The position numbers were made by a program, and so were the translations under genes. From Anadara kagoshimensis (lineage: Eukaryota; Mollusca; Bivalvia; Arcoida; Arcidae), in the NCBI GenBank assembly GCA_021292105.1, contig CM037861.1, positions 28,358,545 to 28,422,544 of the forward strand: a DNA stretch of 64,000 nt, read 5' to 3'. The stretch's first letter is position 1. Each line of letters opens with the position of its first letter. The notes beneath the pieces were generated by a model. The model searched no databases, had not been told where the DNA came from, and was given only the letters and a program-made list of their open reading frames with translations. Shown one piece after another: positions 1 through 64,000 of this stretch.

Positions 1-149
1 ATAAGGTGCTAGATCAGTCAGGACACCACAGACAAGCATTCCACTCCCCTAGTCACATTATCCTGACAACAGGTTGACCAGTCAATACTCTGTTCTCTTA
101 ATATCGAGCACCATTAAGAAAGCAGATACAATTTTGATAGTCCTATGTA

Positions 150-230
150 TGACATGACCAGGGTTCAAATCCACAACCTCCCTTTCTCAAGACGGACACT
201 GCCACTGAACCACTGAAGTGATCATAGATT
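150..230 (-). repeat. tRNA-derived SINE-like fragment
   Basis: On the - strand TGGTTCAGTGG (A-box like) and GGATTTGAACCC (B-box like) are spaced as in a tRNA. The acceptor ends do not pair, so I call it a tRNA-derived repeat or pseudogene and not a working tRNA. Confidence 0.5.
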
Positions 231-539
231 GTGGTGACTGAAACTAGGTCATTTTTAAATTCAAAACTTCTTGCTGTACTCTTTGTTGATTAAAGGCGAG
301 TCATCAACTAACAGGTTAACTTGGCGTCAGCGTACTGTTACATTAATAAATGACATCACAGAACAGTTGGGCTTGTAGTAAACATAAGTGATGTTTTATA
401 TATATTTTTGTTTACTTTCATCAAGCTTTTTATCCATGTTGTACAAAGGTTTTAAACAAGACTTGCAGATCCAATATTGATGCATTGGCACCAGGGTGCA
501 CAAGTCAAATTGCAATTCCATATTTTATAAGATGTAAGA

Positions 540-1125
540 TTCACATCCAAAATAAATAAAAGTCCATAGCCCATAATTTCATCAAAATCACTGAACCAGA
601 ATGAAACTCAAATTTTATATGTAACTCATGATGGTAGACTCGCATACCAAATATACATTCAATATCTGCAGTAATTAGAAGTCCAGAAAACTGAATTAAA
701 CTCAAACTTTATCTGTTACTGATGATGGTAAACTCACATACCAAATATAAGTTTAATATCTGCAATGTTCAATCTAGTAATGTTATTGTTGGGGTCATCC
801 TGGTCCAGGTCTTTAAAAACAAGGGTCATATTTTAAAAATAAAATTGGGTCAACATTATAACATACTTGGTGTAAAGATCAGTATAGTCAAAGAAAATGA
901 AAACAAAGAAAGAGGTTAAAGTGGATTAATTGAAATCTCACCTAAAACTAAAAAGATGGACCAGAGTTGGCCCAACAAGAGCATTTTTGTAGAACAAAGT
1001 TATTTTAGGGCTAATGGCACAAGGGTCCCTTCTAGATTGAGCACTGTATTTGCCAGCAATTAGAAAAGTCCAGAAAGCTGCCATTTCAAAGAAATTTTCT
1101 AAGTCAACAGCCCATAATTTCATCA
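540..1125. repeat. Degenerate direct repeats
   Basis: CATACCAAATATA and flanking bases recur 94 bp apart (about 605 and 699), and GCCCATAATTTCATCAAAA recurs near 570 and 1110. No gene-like reading frame. Looks like old interspersed repeat sequence. Confidence 0.55.
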
Positions 1126-1783
1126 AAAAGAGGCCCATCTTTCATGCTCACCTGAGGCCGAGTACATATCCCATGCAGAGGTTCAATGGTCAATGACATT
1201 AACTGAAGAGAATTCCTATGTGCCTATACAAAAAGTTTATAGTTTTTGAGATAATTAACCTTTCTGTCTTCGTTTTGCATCTATGACCTTGACCTTTGAA
1301 CTTATGACCTTCATTCATACATGTATATCAAAATGATTGTTGTGCAAATGCCTACAATATTCTAATATCCATGTCTATACAAAAAGTTTATAGTTTTTAA
1401 GATATAATGACAAATACATTATTAGGAAATTTCCCCTTTTTTCCCATTTTGGCCCCTACAGCTACAATTTGTGCAAATCTGAAACCAGGTGTCCTAAGTA
1501 TGTTTTACATGAAATATCTAAGCTATACCTCTTTTAAGTTCAGAGGAGATGGTTTTTAAAGATTTTTACAATTTTACCCTTTTAATAGGGCATCCAGGGG
1601 ACACAATTGCTTTATTTGTGCAAATCTGAAAGTCCCTCACTTAGACATCATTACTGCCAAATATCATCCAATTTGGCTCAGTAGTTTTGGAGGAGTTGAT
1701 TGAAATGTGAAAAGTTTACACACGATGCACGACGGACGAAGATACATGGCAATAGCTCATCTGAGCCACAGATGAGCTAAAAT
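1126..1783 (-). mobile_element. Interspersed element, family A (AGCTCA-hairpin end)
   Basis: Ends in AGGCCCAT on the left and, on the right, a hairpin AGCTCATCTG...CAGATGAGCT. Read on the - strand, both ends match the element at 33.1-34.8 kb. Inside, around 1221-1420, is one and a bit copies of the same ~145-bp unit that is amplified eightfold there. Non-coding, so probably a non-autonomous transposon. Confidence 0.7.
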
Positions 1784-3245
1784 TACCTTTAGATGGGTCA
1801 CACCTGTTGTACACATTTTAAGTGTGAAATCTTATTTGTAAAAAAGTCAAAAAGTTATAAAAACATTCATTAAAAGATGAAATTTAGATCACAGTGACCT
1901 ACTTCAATACTTCATACCTTTAAGCTCTAAAAGTTATATATAGATACAATGTATGAGGGCATTAAAGGAAAACTCATTCAACCATGACAAAGTAAGTCAC
2001 TGTGACCTATTATCATACTCCATGTGTTACAACTCCAACAATTATACATACCAACCAAATTTAAACTGTCTTACTCTATGATCAAAATTCATAAAGCTTA
2101 AAGAAACAGACAGACATGAAAGATTGGTCACAGTGACCTACTTTCTTACTTCGTACATTACAGCCCCCCCTCCCTGGGGCCTTGGTGGCCTGTAACCACC
2201 TAAGTTTTAACCCAGGACATATCCATAGTGTGCAGAACAGTCTAGTGTGAGGGTTTATCAGTTCACTTGCCCAGGGCTGGTTACAGCACTCTACCTTCTT
2301 CCATAATTTCTGAACCTGCTGTCTCAATATAACTAAAAAATTCTTGACAGGAGTGTAAAATACCATTCAAATAAATAAACCTTACAACTGCAATAGTTAT
2401 ACATGCAAACATTTGTGAAGTTATCAGTTCCCATATCCACTAATAGTTTGTCTTTACAAGCATATTCAACACCTGAATTATGCTAAACACAAAAAAGACT
2501 TAGGGAATGAAATGACATTTCATCAATAATTCTATGGTGAAAGTTACTGCATCCCATATTATGATCAACAATTTTACATTGCACATAGCCAAACCACTGA
2601 AACCAGTAATTTCCATTTGAATTAAAATGAACATGCTTTTCAAATAATTTTAATTTGAGTGGGGATTCTGTATATCTTAACTAAGTGTGGGATTTTTATA
2701 ACAGCAGTCTCAAGACCATTTTTCAGGATTTTCATATCTGGATTTATGCACAGTGCATGTATCAGGCAAAAGTAACTGGTCTTGCACTCTGTGTTCAAAC
2801 CCATAACCAATTTACAGAGAAAATGCCCTGCCTAAGGAACTACTGTACTATCTCTAGTGGTAATTTCATGCAAAATATTACCAGGTGTATGTTTTACTTC
2901 CACAGCTAAGTTTTATTCATTTTATATAATGTTCAAATACCACAAGTGTTCAGACATCATCATGTAATAAAACATGTACACAGTATATAAATACCATGAA
3001 AAGTTGACACATGTTTACATCTTTATGCACAAGTACATGTATGTACCAATAAGGGTGCATTTTATGTAATGTTCATACTGACATACCAAAAAAGTCTGTA
3101 ATACATGTTGTAGATATTAACTGTCCAGTATAAGTCTACATAAAAATGGCTGGCAAGCCTATGTAAAAACTGATGGTCATTACAGATCAAGTATACCTTG
3201 GCTTTGACAAACCAGTTAAGTCTACAAGTATGTGTACAATTTAGC
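1784..3245. other. Intergenic, no gene seen
   Basis: AT-rich with frequent stops on both strands. A C-rich patch at 2164-2180 and a higher-GC stretch at 2160-2300 could be another SINE-like piece, but I could not find tRNA boxes in it. Confidence 0.5.
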
Positions 3246-4769
3246 ATTGAATGGCCATTGTAAGTCTACACAGATGTTGATGGGCCAGTATGAATACAAC
3301 ATGCTTTTAAAGGCCATTGTAAGTCTTCACAGATGTGGAGGGGCCAGTATGAATACAGCATAGCTTTAAAGACCATTGTAAGTCTACACAGATGTTGACA
3401 GCCAATATGAATACAGTATAGCTTTGAATGGCCATATTTGCCTACACAGATGTTGAATGGCCAGTATGAATACAGCATAGCTTTTAAAGGCCATTGTAAG
3501 CCTACACAGATGTTGATGGGCCAGTATGAATACAGTATAGCTTTGAATAGCCATTGTTAGTCTATGCAGATGTTGAGTGGCCGGTATGAATACAGCATAG
3601 CTTTGAATAGCCATTTTTGGCCTACACAGCTGTTGACAGGCCTGTATGAATACAGCATAGATTTGAATGGCCATTATAAGTCTACACAGAAGTTGACGGG
3701 CCAGTATGAATACAGCATAGCTTTGAATAGCCATTGTTAGTCTATGCAGATGTTGAGTGGCCAGTTTGAATACAGCATAGCTTTGAATAGCCATTGTAAG
3801 TCTATGCAGATGTTGAGTGGCCAGTATGAATACAGCATAGCTTTGAATAGCCATTTTAAGTCTATGCAGATGTTGGCGGGCCAGTATGAATACAGCATAG
3901 CTTTGAAAGGCCCTTTTTGGCCTACACAGCTGTTGACAGGCCAGTATGAATACAGCATAGCTTTGACAGGCCATTGTAAGTCTACACAGATGTTGACGGG
4001 CCAGTATGAATACAGCATAACTTTGAATAGCCATTGTAAGTCTATGCAGATGTTGAGTGGCCAGTTTGAATACAGCATAGATTTGAAAGGCCATTGTAAG
4101 TCTACACAGATGTTGACGGGCCAGTATGAATACAGCATAACTTTGAATAGCCATTGTAAGTCTATGCAGATGTTGACAGGCCAGTATGAATACAGCATAG
4201 CTTTGAAAGGCCATTTTTGGCCTACACAGCTGTTGACAGGCCAGTATGAATACAGCATAGCTTTGACAGGCCATTGTAAGTCTACACAGATGTTGACGGG
4301 CCAGTATGAATACAGCATAACTTTGAATAGCCATTGTAAGTCTATGCAGATGTTGAGTGGCCAGTATGAATACAGCATAGCTTTTAAAGGCCATTGTGAG
4401 CCTACACAGATGTTGATGGGCCAGTATGAATACAGCATAGCTTTTAAAGGCCATTGTAAACCTACACAGATGTTGACGGGCCAGTATGAATTCAGCATAG
4501 CTTTTAAAGGCCATTGTGAGCCTACACAGATGTTGACGGGCTAGTATGAATACAGCATAGCTTTGAATAGTTATTGTAAGACTATGCAGATGTTGGCAGG
4601 CCAGTATGAATACAGTATAACTTTGAATGGCCAGTATAAATACAGCACAGCTTTGAAAGGCCATTGTAAGTCTACACAGATGTTGAGTGGCCAGTTTGAA
4701 TACAGCATAGCTTTGAATAGCCATTGTAAGTCTATGCAGATGTTGACGAGCCAGTATGAATACAGCAGA
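3246..4769. repeat. 60-bp tandem satellite, about 25 copies
   Basis: Unit contains GTAAGTCTATGCAGATGTTG and CCAGTATGAATACAGC. Period is exactly 60 bp almost throughout, with one 30-bp half unit near 4621-4650. Because 60 is a multiple of three, the array stays open in several frames: 446 codons on the - strand (3384-4724), 253 on another - frame, 266 on the +. These are by-products of the period and not evidence of a protein. Confidence 0.95.
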
Positions 4770-5860
4770 TGATCCATAGGGACCAGATTCATTATAAAAT
4801 TTTTAAAAAAATACCTAATATATACTATGGATATTTTTTTATTTTAATTCTGTAATGAATCCGTCCTCCATTAGACAAAACATCAAGTTTTGTAGGAAAT
4901 ATAAATTTATTTTACAAATAAAAAGTCTTTTAAATCCCCTTCAGTTCCATGAACCGAGGGCAATTTAATGGAGGGGGCACATTGATAGTCCAATGGGACT
5001 GGGTTGCAAGATATAGCAAGCTCATAGAGGATAGACCGAACCCCACGGCCCCATATCCTCGACCGTCCGTGATTCGAGACTCTAATAGAAAACGAACTAA
5101 ATTTGCTAACGCAACAAGAAAGAGCTGAAAAATAGACAACTGATTTTTCTTTATAGTTTTACAGTAAATACCTAAATTTTGTCTTTAATGCATGAAATCG
5201 TCACTGCAGAGACGATATTCGCGTATAATAACTGAAAACAAAAATGGCCTCGAATCTTAGGACGCTCTCGATTTTAGGACGGTCGACGATATCGATACGA
5301 TAAAAGGTGCGTTGACTACAGTAATAATTCGGTCTACGTAAGGAGTGCAACAAATACCGTGGCAGTTGTATAAACTATAAATACCATATAAAACATGCAT
5401 TATTGAAAGGCCATACTCGTTCATTATCCAACAGGAAGATTAGATTTCTCCATTTTCATTTATTGTCTGTAGGTGTTTCGATTTCAAGGCGAATTTGTTC
5501 AGCGCACTGCTTGATGGCATCCATTATATAGCAGTTTCTTTTGCAGTTTAGTTTCGCATTTCACTATTTCACTGCATTTGCGGAAGAAAAAATAATCCCT
5601 TTAAAACATAACCAATTTCATACAATTCAAATCACTAAATAGAATTTTTGGTGTTCATTAAAATTCGAAGGTTAAAAGAACCCGAAAAAATTATCAATTG
5701 CGTAAGATACAGAAATAGTAAACTTTTTGCAATAATTGGTAACGAGACATTTCCCGAAATTTCAAGATTCTTGAAATTTGGTCGAGGGCTGTCTGCAGCG
5801 TCTACCTCGCGACATACGGAGCTAGGAGGTGGGCGCTGTTTCGGAGCTTGCTGATCAATA
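4770..5860. other. Intergenic, no gene seen
   Basis: Unique-looking sequence with moderate GC between 4930 and 5350. No splice-supported frame found. An ATG at 5245 opens a short Arg/Ser-rich frame that stops after 18 codons. Confidence 0.4.
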
Positions 5861-6003
5861 TCCCTTAACGTTTGTGCGGAACGTTTTGGAAAACGTGAAC
5901 GTCGGAAAATCCCGGAATAACGTCGTTTTTACGGAAAATGTCATCTTAAGATATTCCATATCCATTTGAAATAAGCGTTCTGCACAAACGTTAGAGGGTA
6001 TCA
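5861..6003. mobile_element. Short inverted-repeat element, family F
   Basis: Ends TCCCTTAACGTTTGTGC and its near-complement GCACAAACGTTAGAGGG. Core CGGAATAACGTCGTTTTTACGG recurs inside the 11551-11913 element and, in degraded form, at about 15890-16045 and 62160-62275. Confidence 0.65.
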
Positions 6004-6039
6004 CGTGGTGTAGCGACGAATCCCATGTTGATAACGTAA

Positions 6040-6175
6040 GTGACGGGTGAAGCTAGCTAAACTGGAGGTGCTTACCCTTCCGAAGCACCCGGTACCCCAA
6101 CCTTGGTGAAAGTTCACGTGTTTATATTTAACTTAGTTTGTCAGTATTTACTTTGCTTCTGTTTTAGATTGTTAT
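6040..6175 (-). mobile_element. Family B interspersed copy
   Basis: Carries AGCTAGCTAAAC, GTGCTTACCCTTCCG and AAGTTCACGTGTTTA, the - strand hallmarks of the family with a full copy at 56400-56695. Confidence 0.65.
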
Positions 6176-6404
6176 GAGGACATGCATTGGTCATGTATTT
6201 ATATTTCCCAGTTTTGAAAATCTTTTTTACAGCAAAATAAAATGGATACTAAAGTTTAGCTTACTAAGGAAGTATAGCAGTTTTTTCTCTTGCTTTCATT
6301 ATCTCATAATGACACTTTCATGCGTATTGCATACATGTACTGTCTTCAGCAGAAGGTTCCGCAAACCGTTTATTTACGACCGTCATTTTGATTGACGTTT
6401 ACGT

Positions 6405-7040
6405 TAGCGACAGAGTTGAGTTGAGTTGAGTAATGGTGATTAACGTCTCAGTAAAAATATTTCACTTATATTGAGACGTCGCCAGCTATAAACGAAAGTG
6501 CAGAAAATTTGCCTGTGTGGTGCGCTGATGGCATTATACAGCACGTTTCTTTAGCGTGCCAAGCCCACCATGACACGGGACCGCGTGGTTTTTTTTTAAC
6601 GTTAGCGACAGATGAGGTAACTCTAACGCACCCTGCGGTATGAGCCTCACAGACCAGTATTTTTGCGGGTGTGGCTATGCACGGAATGATACTGGGTTGG
6701 TCATGTGATTTAAGTTAGCCAATCACTATCATAGAATTTAATCAGAGGTAAGTATTTTAACATACCTACGTCAAGATGTCTGATTACGCCGACTTTGTCT
6801 GAAATTACCAAATAATTAAATTTTCTTATTTTTTATATCTTTATTATTCACCGAAAAATAAATATAAAATAAGATTATGTGCTTATCATATATGGCCTTG
6901 AAAATGGATCTTGCATTGGCAACTAACCCTGAACCGACATTATTAAGTTTCAAGTTACATGTTGTATTATGCTGTAATATGAAATATTACAGGCCCGTCG
7001 AAAGTCTAACACAGGAATGATGGAAATGAGACAAATATTT
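6405..7040. other. Intergenic, partly repeat-derived
   Basis: Starts with a GAGTT pentamer run (6412-6430) and an inverted pair TAACGTCTCAGT / TTGAGACGTC. At 6989-7012 lies a family-E end (CCGTCGAAAGTCTAACAC) just before the 32-bp minisatellite. No gene seen. Confidence 0.4.
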
Positions 7041-8945
7041 GCTGCCGAGAGAAAATATATAGCAGCTGCCGCATTATTACCGAGAGATAGATAGCAGCTG
7101 CCGCAATATTACCGAGAGTTAGAGAGCAACTGCCGCAATATTACCGAGGGATAGATAGCGACTGCCGCAATATTACCGAGAGATAGCAGCTGCCGCAATA
7201 TTACCGAGATATAGACAGCAGCTACCGCAATATTACCGAGATAGATAGCAGCTGCCGCATTATCACCGAGAGATAGACAGCAGCTGCCGCAATATTACCG
7301 AGATAGATAGCCAGCTGCCGCAATATTACCGAGAGATAGATAGCAGCTGCCGCAATATTACCGAAAGATAGACAGCAGCTGCCGCAATATTACCGAGATA
7401 GAAAGCAGCTGCCGCATTATTACCGAGAGATAGACAGCAGCTGCCGCAATATTACCGAGATAGAAAGCAGCTGCCGCATTATTACCGAGATATAGACAGC
7501 AGCTGCCGCAATATTACCGAGATAGATAGCCAGCTGCCGCAATATTACCGAGAGATAGATAGCAGCTGCCGCAATATTACCGAGAGATAGACAGCAGCTG
7601 CCGCAATATTACCGAGATAGATAGCCAGCTGCCGCAATATTACCGAGAAGTAGACAGCAGCTGCCGCAATATTACCGAAAGATAGACAGCAGCTGCCGCA
7701 ATATTACCGAGAGATAGACAGCAGCTGCCGCAATATTACTGAAAGATAGACAGCAGCTGCCGCAATATTACCGAGAGACAGATAGCAGCTGTCGCAATAT
7801 TACCGAGAGATAGATAGCAGCTGCCGCAATATTACCGAGAGATAGAGAGCAACTGCCGCAATATTACCGAGAGATAGACAGCAGCTGCCGCAATATTACC
7901 GAGAGATAGATAGCAGCTGCCGCAATATTACCGAGAGATAGAGAGCAACTGCCGCAATATTACTGAGAGATAGATAGCAGCTGCCGCAATATTACCGAGA
8001 GATAGATAGCAGCTGCCGCAATATTACCGAGAGATAGACAGCATCTGCCGCAATATTACCGAGAGAAATATAGCAGCTGCCGCAATATTACCGAGAGATA
8101 GATAGCAGGTGCCGCAATATTACCGAGAGATAGATAGCAGCTGCCGCAATATTACCGAGAGATAGATAGCAGCTGCCGCAATATTACCGAGAGATAGATA
8201 GCAGCTGCCGCAATATTACCGAGAGATAGATAGCAGCTGCCGCAATATTACTGAGAGATAGATAGCAGCTGCCGCAATATTACCGAGAGATAGACAGCAT
8301 CTGCCGCAATATTACCGAGAGAAATATAGCAGCTGCCGCAATATTACCGAGAGATAGATAGCAGGTGCCGCAATATTACCGAGAGATAGATAGCAGCTGC
8401 CGCAATATTACCGAGAGATAGATAGCAGCTGCCGCAATATTACCGAGAGATAGATAGCAGCTGCCACAATATGACCGAGAGATAGATAGCAGCTGCCGCA
8501 ATATGACCGAGAGATAAATAGCAGCTGCCGCAATAGTACCGAGAGATATATAGCAGCTGCCGCAATATGACTGAGAGATAGATAGCAGCTGCCACAATAT
8601 TACCAAGAGATAGATAACAGCAGCCGCAATATGGCAGAGAGATAGATAGCATCTGCCGCAGTAGTACCGAGAGATATATAGCAGCTGCCGCAATATGACC
8701 GAGAGATAGATAGCAGTTGCCGCAATATGACCAAGAGATAGATAGCAGCTAAGGCAATATTATCGAGAGATAGATAGCAGCTGCCGCAATATTATCGAGA
8801 GATAGATAGCAGCTGCCGCAATATTATCGAGAGATATATAGCAGCTGCCGCAATATTATCGAGAGATATATAGCAGCTGTTGCAATATTACCGAGAGATA
8901 GATAGCAGCTGCCGCAATATTACCGAGAGATAGATAGCAGCTGCC
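7041..8945. repeat. 32-bp minisatellite, about 59 copies
   Basis: Unit contains GATAGATAGCAGCTGCCGCA followed by ATATTACCGAGA. A few units are 28-30 bp. Blocks of several units are themselves duplicated (about 7990-8160 against 8240-8410), which shows higher-order amplification. Open frames on the - strand are periodicity artefacts. Confidence 0.95.
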
Positions 8946-8978
8946 AATAAGCTGTCAGAAGCTGTTAATTATAAGATA

Positions 8979-9167
8979 TACAGTCCAGCCTGCCTTAAGG
9001 ACCACCTCTCTATAAGCACCTGCTTATAAAGGCCAGTACGATTAAATCCTAATTGTTCTTTTTTTCATATTACATGTATTTAAACCTGTATATAAAGGCT
9101 ACCTGCCAATAAAGGCGACTTTCACTCGTCCCCTTTGGTGGCCTTTGTAGACAAGTTGACTGTAGGT
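8979..9167 (+). mobile_element. Family D inverted-repeat element
   Basis: TACAGTCCAGCCTGCC at the left and GACAAGTTGACTGTA at the right, with internal AAAGGCCA / TGGCCTTT pairs. Related copies at 20469, 30260 (interrupted), 45871 and 60350. Confidence 0.7.
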
Positions 9168-9833
9168 AACGAGGGCCATTATAAACCGCCGATTTGGCAC
9201 CAATTCGTCAGCTCAACATTTAACTTTAATTTTGTCGGGCCTATACTGTATTATATTGCTATTTCAGAATGATTGTATTTTTTATTCTGTACAGATATAG
9301 ACAAAATTGTTTCGTACTCGCTTCATGTCCTGCGGGAGATGGAAAACGTATGTACTATAAACACGATTTTTCATTTATTTATTTCTGAATCAATAGAGTT
9401 TTTTACAGTTAATTAGAAATTAATTTAAGAAAATACTAGAAGAACAAATCAAAATGGTATTTTGTTTCCCCATGGTGTGGAAATGTTTTAAAACAGTAAG
9501 TTTTAAATGACGTTTTCCACGATTCATTGAGAAAGTCATTAGAATTGTAATTATGATCTAGCTTTGAAGCTTCGAATGTTTAAAAACCATGCATCTGTAC
9601 GTGTGTTCTTTAAATTGTAGTTACGATTTAAAAGATGTAGGTGGATTTTTTTAATGTACTATTTTTAATAATACGATTTTAAATTGGTTTCTATTTAAAT
9701 TCTTGAATCGTAGTCACGATTTTTTTATTTTTGTAAAAACAAACACATTAAGAACTAAAATGATAAATTCATCACAACACGTTCAAGTGTTCATACATGG
9801 GAGGGAGGGAGTATTTGCGTGGAATCATATAAG
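9168..9833. other. Intergenic spacer, no gene seen
   Basis: AT-rich. ACGATTT recurs several times between 9360 and 9720 (for example TAGTTACGATTTAAA and TAGTCACGATTT). No coding signal. Confidence 0.4.
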
Positions 9834-9910
9834 ATACAGACATGTTGGAAGTTTAACACTTAGCTAACGAATAAGTGTCGAATCAACGGCTCATCTCAGC
9901 CCCTCGTTAG

Positions 9911-11466
9911 CTATATCTCGGCAGGTTACGGCAGCTGCTACATATCTCTCGGCAGGTTACGGCAGCTGCTACATATCTCTCGGCAGGTTACGGCAGCTGC
10001 TACATATCTCTCGGCAGGTTACGACAGCTGCTACATATCTCTCGGCAGGTTACGGCAGCTGCTACATATCTCTCGGCAGGTTACGGCAGCTGCTACATAT
10101 CTCTCGGCAGGTTACGGCAGCTGCTACATATCTCTCGGCAGGTTACGGCAGCTGCTACATATCTCTCGGCAATTAACGGCAGCTGCTACATATATCTCGG
10201 CAGGTTACGGCAGCTGCTACATATCTCGCGGCAGGTTACTACAGCTGCTACATATCTCTCGGCAGGTTACTACAGCTGCTACATATCTCTCGGCAATTAA
10301 CGGCAACTGCTGCATATATCTCGGCAGGTTACGGCAGCTGCTACATATCTCTCGGCAGGTTACTAAAGCTGCTACATATCTCTCGGCAGGTTACTACAGC
10401 TGCTACATATCTCTCGGCAGGTTTAGGCAGCTGCTACATATCTCTCGGCAATTAACGGCAGCTGCTACATATCGCTCGGCAATTAACGGCAGCTGCTACA
10501 TATCGCTCGGCAATTAAGGCAGCTGCTACATATCTATCGGCAATTAACGGCAGCTGCTACATATCTCTTTACAATTAACGGCAGCTGCTACATATCTCTC
10601 GGCAATTAACGGCAGCTGCTACATATCGCTCGGCAATTAATGGCAGCTGCTACATATCTCTCGGCAATTTACGGCAGCTGCTACATATCTCTCGGCAATT
10701 TACGGCAGCTGCTACATATCTCTCGGCAATTAACGGCAGCTGCTACATATCTCTCAGCAATTAACGACAGCTGCTACATATCTCTCGACAATTTACGGCA
10801 GCTGCTACATATCTCTCGGCAGGTTTCGGCAGCTGCTACATATCTCTCGGCAGGTTTCGACAGCTGCTACATATTCTCGGCAATTTACGGCAGCTGCTAC
10901 ATATCTCTCGGCAATTAACGGCAGCTGCTACATATCTCTCGGCAGGTTACGACAACTGCTTCATATCTCCCGGCAGGCTTCGACAGCTGCTACATATCTC
11001 TCGGCAGGTTACGGCAGCTGCTACATATCTCTCGGCAGGTTACGGCAGCTGCTACATATATCTCGGCAGCTTTACGGCAGCTGCTACATATCTCTCGGCA
11101 GGTTACGGCAGCTGCTACATATCTCTCGGTAGGTTTCGGCAGCTGCGCATACTACATATATCTCGGCAGGTTTCGGCAGCTGCTACATCTATATCTCTCG
11201 ACAGGTTACGGCAGCTGCTACATATCTCTCGGCAGGTTTCGACAGCTGCTACATATCTCTCGGCAGGTTTCGGCAGCTGCTACATATATCTCGGCAGGTT
11301 TCGGCAGCTGCTACATCTATATCTCTCGACAGGTTACGGCAGCAGCTACATATCTCTCGGCAGGTTTCGACAGCTGCTACATGTCTCTCGGCAGGTTCCG
11401 GCAGCTGCTACATATATATCTCTCGGCAGGTTACGGCAGCTGCTACATATCTTTCGGCAGGTTTCG
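9911..11466. repeat. 31-bp minisatellite, about 50 copies, inverted relative to the 32-bp array
   Basis: Unit contains GGCAGCTGCTACATATCTCT then CGGCAGGTTAC or CGGCAATTAAC. Its reverse complement aligns with the 32-bp unit of 7041-8945, sharing GGCAGCTGCT and TCTCTCGG. Preceded at 9835 by a family-E end with TTAACACTTAGCTAACGA. Confidence 0.93.
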
Positions 11467-11500
11467 CAAGCACTCTACCGACTGAGCTAACTCAGTCGTA
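11461..11500 (-). repeat. 5' half of a tRNA-like sequence at the array edge
   Basis: On the - strand TTAGCTCAGTCGGTAGAGTG is a textbook tRNA D-arm/A-box. It runs straight into the 31-bp array where the anticodon arm should be, so it is a truncated tRNA or SINE head. Confidence 0.5.
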
Positions 11501-11550
11501 TTTTTAGTAAGAGACTGATTTATATAAGAATCTTACTTGTCTATTTGCTT

Positions 11551-11913
11551 ACAGTACAGTCCTGACGAAAGTTTAACACTAAGCTAACGAAAGCTCATAG
11601 TTAACTGCCTGGTGGCCCGGCTGGCTGAGGTATTCATAGCTAGAGATAGGTAGCATCTGCCGATTATCTGTTGAGGTAACGATTCGGCGCTGTACTACGT
11701 GCTCAATACCTCTTAACGTTTGTGCGGAACATTTTGGAAAACGTCAATGTCACAAATTCCCGGAATAACGTCGTTTTTACGGGAAATTGTCATATTGTGC
11801 GATTCCATGTCCATTGGAAACAAGGGTTTCGAGACACTTAGAAGGTATAACATGGTACAGCGGTGAACCCAATTCGCCAGCTTAGTGTTAAACTTTCGAC
11901 AGGTCTGTACTGT
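11551..11913. mobile_element. Family E inverted-repeat element, complete
   Basis: Terminal inverted repeats of about 34 bp: CTGACGAAAGTTTAACACT on the left, AGTGTTAAACTTTCGACAGG on the right, flanked by ACAGTACAG / CTGTACTGT. The inside carries family-F sequence (GGAATAACGTCGTTTTTACG). No ORF, so non-autonomous. Confidence 0.75.
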
Positions 11914-12856
11914 TCTTTATTTATGTGTAATTTATGAGAACAAATATTGTTTATACCAAAAGTTCTTCTTGTTCGAATATTATGCTTACCCGTCGGTAAT
12001 TGCAGCCTGAATTACCCTGATTTACCCATGGATTGTGACCAGTTATGCGTGTATATGTGTGTATATGAATAAGTTGAACTCGCACTCGCGACAACAGCGA
12101 ATTAGCTGCATGCTAGCTTCCTGAGACAGCATTTGCACAGATTATCGCCCAGTCGTTCATTATCCTTTACGATGTAAGTTAGCTAAAGAATGATTACTTG
12201 TAATTTAAAAAAAAAAATATGCTAGACCCATGTGCCAAAAAATCATGCGATTTTTGCATCACTGAATGGCGTTCACCGCTGGTGTACCGCGTGATACACC
12301 ATAACATTTTTGCGAAACCGTGAATTATTTTCATCGGAAATGAAATCATTTCAGTTACTTTTTACCCTTGAATTGACGTTATTCTGGGAAATTTGACATG
12401 AAACTTATCCGAAAAGTCGTGAACAAAGTGGCATCACGGGGTACGCTGGCGAACTCCATTATAGGGCAAAAAATGGAACGTGAGCGGCTAGGCGGATGTA
12501 CCAGCTATGCGGCACAAGTATATTTAAAACGGGCATGGATTACCTAAATGTAAACATAATCTATTAACTTCTTGGAAAATAACAGCTTTCTTGCTAGTAC
12601 GCTTAGGTTTATGCGTATCAATGCGTCTGATATACCGATTTTTCAACAATCCTGGACGTGTAGACTATGATTGTAAAGAAAAAAGGGTGCTCCGACGTCT
12701 GTGAGAATTTACATATTAGCTACAAGAAAACACGTTTTGATGATGTCATTTGTCAGACATTTGACAGACAGTGCAATGACGTCATTATCGTTTTCAGTGT
12801 GTACACATATTTTCTATACCTGTTTTTGACCTTGATGGTGCACATGAAGAGAAACC
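11914..12856. other. Upstream region of the gene
   Basis: No second gene seen. Contains a donor-like GAT|GTAAGT at 12173/12174, degraded family-F sequence at 12300-12440, and a single - strand family-E end just beyond exon 1 (about 12950-12985). Promoter and any untranslated exon should lie here. Confidence 0.4.
12777..12784. promoter_or_regulatory. CRE/ATF palindrome upstream of exon 1
   Basis: Exact TGACGTCA, 73 bases before the proposed start ATG. It would sit close to the transcription start if exon 1 is the first exon. An acceptor-like pyrimidine-AG follows at 12796 and a donor-like GAT|GTAAGT lies at 12173/12174. An untranslated exon ending at 12173 spliced to 12797 is therefore equally possible, in which case this motif is intronic. 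No clear TATA box seen. Confidence 0.3.
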
Positions 12857-12890
12857 ATGTATTGGATACATTTAATAGGATCGTTAATAG
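12857..12890 (+). CDS. Exon 1: start codon and first half of signal peptide
   Basis: ATG in good context (AAACC before it), encoding MYWIHLIGSLI, then one base of a split codon and donor G|GTAAGTATAC. It joins exon 2 in phase 1 to give a continuous hydrophobic run. Out-of-frame ATGs at 12835 and 12844 lie just upstream and open a frame that would stop inside exon 2, so either transcription starts below them or they act as upstream ORFs. This start is chosen because it is the only one I found that supplies a signal peptide in phase with CRD1. Confidence 0.6.
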
Positions 12891-15800
12891 GTAAGTATAC
12901 ACGTTAAATGGGGATGTGGTGAAAATCGAGTCGAGTTTAAAATCTTTTTCGTTAACTGAGTGTTAAACCTTCGACTGGGCTGTATCCCTGATGTTGTCCA
13001 ATCCAATGGAAACCGAAACAGAACACGAGTGACGAACGTAAGGACTGGAAACTTTGTGGGCCACGAGTTTTGAAATAATCAGAAATGCATTTTGGACTGG
13101 AACAAAACCTGGGGCCTCAATCAACCCCCCCCCCCTTTTTTTTTTTTACATGGACCTGGATTAACATTGCCAGTTCAGCAATCGATATAAAATAAAGTCC
13201 AGCCCCGTGATCCGATTCTCTCCCATAACTATGTACTGTACATTATGTTCGCCATATTTGTTTTTAAAGTGATGGGGAGTCGATTTTTACAATTGAGTCA
13301 AATGTATTTTACATAAGCTCTACACTACTGTAGGAACCATTCTGTTTGTGACAGTGAAGTACTCTTCATATCCATAGAAAATTAAATCAATTTGAATAAA
13401 GATTGATATTTTTCTCTTACTTGTCCCTAGTCGTAACAGGAAATTTGTATGCGTATCCGCGATTAGCCCAAAATATATCTGCATGTAGGATAAAACGTTG
13501 GGGCTATGGGGATTAAACATGTTGAAAAATCAGGCAAATGACGGATTCTGTTGCGCAGATGACGTAAAACGTCACCAAGGAATCAAGGACATCACTTCCG
13601 GTGTAAACTTCACCATTTTCGCCATGAAGAGTATTTCACTGTTACAAATTGAGTGGTTCACTTGAAGTAGTACTGGCGGTGTACCTGTATCTCGTCTCGT
13701 CATGCACGGGTTACACAAAAAGAAACGTAGTATAAACATTTGTAGCAAATTGGTTCCAATAGTAGGTAGTACTCTCCATTAGTTCGGGATGACCCGGTTT
13801 CGACCCCCGATCCGACCTTACATGTTCTCCTTCCTGTTGCACATGTACTTGAAATCAATACAAACAAACCGGCCCATATACAAATCATACCCCCCACCCC
13901 AAAAAATAATAAAAAAAAATAAAATAAAATAAAACAATTGAATGGCAAATTTAGCTAAACACGTGAACTTCAACCAGGAAAGTGAGTCCTGGTGTTCCGG
14001 AACTATGGGAAATGCAATCTACACCAACCAGTAATAAAAAGAAATGTGTAACTATTGTGATTGATATACCCAGGATAAATTTGGATACAATCACATCATG
14101 CCTATCAAAAATATTGTGATGATGGCCACAATTAAGATAATTTCATTTTTATATTTACAAATGCGTGTAATATGTAATTTTGAAATATTCAAATATTGAT
14201 CTAGTTCACCTAAAAATTCACTACATGAAAACAGCCACAACATATATACACGTATAGTGCGTCAAGTTTGACCTGGCCGTTTGACCTTTAATTTTAATAT
14301 TAGATTGTGCTAATTGACTGTGTCATTATTTTCAATTACCATTCATACTCTGCACACAATATTATTGTCATATACCATTTTTTAAATTTAATCATAAAAT
14401 ACATTTTAAAAATGGTATATATTTTAATGTATTATTTTTTAATAAATTCAAAAAATGGAATATGACATTACTATCATCTACATGTATCCTTATACATGTA
14501 TATAAACTTTACATAGCCACTATTGTGACTAAATTACCCAATTAATTGATAGGTCTGCTTGAACATTCAATGAAAGGTCAAACGGCCAGCTCATGTTGAC
14601 GCACTATGCTATTGGATCTATAGTGTAGTATAAACCAATAGATAAAAGCGTTATAAATAGAAATATAGTTGAAAACGTTCAGTAAAATAAGGATGAAAAA
14701 AGAAAAATACATACACTGTATATCTAAGAGAATTGGTTAGACAGCAATTTACGCATAGGGTCATCTTATTTGGTATATAAGTACAGTTTTATGTCTCCCT
14801 TAGGGGTTTTGGAAGACTGTTTGAATGACGTTAATCCATACGTATTTGTTTGAGTTGCTTTATTACCTTTACCTTAATGCTGTCCTTGCCAGAAGGCGCA
14901 AAAGACCAGACTGCTATCTTTCAATTTTTGTCTGTCCTTCGCTGCTGTTTTCAAGCTAGTCCATCCAGCGGCGTTTCTTTCTATTTTTGTCTGTCCTTCG
15001 CTGCTGCTTTGGCAGTGTTACAGGCAGTACATCCAGCGGCGTTTCTTTCCTTTTCTGATTGAGTTGCTGACCACTCCTAATTCGTAATTCATTGTAGTAA
15101 TAATAGCTAAAATATGTAACATTTAGGGCCAAGACTTAGTGTAGGAGCCATAGGCTCCTGGGTCTCAGCTGTTTAAAGTCTGGCGCCTTAATTTTCGTTA
15201 TTTGACCATGTCGTATATAATTTAGAACGCTTTGCAGTAATAACTACTAATAGAGTGATTCCATTTTCATACATTGAAGGTCTTATTAATGAGTGACACT
15301 CATTGACTTAGTGATAGGCTTTCTAGCTCATCAGAGTCAAAGACTTTAGAATGTCCTTTTCCTATTCTGTAATATTGCCAGTTGCTTAAGTTCGACATTT
15401 TTCGAGTTGAATTGCATCCAAAATAATGGGGTGGTTGAAAATAAAAAAAAATATTTCAGTCAAATTTCAAACCATAAAATAAATAAATAAATTAAAACAC
15501 TCAAGTAAAATTTTATTTTTAAGCAGCTTTCCAAAAACAACGCTGGTGCATTATTGACATTAGATGCCTTTAACATACAAACACGTTATAATGATTTTTT
15601 TTCTTTCGTTTCAGTTATGGCTATGTTCGCCGTTGAAACTACTTCGATACGTAAGTATACACGGAAGTACATTATACGGATTCGCCACTGTGCCACGTAC
15701 CCCTAATACCCCTACAGTGATTGGGAAGGACATGTTTTCAACATGGGCCATTTTTTAGTTGTTCGTAGATTTTCAGAACAGTAATGGGCTTATATAAGTG

Positions 15801-18800
15801 ATGTTAAGTTTTATCAATTGATTGACCGTCTCCGGTCCATTGGCAATGTGCTAAACGGCACATATCCCCTGTCCTTCTTATTCACTGCCCCTATTGTTTG
15901 TGCAGAACAATCATATCTTTTTGATATGGAATAATATAAGATCACATTTTCCCGTAAAAATTATTCCGTAAATATTTCGGCAATTAGAGACATAAACGTT
16001 ATCTAAAACGTCCCACACTAACGTTGAAGACGTTGATCACGTGATACAGGCTGAGCGGGCAACTACATTATATCTCAGGATTTTATATTCGTCACGTTTC
16101 AAAAAACGCCTATATATAGCTAGTTGTTCATGTGTTTTATAAAACAGCATGCAATGTCCAGTGAGGATTATACATTATGAAGTATCACGTGGTCCTATGG
16201 CAAACCACATTGTCTGGCGTGAAGCTAGCTAATTGAAGTATCGCCGGGCACGCCCACAATGTTTCGACACTGACCGCCATCACGGTGCCAAATTAAAGCA
16301 GCGTCACGGCAACTAATGACGTTCTAGTGTCAGTGCCGTCATTAAACCTCACAATTCAGACCGAGTTTTCATTCTTTTTGCGTGTAATTCAAGCATGTCG
16401 ACCCTTTGTGGGAACATAGTGGGCGTGCGTGGCCGGTGATACGCCAATTACGTATACGCTAGCCCGCCATTTCAACCTGCAATTATCACTTAGTTAAATG
16501 TATTTGATTTGTAATTTAGTTGGTTGTTTTCCAAATCTTTAGATAAAAAAGAAGTGTAGGGTAAATGAGTTTTACGCCCCAGTTAAAAATCTTTCACTTA
16601 CATGTATATATCGAGTGAGATCAGTTCATTAATAGTGGAGGAAACCGATGTGCTACCCGAAGAAAAGTACAAACATTCGGCAAACGAACCGACAAACTTT
16701 CTCACATTAATATCCGGTCCGAGTGGGATTCGAACCCATGCGATGAGCGGCGCTGCGATCCATAAACCATAAGAACGCTCTTTAGACCATTCGGACACTA
16801 GGGTATCACAGGGTACGATGACGAACCACATTGTCTGCCTTTTCAGGGGGGGGGGGGGTAAAAAGACAGCACCAAAAACAACATTGGCTATACATTTGAT
16901 TGTAATATAACAATTGTATCCATAACCTTTTTGAACTTTTTTCTTTCTTCTTTGGATGAAAATGTCTATTGCTAAAGGCATTATATTAAGCTAAAATATC
17001 ACATCTTACACACAAAAATAGAATTTGTCTATAATGTGGGAAGTTAGCCAACAAACATATCGACAAACAACTGTCTGAAACATCTGTTTCTCAAAATGTC
17101 ACATTTATTGTCGATAATAATTTAGCCATTATATCTTTCATTTTTTCATTATCTATTTAGTTAGTTAGTCATTTGTTATTTTAAATATTTTATTTATTTA
17201 TTTATTTATTTTAAATATTCATTTATTTATTTATTTATCTATCTTAAAAATATTTATTTATTTTAATTAATTATTTATTTATTTATTTAATTATTTAAAA
17301 ATATTTATTTATTATTTTAAAAATACAGTACAGACCTGCCGAAAGTTTAACAATCATTTCGGTCCTTTGTTAGCTATATCTCGACAGCTGCTATCGTCTA
17401 TCTTTCGGCATTTCGTCGAGATTCGACTCTTTGTCGTTGGCTCAGTGTTACATTTTCGACAGGTCTGTTCGTCGTACTGTATATATTATACAATTATGGA
17501 CTTTTTAGTGGTTGTATATGGTGTGATATTCACCGGAAAATAAATATTGATCGAGGCGACAGCCGAGGTCAATATTTATTTTTCGGTGAATATCACACCA
17601 TATACAAACACTAAAAAGTCCATAACTGTTTTATTATATAATTTAGCCACTGTGGCACTTCGGTTGACAATGTTTTCTCAAACCTGTGATCGGGCAATCT
17701 GACTATTTTACCGATGTTAGATTTCCCTGCCCACCATGGTTGATCACACTAAAATTATCCCGATTAGTCAGATCAATCTGACTTTTTAAGTCTGATTCTA
17801 TGAAAAATAAATGGCATTCCGGATGAGACACAATAAATTACACACTAGTCTACATTGTAAATTGATAATGCCATAACGTCAACGTTCTATGAAAAAAATA
17901 ACAAGACACAATCACTTGCGTACACTTAATTGATGACGTTCTAATCATTTTACGGAGAACGTCAACAAAAATCGATGACGTACACCGGATTTGATATTCA
18001 CCGGAAAATCCGTGGTATATGATGTGAGATCCAATGGTCACGTGTTACCGTTTTAGCCAATCATAAAGATGGAATTTATTAATTATATAATAAATTGATT
18101 TATTTCAAAATATATATTGACTTATTTTTTTAAACGACATCGTAGAGTACCGTCGTACATGAGTGTTTAATCAAAAGCCGTACAATCAATTCAATTTAAG
18201 GCGTGACAAACACGGGGAATTATTGACACATTTATATAAGACTAATTTACTTTCCTGAAAGTAGGGTGTAAAAATGTATCACCTTTGGTAAATTCGTTCT
18301 GAAGTTAATTTGAAATTTCAAAGCTAACATATGTTGTTTCAAATCCTTGGTGAAAAAGCAGCTCGACATAATAGATTAGTGACAACACCACATCAAAACA
18401 GCTAATTTCTTTAATGCTAAATTAAGATTTTTTTCCCTGGCCTTCATTTAAATCGTTTACATTTTCCCAAATTAAGTAAATATATTACAGGGTTTATACA
18501 GAACTTGAAAAGTCATGGAATTCGACCTCTTTCTAAAAAAAGTTATGGAGCTCAGTTTTTGCCTTGAAAAATCACATGAATTTTGTAAAATGTCCTGGGA
18601 AAGTAATTGAAAAAAGTTCAAAACTATGAAATAATGAAGGGTAAAAATGAAAATCTCTTGAAATCGCGTTGAATACTAAGTCGGTTTGTGACATCCGTTC
18701 GAGGTAAATTCTGTTTTGAATGTTTCCGAGTCAGATGATTATTTACAATTGAATGAACCATATGCATTCAGCTCAAATATGTCATTAATAGCTAAATAAG

Positions 18801-21800
18801 TGTTAAAAGTTAAAAGAAGGACGCTAGTTGAAGAAGAACTATAGATTCTATTGTTTGCATGATCATTGATAAGTCTTTTTGTTTTATTTTGGTAATTATG
18901 TTCTAGAAAATGGTGAAAATGTTCCGAAACTCTCACATACAGTTTAAATCCAACATGACCCGCGTTTTCCTTCATATGAAACACGAACAGAGCCAGCCGT
19001 GGTATAATATAAGTTATACAGGGCTTTGACAGGTTTCACGGCCATGTGCTGTCAAAGATTTCTGTACCCCGGGACCCACAGAGTCAGCCGTGGTATAAAA
19101 TAAGTTATACAGGGCTTTGGCAGGTTTCATGGCCCTATATGCCATGTCAGAGATAATGTAACACGGATATGCACAGTCACCTTGTGATATATTCTTCCGA
19201 ATGCAAACTGCGGCCTGTGTTTTATTCGACGATATATATACAACTGGTTAATATTTACAGTAACACCCATTTTCCGTCTATGACATTAACGTAAATTTGC
19301 TTTGTACGTCTATGAAAATGTTTGTCTGACTGAATGGAAGTAGGCGGGTTCACTTATCATCGCTGACGTCATCCCTTTATTGAGATACGGTAGGATGTAC
19401 TAAAGCCGACGGGGGAAGTAAATTATTAACAAAAATGAAATACAGTGATAGCAGATAAGATATAAAAATAATTTGTAAATATAAGAAATACATTGTGGCC
19501 AAAAAAAAAAAAAAAGAGATTTGTATGTTATTGATCTAATCGGACTAAATTGTATGTTTTTGTTTTCAGAAGAATGCCAGTCTTTAGATAAAACTTTAGA
19601 CATGTGCAGGATGATGGGATATGACTACAAAACCACGTTCCCAAACTCTTTCGGAGCAAACAACCTCACAGCTGCACGTTACAACATGATGCAAATACAT
19701 ATGGATTTAGTAGGTCAGGCACAATGCCATGGGCCAGAATCACTAGACATCAGTCTACTCATGTGCTTACTGGTATTTCCCATTTGTGAAGATGGGGGAG
19801 TACAGGTACCACCGTGCCAATCATTTTGTAATGGTCAGTATAATCATGGTCCTCTTTACAAGTGAAAGAGGAATGGCGGGTTTGATGATATTTTATCCTA
19901 AATTGGCTGTTTTGGTTTTTGAAAAATAAAAGTCTTTATATTCTTGCAATTTAATGAAAAATGTTAATGTTTGTTCTCTGCTATTCAAGGAAAAACAATT
20001 TAACGTAGAACGAAGTGCTTGTTTTTCATAAAACCCGTTCCAATTATAAATTGTAATATCTTCAGGTGTTTCAAAATACATCGTAACGTCATACAGTGAT
20101 ACGTCTATGTAAAATCGCCTATCAAACCCGCCATACCTGTTTCTGTATCTTGATAGAGAACATTTATATATTAAAGGGGTGTTTTTGACTAATTGACCAC
20201 GAATGCTGGTCAAGGCGGGAAATATTGCTAGGATAGGAAAGGACTGAAATACATCTTATTAGTTGGTTTTTAAAACTAGTTGTCACCTTAATGTCCTCGA
20301 CACCATTGTCCATAATCCGTTTTTCCCGACAAACAATATTCATGAAAACTAATCAATTATTGAGAATTCTGAATGCAGTGTGATAACATTGGTTATAGGT
20401 ATCACATTCCATTATTGAATGATTGAATTAAAAAATGGTATGATGATATAGAATCAAATCATTTGGTATACAGTCAAACCTGTCTATAAAGGCCACCCAA
20501 GGAAACTAGTAAAAGTGGTCTTTATGGGCAGGAGGTCTTTATATACAAGTCCATATAATATGAATAAAGAACCGTTGGGATACAATTCTGTTGGCCTTTA
20601 TAAGCAGATGACCCTTATATAGAGGTGATTTTTGAGAAAAGTTGACTGTATAATGGAGAATTTGTACCAAAGAAATAAAATCCGTGGTCATAGTAAACAT
20701 TTAAGTTGATTGAATAATAATATCCGAAAATAATTTCACCATTTAATGACTTCCGTAATGGTATTTTGCATTGCATAATATTGTTATTCACCGTTCATCC
20801 AGACACTTTTTGTCCAGAGTAATTCTCCAAATCAATGAAACACTTTTTTTTTTTTACAAAACTTAGTGTAAAGCTGAACTTAGAAATTGGATGTGCATAT
20901 CGGTAGGCTTAGTTTGCTTTCTTATTTTGCTAAGAATTATAGCCCTTTGAAAATAAAAAATAATTAAAAATCACAAAAACTACTTATTGGCGGGTAATCC
21001 TGATTCATTGAATTTGTTTATTTCAGATGTAACATCTAATTGTAATATCACCAACATTGCCGGTCAAGATCCTTCATCGATATGTGGTTCATTACCGGAT
21101 TATCCACAGAAATGCTTTCCAAAAGGTTAGTAATTATATATCAAGATAGATAATAGAAATACATTTACTTCAGCTATTTCAAGGGCCTCACTAAAGCAAA
21201 TTTCAGCCGAATTTCAGCCCCATTTCCAATGCAAAAAATATGTTTTCCCCAATGGATAATGGCATTATTTCCAATTTATTTGTATGTTGTGTTTGTTTAC
21301 AAAATATAAGTATATATGCATTCCAAATTGATTTCTTAACCTTCATTTAATTTTCATTTTTAACCCTGCAGCTTTTTCGAAATTGAGATTATCTGGAAAA
21401 GATGGCTAAAATAAACGCTTAATTTCAACAGATTATACTAGTTTCAATTGCAACCCTAAAACTTTTTCGATATTAGGAAAAGTTCATGAATGGACTTGTT
21501 ATATTATTTACATCTTACTCAGTGAAAGGTACAAGTTTTTCGATGAAGAAAACATAGTTGATTTCTGTGCATCTTACAAGAAAATGTTTATACTTGAAAT
21601 AATGACGTACTTGCTAATTTTCATTTGTAATCTTACAGATTTTTTTATATTATGTATTATATCTAGAAAGTAAACTTATGCAAAATTCATTTCGATAGAG
21701 TAAATATTGTTAATTTTTATTCATCTTACTGGAAAGTGTTTATCAAAAACAAAATACTAATTCATGTCCGAATCACTATCCAGAAGCAAGCTTGCTTAAA

Positions 21801-24296
21801 ACTTTGAAAATGACAAGATAGGTTAAACATGTGAACTTTCACCAGGGAAGTGAGACCGGATGCTCCGAATTCTTTAATTGATGGGGTATATAACAATTGC
21901 TGAATAAGGCACATTGCCGAATGTTTTCACTGTTTTTCAATAGTAAATACATTTTTACTGGATATTTTCTTTGGTCGATTTTGATAAATATGGCGAATAA
22001 GATATATAGCAATTATAATAGTAAATAACAAATATTGTCTCTTATAATTCTTTTAAGAATGGTATATATATTAGCACTTATGTTATATATATTATGAAAC
22101 TTTAATAAACTATTTGTACTTGTATTCGGAGTGAACCGGAAAACATTATGCCTGACTAAGAAATAGAGAGTGATTTAACATGTTGACCACTGTGTTATAA
22201 TCACAGACAGCAATCATTTAACTATAAAAACACAAAAATAAAGGTCCATGTCCAAATCGCAACTACACACGAGGCGGGTGAAGCTACTTGAACAGGATGT
22301 GCTTACACTTCCGGAACACCCGGTCTCACTTCCCTGGTGGAAGTTCACGTGTTTAACCTAACTTGTCAGTTACAAAGTTTGGTCATGGATTTGTTTGTTT
22401 GATTTTGATTTTCAAGTATGAATCATACTAGTTGTTTTATTGTAAATTTTTTAATTTTTCATTCAGAAAAAAAATTAATTGTAAGAGTTAGCTAGAAAAT
22501 ACTGTATATTAAAATTAAAGTTAAAATTACGATTAAAATCAAAATGATAACTAATTTATTAAAAGTATCCGTGACATTTCTGACAGTAATTCCTAATAGA
22601 TTAAAATAAATGATAAATAATTTGGTTTAAACAGTTATTTGAATTCATAACAGATTGAATCTGGACTCCCACTTTCTAGGTTAAAAATTAATAAGGTCGA
22701 TCCGCAATTCTTTCTTCCTAATAATAAGGTTAATCTTCTTCAATGAAACAACAGAATAAATCACAACGATACCAATTTTTTCTTTTCGAAACTTGAGAAT
22801 AACAGCAAGGTGATCTTTTTATTTAAAATAATGGGCGTAGGAAGAATGAAGCTTTTGTAAAGATATATTTGTCGAGATAATGTCCAATTTTGCCGATAGA
22901 ATATGATATTAATATGAAATTGGAATATGAAAATCCTCATTATTCTGAAGATATTACACATTTTATATTTTTATTAATATTTATATGACTTCTATTCAAA
23001 GAACAAGGTCAACTAATTTATAGGTTTTAGGATTGGACAAAAAAAAAAAATTGCTGGATTGTGAACTTTGCATACCAAGTTTTTTTTATTTATTTTCGAT
23101 TTAATTTTACTTATTTTTTAAATATGGAAATCCTCATTAATACTAAATATATAACATATTATATATATTTATCGATTTTATGACTATAAGTTTTTTATGC
23201 TAGACTTTGAGCTTCGTTTTGTTGTCGCTTATTATTATGGACTATTGAAAAAAAAACATAACCATATCAAACAAAGTTGATGAGGACGACCGATATTTAT
23301 GAATCTATCTTTTATTCATAATTTTTTCTGCAATTTCAAATAATGTAACTTCCCATTCCATTTACTAGTTTATACATTAAATAATTTCCACCAACATTTT
23401 TAATTGCAGGATATGGTGGTCAAGAATCAGGAGGTACGTATACAAACCACAAGAAGATCATGTGCATTTATTCTTATTTATACTCCCCGCCTTCGAAGAA
23501 AGAAGGGGTATCAAATTCAAACTTCCGTCGTTCCGACAGCCTAAACTTTTTTTGCCTAGAGCAATTCTCCAAAACTATGAAGCACTATTTTACAAAACTT
23601 GGTCCAAAGCATTGATAGGTGATGAGCATATTATTAAAACAAGTTGGTTTGTTTATTTTCCTGTTAGTTAGGAATCTTTTAACATGAGTGCAGATCACAA
23701 CAAACAAATTCAGTGAAATAGGATCCGCCGCCAGCAGGTACATTTTTGTGATTTGCACTTATGTTCAGCGAACCATACTTTCAAGAAAAATATGCAAACC
23801 AACTCGAATTAAAGATATGTACATCTCCTATCTATGTTGATTCTGTGTACCAAGTTTTATGAAATAGTGCTTCATAGGTTTGGAGAATTAGCACAGATTA
23901 GAATTTCAGACGAACGGAAAATTCGAGTTTAATATCCCCCTTTTCTCTGAAGGATGGGGGATAAAACGTCCCTACTGGCAGCGGATTCTCATTTACTTAA
24001 TTTGTTTTTTGTATTTTTATAACCCACACATAAAACTAGTTTAAAGATGACATATAATATAGATCACCTTGTCAGCTGGTCTCTTCTTCAATCTGCCTGT
24101 CAATGTGAAATTGTCTCCTCTGTATAACTTTCTTGTCTATGGATGGACTTTGACGGAAGTAAAAAAAACAAATGGATACTAGTACCAAAAAACAAGGGCG
24201 TGCCGCACACCACACTAAAGTGTGTAGGTAAGGGATCAAGGTCACACAAGCTCAAATCTTAATTAATTTTTTTTTTTGCTCTCAAAAGACAGTTCT

Positions 24297-24337
<41 letters not shown>

Positions 24338-27300
24338 CACCTTGTTTACTTTGTGTTTTTGCAACTTCTTTAAAAATGATGGCAAGACAGCTTTAACATT
24401 TACTGTTTTTAATTTATTTATTTATTTGTTAGTAGGTCCCTGTGAAACTGTGAAATTCCCAATGTGTCAAATAAATGGATTTACCCAAACGTCTTTTCCA
24501 AATTGGATGAACGATCAGAGTCAAGATGATGCACTACAATCGCTGGCAATGATTATGTTTCATGAGAATAACCAATCACAATCAGAATCGCCACATGGAG
24601 ACGCCCATCAAGAACCTCCTCCAGGAGCCGGTACGCCTGATAACTATACACATTCTCAAGATTATGGACCTGGGCCAGGTCCAGGAAACAACATGTCGAT
24701 GCCAGAAATGCCAGAAATGAGTATGGATCCAGCTCGCATGTATTTTTTTTCTTGTTCATTATTTTTCCCAAAATGTAATGAGCAAGGTGGCAAAATGCCA
24801 ATGTGTCGAAGCTTCTGTCTTGGTAAGTAGTGGATTTACTTATGTAATATTTATGTAATTTTTTTATCACCCAGAAAGAATTCGCATAATTATACTCTGA
24901 TGTACTTATGAATGGTTTCCTATTATAAGTAAAACAAATATACCTGTTTAATTTTATTTTTTAAGTAAATCTTTCACAATTTGGCTTTTTAGCAACCTTC
25001 ATATGTTTTGACTTGCAAAACTTGTTGATCAGTGCAAACAGTTCTATAAGGGCACACGATTTCCCAAACTAGCACATGGCTAGGAATTGATAATGATTTG
25101 CTTCAAGGACATTGTAGTGTCATATTGTTATTGTGAAATTTGAAAAATAATAATAAAAACTTCGCAATCCATGTTCAAATCACAATCCCAAAGCAAAGAA
25201 AAACTGAAAAAACAGACAAATTAATTTAAACAAGTGAACTTCCACCAGGAAAGTGAGACCGGTTCTCCAGAACATCGTCATTATTTCTTTGCAAATAAGG
25301 TAATTTTATAAATAACACAAATAAATGGCATGATATGCATATAAAAAAAACAAAGACAAAAAACTTTATAGTAACTGCTTTAAAAGATATACACGGTCTT
25401 CCGATTCTTTGACATTGAAATTCCTATCATTCAGTAACTAGTATGATTAATCATAACTTGTATTAACCATTCATATTATGTGAATTCCCTAGAACGGTAC
25501 TTTGTTGAAAATCTCCTTCCCAATAATTGATCATTTTATATAAATAGAAACTTAAACCGGTAACAGTGTAAGTCAGAGATATCTCAAACGAGAATGGATA
25601 TTTTCCTGCCCAGAACATGCCGTAATTATTATCGTCTGGATTAGACACGTGTTTATAGTCTTTGCTCAGATAAAAGTATGACAAACGTGATGACTTCAGT
25701 TTTTTCTTTTATTAACATTTTTTTCTATGTAGCAATAAACATGGTTTCCCTGTTTCAGTGTACATGTACTATTATATAGATCAAAAATAGACCACTGTTA
25801 TTTCGCGAGAGTTTTATTTTTGCGTAAATTCGCGAATTTAAATATCACGCGAGTATTTCTAGCACACAGATATTTGTATGCTGACATACACATGTTGTAT
25901 TCAATTAATTTCCAAACGCGAATTTAAAAAATCGCGAATAAGACAAAGTCGGTCTTGACGCGATATTTTTTACTCGCGAAAAATAAGTGATCCACAGTAT
26001 TTGACAAAATAATATGCTATAGAAGCTTGTTTCAACTACAAAAAATTTATACAACAAAATAAGCTCGTTACCAACGAATTGTTGCTTTATGAATATTACA
26101 TGCCTTTGTTTGTTAAGGTTCTCAGAAAGTTTATGCCCGTCATTACAATATTGTTCAGAAGTATGATGTCTTTTTATTCAAAATTATCATATTCTATATT
26201 TTGCGCCATTCATCTCATTTCATTGTCAATTCGCGACGGGTGTATATAGACATAGATATATATAGACAGGAAATGTTAACTTAAATTAAAAGTTTTTGAC
26301 TTTGTTTTGTAATTGTTATCTGAACATGGACCATTATGCTTGTGTTTATGTCTATCAAGTAGACATTTTTTTAAACTTGTTTACTTTGTATCGGAGATTT
26401 TTTGTGCCAAATAAATCCCGCGATAAGCGACATTTCTAAATATCAAGCCGTCAGATTACATTTCAAATACTAAACTAATATTTACCATATGACTACCTGT
26501 CTTTGATGAAATACACAAAAGCAATTGTATTGTAATTCCCATGAAAGACAATTGATGTGTATCAATTTTCCCGCAATATAACGTCATGTCCTACACAGGG
26601 GGTCACGTGGTCATGTGAGATACACCGATCTTGCATGGCTTAAAATCCTATCTCACATGAGCAGGTATGGAAGAAATAGCGCCAAAGGTTAAACAAATCA
26701 AAATATTTAAAGATAAGAAATGACATTTCTGCTCATGGTATTTCAAGGGGTAATGCAAGGTAGTGTGGCGCGTGCCAAATTCGATGAAGGGCGAAGGTTG
26801 AAAACCATGAGCAGAAATGTTATTTCTTAATTGAATTATACTGAAATTAAAACCTCGTGTACAATTATTTTTGCGGATTGTGACTGGCGTATTTACGCGA
26901 AAATTTCCAAATTACAGAAAATAAAATAAAATAATGTGCATTAAATCTATTTTGAATAGAGTCATTCATATTTATATGTATTGCATTTCAATTTTAATTT
27001 TCTGTTTAGAGATGCTTGAGAAACATAACATAACCGATGTACCAGGCAAAACTATAAACATAGAACAGCTGTGTATGTCTTTTCCTGACCACAATTGTCT
27101 ACGACCAGGACCCAGTAAGTTCAAATAAGAGAAAGACTGAGTTTGCTATTAGGCACAACTATAAACACTAGTGTCACTTCAAGGTTGTTTTTAGATTTTT
27201 ATATCGCTTTCAAACAGACTTAGGTATCTATGCAATCATAATAATCTATTATCTATCTGTTTAAGAAGAGCTTTCATAGTCCAACTACTATAGTGTAGAT

Positions 27301-30300
27301 GATTTTTTTATCACAACTTTAGTATTGCATATTATACCAGTTTCAATTTCACAGCACTAGGCGGCCTTTTCGAAATACACTTCCGCATCATTAGTGCTTT
27401 GACCAAAATTGTGACACTATTTTTGTCTTCAAGATCTTTAAAAGATACTCAAAAACCAAAATATATTTTACCAAATTAAGAAATACTTTGCATGGTGAAG
27501 TATATGAGAGAGAGAGAGAGAGATAGTTTGATATTAGAACAAAACTAAAAACACTAGCATCACTTCAAGATTGTTTTAAATTTTTTATATTACTTCCAAA
27601 CAGACTTAAGTATCTAAACAACGTTTTAGAAGAGCTTTCATGGTCCAAATACTTTTCTGTTAATATATACACAATTTTAGAATAGATATGCTTTCCTAAA
27701 GCGTCATATCATATGTGATGAATACTAGGAATAATTAATATTGACAGAAACATTGTATTTGTGGCAGTGGATGTCGAATTTCCACAGTTGGCGACATGGC
27801 TTTGAAGTTAGGGCGCTTGGCTTTGAGCACAAGATGCCCCACTACATTGAATTCCACCGCAGTCATTCAGAAGTTGGAAAGGGGTTCCCTTGTCGTAGGC
27901 CTTTGCTAGTTTAGTAGTTACCAGTAGAATGAGGATTGAGTGGCCTGTCGAATTTCTATAGTTGGCGACGTGGCTTAGTATTTAGTGCGTTCGCCTTTGG
28001 GTACAAAATGATCTCCTACTTTGGATTCAACCCCTGTCATTCAAAAGTCTTGTCGTAGACATTTACTAGTTCACTAGATACCAGTATAATGAAGTGAGTG
28101 ACCTATGCTGTGTATCTGCTTCATTGCCAACAAGCACAATGCAAATAAGAACTCAAGTTTCATGCGTAAAACTAGCCAATTAATCAGTTTATGTCGTCTT
28201 TTATTTTAGGTCAGGAAATAAGCCAAGAAACTATATCGATGATAACTGAAGCAAGCAAAAAGTTTACAAGACACATTGAACTGAAATTAAAACCATCAAG
28301 GCAACACTTTAAATATCTATTGACAGAAAATGACAGAATGCAGTATTTATCCACACTGCCAATTACCCTTAAAGCGTCATTTGAATACTTAGTCGGCAAC
28401 AACAGTAAGTAATTTTGAAATAAACTAATAACAGTATTGAATGGCTTTCAATTTAACATTGCTCATTTTAGACTTTAGAACTTTCAATCTTTTATAGCCG
28501 ACATTATATAACATGCAAATGTGGTTTTAAAGAAAGTATAAAAAACAAATGAAGTACGTAATAACAGGTTAATTAATAATAGTATTTATTGGCATAAATC
28601 AAAAACGAGCTTATGGTCCAACATATATACATAATAAATACGATAGCGGCAGAATACGGTATTAACATAGAAGGTGGTCTTAGCATTAAATTAAACTATA
28701 CAATGCAGTAACATAATTACGAATAACATTATCAATATGTCAATAACTCTGTTCTATGGTTCCAAGCAGCATGAATATATTTTGATAATAAACATTTAGA
28801 ATTAGAACTAAATAAAGTATTAAATTTATATAACAATGGCCAGCTATTAAAATATTTTGGTAACAATCGTAAACGTAAATGACGATATGATTGACACACT
28901 AGTAAAAAGTGGAATTCATCCTTAACCATTTTCATATTGCATACTGTACATACTGTACCTAACCTACAATGTCTGGGTACACTTGTATGTTATAAAAATC
29001 TTTTATGGACATTGTTATTTTACCCTCGGGGTTGAACATTTAAGTAGGAGATCAGTATTGCTGCATGCATGATTCTTTGGTGGAAAGATTCAACTAGGGG
29101 GCATAGATTTTTCTATCCTACAAAACTAGATCGATTAGCACTAATTGAATATGCTTCTTCCATTTAAATGAAAATGAAAATGCTTGGCTTCAAACATGAA
29201 TTAAATACGTCGGTGCAATGTTCTCTGTAAAATGTAATATGTTAAATATATTCTATCGATATAAATCAATAAACTATTTATCAAGGAAAAGAATATAAAA
29301 TTTATAATTTTCTTTATGTCAGCCTACACATCCTTTTCTAACAAGAGGTATTGATACTTGTATTGATACTTTGGAACATGCTGAAATGGTTTTAAAGTGA
29401 ATACCAGTATACTATTTGGTACTTTTTTGTGGATGTAACATTATGGTACCAGATAACAAAATTTCAACATTCGTTTAAATATATTTGGTCCAATACAGGG
29501 TCTAGAGTTCAACCCCGTAAAATATATTAGAACTTTGGTTGCGGGTTCCCAGTATAGTACCAGACTCAAGTAGTAATATATTTTATTAATCATAATTGAC
29601 GTCAAACAAGCTCTCGCATGGTCAGCTATGGAAGGGTACTACTTGTAACTCCAGACAGGGAAATATTAACCCGAGCTCTACTATATTTGGTGCAAAATCC
29701 GGCTAAACAATTGATGCTTAACTGTACTCAACAGAATGTATTTTCTCCAGCGTATTATGTTATCAATACTGTATACTTCTTCACGTTTGTGTGGAGTGAA
29801 AACGTTGCAATATCCGGATTTTATTTTAATTCGTTTCAATTAAAATTAATATGAATGAACGCTGTGTACACTTTATATCATTCATATTAGTTGTGAATTG
29901 ATGAATGAATTAAAAAGAATTAATGCTTAAATCAAATGTATTATGTCACAGCACAAACGGCGAAGATAAAAGCCTCGTTCTGACACAGGTAAAGCTTGTT
30001 TGAAAAGATTTCCCCTTTCTGTTGTCACAATTTATCGATACACCTTTAGGTTCATTGATCAATATTGACGTTAAAAAGATTACGAGGCTATCTTGCTCAG
30101 AACTATTTTATGGATATTGCAATCTGGAATGCAAAAATATTTTCAAATGACGTAAAACCCAATCGTATATAATAATGTATGGAAGAACGTGATTTTTTCG
30201 AATTTAATTGTTTTGTTTTCTGGTTTGCATTAATTGTTGTTTGATTGATAAGTACTCCAGAACAGTATAGTCCAACCTGCTTTAAAGGCCAGTAGCGTTG

Positions 30301-33300
30301 TATCCCAATTGTTCTTGATTCATCAAAAACAAACATACTAATCCATGTTCGAATCACAATCCAGAAGCAAATTAAAAACTTTGGAACTGACAAGTTAGGT
30401 TAAACACGTGAACTTCCACCAGGGAAGTGAGGCCGGGTGCTCCGGAAGGGTAAGCACCTCCTGTTTAGCTAGCTACACCCGCCACGTGTGTAATCAAAAT
30501 TGTGTGAAAGGAACATGGAACTATGAGACGTCAAATATATCCAGGGCAATCCTGGACACAGAGACATCAAACTTATCAACAATACTGTGATGACGGACAT
30601 TATTATTATTTGAACCTGTCCATAAAGTTCACTTTTATGGGTTCCCTTGAGTGGTCTTTAGAGACAGGTTTGACTGTACTTGAAGTTTTAAAGACTTCTA
30701 AGACATTTTATAAATTTCAATTTCCAACACTGATAGTACATATACATTATAGTTTAAAACTCTATGTAACGTTTTAATAACAAGGTAAACGTTAAAATTT
30801 ATTTAGCGAGAAGACTGATAATTGATCATTGCCTTAATCGATACATGGATAATTTGGTTAAAACACTACCTTAAAGCATATTTGCAAATTTTACAGTTTA
30901 ACGTGTGAAAATTTCCAACTTACAAAATGTACACAAATAATGAAATTGTCTTATAATTTGAATATACTTTACAACATTAGGAAACTGTATATTCCCTTAG
31001 AAACTATAATTTTATTAGTTTGATGTTATTAGTCTTTAAATGAAATTTTCCTACAACGAAGTATTGTTTAGTTTTACATCGACACAAATTTGATAAACTG
31101 TTAATTTAAGGACTTAAATTGATATTTGACATCTAAACCGGCACGTGTCAATGGAAATTAAACTAGTTCTAGGGGACATAACTCAAAAATTTAAATATTT
31201 TGCCCCTATATTTTCGACATAGTACGCAGAGAACTAAAACTATTTGACAAATATAGTGAACTTTAAGACATAAATGAAGGACTTAGGATAAGAAGAAAAA
31301 ATTACATGAAATTTAAATGTAATATATAATAGATTTTGCTTTACACGATAGACAACAGGCAATATTTTTCATTGATTTTGAAACTTCTGTCGATTAACTT
31401 GAGGAATGCGTGTTCGAGATGTAAACAGTTACATCTATAGTATAAACATCTGTATCGATCGTACCGTTACAACTATTTTTTACCCATTCCTGTGTTAGCT
31501 TGGGTTATAACAGTCCACTTCTTTCCCGACCGAGACCCCAAAAGTGATGTAATGAAATAAATAAATATTTCAGTATTTTCAACATATTGGAGTTCACCTT
31601 TGTTTTGAACTTTTATTTTGATTGTGTAATTTCGAGAATGCTTGGAACGTTTATTATGTTTTATTTACACGGCTATAATCGATTATTTCTGAAACCGTTG
31701 AAGTGTCACAAATTGACCTTTTCCGTGACCCGCACTGTCGGCTGCAATGTTTATCTGTAATACTGATGCAACATTTCAACTTCTGTTTTCTCCGATAATC
31801 ATGGGATATTTTTTATTTTTTAAAAGAGAAACTTTACTTTTTCAATTGTTAAAAATGGGGATAGTTTTAATGGTTAAATAATTAAAATTTGCAAATAAAA
31901 CATGTAGAAGTTTTGATCTTATCAATATTTCACTGTTAGATCTGTTTACGTCTTTTGAATGATTGACAGTTTGTTTGCCGCAAGTTACAACAAATACTCA
32001 GTTTTTGTAATTACATATTATACAGTTTTAACTTTTCAGCAACAGACGACCGTTTCTGAATACCAATTCCTTATCAGTAGTAGTAGTGTTTGAACCAAAG
32101 TTGTGAAACCAATGTTTTTCAAGATGTTGAAAAATACCCTAAGGACAAATTTTAAAGGAATCAGTTGCACCTGATACGAAATTAAAAAAAATATCCTTCT
32201 TTAAAGTGATCTATAAATTCCAGTTAATGTGTAGCTTGAATCTTATTTTAATATTTGTGTTGTTTTTTTTTAAATGTAACCCAGTGGGTATTAAGTAATG
32301 CTCTAAATTTGAATAGCTTCGTATTTTGCTAGACGTGGGCTGCTGAGTTGTATCACAAAATCTGTAACGACTTTCTGCACACTTTCTCACCAAAAAGATG
32401 TTAAATTATATTTGGGAAGTTTTTATTAGAAGTAACATTTATCTGAGTATCTAAAAATAAACATGCGAATGTATTTCTTTATTTTAAAATATATGATATA
32501 ATTCAATTTTTTACAAATTTGCAGAAATATAAATTTCGTAGGATAGTAATATTTAGCTAGGTATCTTAAAATAAACATACTGATTTATTTGTTTATTTTT
32601 AAATATATGATATAATTTAACTTTATTCAAATTTGCAGAAAAATAAATTTTCGTAGGATAGTAATATTTAGCTAAGTATCTTATAATAAACATACTGATT
32701 TATTTGTTTATTTTTAAATATATGCATATGATATAATTCAACTTTTTACAAATTTTCAAGAAAAACTTAAATTGTCGTAAGATAGATAATGAAATTATTT
32801 CTTCTTTTTATTTATCATTAAACTGGCTTAAAGATTTTAATTGTTTAGTTTATTCTATAAAAAGGGATGGGATTTAGATAAGAAATTCGAGTTTGCAGTG
32901 ATATATTTTAATTTCTAATATCAAACATTAGTCAAACTTTTTTGTGAAACCATTGGTATTGTAATTAAAATGTTTCTATTTTTTTAAAATGCTTAAAAAT
33001 GCAACAACAATAATAATAATTTTAAATTTTGATCACAAACTAGATTTTTATATTTTTTTCTCAATCTCAGAATAACAATTATTAGCTCACCTGACCGAAG
33101 GTCATGTGAGCTTATGGCATAGCGCAGCGTGTGTATGTGCGTGCGTGTGTGCGTGTGTGCGTGCGTGTGTGTGTGCGTCGTTAACACCTATTTTCGACTT
33201 CTCCTCTGAAACTACTGGACAGTTTTTAATGAAACTTTGTCAGAAGTATATATGGGCCGGTGCAATTCAGATTTGTTCGTGGCGTTGCTATGGCTACCAT

Positions 33301-36300
33301 AACTAGGTCAAGGTGACCTAGGGATGCAAAAATCTTAAAAAATCTTCTTCTCCGAAACCAATGACTGGAGAAAAAATCTGATGTGATATTTGGCTTCTCT
33401 AGGGTCTTAAGCCTATAGTTTGTTCATTTTGTGAAATTCGGATAAAACATAGGTTACGCGTTTTTGCGTTTAATTTTGAAAAAATCGTAAAATAGCTTCA
33501 AACTGTTTTAACTTGACTATTTGACCAGATAATGACATGGGGTTTTCAGTTTTGACATCTTCTTGTTAGTATCTTCAAAATGAGGTCAAGGTCAATTGTG
33601 AAGGTCGTGACCTAATTTTTTTTACCTCTGATTATAATTATTATCTCGAAAACTATAAACTTTTTGTATAGGCATGTACATTAGAATGTTGTAGGTATTG
33701 ATACAACGATCATTTTGATGTATAGAAAAAGGTCATGGGTTCAAAGGTCAAGGTCACAGATGCGAAACAATACCGAAATGGTTAATTATCTAAAAAACTA
33801 TAAACATTTTGTATAGGCATGTATATTAGAATGTTGTAGGTATTGATACAACGATCATTTTGATGTATAGAAAAAGGTCATGGGTTCAAAGGTCAAGGTC
33901 ACAGATGCGAAACAATACCGAAATGGTTAATTATCTAAAAAACTATAAACATTTTGTATAGGCATGTATATTAGAATGTTGTAGGTATTGATACAACGAT
34001 CATTTTGATGTATAGAAAAAGGTCATGGGTTCAAAGGTCAAGGTCACAGATGTGAAACAATACTGAAATGGTTAATTATCTCGAAAACTATAAACTTTTT
34101 GTATAGGCATGTATATTAGAATGTTGTAGGTATTGATACAACAATCATTTTGATGTATAGAAAAAGGTCATGGGTTCAAAGGTCAAGGTCACAGATGCGA
34201 AACAATACCGAAATGGTTAATTATCTCAAAAACTATAAACATTTTGTATAGGCATATATATTAGAATGTTGTAGGTATCGATGCAATGATCATTTTGATG
34301 TATAGAAAAAGGTCATGGGTTGAAAGATCAAGGTCACAGATGCGAAACAAAACCAAAATGGTTAATTATCTCGAAAACTATAAACATTTTGTATAGGCAT
34401 GTATATTAGAATGTTGTAGGTATTGATACAACGATCATTTTGATGTATAGAAAAAGGTCATGGGTTCAAGGATCAAGGTCACAGATGCAAAACAATACCG
34501 AAATGGTTAATTTTCTCGAAAACTATAAACTTTTTGTATAGGCTTGTATATTAGAATGTTGTAGGTATTGATACAACGATCATTTTGATGTATAGAAAAA
34601 GGTCATGGGTTCAAAGGTCAAGGTCACTGATGCAAAACAATACCAAAATGGTTAATTATCTCGAAAACTATAAACTTTTTGTATAGGCATGTATATTAGA
34701 ATGTTGTAGGTATTGATACAATGGTTATCATGATGTAAAGAAAAAAGTCATTGGGGTTTAGTATTTATGTGTTCTTTAAATCTATCAGCTAGCCATTAGT
34801 TATCAGGTGAGCGTATCAGGCCCATGGGCCTCTTGTTTTTTAAAGATCTAGTCTGTTGATCACTTTAGTCGAATGGCAAAGGAACAAAATTTCAAAATTT
34901 ACAATGCAGACCTTTCGAAAGTTTAACACCTGGCTAATGAAATTGAGCCAAGATTAGATTCCCAAGCGACCGATGTATGGCCGAAAAGCCGCCAAGTCAT
35001 GAAGAGAAGTGTTGCTGGTGAAAAGTTGTCGAAATATAGCTAACAAGGAACAAATATGAGCTGCCTATTCGGCACTAATTCGTTAGCTTACTGTAAAACT
35101 TTCAATAGGTCTGTACTGTAGGTGGCAAAATATCGGTCAATGGAAGAGTATCTTGCTAAACTGAAAATTATTGCTTAAACGACCAAGTATTTATTCACCG
35201 AGAAGCCAGTTCAGGCTTATTTGAATGTTAAGTAATATTTAATCTTTAATTCATTATTGCCATTTTATAATCATAGAAAGGAAAACTATTGACTTTGCTT
35301 CAGTTGATAAACATCCATAGCACTGCATTATTGCTGATTAATCTTGATGTGCAATTTCGATTATTATTTTTGCGCTAAAGTAAAGAAGTCCAAGCAAATT
35401 AACACATAATAAAGACCCACCATAAACATGTATATCACTACAAATATCAGTGGTTCAAATGGGGTTCTATTTTCTTGTTTTGTTTGGATGTTTTACCTGC
35501 ATTGTTTCTTAATACTGATTGTGTTGTGACGCCGAATACAATTTTTCAATTGCATATTCCCTTGGTTTTTATACCCCTCTTATAATTATCTCGCACAAAA
35601 CGAATTGATTCTGGTGCTGTAGTTCATTTTAACATTGAGGATCATAGTTTTAAAATTTTATTTTTTATAGGAGTACAACTGGAAAAGTTTGAAGTACATG
35701 AGCTAAAACAGTTTTTAACGACATTATGGAGGATGAGACAGGAGGATATACAGTTATTTCTGGCATTGGATGGCAATACTATAAAAACAGTCAATTTTGA
35801 TACATTGCCAACGTCAATTATCGAGTTAGTTGTTATGTATAAGGTAATGTTTTAGTTTTTATATTAGGATCTGTTTAAATTAGAATTACTAATTATTGAT
35901 CTCTATTTACCCAAAATTACACTCGATGTATTTGACTTCCCAAAGTTTCATGTTTCTTTACTTATAATGTCGATTTCACACGTGCCGGGTAAACCTGTCC
36001 GCAACAGGAGATGTTTACTATTCCGGAGCACCCGGTCTCAATTCCCTTGAGAAAGTTCACGTGTTTATTTTGGTTTGCCAGTTATATTTTTTCACTTTGC
36101 TTTTCGATTGTGCTTTGGACATCGATTGATTTGTTTGTTTATTATTATTTTATTTTTGAAAGGACTAATTCAATTATAATTTGACATAATGGTAATCGGA
36201 ATAAGATCTGTAAGTCTTGCCAAGTAATCACCGAGAATTTAATGAAGATACCAATTTAATAGGAAACCGTCATGTGACGACATATTCAAATGATCTGCTA

Positions 36301-39300
36301 GAAGCAACAAATGCTGAGAATAGATAAATATCCTTACGATTTTAGCCCTTATTGATTTATATTTAATAACTGATACATAGTAAAAATATTTTCTTGTTCA
36401 AAAAACTATGACGCATGATTCACTTTACACGACTGTTAATCCTAATAATTTTCTGCAAAATCTAAAATTAAGATCATTATCTACGATTGGTGATGCCCAA
36501 TACTTATAATGTACGTGACAGTTGGTGAATAATTACCAAAGTAGCGGGGTTTTAACCACATACAGTGAATAACTTGAGTTATCTTAAATTTTCACACCAT
36601 GTCTCCAAATAAAACAAATTTTTAATGATACATAATGTTCGCATTGTTGATTTGACCTATTTTGTGTTTAGAATTAAGTTTGAAAGGCATACGATGTATA
36701 ATTCGATGTAATAGCTTTATTTCTTTAAATCAAATACGTTGTACATATTGGTAGTCTACAACTCCTACTAGATCTATTTTATTTTAAGATCTTTTTTGTT
36801 TTTTTCAAAACAAAAGAATCGGTTACACCTGTCGCTTTTCATGTTAAAGCACTGTTTTGTCTCGATTTATTTGTGTTCAATTGAAATGGAATGACAGTTT
36901 TGGTGTAAAAACTGAATTGTTTCAATGGACCTTTTTTTCGAACAATAGTTATGACGTTATTTTCATTCATAAAATCATTCATGTCAATAAAGGTAATCTC
37001 AACAGCCGAATTGTTTCAATGGACCTTTTTGCAAAAAGATAGTAAAATGTACTTCTGAAGAATGCGTTCGCAATGTTTATTTTTATCCTTTTTATCTAAG
37101 CGATGTTAGAATTGAAATGATCTATATTTTCCCGTGGTATATCGTCGAATAATACACGGTCCGTCATTAACATGCGGCGAATATATCAGTATATTTTTCC
37201 GCATGTTAACGACGAACCGTGTATTATTCGACGCTATATCACGGGTAAATGTTGATTATTTCTTAATTATACATCCTTTACTTCTCTGTTAGTTATCCTA
37301 TCTATGTTATATTCAATTAGAAGTTATAAACGGTTTTGAAATTTGAAAACCTTAAAAATGTTAATACAGCAAAATAAATTCATTTACATTATTTAAAACT
37401 TAAGAATAGTAGACTTTATAATAAAGATTAAATAGTAGACTTTGTAAATCCTGTAATATGATATAAAAATACCATTTTCCATGGAAAGGATGTTTGTTTT
37501 TGATTTCATAACTATTATATATGATATTCGTACAATAAATATATTTAACTTATTATTGGTATATGTTGTAAATTCTAAATTGAAAGAACGTCTTAAAGAA
37601 ATTATTCACTTGTCTTTCTTTTACAAAAACGGTAAGTCAAGATACAAATATCTGGTGCTGAACAGGGATTCTGGTTATTTTGTCAAGCACCATACGGATT
37701 CCAAACAAAAATATACTGAAGATACCATCAACAAAATGTTGGAGTTTTTGATAGATAACATATTTGTTGTGTTTGGTAATATAGTTTTTCAGCAAACGAT
37801 CGGTATACCAATGGGTACAAACTGTGCACCATTGCTTGCTGATTTGTTTCTTTATTCTTACGAAGCAGAATTTATGCAGAACCTTGTTAAATCTGGAGAG
37901 AAGACTGTCGCCAAATCATTCAACTCAACATACAGATATATAGATGGCGTTCTGTCTCTTAACAATCCTAAATTTGGAGACTATGTAAATGCCATCTATC
38001 CTAGTGAGCTTGAAATAAAAGACACGACTGATTCCTCAAGTTCTGCTTCATATTTAGACTTATAACTGAATCATAACGCACACGAAAGGCTACATTTGAA
38101 ACTTGGATTAGTATGTTTGTTTTTGATTGTATGCTCTTATCGTTTTGAATCTTTCATCTTGCAATACATATAATTTGCATGTTTGTAATGATGCTGACAG
38201 TGTTTAAGCTCTGTTTAATACTTGTAGAAATAGCCATGAGTATGCTTACTTCGATAAAGATATTGAAATTACAAAATAAAAACAGTTTTAGTGATAATCG
38301 TTTACTTGAAAACATCCTAAATTTAAGCGTTATTGCTAATATATGCCAGAATATGTAATTTTATACTGTGTCACAATAAACTCGACCATTGTAAAATTTG
38401 AAATAAAAATCCAAAAACTAAAAAATCTAAAATCCATCTGTATTTTGTTCGTATTCTTTTCGTGTTTCAAATGATGTTATGAAGTAATTTTTGGTGCATG
38501 AAATTAAATTTCCTTAATGAAATTATGAGACGTGTGAATATGAAATGATATGACTTACGTTCTGCAAAGTTAAATGATGTTTTTGATGTGTTAATTTTTT
38601 TTGTTAAGTATTAAATAAAAGGTTAGATAACATATTGCGTAATGTTTATAAGAGTAAGTTTAAATGTCATCATGTATATATATATATATATTGTTTGTTC
38701 TGTTTTAGCCAAGTGTTGTACACGAAATAGGAGACGGATTAACAGATGAACAGATAGAACAATTTTGTCCACGACTGTTGAACAATAAACGTCTTAACAA
38801 ACGATATATGGAGTACATACTTGGAAACATCCCAAAATGTAATATATTCATCATGCAACACACGGACGAGGTAAATAAAAGGTTATATATTGTAAGCCTC
38901 GACTTATAAGACCCTTACAAATTTCACTGCCATCCTTACATTATTGCTAAAAAGGTATGATGTCTCTGTATCCAAAATTATCCTTTAAATATAAGACGTC
39001 CTATCGTCCTTTGTTCATTTCAATCTCAATTTAAATGAGAAACCTACCGGGTCTAGCTAGCAAAATTGTTTTTATGTTCAGCTTTATGTAAAAATAAAAG
39101 AATTACGCCGTCTTTAAACTTAAATTGAGTATTTTCGACAAACATAATAAAAAATACACTTGAACCGATAAAAAAAAAACAAGTAGATTCAAAGGCTAGG
39201 TACAGATGATGCAGCAGTAGATTAAAACAAAATTGCAATTTTAGATTAAATTTAGAGATGTATAAGCTACAAATTGTATGAAAGATGTCAAAGATGAAAT

Positions 39301-42300
39301 TTTCTTCAATAGTATATTTTTCATTATCTATGTTTCTTTTCAGATGAGATCACATATGTCTCATGAACAAGCTAGCATAATCATGCATAATATTAGAACA
39401 GTGTCAACACCAGAAACATGGACATTAGATATTCTGAAAACAGCACCAAAAGCAATAAAAGTAGAAGATATTAAAAGAATGAATGTATCTCAGTTCTCTA
39501 ATATGTAAGTCAATGACTTCAACATATTAAGTTCAAAATGAAATATTAATGTTTTGTATCAGAAAACTCATTATGTGTAGAAAGTACAAGCGACATTAGT
39601 ATATAATATATAATTCACATAAATTCAATACGCTCTTATGATTTAAAAAAACTTAAAGGTGACGTTTATAATCGTCCTTAAGGCTTTTATACTTTATATT
39701 ATTAATTTATGGTTCTTTATGTAACATCTAAATTGCATTTTTATTTATATTTTATGTAGGTTAATTTCTGTTACCCGGTCTTACTTCCCTGTGTTTGACA
39801 TTTCACGTGTTTAACTAATAAAATTTGCCAGATTCAGAGTTATTACTTTGCGTTTAAAACGTGATTTTGACATTGTTTTGTATTTTTGTTTTTGATTTAT
39901 TTTTCTTTGTTGTCAGTGCTTCACTTGGTTCAGTGATCAATAAAATTCCTAAAAAGGTACGACGAGCTGCCATGAAAAAGTTGAAACAAGCACAAGGAAA
40001 TAAGGCAGCAGAAAACTGGAACACAGACATGTTTAAAACCATGGCAACCATGTTTCCCGAAGATTTGAAAACTAAAGACATTCGTGCAGTGCCGAACGCT
40101 GTTGTAAGTTCATGAAGCAGGAAAACTGCTTTCAGATCTAAAAAAGAAATGTGAAATAGAAAGAAAAAATTCTGAAAATGAGTTTAGTAGATCGGGTAGC
40201 AACGATTATTGACGGAAACTTTTGTCACCGGTCTCATCAGCACGAGACACCGAAGCACTGATTAAGCGTTATTATAGAGATAAAAAATGTTTACAAGTAT
40301 TTTCTTGAACACCAATGTGTTATAAACTCCTGGCAACACAATAACATTTAGAAGAACCAGTAAGCGAATCCAGACTATATGTGATCTAAAACTGGTTATG
40401 AGTATATAGATGTCCAGATGACTTGTACAAAGTGCATGTTCATCTGGTCCAAGTTCATTACTCCGATAGCTTAACCAGTCAAAATTCGATAATGTCATTC
40501 AAATAAAAAATATTCGACATAAAATTAGTTTTGATTTTAAATGCTTCTATTTCATAGAAACAATTATGTCTATGAACTTTTAAATATAAATTTCAGAAAT
40601 ATTGACTAAAACACAAAATACAGGTTTTGACTAACCAACTGCTTATGCTAACCTTGGAAGCTTTGAACAACAGGGCCATGGATACAAGAACAGGACGTGC
40701 GATTAGCAACGCTTTAAATGAGAACACGGATTAAAATGTTCGTTTACGTTATTTAGAGCAAAAATTATTTCTAACCTGCATGATACACTCAATTTTGTTT
40801 TCTTTTTTTTAAAATATAATTACACCTCTTGTTTTCACAGATTGTCGACACTCTTAAAAGTATTCCAAAAGACATGATAAAAAACTCAAGGTTGGCAAAT
40901 AACATCCAAAGAAAAATAATTTCCCATCTACAGGACACCAATATAAATATAGAAACATTACCCCCGGCAAATGTGACAGAGTAAGTGTATTTATTTTTTC
41001 AGTGTCACTGTGTGTGTGATTATCTCTGAACTATCGTTTTTACGACAACATGTTTAATTTGCTGAATTCTTCAGCTAATTATATAGGAATGCTTAACTAC
41101 AGATTTTTGAAATGTTTTACACAAAAATCTCGAAATTTATTTTGAAACTCATAGCTGGTGCAATGTCAGCTTTAATTATTCGCAATCTTTGAACTACAGA
41201 ACATTGTTCTATTCAAGATTTAGTTTTGATTCGAAATGCACCCGATGGAATTGTTTTAGAGCTTTGTGTGTTGAATTTAACTCAATATAGGACGTGCAAA
41301 TACAATAGAAATCATTCAATTGTTAAAATTACCTTGAGACATTGAAATCATTGTTATCAACTTCAATGCAAAGCAATAAAGCCCTGTTTATTTTTTATTC
41401 ATTTATTTAATTATTAAAGTGTCTTTTTCATCTTTGCTAATGCCAGTAAAATTATTTATTTATTTTTAGCATGTTGCCATACCTTGTTAAGAACAAGAAA
41501 ATTTTTAAAAAGTTAACACCAACACAGTTGGCTGAAAATTTAGAAACATTGAAAGAAGTTCCATTAAAGAAATCGGAGGTAATCTTAAAATATATGGTTC
41601 TTGATTAGCTTATCGAATGCATTAGGTTGTATCAGGTCATGAATTTGTGTCACATATTGTCTAACAGATTTCCCTGATTGATGTACTTTTATATAACAAG
41701 TAATGGGGTTCATAACATTTTTAACAATTTTAAGTCCCTAATGACACTGGTTTTCAATTAAATTAAAGAGAAAAAACGTAATGTCACTCGATTTGATATA
41801 ACAATGTAATTTTACCTCTATGACTTCCGGAATCAGTTTCTAAACTACTGGTCTGATACGTTAGAGTTTATGAGATAGAATTAAATTTAAAGAACGTTAT
41901 TTGCTATTTGTTTCCAAATTACTGAATGTGCATTTTTGTCATTCGGGGTCAAGCTTGAAAATTTTAAATAGTGGCCCTTGCATTTAACTACCATTTCTGC
42001 TTTCGGAACGATACAAATTCTCATACGAGCGTTCAGGCATATTGGTTTCTTGTTTTTATGCATTAGAATATCTTTATATTTATTTTAGTTTCAAGTTATT
42101 TATGGTTTATTTTAAAGAAACGAAGTATTCTTAAGAAACTTGGAAACCAAGTTAATTACACAGCTGTTGGCAATCTAGTTGAGGCATTGAAACCAAAAGA
42201 ATTTCAAGAAATTCCTGTTGAAAATCTTATCAAAATGGTTCCAAATTTAAAGAATATGCATCTTTCAAAAGGCCAGGTAAGAAATAATTAGGCAGTTTTT

Positions 42301-45300
42301 ATTGAAATTGGTAGAATTCATGGAATGCAAAACCTTTTTAAGAAAAGTGCAATGATACATATGGCGGGAAACAGTATCAGGACCGCTTCGCGTCTGCGGG
42401 GCAGCGAATTGCCACAGACTGTTCACATTTCATTGCTGATTACGTCACCGATAACACCAATCAAAAGATGTATCTAGATCTTATAATTTTAATCTTAAAT
42501 TATAAGATCTATATAAATTTTTACTGTTTACGCATGAATTTTTAAGAAATATGCTTCCCGAAAACCGAAGACATTGTGACGTAAATGGTGTTATCAGTGA
42601 CGTAATCAACATAGAAATGAACAGTGTGTGGTAATTCACTGTCCTGCACACAAGATGCGGTACTGATACTGTTTCCCGCCAAATGTATCTCATTATGCAA
42701 CATGCAGATATAATTCACTGTGCATAGTTTCACAATCATTTTCTGGCCTAGAATTTTGCTAAACGTAAATCTGACAAATTTAAAATCTGAGGTTTCAAGA
42801 AAGATTTTGTAGATGTGATCGACAAGGTCACTAAAATACTTATGACCAGAGTATCATAAAATGCATTGTCAAAAGGTACCGGTCTTAATTGACGGAAGCC
42901 TTTAATATGGAATGATTATAGAACTTGAGAAAATATTCACTATTAAACCAATTTATCATATATTCATAAACAAGCATACTTATCAATGTCCGAATCACAA
43001 TACAGAAGCAAAGTAAAAACTTTGGAACTGACAAATAAAGTTAGACACGTGTACTTCCACAAGGAAAGTGAGGCCGGGTGCTCCGGAAGGGTAAGCACCT
43101 CCTTTGTAGCTAGCTTCATCCAACACGTGTGTAATCAAAATTGTGTGAAAGGAGCATGGAACTATCAGATATAAAACCTCAATGTTCTTTATAGCTTCAA
43201 GTAATAATGATTGCTTAATTCCTAACTATAAAGACCCTGTTCTAAATCCTGACTCTGCCTGATCAAGTTTCAAACAAAACTAGCAGCATTTGAAAATAAA
43301 AGTCAAAATTCCTCGTTACACAATCATTTAAAGTGAGAACCCTAAATTTTGATTCAGAAAGTTTTGCAATGTTTTTTTTTTTAACTTTGAATATACATTC
43401 TTGATAAAATTAAGTACAGATTTACAAAGTTTACATTATACATTCATAAAATTAAATTGAATTTATTAATGATTTTCGAATATAAACACCTTTATATCCC
43501 GAAAATCATAAAAATTACAGAAATCTTTATTAAGCTTACAAACATGCAAGAGGTAAGGTTTAGCAAATCTTTATGAAGAATTGAATGTGAAATTTGGGTC
43601 AATGTCCTGCATCTTTCTTTTTTGTTGTACTTATATGCCAGTGATTTGATACCTACAGATCTATCTACAGCTGTCAACATAAAGCGATATCTTTAATTCA
43701 ATATTGACGGGAATATAAAATATCAGTCCACTAAACGCCGACTTAAACTCTCTATATTAACTTGTATCATCACATATGACATCGTTATATGTGTTATTCA
43801 TTAAGATTGATTTAAGGACATTTTCAAGACAAATTCAGAAACAATTACTTTTGAATGCTTATGAACTATTATTAGTATCATTTATTGTATTTATTTTTTA
43901 TAATTATGTATTGATTTTTTATGACATTCAATGAGGAGAATTCTTATTTATTTAGGCATCCTTAAAGAGTTAAACGATTGCAAACGTTAATGAAATTTAA
44001 TCACAATGATGTACATGTATATTTATAATTTTAGGTAAAGGCAATCCGGAAGAAGATGGGCAATAGCTTTCCCAGGGTACGTTTATTTCTCATTGGGATT
44101 TTCTTAGCAAAACATTTCTGTTATGCAATGTGTTTGGCCTAAGGGCACGGCTCGATATTTAATTTTATTAAATATAGAATTTGTTGTAATCTCAACAAGC
44201 TAACTACCCAAAATGCAACTCTGAACGATTAAAAGATAAAAAAAAAAATTGACGCAACAGACATAATGTTGCCATCGTCATTTAAATTTTGCGTTATAGA
44301 AAAATGAAGATATTACAAGATAAAAGAGTATTTTTATTAAGATGTTTGTGACGATAAAGCCAATTTTGTAAGATAAAATCGGCATGTAGTGTAATATTGG
44401 CTCTTCATCATTTTACCGCTATGAATTGCTAGATCATATTTCAAATTTATTTCTTTCTTATAATGTCAATGTACAGATAATATTACGCTGAACATGTAAT
44501 AATCACTTTTTCTGTTTTGATTGGTACAATGTTGCATATCAAATAGTGGTTTCGAGGATGTTTTGCACATAATTAATTTTTAATATCCTTCTACTTTAGA
44601 AACACACTTCTTAACTGTATTTCTAAGATCTCAATAAGTTGAATTACAAGTTCCATTGTCGTTTTTCTCTTAGTAAAATCATTAAGACATTACATCTAAT
44701 AACTATGTTGGGCAATTGATAAAAACTTCAAACAAATTTCTTAAGGCTACTGTAATAATACTACTTTTTGGTACAATTTTTAAGCTATCCATAAGCTGAG
44801 ATAGCCCTGGAGTTTTCTTCTTATTAATAACTATTAAGAGATCACACAAAAAGTATGACGGGTATTTCAAACATACTTCAAACTTCATCCTTATTGCTAA
44901 TTTCTAATGGAGGAGAAGGAGGTTAGGTAGGTTTCGATTTCATCGCTGATATGATCAATAAATATTATTCTAAGCATTTTAGAAATAACCAGTGTATATT
45001 TCAGTCCTGCGTAATCTGGGTTATGTTATTACAGCATCGATCTTAATAATTTTCTAATTTGAAAAGAAAAAGTGAGGCGACAGAAGCAAAAACTCTTTAA
45101 AGTATGAAGCGCTTTAGAAATTCCGATACTATTTAAATTCTATCTGTAATCTCAAGCAACACCTATGCACCAAAATATAGATACAAAAATATGCAGTTTA
45201 AAACCTTAAATTTCCAATGTGTCAAGGGAGATGGCAAATTTCGTATCTTTTGATTTTGGTTGGAGAACACTGAACATTTCATACGGTTTATAGTACTTGG

Positions 45301-48300
45301 TAAACAATTTATGTCAAACAATATAAGCATTTGAATATTTTGATATATAATATTTCATCTCAACATGTTACTTGCATCTTCTATAAAGTGCAATTAATTT
45401 CTTTTAGAAGTCAGGTATATTTATACTTTAATGGCCGACTGCTTTTGAAATGTATCTTAAGTCAAAAAGTCATTCAATGCGGCAGGTGTACCTGTCATCA
45501 TTCCCTAGTCTTTTACCATTTTCAGGTTGCAGATATGACACCAGAAAATATTGAAGAATATGGTTCACTATTGTCAGCCTTTGATGGGAAAGAACTTTCT
45601 AATTTACCGGATAGCGTGATAACTTCAAAGCTATCAACATTAAAAGACATCGATATGGATAAAAGCAAATTCAGAAGGATTGTTAAAAAGGTATAGATTG
45701 TAAACACAATACTTTTCATGTATGAATAATTGTATTATCTCGATGACTACAAATATTTTATCATTATTAATGAAGATTTTTCAACTGATTGGCTTATAAA
45801 CTGGTGTCTTAATGTCGACTATATAAAGACACGTTTGTATCATAGTGTCGCATTTAATGTAAATAACTATATAGTCAAGCCTGCCTTAAAGGCCACCGCT
45901 ATATAAGGGTCATCTGCTAAAAAAGTAGAATTATATCACAATTGTTTGTTATTCATATTATTTAAACCTGCCTATAAAGGACACCTGTCCATAAGGCTAC
46001 TCTTACAGGTTACCTTGGGTGGCCTTGATAGACAGGTTGGACTGTATTTCAATTTTATCAGAATATCAGCGAGATTATAAAATCACTGATTTCAGTTATT
46101 TTTTAATTTTGTGTAAAAGCAAACATCATGATAATTATATAATAGTTGAAAACGTAGACTTTGAATTGCTATAACAATACTATAACGATGAGGCCTGTAT
46201 ATATAGTCAGCTGAGGGCGTTTGGTGAGTCTTCTCTTCACCATATTTGTTTCCTTTCGTGTTTTTATGAAATTTACAACATATATTCTGACATAGTTATG
46301 TTTCGTGGAAAAAAATTCTTTTTACAAAATACAAGTTTAAAACCCCAGCAATGTAAGTGACGGTAAACGTGAAAGTGGATTAATTAAAGTTTTTGAAAGC
46401 AATACTGTAAAAAATTCTAATTTAATTATGAATACATTGTTGAAAGTGGAGTAATTAAAGTTTTTTAAAAATAATACTGAAAACATTTCTAATTTAATTA
46501 TGAATACGTTGTATTAAACGTAGCTCATGACTTTAGACAAGTAGTAGAATAATTAGGAATATAAAAGACCTAATGCTTAAGGAGCAAACAAATTTAAAGT
46601 GTCTAGTGCTTAAGAAGCAAACCACTCACCATCGGCAAACAAACTGAAAAACATTTCAAAACTAGGATCCATTCCGATTTCAATTTGGTCAGACCTAGGC
46701 GGTAAAGGTCAATGTAAACTATCCGTTCACTTGTGTTTTAGACTACTCGGAAACAAAACTCCCTACTATAAATTGCTTATCCTTATCAGGTTTTATCAGA
46801 CTTTGAGCTATTATAAATTACTATACAATTACTATATAATTGGTTATTTACATTAAATGCGACACTATAGATACAAACGTATCTTTATATACTATAATTG
46901 TCTAAATTCCCTGCAAGTTAAAATTATAAATTTCTCAAAAACTAAGGTATACTCCTTCGTGCAAAGTATTTCCTTAGCTTAATTTGGTAAAATATATTTT
47001 TGTCCTTTTGGTAGCTTTTTAACATCTTCAAAATAATTTTGGTTTCATAATTTTGGTCCAAGCACTACTGATGAGGAATTGTATTCCGAAACGGCCGTCT
47101 AGTGCAGTTAAATTGAAACTGGTATAATATGTAATATAATTAACATTTTTAAATTAGTCGAGAAATATATTCTAATTAATTAAGGTCAAGGTCAAATCCT
47201 ATTTCAAGTAGAAAAAAGCGGATCCTTACTATTCCGCAATACGAATATTTCAAAATCAAAATATCCGAGGTCTTTGTAAAAGAGGACCATTGTTATAAAT
47301 TTAGAAAATTTTATTTAATTGTCATATGAATTTTAAAATATTTCATTCTGAAAAGCCAAAAGTGTATAATTTACATATTATACCAGTTTTAATTTTACAG
47401 TACTAGATGGTAGTTTGGAAATACAATTACTGATCACTTGTGCTTGGACCAAAAACATGAAACCAAATTTGTTTTCAAGATGTGTATCATTCGTCTACAT
47501 GGTGCATAAAAACGCACGTTTAAATACTAGGAATAAATCTGATTTCAACATCAAGTGATCAGTAAAATTAGAATTCATTGAATTTGAACGTCATTTTATG
47601 CAGGTTGTAATGTACCAGCTATAATACTAATAATAGTAAGGATTGTTTTAATATTTAGCTTAAGTCAGTTGAAAATGCAACGATAGGATCTACCTTCAAA
47701 CAACTTGGAAAATATGCCGCTACGTCGGTTCCAAGAAAATGGCTAGAACAGGGTAGTTTCCAGGACTTAGGTTTGGAGGACGGTTTGGATGTTGACACAT
47801 CACCAGCTCAGGTAAATATAAAAAAATATATATTATCCAAAAATTTGGATTTAGTAGCATTTATGAGTTTATTAAATTAAGTGTACAAACTGGCCCCGGT
47901 TTCACAATCATTCCTTACCTCAGATGTTCTTGAACTTAAATCCTCTAAATTTTCAAATCTTTAAAATTTTGTTAATTTTAAAGATATTCAGAAATTTAAA
48001 GTGCCATTTTTAAGATCACTTATAGATTAAAACATTTGCATTCAGTTTTGACAAAAGTATTCACCAATGGTTCCAAAAACAGATTACAAAAATTTGCTAA
48101 ATTTAAGTTAAGGAAAATCTTAGTTAAGGAATGATTGTGAAACAGGGGCCTGTTGTTACAACACTTCAAAGATATGTGTGCATACTGTATCTAGGTTTTA
48201 GTATTTAATGTATGGGTATCTGCATTTACTGCTACCCAATTATCAGTTTTGAACTCTAATCAGATTGCCATCTAAATTTTAAATTACAAATGTCATCTTT

Positions 48301-51300
48301 TTTGTTCAGTTCAACTCTAGCATTTTATCATGACCAACGATTTAGGATGATCCGATCATCAGAAAAAGATGATTTTATATTAGATGTGGTCGTGAAGTAA
48401 CAAATAATGCATTTCAGTCTTCCACGATATTTGACATAGTCAAGAGAGAACTAGGAATTCCAGGACCAGACAACACTAATTACACTGGATCCAGAATGGA
48501 AGGGTTTGGTACTATGGGAGTACTTGGACCAAATTTAACCGATTTTGGTAATCTTATTCTCGGTGATGATGGCCTGGCTATAGCTGCAGCTGCGTTTGAG
48601 AGAGATGATATTATACCAGATGTAAAGGTAACTGAGTCTTTACGCATTATTTTTGACAACAATGGCATAATCAAAAATAAACACACTGATATATATCCGA
48701 ATCACAACCAAGAAGCAAAGTAAAAACTTTGGAACTGACAAGTAAGGTTAGACACGTGAACTTCCACCAGGGAAGTGAGACCGGGTGCTCTAAAAGGGTA
48801 AGTACCTCTTCTTTAGCTAGCTAAACCCGCCACGTGTGTAATCAAACTTGCATGGAAGGAACATGGAACTAAAGGACGTCAAATATATTCAGGGCAATCC
48901 TTGACACAGAGACACCAAACTTAATCAACAATGCTGTGATGACGGCCATAAAACTTTTTGGCATAAAACTTATATAGATGAATGTTTAGTAAAGCACATC
49001 TTTTGATACATAGTTACACATAAAACAAAACATGTTTAATTTTGAAAATATTTTTTCGTGTTCTTTAATATCATAAGAATGTCACAAAATTTGTAACTTG
49101 TTTCAGTACATATCATATAATGAAACGTTAAAGTCTGGTAATATGCATGCTAAAACGTTTTTGCTTGTTAGCGTTCAACTATAAAATAAAATTTTAGTCT
49201 TTAAAAAAACCGCCATGAATCTACATACTCTATTCCATTGTTAAATGCAATTTATTGCTCTTTGTGGTCAGGATTATTTGTGAACTGTTTGCATATACAG
49301 AAGAAGTATTCGGACACTTTGTAAAATCCTTCTCTGTTTCATATAAAACCATATATTTTTTTAAAAATTCGCAAAAATTTATTTCTTGATCAATTTCTAT
49401 GAATTTTCCACCGTTAAATGTAAATTTTTTGTACGAATACTTCTTGCAAGTCTTTGTATATCTGAAATATATTCCAAATTGTATGATACCTTCTAACCAT
49501 ACTGGTTAATATGTCATTCTTCTTCACCTTTTCCTTCTTCATCTTCTTTTCTTCTTCTCATTATTATTTTTTTAATTATTATATGCTTAAACAACAGGCA
49601 AAACTAATTGTTAAAATGGTCCGGAACGTACTGAACTTGACAGGAAATGTAAATACCATTGCAGAATTTGGAGAAGAGATATGGTCAGAGATATCACGTT
49701 TGTTACAGTTTTTCGAGTAAGTCATTTTATAAAATTAGGTGTTGAAGAGGTAATTATTGTCGCATAATTACTATTGCTATTCCATAGAAGCTGGACGTTT
49801 TCTTGGAAAGCATGGTTTTGGCAGTAAAACGACCATAATATTCATATCTTAACAAATCAAGTTCTTATTTTTACAATTAAAACTAAATTGTACGCTGGTT
49901 AGAAACCAGAAAAAATTTTAAATTTTAAATTCCCTGCCTATACAGGTTGACCAGTATATAGTCACTAAATGTTAAACGATGTTGCTTTCAAAGTTTCTAA
50001 ATTACATATTATACCAGTTTTAATTTTACAGCACTAGACGGCCGTTTCGTAATACAATTCCTCATCAGTAGTGCTTGGACTAAAATTATGAAACCAAAAT
50101 TATTTTGAAGATGTTGAAATGTTACCCAAAGGACCAAAATATATTTTACCAAATTAAGCTAAGGAAATACTTTGCATGAGGGAGCATATACCTTAGTTTT
50201 TGAGAAATTTTTTTTTTTACTGATCTTTTACCTGACAATTGTTGCGAAGTTGGCAGTGCGTGGTTGATTATTTGCGTCTTTTAGTTGTGCGTTCAAATTA
50301 GAATTATTGTCTTAATATCGGATGAGATTTTATTACAGAGGTAATTGAGAAAGCAAACACGTAGTAAAAGCAAATGTGTAATCATAATAATTGAAGAGAT
50401 ATAAAGTTTATATTAAAATGACCTCAAATTTAAAAGTACTTTTTTATCTGAAAGAGGAAAGGTAATTTGTATGGTTTTTTTTTCATAACTACAAAAGTCA
50501 GTCACCTCAAAAAATGTTCAGTCAACTAAATCAATAACAATTTTTTGAAATCAAATATTGTTTGAAATGGTATGTTATTAACTTAAAACGGTTGGTATAT
50601 GAAACAACATTGACCTGTCTGCTTGAACTTTATTTGAAATATGTATGACTGACCAGTATATTTATGATTTATGTGACACAGTTGTTTATATAAAATATGA
50701 ATTGTTTTTTCATTACCACGAAAGTCAGTTACCTCAAAAAATAAGTTCAGTCAGTAACATCTAAATCACAATAACAATGTTTTGAAATCAAATGTTGTTT
50801 GTAATAATATGTAATTAACTTAAAATGGTTGGTGTATGAAACAACATTGATCTGTCTGCTTGAACTTTATTTGAAATATGTATGACTGACCAGTACATTT
50901 ATGTGACACAGTTGTTTGTTTCGGTTACATTATAAAAAACATGAATTGTTTTTTCATTACCACTAAAGTCAGTTACCTCAAAAACACGTTCAGTCGATAA
51001 CAGCTAAATGAATAACAATGTTTTGAAATCAAATGTTGTTTGTAATGGTATGTTATTGACCTAAAACGGTTGGTATATGAAACAACATTTAACTGTCTGT
51101 TTGACCTTTAACTAAAATATTTGTTACGGATCAGTACATTATCTTAATGAAAGTTCAAGCGGGCAGGTTAATGTTGTTTGTGTATAAATTACAGTTAATG
51201 TACTGTAAGTCAAAAGTTAACATCTGGTATTTATATTGACCCTGAAAAATATTTTATTCAGACTTTAAAAGTGCACGTTAAATTTCCGTTTCTGCTGTGT

Positions 51301-54300
51301 ATTACACCTGGTCCTATACAATGAGTCAAATAAAGTGCTACTATTTCTTGAAGCGTTTCCGTGTTACCCGCAGGTTATTATGTTAAAAAAAATTCAGAGA
51401 TAGTTATTATTTAGTATCTTTCTCTGTTCGGAAGGAAAGAAAATGTTTTAATTATTTTTATTGTCTGTTAACAGCAAATCTTGCTAAGTAAGGAGGCACC
51501 TAGCTGCTCTCTGTGGAAAGTACCTATGTATCTTGAAATATCTCAAAATATTTGACTGTATTGTCGATTCGGAAATTGTTAAATTAAGTAAAATAAAACA
51601 ACTTCCATTAAAGAAGTGACGCCGTGTAAGCAATAGCTGTCTTGCTAGCTACTCCCGTCACCTGTTAAATCGAAATATAGAAGGAACATGGAACTATTAT
51701 GGGTTGTCAAAAACTAAGGAATACTCCCTCATGCAAAGTATTTCCTTTGCTTAATTTGTTAAAATATATTTTGGTCCTTTGGGTAGCTTTTCAACATCTT
51801 CAAAATAATTTTGGTTTCATAATTTTGGTCCAAGCACTACTGATGAGGAATTGTATTCCGAAACGGCCGTCTAGTGCTGTAAAATTAAAACTGGTATAAT
51901 ATGTTATTATAAACAATGTTACTGTAATGGCGTTATTTTTGGGGGATGGGGTGGGGTGGATAACCTTAGGCTTAATACAGATACTATGCTATTTTGTAAG
52001 CATTATTAGCTATAGGTCTTGTGCATCAAAATTGTTTCATAATCTTTATTTTTTCTATGACTCGCCGCCTATCGTCGTTTTTTTTTCTTTTAAAAAGCTG
52101 GAAGAATGATTTTCCAAAAATTCACCAAAATGACAAAGAACATATATGCATGGCAATACAGGATTTGGGTGATTCTGCACAAAATAAATTGACTTTGCCA
52201 GAGGTACAAAAGATAACAGACATAGCTTTTGAGTGTCTGGTAAGTGTATTAAAGCCAATACGTTGTTTATGTTAGAACACAAACGGTTCTTCTGGCAAAA
52301 CTAACTGCCTCTAGTTACCAATGATCAATCCATTTATCATTTTTATTTACGTCATTTTATCCTTCATTTTGTAATTTTTTACTAAGACATAATACGACTT
52401 GTCGGTGAATGACCAACTTTAAAGTGAAAAACACATATGCGTGGGAATTGTTATTAATCAATTATTATTAATGTAAGATGTACTATAAATCGACTACACT
52501 TCAGATAATGCAAAATAGAGAATAACAAAACTGACAATTTGCCTTCAACGGCCGAAATGGTCTTGTATTGTGTATCTGGAGTTAGTTGCAACCATAAACC
52601 TTTTATTGTATTATAATTCAATTTTCGTTTGTTTCAAGCATTTTGATTGGTCGAATCTTTTGGTTTTTTTTCCATGACAGAATTGGCTCCTCTCCAACTT
52701 TCATTGCCGGAACTACTTTTCTGACCTACATCCCAATGTTTACATTTACATAAGTTGTAAAAGTATCACATACACTTATTTGTTGTTTTTTTTTAAATTA
52801 TAAATTGAGTTAAGTTTTCTTTTTGTTATTGGAGTATGAAAGAATTGGACATTGCACACGTAACATAATTCGCTATGCGAATTATTCAGTGTGCAAAATG
52901 TCCAATTCTTTCATACTTCCATAACAAAAAAATTTAACTTCATTTCTATAATAAATCTCAAAATCCATAAAACATACCCTGTGTTATAAAAAGCATATAA
53001 CATGCGTGTAATGATACTCATGACGACATAGGCAATAGAAACAAATTATGACGTCATAATTTGTTTCTATTAGTTTAAACAATAAAATATTGTTTAAACT
53101 AATAGAAACAAATTATGACGTCATATTTTAACCGGTGTGACTTGTAGTTTTCAGCCATGTTTCTCTTCTTCTATATTCATTTAGTTTTCATGTTGTAAGA
53201 TTCTTCTGTTGTTGCCGAAAAGTATTATACATATAAAAAACTCATTTTTTATGCAATAAACGGAATCTTACACTCGTCCTTAAAAATATTAATTTTATTA
53301 AAATCGTTGAATAAAATGTTTATTCCACTCGCACAAGGTTCGGTGCATAAAATAACTTAATATTCAACTCGTTTAATAAATCTAATATAAAATTGATACT
53401 TAGTTCAAAAATGTGTGACTGGGACGTAAATCACAATTACTACATTTCACTTAATTTATCTAATTTGTTATGGAGCTCATATTTTATTATCATTGATATA
53501 TGCTTCTGATGTTCTAGTCTCACAAATCATATTAAATCGAAAGTTTTTATCATAAACAAGAGACAAAAAACGTAGAGTAATGTGTCGCTTCTTCTTCTTT
53601 AAAATCATAGAAATGTATCGTAACATCTCGCGATACTCTTATAAAAGACAATAATAACATTATTACAATATTTATTTTCAGAAAGAAAATTCCGTTATTC
53701 CGAATGTGTTAAATGAAACTCACATGGAGTTAATACCTGGCAGTTTAAAATGTGGCTTGACTAAAGAGGAAATCCAACATCTATCTGCAGATGCCATTAT
53801 GATGTCCTTACCAGATTTAGAGAAATGCCCATTTTTCGATCATGAGACAAGTAGGCAGATTTTAGATACCGCAATCAATAAAATATCGTAAGTACTCTTC
53901 ACCTTAATAATGGCATTATGTATTTGTGTGTTATTGTCTCGACTGTCTAATTGTTTTATCATTGACTTGTTGTATGTTCTTGGTTTTGTTTGTTGTTGTG
54001 TAAGTGCACGATGTATTTGTCTATTATTGTCTTGTCTTTTTGACACTTATTGTTACTTGTTCTAAATTGCCTTGGTTGTTGCCAAGTTCGTGTATTGTCT
54101 TTTTAGTTGCAAAGTATAGCGTCCCAGACACGATATTTTTTACTTGTATCAAGTATGTTGAAGTAGAGAAAACTACTGAACTTTGGCAAATATAATGTAT
54201 CTGACGCTACGGTGCGGTCCGAATGAGACTCTAACAAAGCCAGTAAGAGGCAATTCGAACTTTACCAGTTGAAACGAATCGGCGGATCGCCGACCACGCC

Positions 54301-57300
54301 CACGATGTTCCGACTAATTTAAAGACCGACATGCTTGAATTGACGTATCGCTGGCCATGACAACAGTGTTCCGACAAAGGGCCGACATGCTTGAATTACA
54401 CGCAAAAAGAATGAAAACTCAGCCGAAGTTGTGCGGTTAAATGACATCACTGACACTAAAACGTCATTAGTTGCCGTGACGGCGGCTAGTGTTAGACCAT
54501 TGTGGGCGTGGCCGGTGAAACGTCAATTACACGCAAAAAGAATGAAAACTCGGCCTGAAGTATGTCATGTTATAACGTCAATGATACTAGTACGTCATTA
54601 GTTGCCGTGACGCTGCTTTGGTATCGTGAAGGCGGGTAGTGTCAGAACATAAAAGGCATGACCGGCGACACGCCAATTGCATTTTAGGACCATTCCTTTT
54701 TAATTTTTCAATTAAAACATTTTGTTACATTTTAGAGGAATTTTCACCGATTCAGATTTACTAGGTCTACTAGGAAGTTTCGTTATTCATCTGACAGATA
54801 ATGAAATGCAGCAGATAGACAAGGTACAGTAATTACTTAACCTTTTTCAGCAATAGACGATAGTTTCTGAAAAACATTTCTCATTATAGTGCTTAGACCA
54901 AAATTGTTGAATATATAAATTGTGTTTTAGTGAAATCAATTTTCCTATGCATCAGTAATATAGTTCTAAGGTACCTGTGAAAATTAAATGACCAGAAGCT
55001 GTAAAATAAGTGTCATATTTAAAATGGACTCTGGAATAGTGCTATAAGCGCCCTACTGCTCACTATGGGATTATTATCATTCGTTCTAATACAGGTTTGT
55101 CTTTTTTTCTTGATTGTTTGATTCGATTCTTTCGTGTGTTTTTTTTTTCTTGTTCTAGGTTGCATAAGTCTTTGCCAAATTGCCAAATAAATGTTTTTCA
55201 GCAGCAAACAGTTTCCTTCTGTTTATCAAAGAACTTTTCCCCTAAAAAGTTTCTCTTTATCTTCATGTTTAAAATATGACACAAACATTATGAAATTAAT
55301 TAATAAAAGAACTATTAATAATAGCTAGGCAAAATGTTTTCTTGTTTTAGGAAGCATTTGCAAATGTATTAATATCAGTCATGGATAAAATAAATTCCAA
55401 AAACCAAATGCAAGCCATAAGGAAAAAGATGGGAGTCGGAAAGAAAGTTGCCGAAATCATAAAGGAACACGAATACCTGCGAAAATTTTCTTTGTATGCT
55501 ATTGATGTAATTACTAGTGTTACAACTTCCAGCAGGAAAAGACGTTCAACAGGTATACATTCTTTAGGTCCAGAATCAGAAATGACCATTTAACTGATCA
55601 TAAAACAAACTTCTTATTTCTGGTTTGGTACGAGGACGCGATGCACCACAGTTTAGGCAGAATTATAATTACATATTATATCGGTTTTAATTTTACAGCA
55701 CTAGACGGCCGTTTCGGAATACAATTCCTCATCTCATCAGTAGTGCTTGGACCAAAGTTATGACACCAAAATTGTTTTCAAGATGTTGAAATGATACCAC
55801 CCAAGGACCAAAATATATTTTACCAAATTTAGCGAAGGAAATACTTTGCATGAGGGAGTATGTCTTAGTTTTTGAGGAATTTCAAATTTTAACTAGCAGC
55901 AAATTTATCTGACAATTATACACAGTTATTGCCTACTAAGTTTATGATAACCTCGTGGCAACAACACCAGCTGAGATACCGGCTAAGTAGTATAAAAGAT
56001 AAATAAAATGAAGTAAACATATTTTAAATGTTTTCTGAACACCAGTGTATATTAACTGCGGGCAAAAAAAACCGTTAAAGAGCAGTACGCCATCGCAGAC
56101 TGTTATGACCTACAGCTGGCTGTAAAAATGTCATTGAATAACTATAAATGAAATTGCGTCCAAAAATAAGTTTTAAGATTGCAGTCCAAATAAATGACTC
56201 ATGTTTTAATAATAGAAATCGGCCTCGTTCATGTTGGTACAGCCATTTTTGTAACATAATACCTTTCTGCCTTAAAGTCTAGGTAAACACTGCCTGGCGT
56301 ATGTGTACTAGTATTTGAAACCAATTTAAAAAAAAAATCAATCCTGCCTAATTAAGTAGTATTTTGATATTTTATTCGCTGTATTCATGATGGTATTTGA
56401 TATAATCAAAAACAAACATACTTATCCATTTCCGAATCACAATCCAGAAGCAAAGTAAAAACTTTGGAACTGACAAGTTAGGTTAGACACGTGAACTTCC
56501 ACCAGGGAAGTGAGGCCGGGTGCTCCGGAAGGGTAAGCACCTCCTGTTTAGCTAGCTACACCCGCCACGTGTGTAATCAAAATTGTGTGAAAGGAACATG
56601 GAACTATGAGACGTCAAATATATCCAAGGCAATCCTGGACACAGAGACATCAAACTTATCAACAATACTGTGATGACGGCCATAAAACTTTTTGAGGGCC
56701 TTGATAAGCCTAGGCTTGCAATATCCCTGAGTCAACAATTTATTTGCAAGCAGCCTACTTCGTTGTACAAAGTATATAATTGATAAGGTTTATGCGATCT
56801 GTAACTTGACTTACATGACTTATTTCCGTCTCTCCCCGAGGAGAATTGGGCTGTTTACAAGTCCTCTCCATTTGCCTCTGTAAAGAGCGGAAATATTTTT
56901 AAAAAATTTATGTAAAGTATTATTTTTTTCTATTGTCAACTTTCCAATATTTTCTACTAATTGTAGCAATCCGCCTATGAATAAATACAGAGATCTTGCA
57001 AGTTTAAGATTATCAAGACCTCATCACAATGCTTTTGATAAGTATTGCATGGCACTTTGTCCAAAATTACCTCTGATCATGTGTGGGAAAGTTGCATGAT
57101 ACATGTAAAGAAATTTACATGCTATATAGAAAAAATGCAGAATGAAGTGTGAAAAAATTTGTTGAACTGACTAAAGTTTTTTTTTTTCAATTCCTCATCA
57201 GTAGTGATTGAACCTAAAATCATTTTTTAAAATAATGAAGGATATTCAAAAGGACCAAAATAATTTTTACCTGATTTAGCTAAGGAATTACTTTGCATGA

Positions 57301-60300
57301 GGAAGTATATCTTACGTTTTGGGGAATTTTTAGACAATAGTATTTTCTATAAAATATCTCATTTCAGAGTCTTTGACTTGTGATGAAATAGACTCGTTAA
57401 AACCTGTGTTATCCTCGCTGTCAGTTGATAAGCTGTCATCAATTGAAGTGGTGGAATTTATGACTTGTCTGGAAACCCTAGGGAGTGTCAGCGATTGGAA
57501 TGCTGACCAATTGTCTACACTGGCGTCTAAAGCAAAACATGTATGTATCAATAATTTGTTAAAAAACGATATGTATTTAATAGAAAAGTAAAAAGTGATT
57601 ATATTTCTCCAAGTAGATATAATTTCGTAACATGTTTGATAAATTCCTAAATAAATAGATCTGAATGAAGCTTAATAATACATGTATATTTGACATGTTT
57701 CGGCTCAGTCGACTGATACCAATCCTGATGGCGGTAAAACAACTAACGAAACATGTCGACCAGATAATAAATACTACCATTAGGTTTCATCTAGCACTGA
57801 GATCTATTTGTTTAAAACTTTTAAGACAGTGTTTAAGAAAAACATTTTATATATTGATATTAAAATTGATATTTTGAACTGGCTTTATCCAAAAACTTAT
57901 TTTGGTTCTGGATTGTTTTATCTCGTTTTATTCATTACACACGCAGGTATAGCTAGCTAAACAGGAAGTACCTGGACTCACTTCCTTGGGGGGAAGTTTG
58001 CGTGTTTATACTGCTTAACCTAATTTCTCAGTTTCAAAGCTTGTACTTTGCTTATGGACTGTGATTCGGACATTGATTAGTATGTTTGTTTTTGATTTAA
58101 TAATTTAAGACTCTGTACATTACTGCTTTAAAAAGTTAAACACAATAGGCCACTTTTGGCTAAAAAGTTAGTCATCGGTTAAACGGTAGAAATTAATTAT
58201 CGTTCTACTAAGTTATAGCAGTTAAAACTTCTTTTTAACCTTGTACAACATATTGTAAGATTTGTAACGCATATAATTGGTTAAAAACATGCCTCAATGG
58301 TTTCCTTTTTGATAGATTCAATGAGAAAACATTACAAAAAAATCACAAAATAACATATTTGCCCAAATCAAATCAAACGCATATATAAAATATGCAAGAA
58401 ATCAACTTTAAATGACACAAAATGCTTATTAAAATGATGTCGACATGGCTTCAGCGAATTTGCAAAACTTTTATTTTCATTTATTATTTAATAATTAATT
58501 TCTGAATAATTATTATAGAACGATGCATTAGGAAGTATTTCAACATGGACAGAAGATGACATGATCATGGCTGGGTCAATCACAGCTGGATTGTCAGCAG
58601 AAGAAATAAGTCAACTGCAAATAGATTCTGAAGATATATTATTAGCAATGGGAAAATATGACTTATTCACTTCAGAACAGGTTATACTTAGATAAATATC
58701 ATATGTTTATGTCATTCATATGGTTTCAAAGGTTTTGAATTATTTAGCATATATTATCTAAAGATGAAAATGTTTAAAGGTGTGAGAGATACTGTCAGAC
58801 ATTAAGAGTAATGTTGATCAAGGTGTAGTAAAAACAAACCTATACTGTATAAAAAAAGAAAAGAAAAGAGGAGTCTAAAATGTGTGAAAAATGACATGAA
58901 AATGTAATATTTTATGTATTCATTTTAATTTAAAATTAACTATGAAAGGAGGAAAATCTGAGAAATAGTTTTCGAAAGTTGATAAAATGCTAAATATTTT
59001 TTATCAATACAGTTTGTTTTATTTATTAAAAATAATTAAGAAAATAAACACAACACGAATAATTACTTAAATTAAATTGTTTATGAAATCTATATAAAAG
59101 GTTTGTTTTTGTTAAAAAAATATTTTTCAAATCTTCAGAAATTTCCAAATTGGAATACTATTACGCCAATACAAACGCAAATACATTTAATTAATTGTGC
59201 TTTTGCCTAGCTTAACATTTTGACAATATGGAGGTCTTTTATCATTTTATATTTTGCTTGTTTAGCTGACTGCTGGTTTTGAACGATGGTTGTCCCTGTC
59301 AAAATCCAACGATATAGGTCAAGTTACAAGTGAAGAGCTATTAGCACTTGAAAACTTTGTTTGTGGAATAAGCAGCGGCAAAATTAATGGGATATCATCT
59401 GCAACAATCGTGTAAGTTTTTGTAACTAAAAATGGTGATAAATTCTTTGCAAAATCGGTCAATTTTGGTGTCCAATTTTCGCGTCTCTGAGGAAAAGCAT
59501 TGTTACATGGCAACGTCTTTTACCATTACATTTAATGCTATTCTATTTTTACAGCAATTCCCCAACAGCATATTATGACAATGTCTTTTGTATTGTCGTT
59601 ATTTGTTATTTAGTTTTACATCATTACATATCAATGTCTTTTACAATTACTGTTATTCAAATTTTACAGCTACCTTATAACAGAATTACTCGACAATGCA
59701 TTTTATAATTCCTGTTATATCATTGTTACTGTGATTTTTCAACAGCAATGAATAGCAATGACATTTTTAAGTAGTTATTCCATTTTTACAACGACTTTCG
59801 CACAAAATTACTTGACGATGTCTTTTATGATTACTGTTATTTCGTCGTTACGGCGATTTTTCATCAGCATTACATGACAATGTATTTTGTCATTGATGTG
59901 TTATTTCAATTTTACAGTGATTCTCTATCAGCATTTCGTGATCGATCTTCGTGTAACTCGGATCAAATGCAAGCTCTGGCCAATAAAGTCAAGGAAAGTT
60001 ATGGAACGAACACTGCAACATGGCAGCCATCGATAATTACAGATATGGGAGTGATCATTGGTAAAGACACGTTTCGTATCTCTTATTTTGAACTTTTTTC
60101 TATTTTGACACAATAGGCAATGAACATTGTCTTGATTTGAGAATTTAACCTCATACTATACTTAATGCTCTGTATCTCTAGCGGTTAGAATTGAAAACAC
60201 AATGTTCTTCAAGTAAGAATGAACATAAAATAATTTAAAGTCGAATTTTTGCATTGTAATTAAACGTCAGTGTCCGTTCTTTTAAAAACGTACAATTTTA

Positions 60301-63300
60301 TATGACTTGATCATTTTGATGATATATGTACATGCATATAATATGTACAGTCAAACACCACTTAAAAGGCTACCTAAGGGAACCAGTTAAATTAGCCTTT
60401 AAGGGCCAGTGGGCCTTATATACAGGTTCAAATTAGATGTGACCTTTAACATGTTTAAGCCAGCTTCGACTGTCAAGAACATTGTGTATTTTATGGTTTC
60501 TTCAGGTGGATTGGATACAACAAGTATATCATTATTCAACATAGACCAAATTGGAGAGATCGCACCAACTTCAATTGAGAACATGCCACCATCATCTTTT
60601 GTTGTGAGTATTATTAAAGATTGGCATATTTTACACAATTCAATAACAATTATGGCTAATTTCACCACCACTGTTTCGACTTAAAATCACCGACGGCATT
60701 GTTGTAAATGGATAGGAATTTGAATAAAGAAATGTATCATCTTATCATTAAAGATTTGTCCATCAAATGTTATGCACTACGAGGCACTACATTTTACATT
60801 AGTCTTCAATATATCTAATGTGTTCAATATTTCTGATAACACTTATTAAAAATTCATGAATTACATATAAACTTTTGAAGGATTAAAAACTAAAATCTGT
60901 AAAATAGTAGGTGATTCTATATTTCAAAATGATGATATTTATTTTTATTTTGTTGAGTTTTAACGTTTAAGCTAGAGCCAATTCTTGTTAGGTAGTTTAT
61001 GTTTTTGGTACTTGATGCTGCCGATAACGGGCAAAGCGGGATTATTCTACAAAACTGAATAGCGCCAACAACACTGCTAAACTTGTTGTGCTTTATCGGG
61101 TGCAAAAAAACGTGATGTAAATACGACACCTTAAAAGAATGGCGTAATGCAATTACAAAATTTTTTTTAGAAAAAATCTATCTAGTATGTTTTTCTTGTA
61201 AGCGACTTTCTGAGAAAATAACATCAGAAAATTTCTGTCGTTTGTCACGAGTAAAACAACAATTATTTTAGTTATATATTAGTTATTAACAATGACATCA
61301 TGTGCAATATTTATCTTGTTCAATATTAATAAAATATAAATTAAGTATGTGTGTGTGTGTGATTTATGAAAACTAACATTGTTTGTAATTTTAATCGTTA
61401 TCATGATTCTTACATTATAAGTTATAATGTCCCATAGTTCCATGTTCCTTTCACACAATTTGATTACACACGTGACGGGTGTAGCTAGCTAAACAGGAGG
61501 TGCTTACCCTTCCGGAGCACCCGGCCTCACTTCCCTGGTGGAAGTTCACGTGTCTAACCTAACTTGTCAGTTCCAAAGTTTTTACTTTGCTCCTGGATTG
61601 TGATTCGGAAATGGATAAGTATGTTTGTTTTTGATTATACAGGGCTTTGGCAGGTTACACGGTCCCATGTACCCCGTCAAAGATTTATGTACCCTGAGCC
61701 GCAGGCGAAGGGTACATTCATATTTGACAGGGTACATGGGACCGTGTAACCTGCCAAAGCCCTGTATAACGTTTTTGTCACCCTTCAAAGCGTTACCAGT
61801 TGGATCTTTTTAACTTCCACTTCGTATTTTCTGTGACTTGCGTGCGTTGTCGCCAAGTTTGTTTACCGTAACTAGACGTCAGAGATGTACGAGTTACTTC
61901 CCTTTTACCGCTAAACATCGCGTGCTCTCATGTACCCTGGCAGTTTTCCGAACATCGTTCCATGTACCCCGGCAAGTTAACCAATCGCTATGCGAGAAAT
62001 TTCTTTGAAGGATGACAAAAAATAAGTACATTTCACACATCTGTTTTAATGAAAATTGATATATGTTTAGATGGGTAAATTTAAAATAAATTCGATGAAA
62101 TGGGGTTTGCCACTGTACCATGTAATACCCTGTAATGTTTTTGTGGAACTTGTATATCCATTTTAAATAGAATCGTATCAATTTCTGTTTTCCCGTAAAA
62201 GCGATGTTATTCCGGGAATTTGCAGCGTAAACGTTTTGGAAAACGCCCCATACAAACACTAAAAGTGTTGATAAGATGGCACAGCGGCTGTCCCCTATAC
62301 CTTTACATATGTTGTTGTCTAAAATGTCACATATTGTTTATTATTCAGGGTTTCACACCAGAGCAGTTAGCTATCTTTAGTATAAATCAGTTACGTGCAG
62401 TCACCGAACAGCAATACAACGCTCTGAGTGATAATCAACGGAATGTTATGAAGACGACTCTTGGTTCCGATGTTCCGGTAGTCAGCTTTGGAACAAAACT
62501 CGGTAGGTAATACCCTTCCAGCACCACTTATTAAAGGTACTTTACTGTAGGTTTGTGGCCGCAAATGATTCTGATGGTTCATGATGTCCCGGTTGTCATG
62601 TTTTAGTTTCCCCTATACACTACAGGCATCGATGAAAGGTACTTTACTGTAGTTTTAGGATAATGCAATTTTCCTATGTTTGTTGTCCTAGTCATCAAGT
62701 ATGAAACTAAACTCTGTAAGTATCTCCTACGTTGCTGGCATCGCTGAAAGGCACTTTACTGTTCCTGCAACTGTGCTTGTGTCAGTGATTTTTTTTTTCG
62801 ATGTCCGACGCACGAAGTTAGCTTTGGAACAAAACTTGGTAAGTAGTACCCTACGCTACTGGCATCGTTGAAAAGTACTTACTGTATATTCGACTATGTG
62901 GCAGTCAATTTTTCCCATAACCGACATCCGATGTCCCGTTAGTCGGTTTTGAAACAAAACTTGGCGAGTAGTACCCTACATTACTAACATCTGTGGAAGG
63001 TCCTTTACTGCATGTGCTGATATTTGTGGAAACTAAGTAAGTCAATTTTGTAGCAAATCTAGTGAATTTAAATGAATGTAATAGAAGCCCACGTTAGTAA
63101 TACCTTTCCGGGTTTTTTCCTAAATGCTCACTGATTTTTGTTAGTTATATAATAAACATGATCAATTTTATGTTCTACTCCACTGGACATTGACGAATAT
63201 ACGGGTCGACCTTGATCTTTGTAAATTAAAGCATTAACAGAACTTTTTTGTTTCTATTTTAACCTTACAAAATGTCGATTGGAAATTTGTTATACAATAG

Positions 63301-63544
63301 CGTCCTAACCATTCCAAATGTATTGCCACAACAATACTAGTATGTATGGAATCCAAATGGGTTTGCTTTATTAGCTTTCGTGGTTTTACACTTACGATAG
63401 ATTTGTTGTCATTTACAAACAATTGATGTATGCCTTTTATGATTTTGTTATTTTAATGATATATTTATTTATTTCGTTGTAGATCCTACGAAGACGCTGC
63501 TGTCGGTGTTGTTACTTCTGTCTTTTAGTCTTCTATTAGGATGA
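12857..63544 (+). CDS. Secreted/GPI-anchored protein with two Frizzled-like CRDs and mesothelin/stereocilin-like repeats (31 exons)
   Basis: Assembled by hand from 31 exons listed separately; joined length 4,500 nt, 1,499 residues plus stop, with no in-frame stop and matching phase at all 30 introns. Domain order: signal peptide (about 1-22), Frizzled-like CRD1 with ten Cys (26-144), Gly-rich linker (145-153), CRD2 with eight Cys (155-316), helical leucine-rich repeats with recurring patterns such as LPxxxI and TPEQL (about 317-1475), furin-type RKRR (1182-1185), hydrophobic GPI-type tail (1485-1499). Known: Frizzled CRDs bind Wnts and lipids. Mesothelin, otoancorin and stereocilin are extracellular, partly GPI-anchored proteins with predicted superhelical repeats, and mesothelin is cut by furin. 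Inferred: an extracellular adhesion or ligand-binding protein at the cell surface whose N-terminal 1,185 residues may be released. Least certain parts are exons 1-2 and possible alternative exons. I know no named orthologue. Confidence 0.85.
13950..14010 (+). mobile_element. Family B fragment
   Basis: TAAACACGTGAACTTCAACCAGG and AAGTGAG, a truncated copy in intron 1. Confidence 0.5.
14254..14607. mobile_element. Inverted-repeat element in intron 1
   Basis: ATAGTGCGTCAA with TGGCCGTTTGACCTTT at the left is mirrored by AAGGTCAAACGGCCA and TTGACGCACTAT at the right. AT-rich interior. A 354-bp non-autonomous element. Confidence 0.7.
14922..15052 (+). repeat. Local tandem duplication
   Basis: TTTTTGTCTGTCCTTCGCTGCTG and CATCCAGCGGCGTTTCTTTC each occur twice about 60-70 bp apart, making a 70-codon open frame that I take as accidental. 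Confidence 0.6.
15615..15650 (+). CDS. Exon 2: second half of signal peptide (36 nt)
   Basis: Strong acceptor (T-rich tract, TTTCAG) and donor C|GTAAGTATAC. Read in phase 1 it gives V-MAMFAVETTSI-Q, completing a hydrophobic core over residues 3-17. Cleavage is plausible after Ala17 or around Ser22, a few residues before the first CRD cysteine. The donor's ten bases are identical to those of exon 1. Confidence 0.65.
16231..16450. mobile_element. Inverted-repeat element (ACGCCCACAATG family)
   Basis: TCGCCGGGCACGCCCACAATG at the left against TAGTGGGCGTGCGTGGCCGG at the right. Internal TTTTCATTCTTTTTGCGTGT is shared, inverted, with the larger copy at 54270-54680. Confidence 0.65.
16712..16803 (-). 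repeat. tRNA-like sequence (Leu/Ser-type pseudogene or SINE head)
   Basis: On the - strand CCGAATGGTCTAAAGAGCG resembles a D-arm and TGGGTTCGAATCCCA is a perfect T-arm/B-box. The 5' and 3' ends (TGTCCGA / TCGGACC) pair at six of seven positions. Length near 85-90 suggests a long variable arm, but I could not fold a clean anticodon stem. Confidence 0.45.
17150..17324. repeat. TTTA-rich low-complexity tract
   Basis: Imperfect (TTTA)n with TTTAAAAATA interruptions. Confidence 0.8.
17325..17480. mobile_element. Family E element containing one minisatellite unit
   Basis: Ends ACAGTACAGACCTGCCGAAAG and TCGACAGGTCTG...GTACTGT. In the middle TCGACAGCTGCTATCGTCTATCTTTCGGC is a single copy of the unit amplified at 7-11.5 kb. 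About 156 bp, no ORF. Confidence 0.75.
17495..17624. repeat. Foldback (long hairpin), arms about 55 bp
   Basis: TATGGACTTTTTAGTG through CACTAAAAAGTCCATA with a ~20-bp loop (CGAGGCGACAGCCGAGG). Arms nearly identical, suggesting recent origin or gene conversion. Confidence 0.85.
18489..18645 (+). repeat. Interspersed repeat (GAACTTGAAAAGTCATGGAAT type)
   Basis: Repeated internal phrases 'AAAAGTCATGGAATT' and 'GAAAAATCACATGAATTTTG', a pattern I recognise from marine invertebrate genomes. No coding signal. Confidence 0.4.
18991..19150 (+). repeat. 91-bp direct duplication
   Basis: AGCCGTGGTATAA...AAGTTATACAGGGCTTTG occurs at 18995 and again at 19086. The same ACAGGGCTTTGGCAGGTT core forms the arms of the palindrome at 61636-61768. 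Confidence 0.7.
19570..19833 (+). CDS. Exon 3: Frizzled-like CRD1, main part
   Basis: Residues 24-112. Shows Cys1-Cys7 of the Frizzled CRD: EC, DMC, then the hallmark GYDYKTTFPN, QAQC, LMC, FPIC, PPC and SFC. Acceptor TTTGTTTTCAG, donor G|GTCAGT. Both borders phase 1. A possible N-glycosylation site (NLT) is present. The match to the family pattern is clear by eye. Ligand preference cannot be read from sequence. Confidence 0.93.
20469..20650 (+). mobile_element. Family D element, complete, intron 3
   Basis: TACAGTCAAACCTGTCTATAA at the left and AGTTGACTGTA at the right, AT-rich middle, 182 bp. Confidence 0.75.
21027..21125 (+). CDS. Exon 4: end of CRD1
   Basis: Residues 113-145. Supplies the last three CRD cysteines (SNC, SIC, QKC), completing ten, so all five canonical disulfides can form. 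Acceptor TTTCAG, donor G|GTTAGT. Phase 1 on both sides. Confidence 0.9.
21752..22405. mobile_element. Two family B copies in inverted orientation
   Basis: 21752-21871 is + (GTGAACTTTCACCAGGGAAGTG), 22255-22405 is - (CTTCCCTGGTGGAAGTTCACG). AT-rich spacer between. Could be a single larger inverted element or two insertions. Confidence 0.6.
23410..23433 (+). CDS. Exon 5: 24-nt linker micro-exon
   Basis: Encodes a Gly-rich linker (GYGGQESG) between the two CRDs. Acceptor AATTGCAG, donor G|GTACGT. Phase 1 on both sides, so skipping it keeps the frame and would only shorten the linker. Confidence 0.75.
23478..23965. mobile_element. Imperfect palindromic element, intron 5
   Basis: TACTCCCCGCCTTCGAAGAAAG at the left mirrors the CCTTCAGAG-type end near 23950, and AATTCTCCAAAACTATGAAGCACTA mirrors TAGTGCTTCATAGGTTTGGAGAATT. 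A fragment of the same family sits at 20800-20870. Confidence 0.6.
24299..24337 (+). repeat. Poly-T tract
   Basis: An uninterrupted run of about 37-39 T upstream of exon 6. Confidence 0.9.
24436..24822 (+). CDS. Exon 6: Frizzled-like CRD2 with low-complexity insertion
   Basis: Residues 154-282. Starts PCETVKFPMC and has the FPN motif (TSFPNW), then FFSCSLFFPKC and MPMCRSFC near the end. Between these lies a stretch rich in Gln, Ser, His, Pro and Gly, with GPGPGPG and MPEMPEM (about residues 190-250). The third CRD cysteine is absent, replaced by this insertion. Potential N-glycosylation at NYT and NMS. Donor G|GTAAGT. A 37-39-base poly-T tract lies about 100 bases before the acceptor. Confidence 0.9.
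25165..25285 (+). mobile_element. Family B fragment
   Basis: CAAGTGAACTTCCACCAGG and AAAGTGAGACCGG, 5' part only. Confidence 0.55.
25788..26002. mobile_element. TTCGCGAG inverted-repeat element
   Basis: CCACTGTTATTTCGCGAGAG at the left and CTCGCGAAAAATAAGTGATCCACAG at the right, with internal CGCGAATTTAAA copies. Locally CpG-rich within AT-rich intron 6. Confidence 0.6.
26712..26830. repeat. Inverted repeat, arms about 25 bp
   Basis: AAGAAATGACATTTCTGCTCATGGT against ACCATGAGCAGAAATGTTATTTCTT with a GC-richer loop. Confidence 0.75.
27010..27114 (+). CDS. Exon 7: end of CRD2
   Basis: Residues 283-317. Contains the last two CRD cysteines (EQLC, HNC). The position of Cys8, present in CRD1 as SNC, is non-Cys here. 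Acceptor CTGTTTAG, donor A|GTAAGT. Phase 1 on both sides. Confidence 0.88.
27330..27510 (+). mobile_element. Family C copy (diverged), intron 7
   Basis: TTATACCAGTTTCAATTTCACAG, then CACTAGGCGGCC and ATACTTTGCATGG. Followed by a (GA)8 microsatellite at 27508-27524. Confidence 0.6.
27770..28110 (+). repeat. Two tandem copies of a tRNA-derived SINE-like unit
   Basis: TGTCGAATTTC..AGTTGGCGAC recurs 174 bp apart (27773 and 27947). The second copy has GTGGCTTAGTATTTAGTGCG and GGATTCAACCCC, spaced like tRNA A and B boxes. Confidence 0.5.
28210..28404 (+). CDS. Exon 8: linker and first helical repeat
   Basis: Residues 318-382, cysteine-free and helix-rich (charged/hydrophobic heptad-like spacing, LSTLPITLKASFEYLV near the end). 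Acceptor TTTTAG, donor A|GTAAGT. This is the last of eight successive phase-1 junctions. It marks the change from CRDs to the mesothelin-like region. Confidence 0.85.
28585..28935 (-). pseudogene. 3' end of a LINE-type retrotransposon ORF
   Basis: The - strand frame 28732-28935 (67 codons) contains KDEFHFLLVCQSY, then FNTLFSSNS and WNHRTELLTY. This resembles the Cys/His C-terminal tail of non-LTR reverse transcriptase proteins in invertebrates. Nothing of the catalytic domain remains. The fragment sits antisense in the large intron 8. Confidence 0.5.
28936..30254. other. Intron 8, no feature recognised
   Basis: AT-rich. A 78-codon + frame at 29618 has no splice sites or similarity I recognise. 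Confidence 0.4.
30260..30690 (+). mobile_element. Family D element interrupted by a family B copy
   Basis: Left half AGTCCAACCTGCTTTAAAGG to GTTCTTGATTCAT, right half TATTTGAACCTGTCCATAAAG to GACAGGTTTGACTGTA. Between them, about 30321-30605, is a full + family B element. Uninterrupted relatives at 9050 and 45940 read straight through this point. Confidence 0.7.
30691..32010. other. Intron 8, nothing recognised
   Basis: AT-rich sequence without repeats visible by eye or coding signal. Confidence 0.4.
32020..32175 (+). mobile_element. Family C copy (diverged)
   Basis: TTATACAGTTTTAACTTTTCAG, GACGACCGTTTCTGAATACC and TTTTTCAAGATGTTGAAA mark the family. 3' end missing. Confidence 0.55.
32440..32775 (+). 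repeat. Three tandem copies of a ~115-bp AT-rich unit
   Basis: ATAAACATACTGATTTATTTG starts at about 32458 (variant), 32572 and 32687. Each unit ends in GATAGTAATATTTAGCTA. Confidence 0.8.
33080..34845 (+). mobile_element. Family A element with eight tandem 145-bp units
   Basis: Starts TTAGCTCACCTGACCGAAGG with a hairpin to TCATGTGAGCTTA, then a GTGCGT microsatellite (33130-33178), and ends AGGCCCATGGGCCTCTTG. From about 33640 to 34770 a 145-bp unit repeats eight times. TGATGTATAG recurs at exact 145-base steps from 33716, and the final copy is diverged (TGATGTAAAG). Units carry AAGGTCAAGGTCACAGATG. No ORF. Confidence 0.85.
34901..35119. mobile_element. Family E element, intron 8
   Basis: TGCAGACCTTTCGAAAGTTTAACAC at the left, GTAAAACTTTCAATAGGTCTGTACTGT at the right, with GCTAACAAGG and TTCGTTAGCTTA inside. 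219 bp. Confidence 0.7.
35671..35843 (+). CDS. Exon 9: mesothelin-like repeat
   Basis: Residues 383-439. Contains the repeat pattern TLPTSIIELVV at its end, as in the LP-x3-I steps of this superfamily. Acceptor TTTTTTATAG, donor AAG|GTAATG. Phase 1 in, 0 out. Follows a 7.3-kb intron. Confidence 0.85.
35980..36140 (-). mobile_element. Family B copy, intron 9
   Basis: GGAGCACCCGGTCTCAATTCCC and AAAGTTCACGTGTTTA. Diverged. Confidence 0.6.
37131..37245. repeat. Foldback, arms about 48 bp
   Basis: CCCGTGGTATATCGTCGAAT through ATTCGACGCTATATCACGGG, loop around TATATCAGTATA. Confidence 0.85.
37481..38065 (+). pseudogene. Penelope-like reverse transcriptase fragment, catalytically broken
   Basis: 194-codon frame in intron 9. 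Recognisable reverse transcriptase blocks: KERLKEII, the palm block GIPMGTNCAPLLADLFLYSY, and RYIDGVLSL followed by ASYLDL. The usual Y-x-D-D pair reads YIDG, so the second catalytic Asp is lost. The frame lacks the N-terminal half and stops soon after ASYLDL, and no endonuclease domain is seen. I place it with Penelope-like or related elements from the IPMGTNCAPLLAD style. A related non-LTR type is possible. Sense orientation to the host gene. Confidence 0.75.
38673..38692 (+). repeat. (TA)n microsatellite
   Basis: GTATATATATATATATAT just upstream of the exon 10 acceptor. Confidence 0.85.
38709..38870 (+). CDS. Exon 10: mesothelin-like repeat
   Basis: Residues 440-493, 54 codons, phase 0-0. 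Reads PSVVHEIGDGLTDEQIEQFC then a basic helix and FIMQHTDE. Acceptor TGTTTTAG, donor GAG|GTAAAT. Two cysteines in the exon could pair with neighbouring repeats. Confidence 0.85.
39344..39504 (+). CDS. Exon 11: mesothelin-like repeat
   Basis: Residues 494-547. Helical, with TWTLDILKTAPKAIKVEDI then the start of the next step (VSQFSNI). Acceptor TTCTTTTCAG, donor AT|GTAAGT. Phase 0 in, 2 out. Confidence 0.87.
39770..39899 (-). mobile_element. Family B remnant next to exon 12
   Basis: CCGGTCTTACTTCCCTG, TTTCACGTGTTTAACTAA and TTTGTTTTTGATTTA. Its end supplies part of the pyrimidine-rich stretch before exon 12. Confidence 0.55.
39917..40103 (+). CDS. Exon 12: mesothelin-like repeat
   Basis: Residues 547-609. 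Contains SLGSVINKIPKKVRRAAMKK and ends TKDIRAVPNAV, the same step pattern as exon 11. Acceptor TTGTTGTCAG, donor GTT|GTAAGT. Phase 2 in, 0 out. The acceptor lies 17 bases after a degraded family-B repeat copy. Confidence 0.88.
40624..40733 (+). other. Exon-like block with in-frame stop (possible alternative terminal or decayed exon)
   Basis: Follows AATACAG and, read in phase 0 after exon 12, gives 36 repeat-like residues beginning VLTNQLLMLTLEALNNR and ending NENTD-stop. The spacing of hydrophobic residues resembles exon 13. No GT donor in the block keeps phase with exon 13 (the only GT, at 40697, would shift frame). If used it would end the protein near residue 645, without furin site or GPI tail. 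No AATAAA was found just downstream. Confidence 0.4.
40841..40980 (+). CDS. Exon 13: mesothelin-like repeat
   Basis: Residues 610-656. Steps IVDTLKSIPKDMIKNSRL and ETLPPANVTD. Acceptor TTTTCACAG, donor GA|GTAAGT. Phase 0 in, 2 out. Joins exon 12 directly if the 40624 block is skipped. Confidence 0.87.
41470..41578 (+). CDS. Exon 14: mesothelin-like repeat
   Basis: Residues 656-692. Reads MLPYLVKNKKIFKKLTPTQL then a second helix with ENLETLKEVPLKKSE. Acceptor TTTTTAG, donor GAG|GTAATC. Phase 2 in, 0 out. Confidence 0.86.
42118..42276 (+). CDS. Exon 15: mesothelin-like repeat
   Basis: Residues 693-745, 53 codons, phase 0-0. Two steps: AVGNLVEALKPKEFQEIPVE and LIKMVPNLKNMHLSKGQ. Acceptor TTTTAAAG is weaker than its neighbours. 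Donor CAG|GTAAGA. Confidence 0.85.
42355..42689. repeat. Large imperfect foldback, intron 15
   Basis: ATATGGCGGGAAACAGTATC at the left, GATACTGTTTCCCGCCAAATG at the right. The centre is a smaller palindrome (GATCTTATAATTTTAATC / TTAAATTATAAGATC), and TTACGTCAC...GGTGTTATC pairs lie between. Arms diverged in the middle. Confidence 0.75.
42960..43185 (+). mobile_element. Family B copy, intron 15
   Basis: CAAGCATACTTATCAATGTCCG to AAAGGAGCATGGAACTATC with GTGAGGCCGGGTGCTCCGG. Near full length. Confidence 0.7.
44035..44076 (+). CDS. Exon 16: 42-nt repeat micro-exon
   Basis: Encodes VKAIRKKMGNSFPR, residues 746-759. Acceptor TAATTTTAG, donor AGG|GTACGT, phase 0-0, so it can be skipped in frame. 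Compare IRKKMGVGKK in exon 24, the same step. Confidence 0.72.
44077..45525. other. Intron 16, nothing recognised
   Basis: AT-rich. A short - strand frame at 44703-44888 has no support. Confidence 0.4.
45526..45690 (+). CDS. Exon 17: mesothelin-like repeat
   Basis: Residues 760-814, 55 codons, phase 0-0. Shows MTPENIEEYGSLLSAFDGKE and LSNLPDSVITSKLSTLKDI, clear family-type steps. Acceptor CATTTTCAG, donor AAG|GTATAG. Confidence 0.88.
45820..46891. mobile_element. 1.07-kb element with ~48-bp terminal inverted repeats, intron 17
   Basis: TATATAAAGACACGTTTGTA...GTCGCATTTAATGTAAATAAC at the left is mirrored at 46845-46891 by GTTATTTACATTAAATGCGAC...TACAAACGTATCTTTATATA. Inside are a family D copy (45871-46046) and a 71-bp tandem duplication (46372-46515). 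No ORF remains. Confidence 0.75.
46915..47145 (-). mobile_element. Family C copy, near full length
   Basis: CTCAAAAACTAAGGTATACTCC to CCGAAACGGCCGTCTAGTGC then CTGGTATAATATG. A second, + oriented, shorter copy follows at 47370-47490. Confidence 0.75.
47659..47811 (+). CDS. Exon 18: mesothelin-like repeat
   Basis: Residues 815-865, phase 0-0. Reads TFKQLGKYAATSVPRKWLEQ then an acidic Gly/Asp/Leu stretch. Acceptor ATATTTAG, donor CAG|GTAAAT. Confidence 0.83.
48418..48627 (+). CDS. Exon 19: mesothelin-like region
   Basis: Residues 866-935, 70 codons, phase 0-0. Gly-rich middle (GTMGVLGPNLTDFGNLILG) with an NLT and an NYT site, followed by an Ala-rich helix. Acceptor CATTTCAG, donor AAG|GTAACT. 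A family-B repeat copy begins about 40 bases after the donor. Confidence 0.86.
48668..48960 (+). mobile_element. Family B copy, intron 19
   Basis: Full-length type: TCAAAAATAAACACACTGAT to GTGATGACGGCCATAAAAC. Confidence 0.75.
49598..49716 (+). CDS. Exon 20: helical repeat
   Basis: Residues 936-975. Amphipathic helices with KMVRNVLNLTGNV and WSEISRLLQFF. Acceptor AAACAACAG has a weak pyrimidine tract immediately before it, although a very T/C-rich run lies at 49511-49575. Donor GA|GTAAGT. Phase 0 in, 2 out. Confidence 0.8.
50004..50215 (+). mobile_element. Family C copy, intron 20
   Basis: ATTATACCAGTTTTAATTTTACAG, CACTAGACGGCCGTTTCG, TTTACCAAATTAAGC and GCATGAGGGAGCATATACC. Confidence 0.75.
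50465..51165 (+). repeat. Three tandem copies of a ~240-bp unit, intron 20
   Basis: CTGTCTGCTTGAACTTTATTTG at 50615 and 50852 and, diverged, 51093. Each unit has ACGGTTGGTATATGAAACAAC and AAGTCAGT(C/T)ACCTCAAAAA. The third copy is the most diverged at its end. Confidence 0.85.
51600..51905. mobile_element. Family B fragment followed by inverted family C copy
   Basis: 51610-51695 has GCTAGCTACTCCCGTCACCTG and AAGGAACATGGAACTAT (family B, +). 51700-51905 has AAAACTAAGGAATACTCCCTC to AAACTGGTATAATATG (family C, -). Confidence 0.7.
52098..52239 (+). CDS. Exon 21: helical repeat
   Basis: Residues 975-1022. Reads DWKNDFPKIHQNDKEHIC and LTLPEVQKITDIAFECL. Acceptor after a T-rich run, AAAAAG|C, chosen because it alone restores phase 2. 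A second AG seven bases on would break the frame. Donor CTG|GTAAGT. Confidence 0.82.
52808..52938. repeat. Foldback, arms about 52 bp, intron 21
   Basis: GAGTTAAGTTTTCTTTTTG...AAGAATTGGACATTGCACAC is mirrored by GTGTGCAAAATGTCCAATTC...TTAACTT, with ATTCGCTATGCGAAT at the tip. Confidence 0.85.
53034..53124. repeat. Compound palindrome with two TGACGTCA centres
   Basis: 53034-53071 is a perfect 38-bp palindrome centred on TGACGTCA (53049-53056). Next comes a second palindrome on AGTTTAAACAATA / TATTGTTTAAACT, then the first palindrome's half again with TGACGTCA at 53116-53123. Confidence 0.9.
53682..53887 (+). CDS. Exon 22: mesothelin-like repeat
   Basis: Residues 1023-1091. Contains GLTKEEIQHLSADAIMMSLP followed by DLEKCPFFD, a pattern typical of stereocilin/otoancorin repeats. 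Two cysteines may pair. Acceptor TTATTTTCAG, donor TC|GTAAGT. Phase 0 in, 2 out. Confidence 0.88.
54270..54680. mobile_element. Larger copy of the 16231-16450 element family, intron 22
   Basis: GACCACGCCCACGATGTTCC at the left, GACCGGCGACACGCCAATTGC at the right. TTACACGCAAAAAGAATGAAAAC occurs twice (54396 and 54529), so the interior is itself duplicated. Ends only ~55 bases before exon 23. Confidence 0.7.
54736..54823 (+). CDS. Exon 23: helical repeat
   Basis: Residues 1091-1120. Short exon reading GIFTDSDLLGLLGSFVIHLT. Acceptor TACATTTTAG, donor AAG|GTACAG. Phase 2 in, 0 out. Confidence 0.84.
55351..55552 (+). CDS. Exon 24: repeat ending in a furin-type RKRR site
   Basis: Residues 1121-1188. 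A long basic helix (IRKKMGVGKKVAEIIKEH) is followed by SSRKRRST. RKRR lies at 55534-55545, residues 1182-1185, and fits the R-X-K/R-R furin consensus. Mesothelin precursor is cut by furin at the equivalent boundary, which leaves a GPI-anchored part of about 300 residues. The part after this site here is of the same size. Acceptor TTGTTTTAG, donor G|GTATAC. Phase 0 in, 1 out. Confidence 0.88.
55665..55890 (+). mobile_element. Family C copy, intron 24
   Basis: ATATCGGTTTTAATTTTACAG, CACTAGACGGCCGTTTCGG to GCATGAGGGAGTATGTCTTAG. A short remnant of the same family is at 54835-54915 and a diverged one at 57185-57340. Confidence 0.75.
56400..56695 (+). mobile_element. Family B copy, reference-quality
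   Basis: ATCAAAAACAAACATACTTATCC to GATGACGGCCATAAAACTTT. Nearly identical to the copy nested at 30321-30605, including GTGAGGCCGGGTGCTCCGGAAG. No ORF and no A/B boxes found, so I cannot say whether it is a SINE or a MITE. Confidence 0.8.
57368..57540 (+). CDS. Exon 25: start of mesothelin-like C-terminal part
   Basis: Residues 1188-1245. Reads SLTCDEIDSLKPVLSSLSVD and VVEFMTCLETLG then WNADQLSTL, matching the repeat style of mature mesothelin. Acceptor TCATTTCAG, donor CAT|GTATGT. Phase 1 in, 0 out. Confidence 0.9.
57933..58100 (-). mobile_element. Family B copy, intron 25
   Basis: ACACACGCAGGTATAGCTAGC to TAGTATGTTTGTTTTTGATTT. Diverged in the middle. Confidence 0.65.
58519..58680 (+). 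CDS. Exon 26: mesothelin-like repeat
   Basis: Residues 1246-1299, 54 codons, phase 0-0. Contains WTEDDMIMAGSITAGLSAEE and a following I-D-x-E-D-I-L helix. Acceptor TTATTATAG, donor CAG|GTTATA (weak at +4/+5). Confidence 0.87.
59266..59411 (+). CDS. Exon 27: mesothelin/stereocilin signature repeat
   Basis: Residues 1300-1348. TSEELLALENFVCGIS is close to the L-x-E-L-L-x-L-x-x-x-V-C-G-L signature seen across mesothelin, otoancorin and stereocilin, and is one of the best family markers here. Acceptor TTGTTTAG, donor GT|GTAAGT. Phase 0 in, 2 out. Confidence 0.92.
59515..59917 (+). repeat. Degenerate tandem copies of the exon 28 acceptor region
   Basis: Phrases like ATTTTTACAGCAATTCCCCAACAGCAT, AAATTTTACAGCTACC and TTTTTCATCAGCAT recur with GACAATGTCTTTT. 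They resemble the true border ATTTTACAG|TGATTCTCTATCAGCAT at 59918. Irregular period of about 60-130 bp. Confidence 0.65.
59918..60060 (+). CDS. Exon 28: mesothelin-like repeat
   Basis: Residues 1348-1396. SSCNSDQMQALANKVKES is the companion step to the previous exon's VCGIS, and the two cysteines are likely disulfide partners. Acceptor CAATTTTACAG, donor G|GTAAAG. Phase 2 in, 1 out. The 400 bases before it contain degenerate copies of its own acceptor. Confidence 0.9.
60350..60440 (+). mobile_element. Family D fragment
   Basis: ACAGTCAAACACCACTTAAAAGG and GGGCCTTATATACAGGTTC. Right end missing. Confidence 0.55.
60506..60603 (+). CDS. Exon 29: mesothelin-like repeat
   Basis: Residues 1396-1428. 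Reads IDQIGEIAPTSIENMPPSSF, a typical step. Acceptor TTTCTTCAG, donor GTT|GTGAGT. Phase 1 in, 0 out. Confidence 0.88.
61428..61635 (-). mobile_element. Family B copy, intron 29
   Basis: ATAGTTCCATGTTCCTTTCAC to AAGTATGTTTGTTTTTGATT. Well conserved. The palindrome at 61636 begins exactly where it ends. Confidence 0.75.
61636..61768. repeat. Foldback, arms about 50 bp (ACAGGGCTTTGGCAGG)
   Basis: TATACAGGGCTTTGGCAGG...GGTCCCATGTACCC is mirrored by GGGTACATGGGACC...CCTGCCAAAGCCCTGTATA. Same core as the 91-bp duplication at 18991-19150 and CATGTACCC(C/T)GGCA pieces at 61930-61975. Confidence 0.85.
62160..62275 (-). mobile_element. Family F remnant just before exon 30
   Basis: TTTTCCCGTAAAAGCGATG, TTATTCCGGGAATTTG and AACGTTTTGGAAAACGCC match the family core in reverse. 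Confidence 0.55.
62349..62502 (+). CDS. Exon 30: TPEQL repeat at the C-terminal end
   Basis: Residues 1429-1480. GFTPEQLAIFSINQLRAVTE and then YNALSDNQRNVM match the L-T-x-E-Q-L / A-L-x-x-x-Q rhythm found near the C-terminus of mesothelin-family proteins. Acceptor TTATTCAG, donor G|GTAGGT. Phase 0 in, 1 out. The donor region is repeated in the following intron. Confidence 0.9.
62503..63010 (+). repeat. Degenerate tandem copies of the exon 30 end and donor
   Basis: True border GCTTTGGAACAAAACTCG|GTAGGTAATACCC at 62503. Copies: about 62590-62620 (worn), AACTAAACTCT|GTAAGTATCTCC at 62716, GCTTTGGAACAAAACTTG|GTAAGTAGTACCC at 62839, and TTTTGAAACAAAACTTG|GCGAGTAGTACCC at 62964. Spacers share CATCG(A/C/T)TGAAAGG(T/C)ACTTTACTG. 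Period about 105-125 bp. Confidence 0.8.
63483..63544 (+). CDS. Exon 31: hydrophobic GPI-type tail and stop
   Basis: Residues 1480-1499 then TGA. DPTK is followed by a 15-residue Leu/Ser/Val-rich run ending at the C-terminus with no cytoplasmic tail, as in GPI-anchor signals. The attachment residue is probably a small one just upstream (Ser1474 or Gly1476). A single-pass anchor is less likely given the short length and absence of following basic residues. Acceptor TCGTTGTAG. Confidence 0.88.
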
Positions 63545-63557
63545 GAAATTGCATATA

Positions 63558-63563
63558 ATTAAA
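63558..63563 (+). terminator. Possible poly(A) signal (ATTAAA)
   Basis: ATTAAA variant 14 bases after the stop codon. No AATAAA is visible in the next 450 bases of the window. If used, the 3' UTR would be very short. The real signal may lie elsewhere. Confidence 0.3.
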
Positions 63564-63639
63564 AAATACTATTCATATTATGTTGTTGGTATGCTTGTTA
63601 AAACTCTGATATGGTATCATCATAAACTTATATACTAAT

Positions 63640-63870
63640 CCATGTCCAAATCAAAAATACAGAAGCAAAGTAAAAACTTTGAAATGAAAAATTCATTTGG
63701 TTGAAAACGTAAACTTTCACCAGGGAAGTGAGACCGGGTGCTTCGAAAGTGTACGCACCTTTTGTTTTAGCAATATAGCTAGCTACACCTACCATGTGTG
63801 TAATCAAAATTGAGTGAAAGGAACATAGAACGTCAAATTTATTTAGGATAATCCTGGACAGAGAGATATC
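63640..63870 (+). mobile_element. Family B copy downstream of the gene
   Basis: ATACTAATCCATGTCCAAATC to AAAGGAACATAGAACGTC. Starts about 95 bases after the stop codon, so it may be part of the 3' UTR if the ATTAAA at 63558 is not used. Confidence 0.65.
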
Positions 63871-64000
63871 ATATAATACAATATTACTGTTTTTTTAAAT
63901 AGGTATATTATTTAATAGAATTTGTTTGGTGTTTTTTTTCTTAAATCAGAATCACCTAGATCCAAGTTTCAGAATATCCGCTAAATGCACTCGGCAATTT

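Follow-up and report, generated by a model that had tools for sequence, protein, structure and literature searches.

A predicted gene joining two Frizzled-type CRDs to a stereocilin-like, putatively superhelical region with a GPI-type tail

Thirty exons on the + strand of a 64 kb stretch of Anadara kagoshimensis DNA (hereafter the window, which is AT-rich and contains no N) quite probably encode a single protein of 1,456 residues, in which two Frizzled-type CRDs are followed by a stereocilin-like, putatively superhelical region and a hydrophobic tail of the GPI type. The Fz and the Stereocilin profiles of Pfam both score above their cut-offs, so that neither of the domains called in the first-pass annotation is left without an HMM hit. 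That annotation also knew of no described protein with both domains; in line with this, no protein pairing Fz CRDs with a mesothelin/stereocilin region is described among the matches listed from the open-access full-text literature, to which this statement is confined.

The gene model and its controls

Splice-site and codon scores were combined by dynamic programming into a gene model, which was then cleaned manually (Table 1). It comprises 4,371 coding bases including the stop codon, has no internal stops, and all 29 of its exon joins are in phase, a property that is built into the procedure and in this sense agrees with the in-phase joining claimed earlier. The gene ends of the first-pass annotation, an ATG at 12857 and a stop codon ending at 63544, were recovered exactly upon rebuilding; its count of 31 exons and 1,499 residues gives way to 30 exons and 1,456 residues. 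The GC content at codon positions 1, 2 and 3 is 0.454, 0.356 and 0.331, respectively, as compared to 0.315 in the introns.

Table 1. Coordinates of the gene model, its exons and the surrounding repeats, in positions of the window
Feature	Position	Strand	Remarks
Gene model	12857..63544	+	start codon to stop codon
Exon 1	12857..12890	+	start codon and beginning of signal peptide; stop codon in frame 12 bases before the ATG
Exon 2	15615..15650	+	remaining signal peptide, hydrophobic stretch; phase 1-1
Exon 3	19570..19833	+	CRD1 cysteines 1-7; Pfam Fz and Frizzled-8 match
Exon 4	21027..21125	+	CRD1 cysteines 8-10
Exon 5	24436..24822	+	CRD2 with long inserted loop, without C3
Exon 6	27010..27114	+	end of CRD2; His279 in place of C8
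Exon 7	28210..28404	+	linker without family match; phase 1-1, modest coding score
Exon 8	35671..35843	+	after 7.3 kb intron; first phase 1-0 exon
Exon 9	38709..38870	+	Cys pair 451/475
Exon 10	39344..39504	+	
Exon 11	39917..40103	+	
Exon 12	40934..40980	+	short
Exon 13	41470..41578	+	within Stereocilin match (residues 616-793)
Exon 14	42118..42276	+	within Stereocilin match
Exon 15	44035..44076	+	14 residues, within Stereocilin match
Exon 16	45526..45690	+	within Stereocilin match
Exon 17	47659..47811	+	contains end of Stereocilin match
Exon 18	48418..48627	+	low-scoring acceptor
Exon 19	49598..49716	+	less secure call
Exon 20	52098..52239	+	Cys pair 953/982
Exon 21	53682..53887	+	Cys pair 1007/1032
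Exon 22	54736..54823	+	
Exon 23	55351..55506	+	
Exon 24	57334..57540	+	Cys pair 1149/1178; possible alternative acceptor at 57368, different phase
Exon 25	58519..58680	+	low-scoring donor
Exon 26	59266..59411	+	Cys 1289
Exon 27	59918..60060	+	Cys 1317
Exon 28	60506..60603	+	start of HeliScrew4-like segment
Exon 29	62349..62502	+	remainder of HeliScrew4-like segment
Exon 30	63483..63544	+	hydrophobic GPI-type tail, stop codon
Upstream tandem arrays	3242-4767, 7055-8945, 9912-11463		periods 60, 32, 31
Dispersed repeat, about 280 bases	30322-30600, 42963-43241, 48670-48948, 56405-56683		intronic
Dispersed repeat, inverted copy	61459-61639		intronic
Tandem array	33640-34751		intron 7/8; 145-base unit, 7.7 copies
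Reverse transcriptase remnant	37457-38065	+	intron 8/9
Copies of exon 29 end and donor	62470-63000		several, degenerate, downstream of exon 29

For the score control, the codon and splice parameters were not trained on this gene, and only background codon frequencies were taken from the window. At an intron cost of -4.5, the best gene path over 12-64 kb scores 90.4 on the + strand and 32.9 on the reverse strand, as compared to 3.2-15.5 in 12 local dinucleotide shuffles; at a cost of -3.5, the respective values are 119.9, 49.8 and 7.3-27.3. Hence the coding signal of the + strand exceeds chance; the reverse strand, too, beats the shuffles at both costs. The untrained path reproduces final-model exons exactly in 18 of its 29 exons at the former cost and in 19 of 32 at the latter. 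When exons were picked blind to phase, 14 of the 28 coincided with model exons, 5 overlapped them with other ends and 9 overlapped none, 4 of these 9 lying in mapped repeats; all seven pairs of neighbouring model exons that were exactly recovered in this way are phase-compatible, a control that is partly circular, as it is the model that chooses the pairs counted. The comparisons with Rfam and for tRNA genes gave no hits. No relatives were found for the CRD1 exon in a viral contig collection (2 pattern matches) or for exon 24 in a genome contig collection (199 pattern matches); as these collections consist of viruses and prokaryotes, this says little about a gene of this kind.

The introns and the upstream region are rich in repeats. 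Copies of the dispersed repeat are 74-97% identical to the reference copy and, having good splice sites, look like short exons in phase. Early automatic models contained false exons derived from this source (near 30399, 48747 and 56482), from the tandem array at 33.6-34.8 kb and from a reverse-transcriptase fragment (37793-37984), all of which were removed by hand using the repeat map, together with comparable fragments at 28-44 kb. In 18 of the 29 introns we looked for additional phase-neutral exons, at least 40 bases long; four candidates emerged, none of which was accepted. The segments 48747-48797 and 56482-56532 were rejected as two copies of the dispersed repeat, 37793-37984 as a reverse-transcriptase piece, and 61643-61711 was omitted since it lies directly beside a repeat and no family pattern is visible in it. 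The reverse transcriptase remnant in intron 8/9 matches Pfam RVT_1 with 16.6 bits (cut-off 29.6), and its motif style is reminiscent, as we take it, of Penelope-like elements. Long open frames within the upstream tandem arrays look like by-products of the repeats. The degenerate copies of the end of exon 29 and its donor are possible alternative splice sites.

The CRDs, the superhelix and the protein ends

The Pfam Fz profile (PF01392) matches the whole model with 68.4 bits (E 9.5e-19, cut-off 32.1), and CRD1 (47.8 bits) and CRD2 (41.3 bits) each pass separately, as expected from the two Fz-type CRDs noticed in the first pass; with part of its insertion deleted, CRD2 reaches 50 bits over profile positions 1-108 of 110. 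The closest solved structure is the Frizzled-8 CRD (E 3.1e-5). CRD1 contains ten cysteines (26, 36, 76, 89, 96, 106, 110, 117, 131, 141), which can be compared with the published ten-Cys pattern CnCnCX8CX6CnCX3CX6,7CnCnC (PMC6938638, in excerpt): the spacings C4-X6-C5, C6-X3-C7 and C7-X6-C8 are as published, and C3 and C4 are separated by X12 instead of X8. CRD2 has eight cysteines (147, 155, 251, 258, 268, 272, 295, 303) and lacks C3 and C8, the place of the latter, six residues past C7, being taken by a histidine. Given that the CRD disulphides are C1-C5, C2-C4, C3-C8, C6-C10 and C7-C9 (same excerpt), CRD2 has lost both halves of one bond, as would be expected for a real, evolving domain. 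The exon 5 part of CRD2 carries a long insertion, rich in His, Pro, Gly and Met, close to the place of the missing C3, conceivably a flexible loop or one that binds metal.

In both CRDs a phase-1 intron is located one residue past C7, and exons 3-6 are all of phase 1-1; this common intron place and phase suggest that the CRDs are a duplicated, shufflable two-exon module. The CRD1 and CRD2 exons share 31% identity. Among the Pfam matches to the model there is neither a seven-transmembrane Frizzled domain nor a netrin-like (NTR) domain as in sFRP, and hydropathy exceeds 1.3 (17-residue windows) only at 1-7, 78-87, 1053, 1127 and 1438-1440.

The second part of the protein is recognized by the Pfam Stereocilin profile (PF21058, cut-off 26.6), which gives 36.4 bits with the whole model, the best stretch being residues 616-793, and 38.4 bits with residues 309-1436 alone; the reversed superhelix sequence has no Stereocilin match. 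Since the match begins where exon 12 meets exon 13 and extends into exon 17, homology backs the joins of exons 13-17. When the region was divided into four segments, residues 309-567 were without any Pfam match (E up to 10), residues 568-826 gave 28.3 bits with Stereocilin, residues 827-1081 had no Stereocilin match in Pfam at E up to 10, and residues 1082-1456 reached 19.4 bits with Stereocilin, below the cut-off, and 19.7 bits with the Death effector domain profile (cut-off 35.9); residues 309-431 matched no NCBIfam family. No Pfam Mesothelin match was listed, either for the whole model and the superhelix (E up to 1) or for the four segments (E up to 10). Thus, of the mesothelin/stereocilin-like superhelix of the first-pass annotation, the stereocilin part stands and the mesothelin part finds no Pfam match, so that 'stereocilin-like' is the preferable name.

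Self-comparison of the region, which is about 1,130 residues in length, reveals internal repeats, with a best E of 3.7e-6 where the best of 5 shuffles reaches 0.034, and near the C-terminus there is a segment resembling HeliScrew4 (9zem, E 4.8e-5). The region would form a curved helical solenoid, a superhelix of the ARM/HEAT type being characteristic of the stereocilin/mesothelin family. Its ten cysteines fall into five pairs with spacings of 24, 29, 25, 29 and 28 residues (Table 1; the last pair is 1289/1317). Among 200,000 random Cys placements, none kept all five spacings within 24-29 and four kept them within 20-33, both ranges having been chosen post hoc; the middle pairing could be drawn differently, since Cys 982 and Cys 1007 likewise lie 25 residues from each other. 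In mesothelin the disulphides C302/C326 and C442/C468 span 24 and 26 residues (PMC10035497, in excerpt).

The signal peptide is hydrophobic and split across exons 1 and 2. The protein closes with a hydrophobic tail, encoded by exon 30, that extends up to the final residue, in accordance with the GPI-type tail proposed earlier. A hydrophobic tail reaching the stop codon is the pattern of a GPI signal, and the protein is predicted to be GPI-anchored on the cell surface. The model contains 14 N-glycosylation sequons and, in its 1,456 residues, no furin-type RxxR motif.

One gene or two

The compatible phases and the location of the secretion and anchor signals at opposite ends argue for a single gene. 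Two adjoining genes, the first (exons 1-6) for a small secreted protein with two CRDs and the second for a stereocilin-like protein whose first exon has been missed, appear quite unlikely: the phases of exons 6, 7 and 8 are compatible (the phase 1-1 of exon 7 being no test of that exon itself), the model gives the CRD part no anchor and provides no separate secretion signal for the superhelix, and no phase-1 signal-peptide-like first exon of at least 12 residues is present in 27115-35670, a weak null, as this filter would miss the model's own 11-codon exon 1. What such a pair of genes has in its favor is the long intron between exons 7 and 8, a CRD-superhelix junction (exons 6-8) that is crossed by no homology match, and the presence between the two parts of 27 poly(A)-signal-like hexamers (in 27114-35671) and of possible phase-0 starts, namely three signal-peptide-like ATG frames in 37481-37984 that lie inside the reverse transcriptase remnant. 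Reading through past exon 6 adds four residues before a stop, which, together with the hexamers, makes a short CRD-only transcript possible. The weak or tiny exons 7, 12, 15, 18, 19 and 25 and the repeats that mimic exons might even suggest a degenerate pseudogene or a model joined by chance, but with a frame open across 4,371 bases, HMM matches that span joins, paired cysteines and scores well beyond those of the shuffles, such an explanation is hardly credible.

Possible function and relatives

The Fz and Stereocilin matches, the cysteine patterns, the shared CRD introns, the repeats, the hydrophobic ends and the sequons together suggest, with about an even chance of being right, a secreted CRD protein, tethered by GPI and raised on a stereocilin-type stalk, that would capture ligands carrying a lipid (Wnts, for example) or attach matrix; the binding of Wnts or lipids, and adhesion, would be its presumed activities. 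The stereocilin-like solenoid can be envisaged as a stalk or rod that would hold the CRDs away from the membrane and would also, like mesothelin, present a surface at the membrane to which proteins or glycans could bind; such a surface has been suggested for the stereocilin/mesothelin family (PMC2628672). CRD1 might capture a hydrophobic ligand or one that carries a lipid, a Wnt being the likeliest; by analogy with RECK and Wnt7, this ligand would be presented to receptors or held back. Fz-like CRDs often bind hydrophobic molecules, and the CRD-like lobes of glypicans are described as showing no groove (PMC3809587, in excerpt). CRD2 is short of one disulphide and has gained a long loop; its partner has probably changed. 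The gene could have arisen by shuffling, in which a CRD module of two phase 1-1 exons, already duplicated, came to lie before a stereocilin-type gene via a phase-1 intron.

It is possible, if on the unlikely side, that the product is a single matrix-attachment or adhesion protein whose rod anchors cells to the apical extracellular matrix, with the CRDs serving as non-Wnt protein- or glycan-binding heads. For stereocilin and otoancorin, a part in fastening hair cells and epithelia to the tectorial membrane has been suggested, and members of their family have been proposed to act as lectins (PMC2628672); a transcript named stereocilin appears among the cell adhesion genes of mussel larvae (PMC8696127, in excerpt), so that the family name is already in use for bivalves; and for most non-receptor Fz CRDs the relevance of Wnt is stated to be unknown (PMC6747125, in excerpt). 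CRD1, however, retains the full Fz cysteine set, and its best solved match is Frizzled-8. More doubtful is the possibility of a new class of surface protein, in which the rod of stereocilin type that attaches matrix would at the same time be a receptor capturing Wnts or sterols, with the tasks split between CRD1 and CRD2 and the CRD2 loop making the latter, for example, metal- or matrix-dependent; if so, a signal would be read or stored where the apical matrix, the shell matrix or cilia meet the cell.

The GPI-tethered CRD protein with a stalk can be compared with several known systems. It resembles the stereocilin/otoancorin/mesothelin family, members of which are called GPI-anchored (PMC10035497, in excerpt), in the Stereocilin profile match, the mesothelin-like Cys spacing, the signal peptide and the GPI-type tail, and differs from it in having two N-terminal Fz CRDs, in lacking a Pfam Mesothelin match and, as regards mesothelin, whose precursor is furin-cleaved, in lacking RxxR. 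With the Frizzled-type CRD proteins (Frizzleds, sFRPs, corin, MFRP, COL18A1, ROR, MuSK) it shares the Fz profile, the ten-Cys CRD1 and the Frizzled-8 match, as well as, with corin, the presence of two CRDs per protein (PMC6747125, in excerpt). Unlike in these proteins, CRD2 has lost a disulphide pair and acquired a long insertion, and none of their other domains is found among the Pfam matches. As for RECK, the Pfam FZ_RECK profile remains below its cut-off here (17.7 versus 27 bits), and we know of no stereocilin-like rod in that protein. The likeness consists in the GPI anchor, which is predicted here, and in a domain that Pfam names Frizzled-like; RECK is GPI-anchored, binds Wnt7 and is reported to keep it monomeric (PMC12842694, in excerpt). 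Glypicans are GPI-anchored as well, and their N-terminal lobe is distantly CRD-related (PMC3809587, in excerpt). No glypican family is found among the Pfam matches to the model.

Unusual domain combinations are common in invertebrates. Mesothelin is a cancer antigen and stereocilin a hearing protein implicated in deafness, and the origins and ligands of both are incompletely understood. A CRD-fused relative would show a member of the mesothelin/stereocilin family with a binding head and would prompt one to test whether the biology of this family includes Wnt or lipid ligands; the protein would also be an added candidate for a GPI-anchored Wnt co-receptor, alongside RECK and the glypicans.
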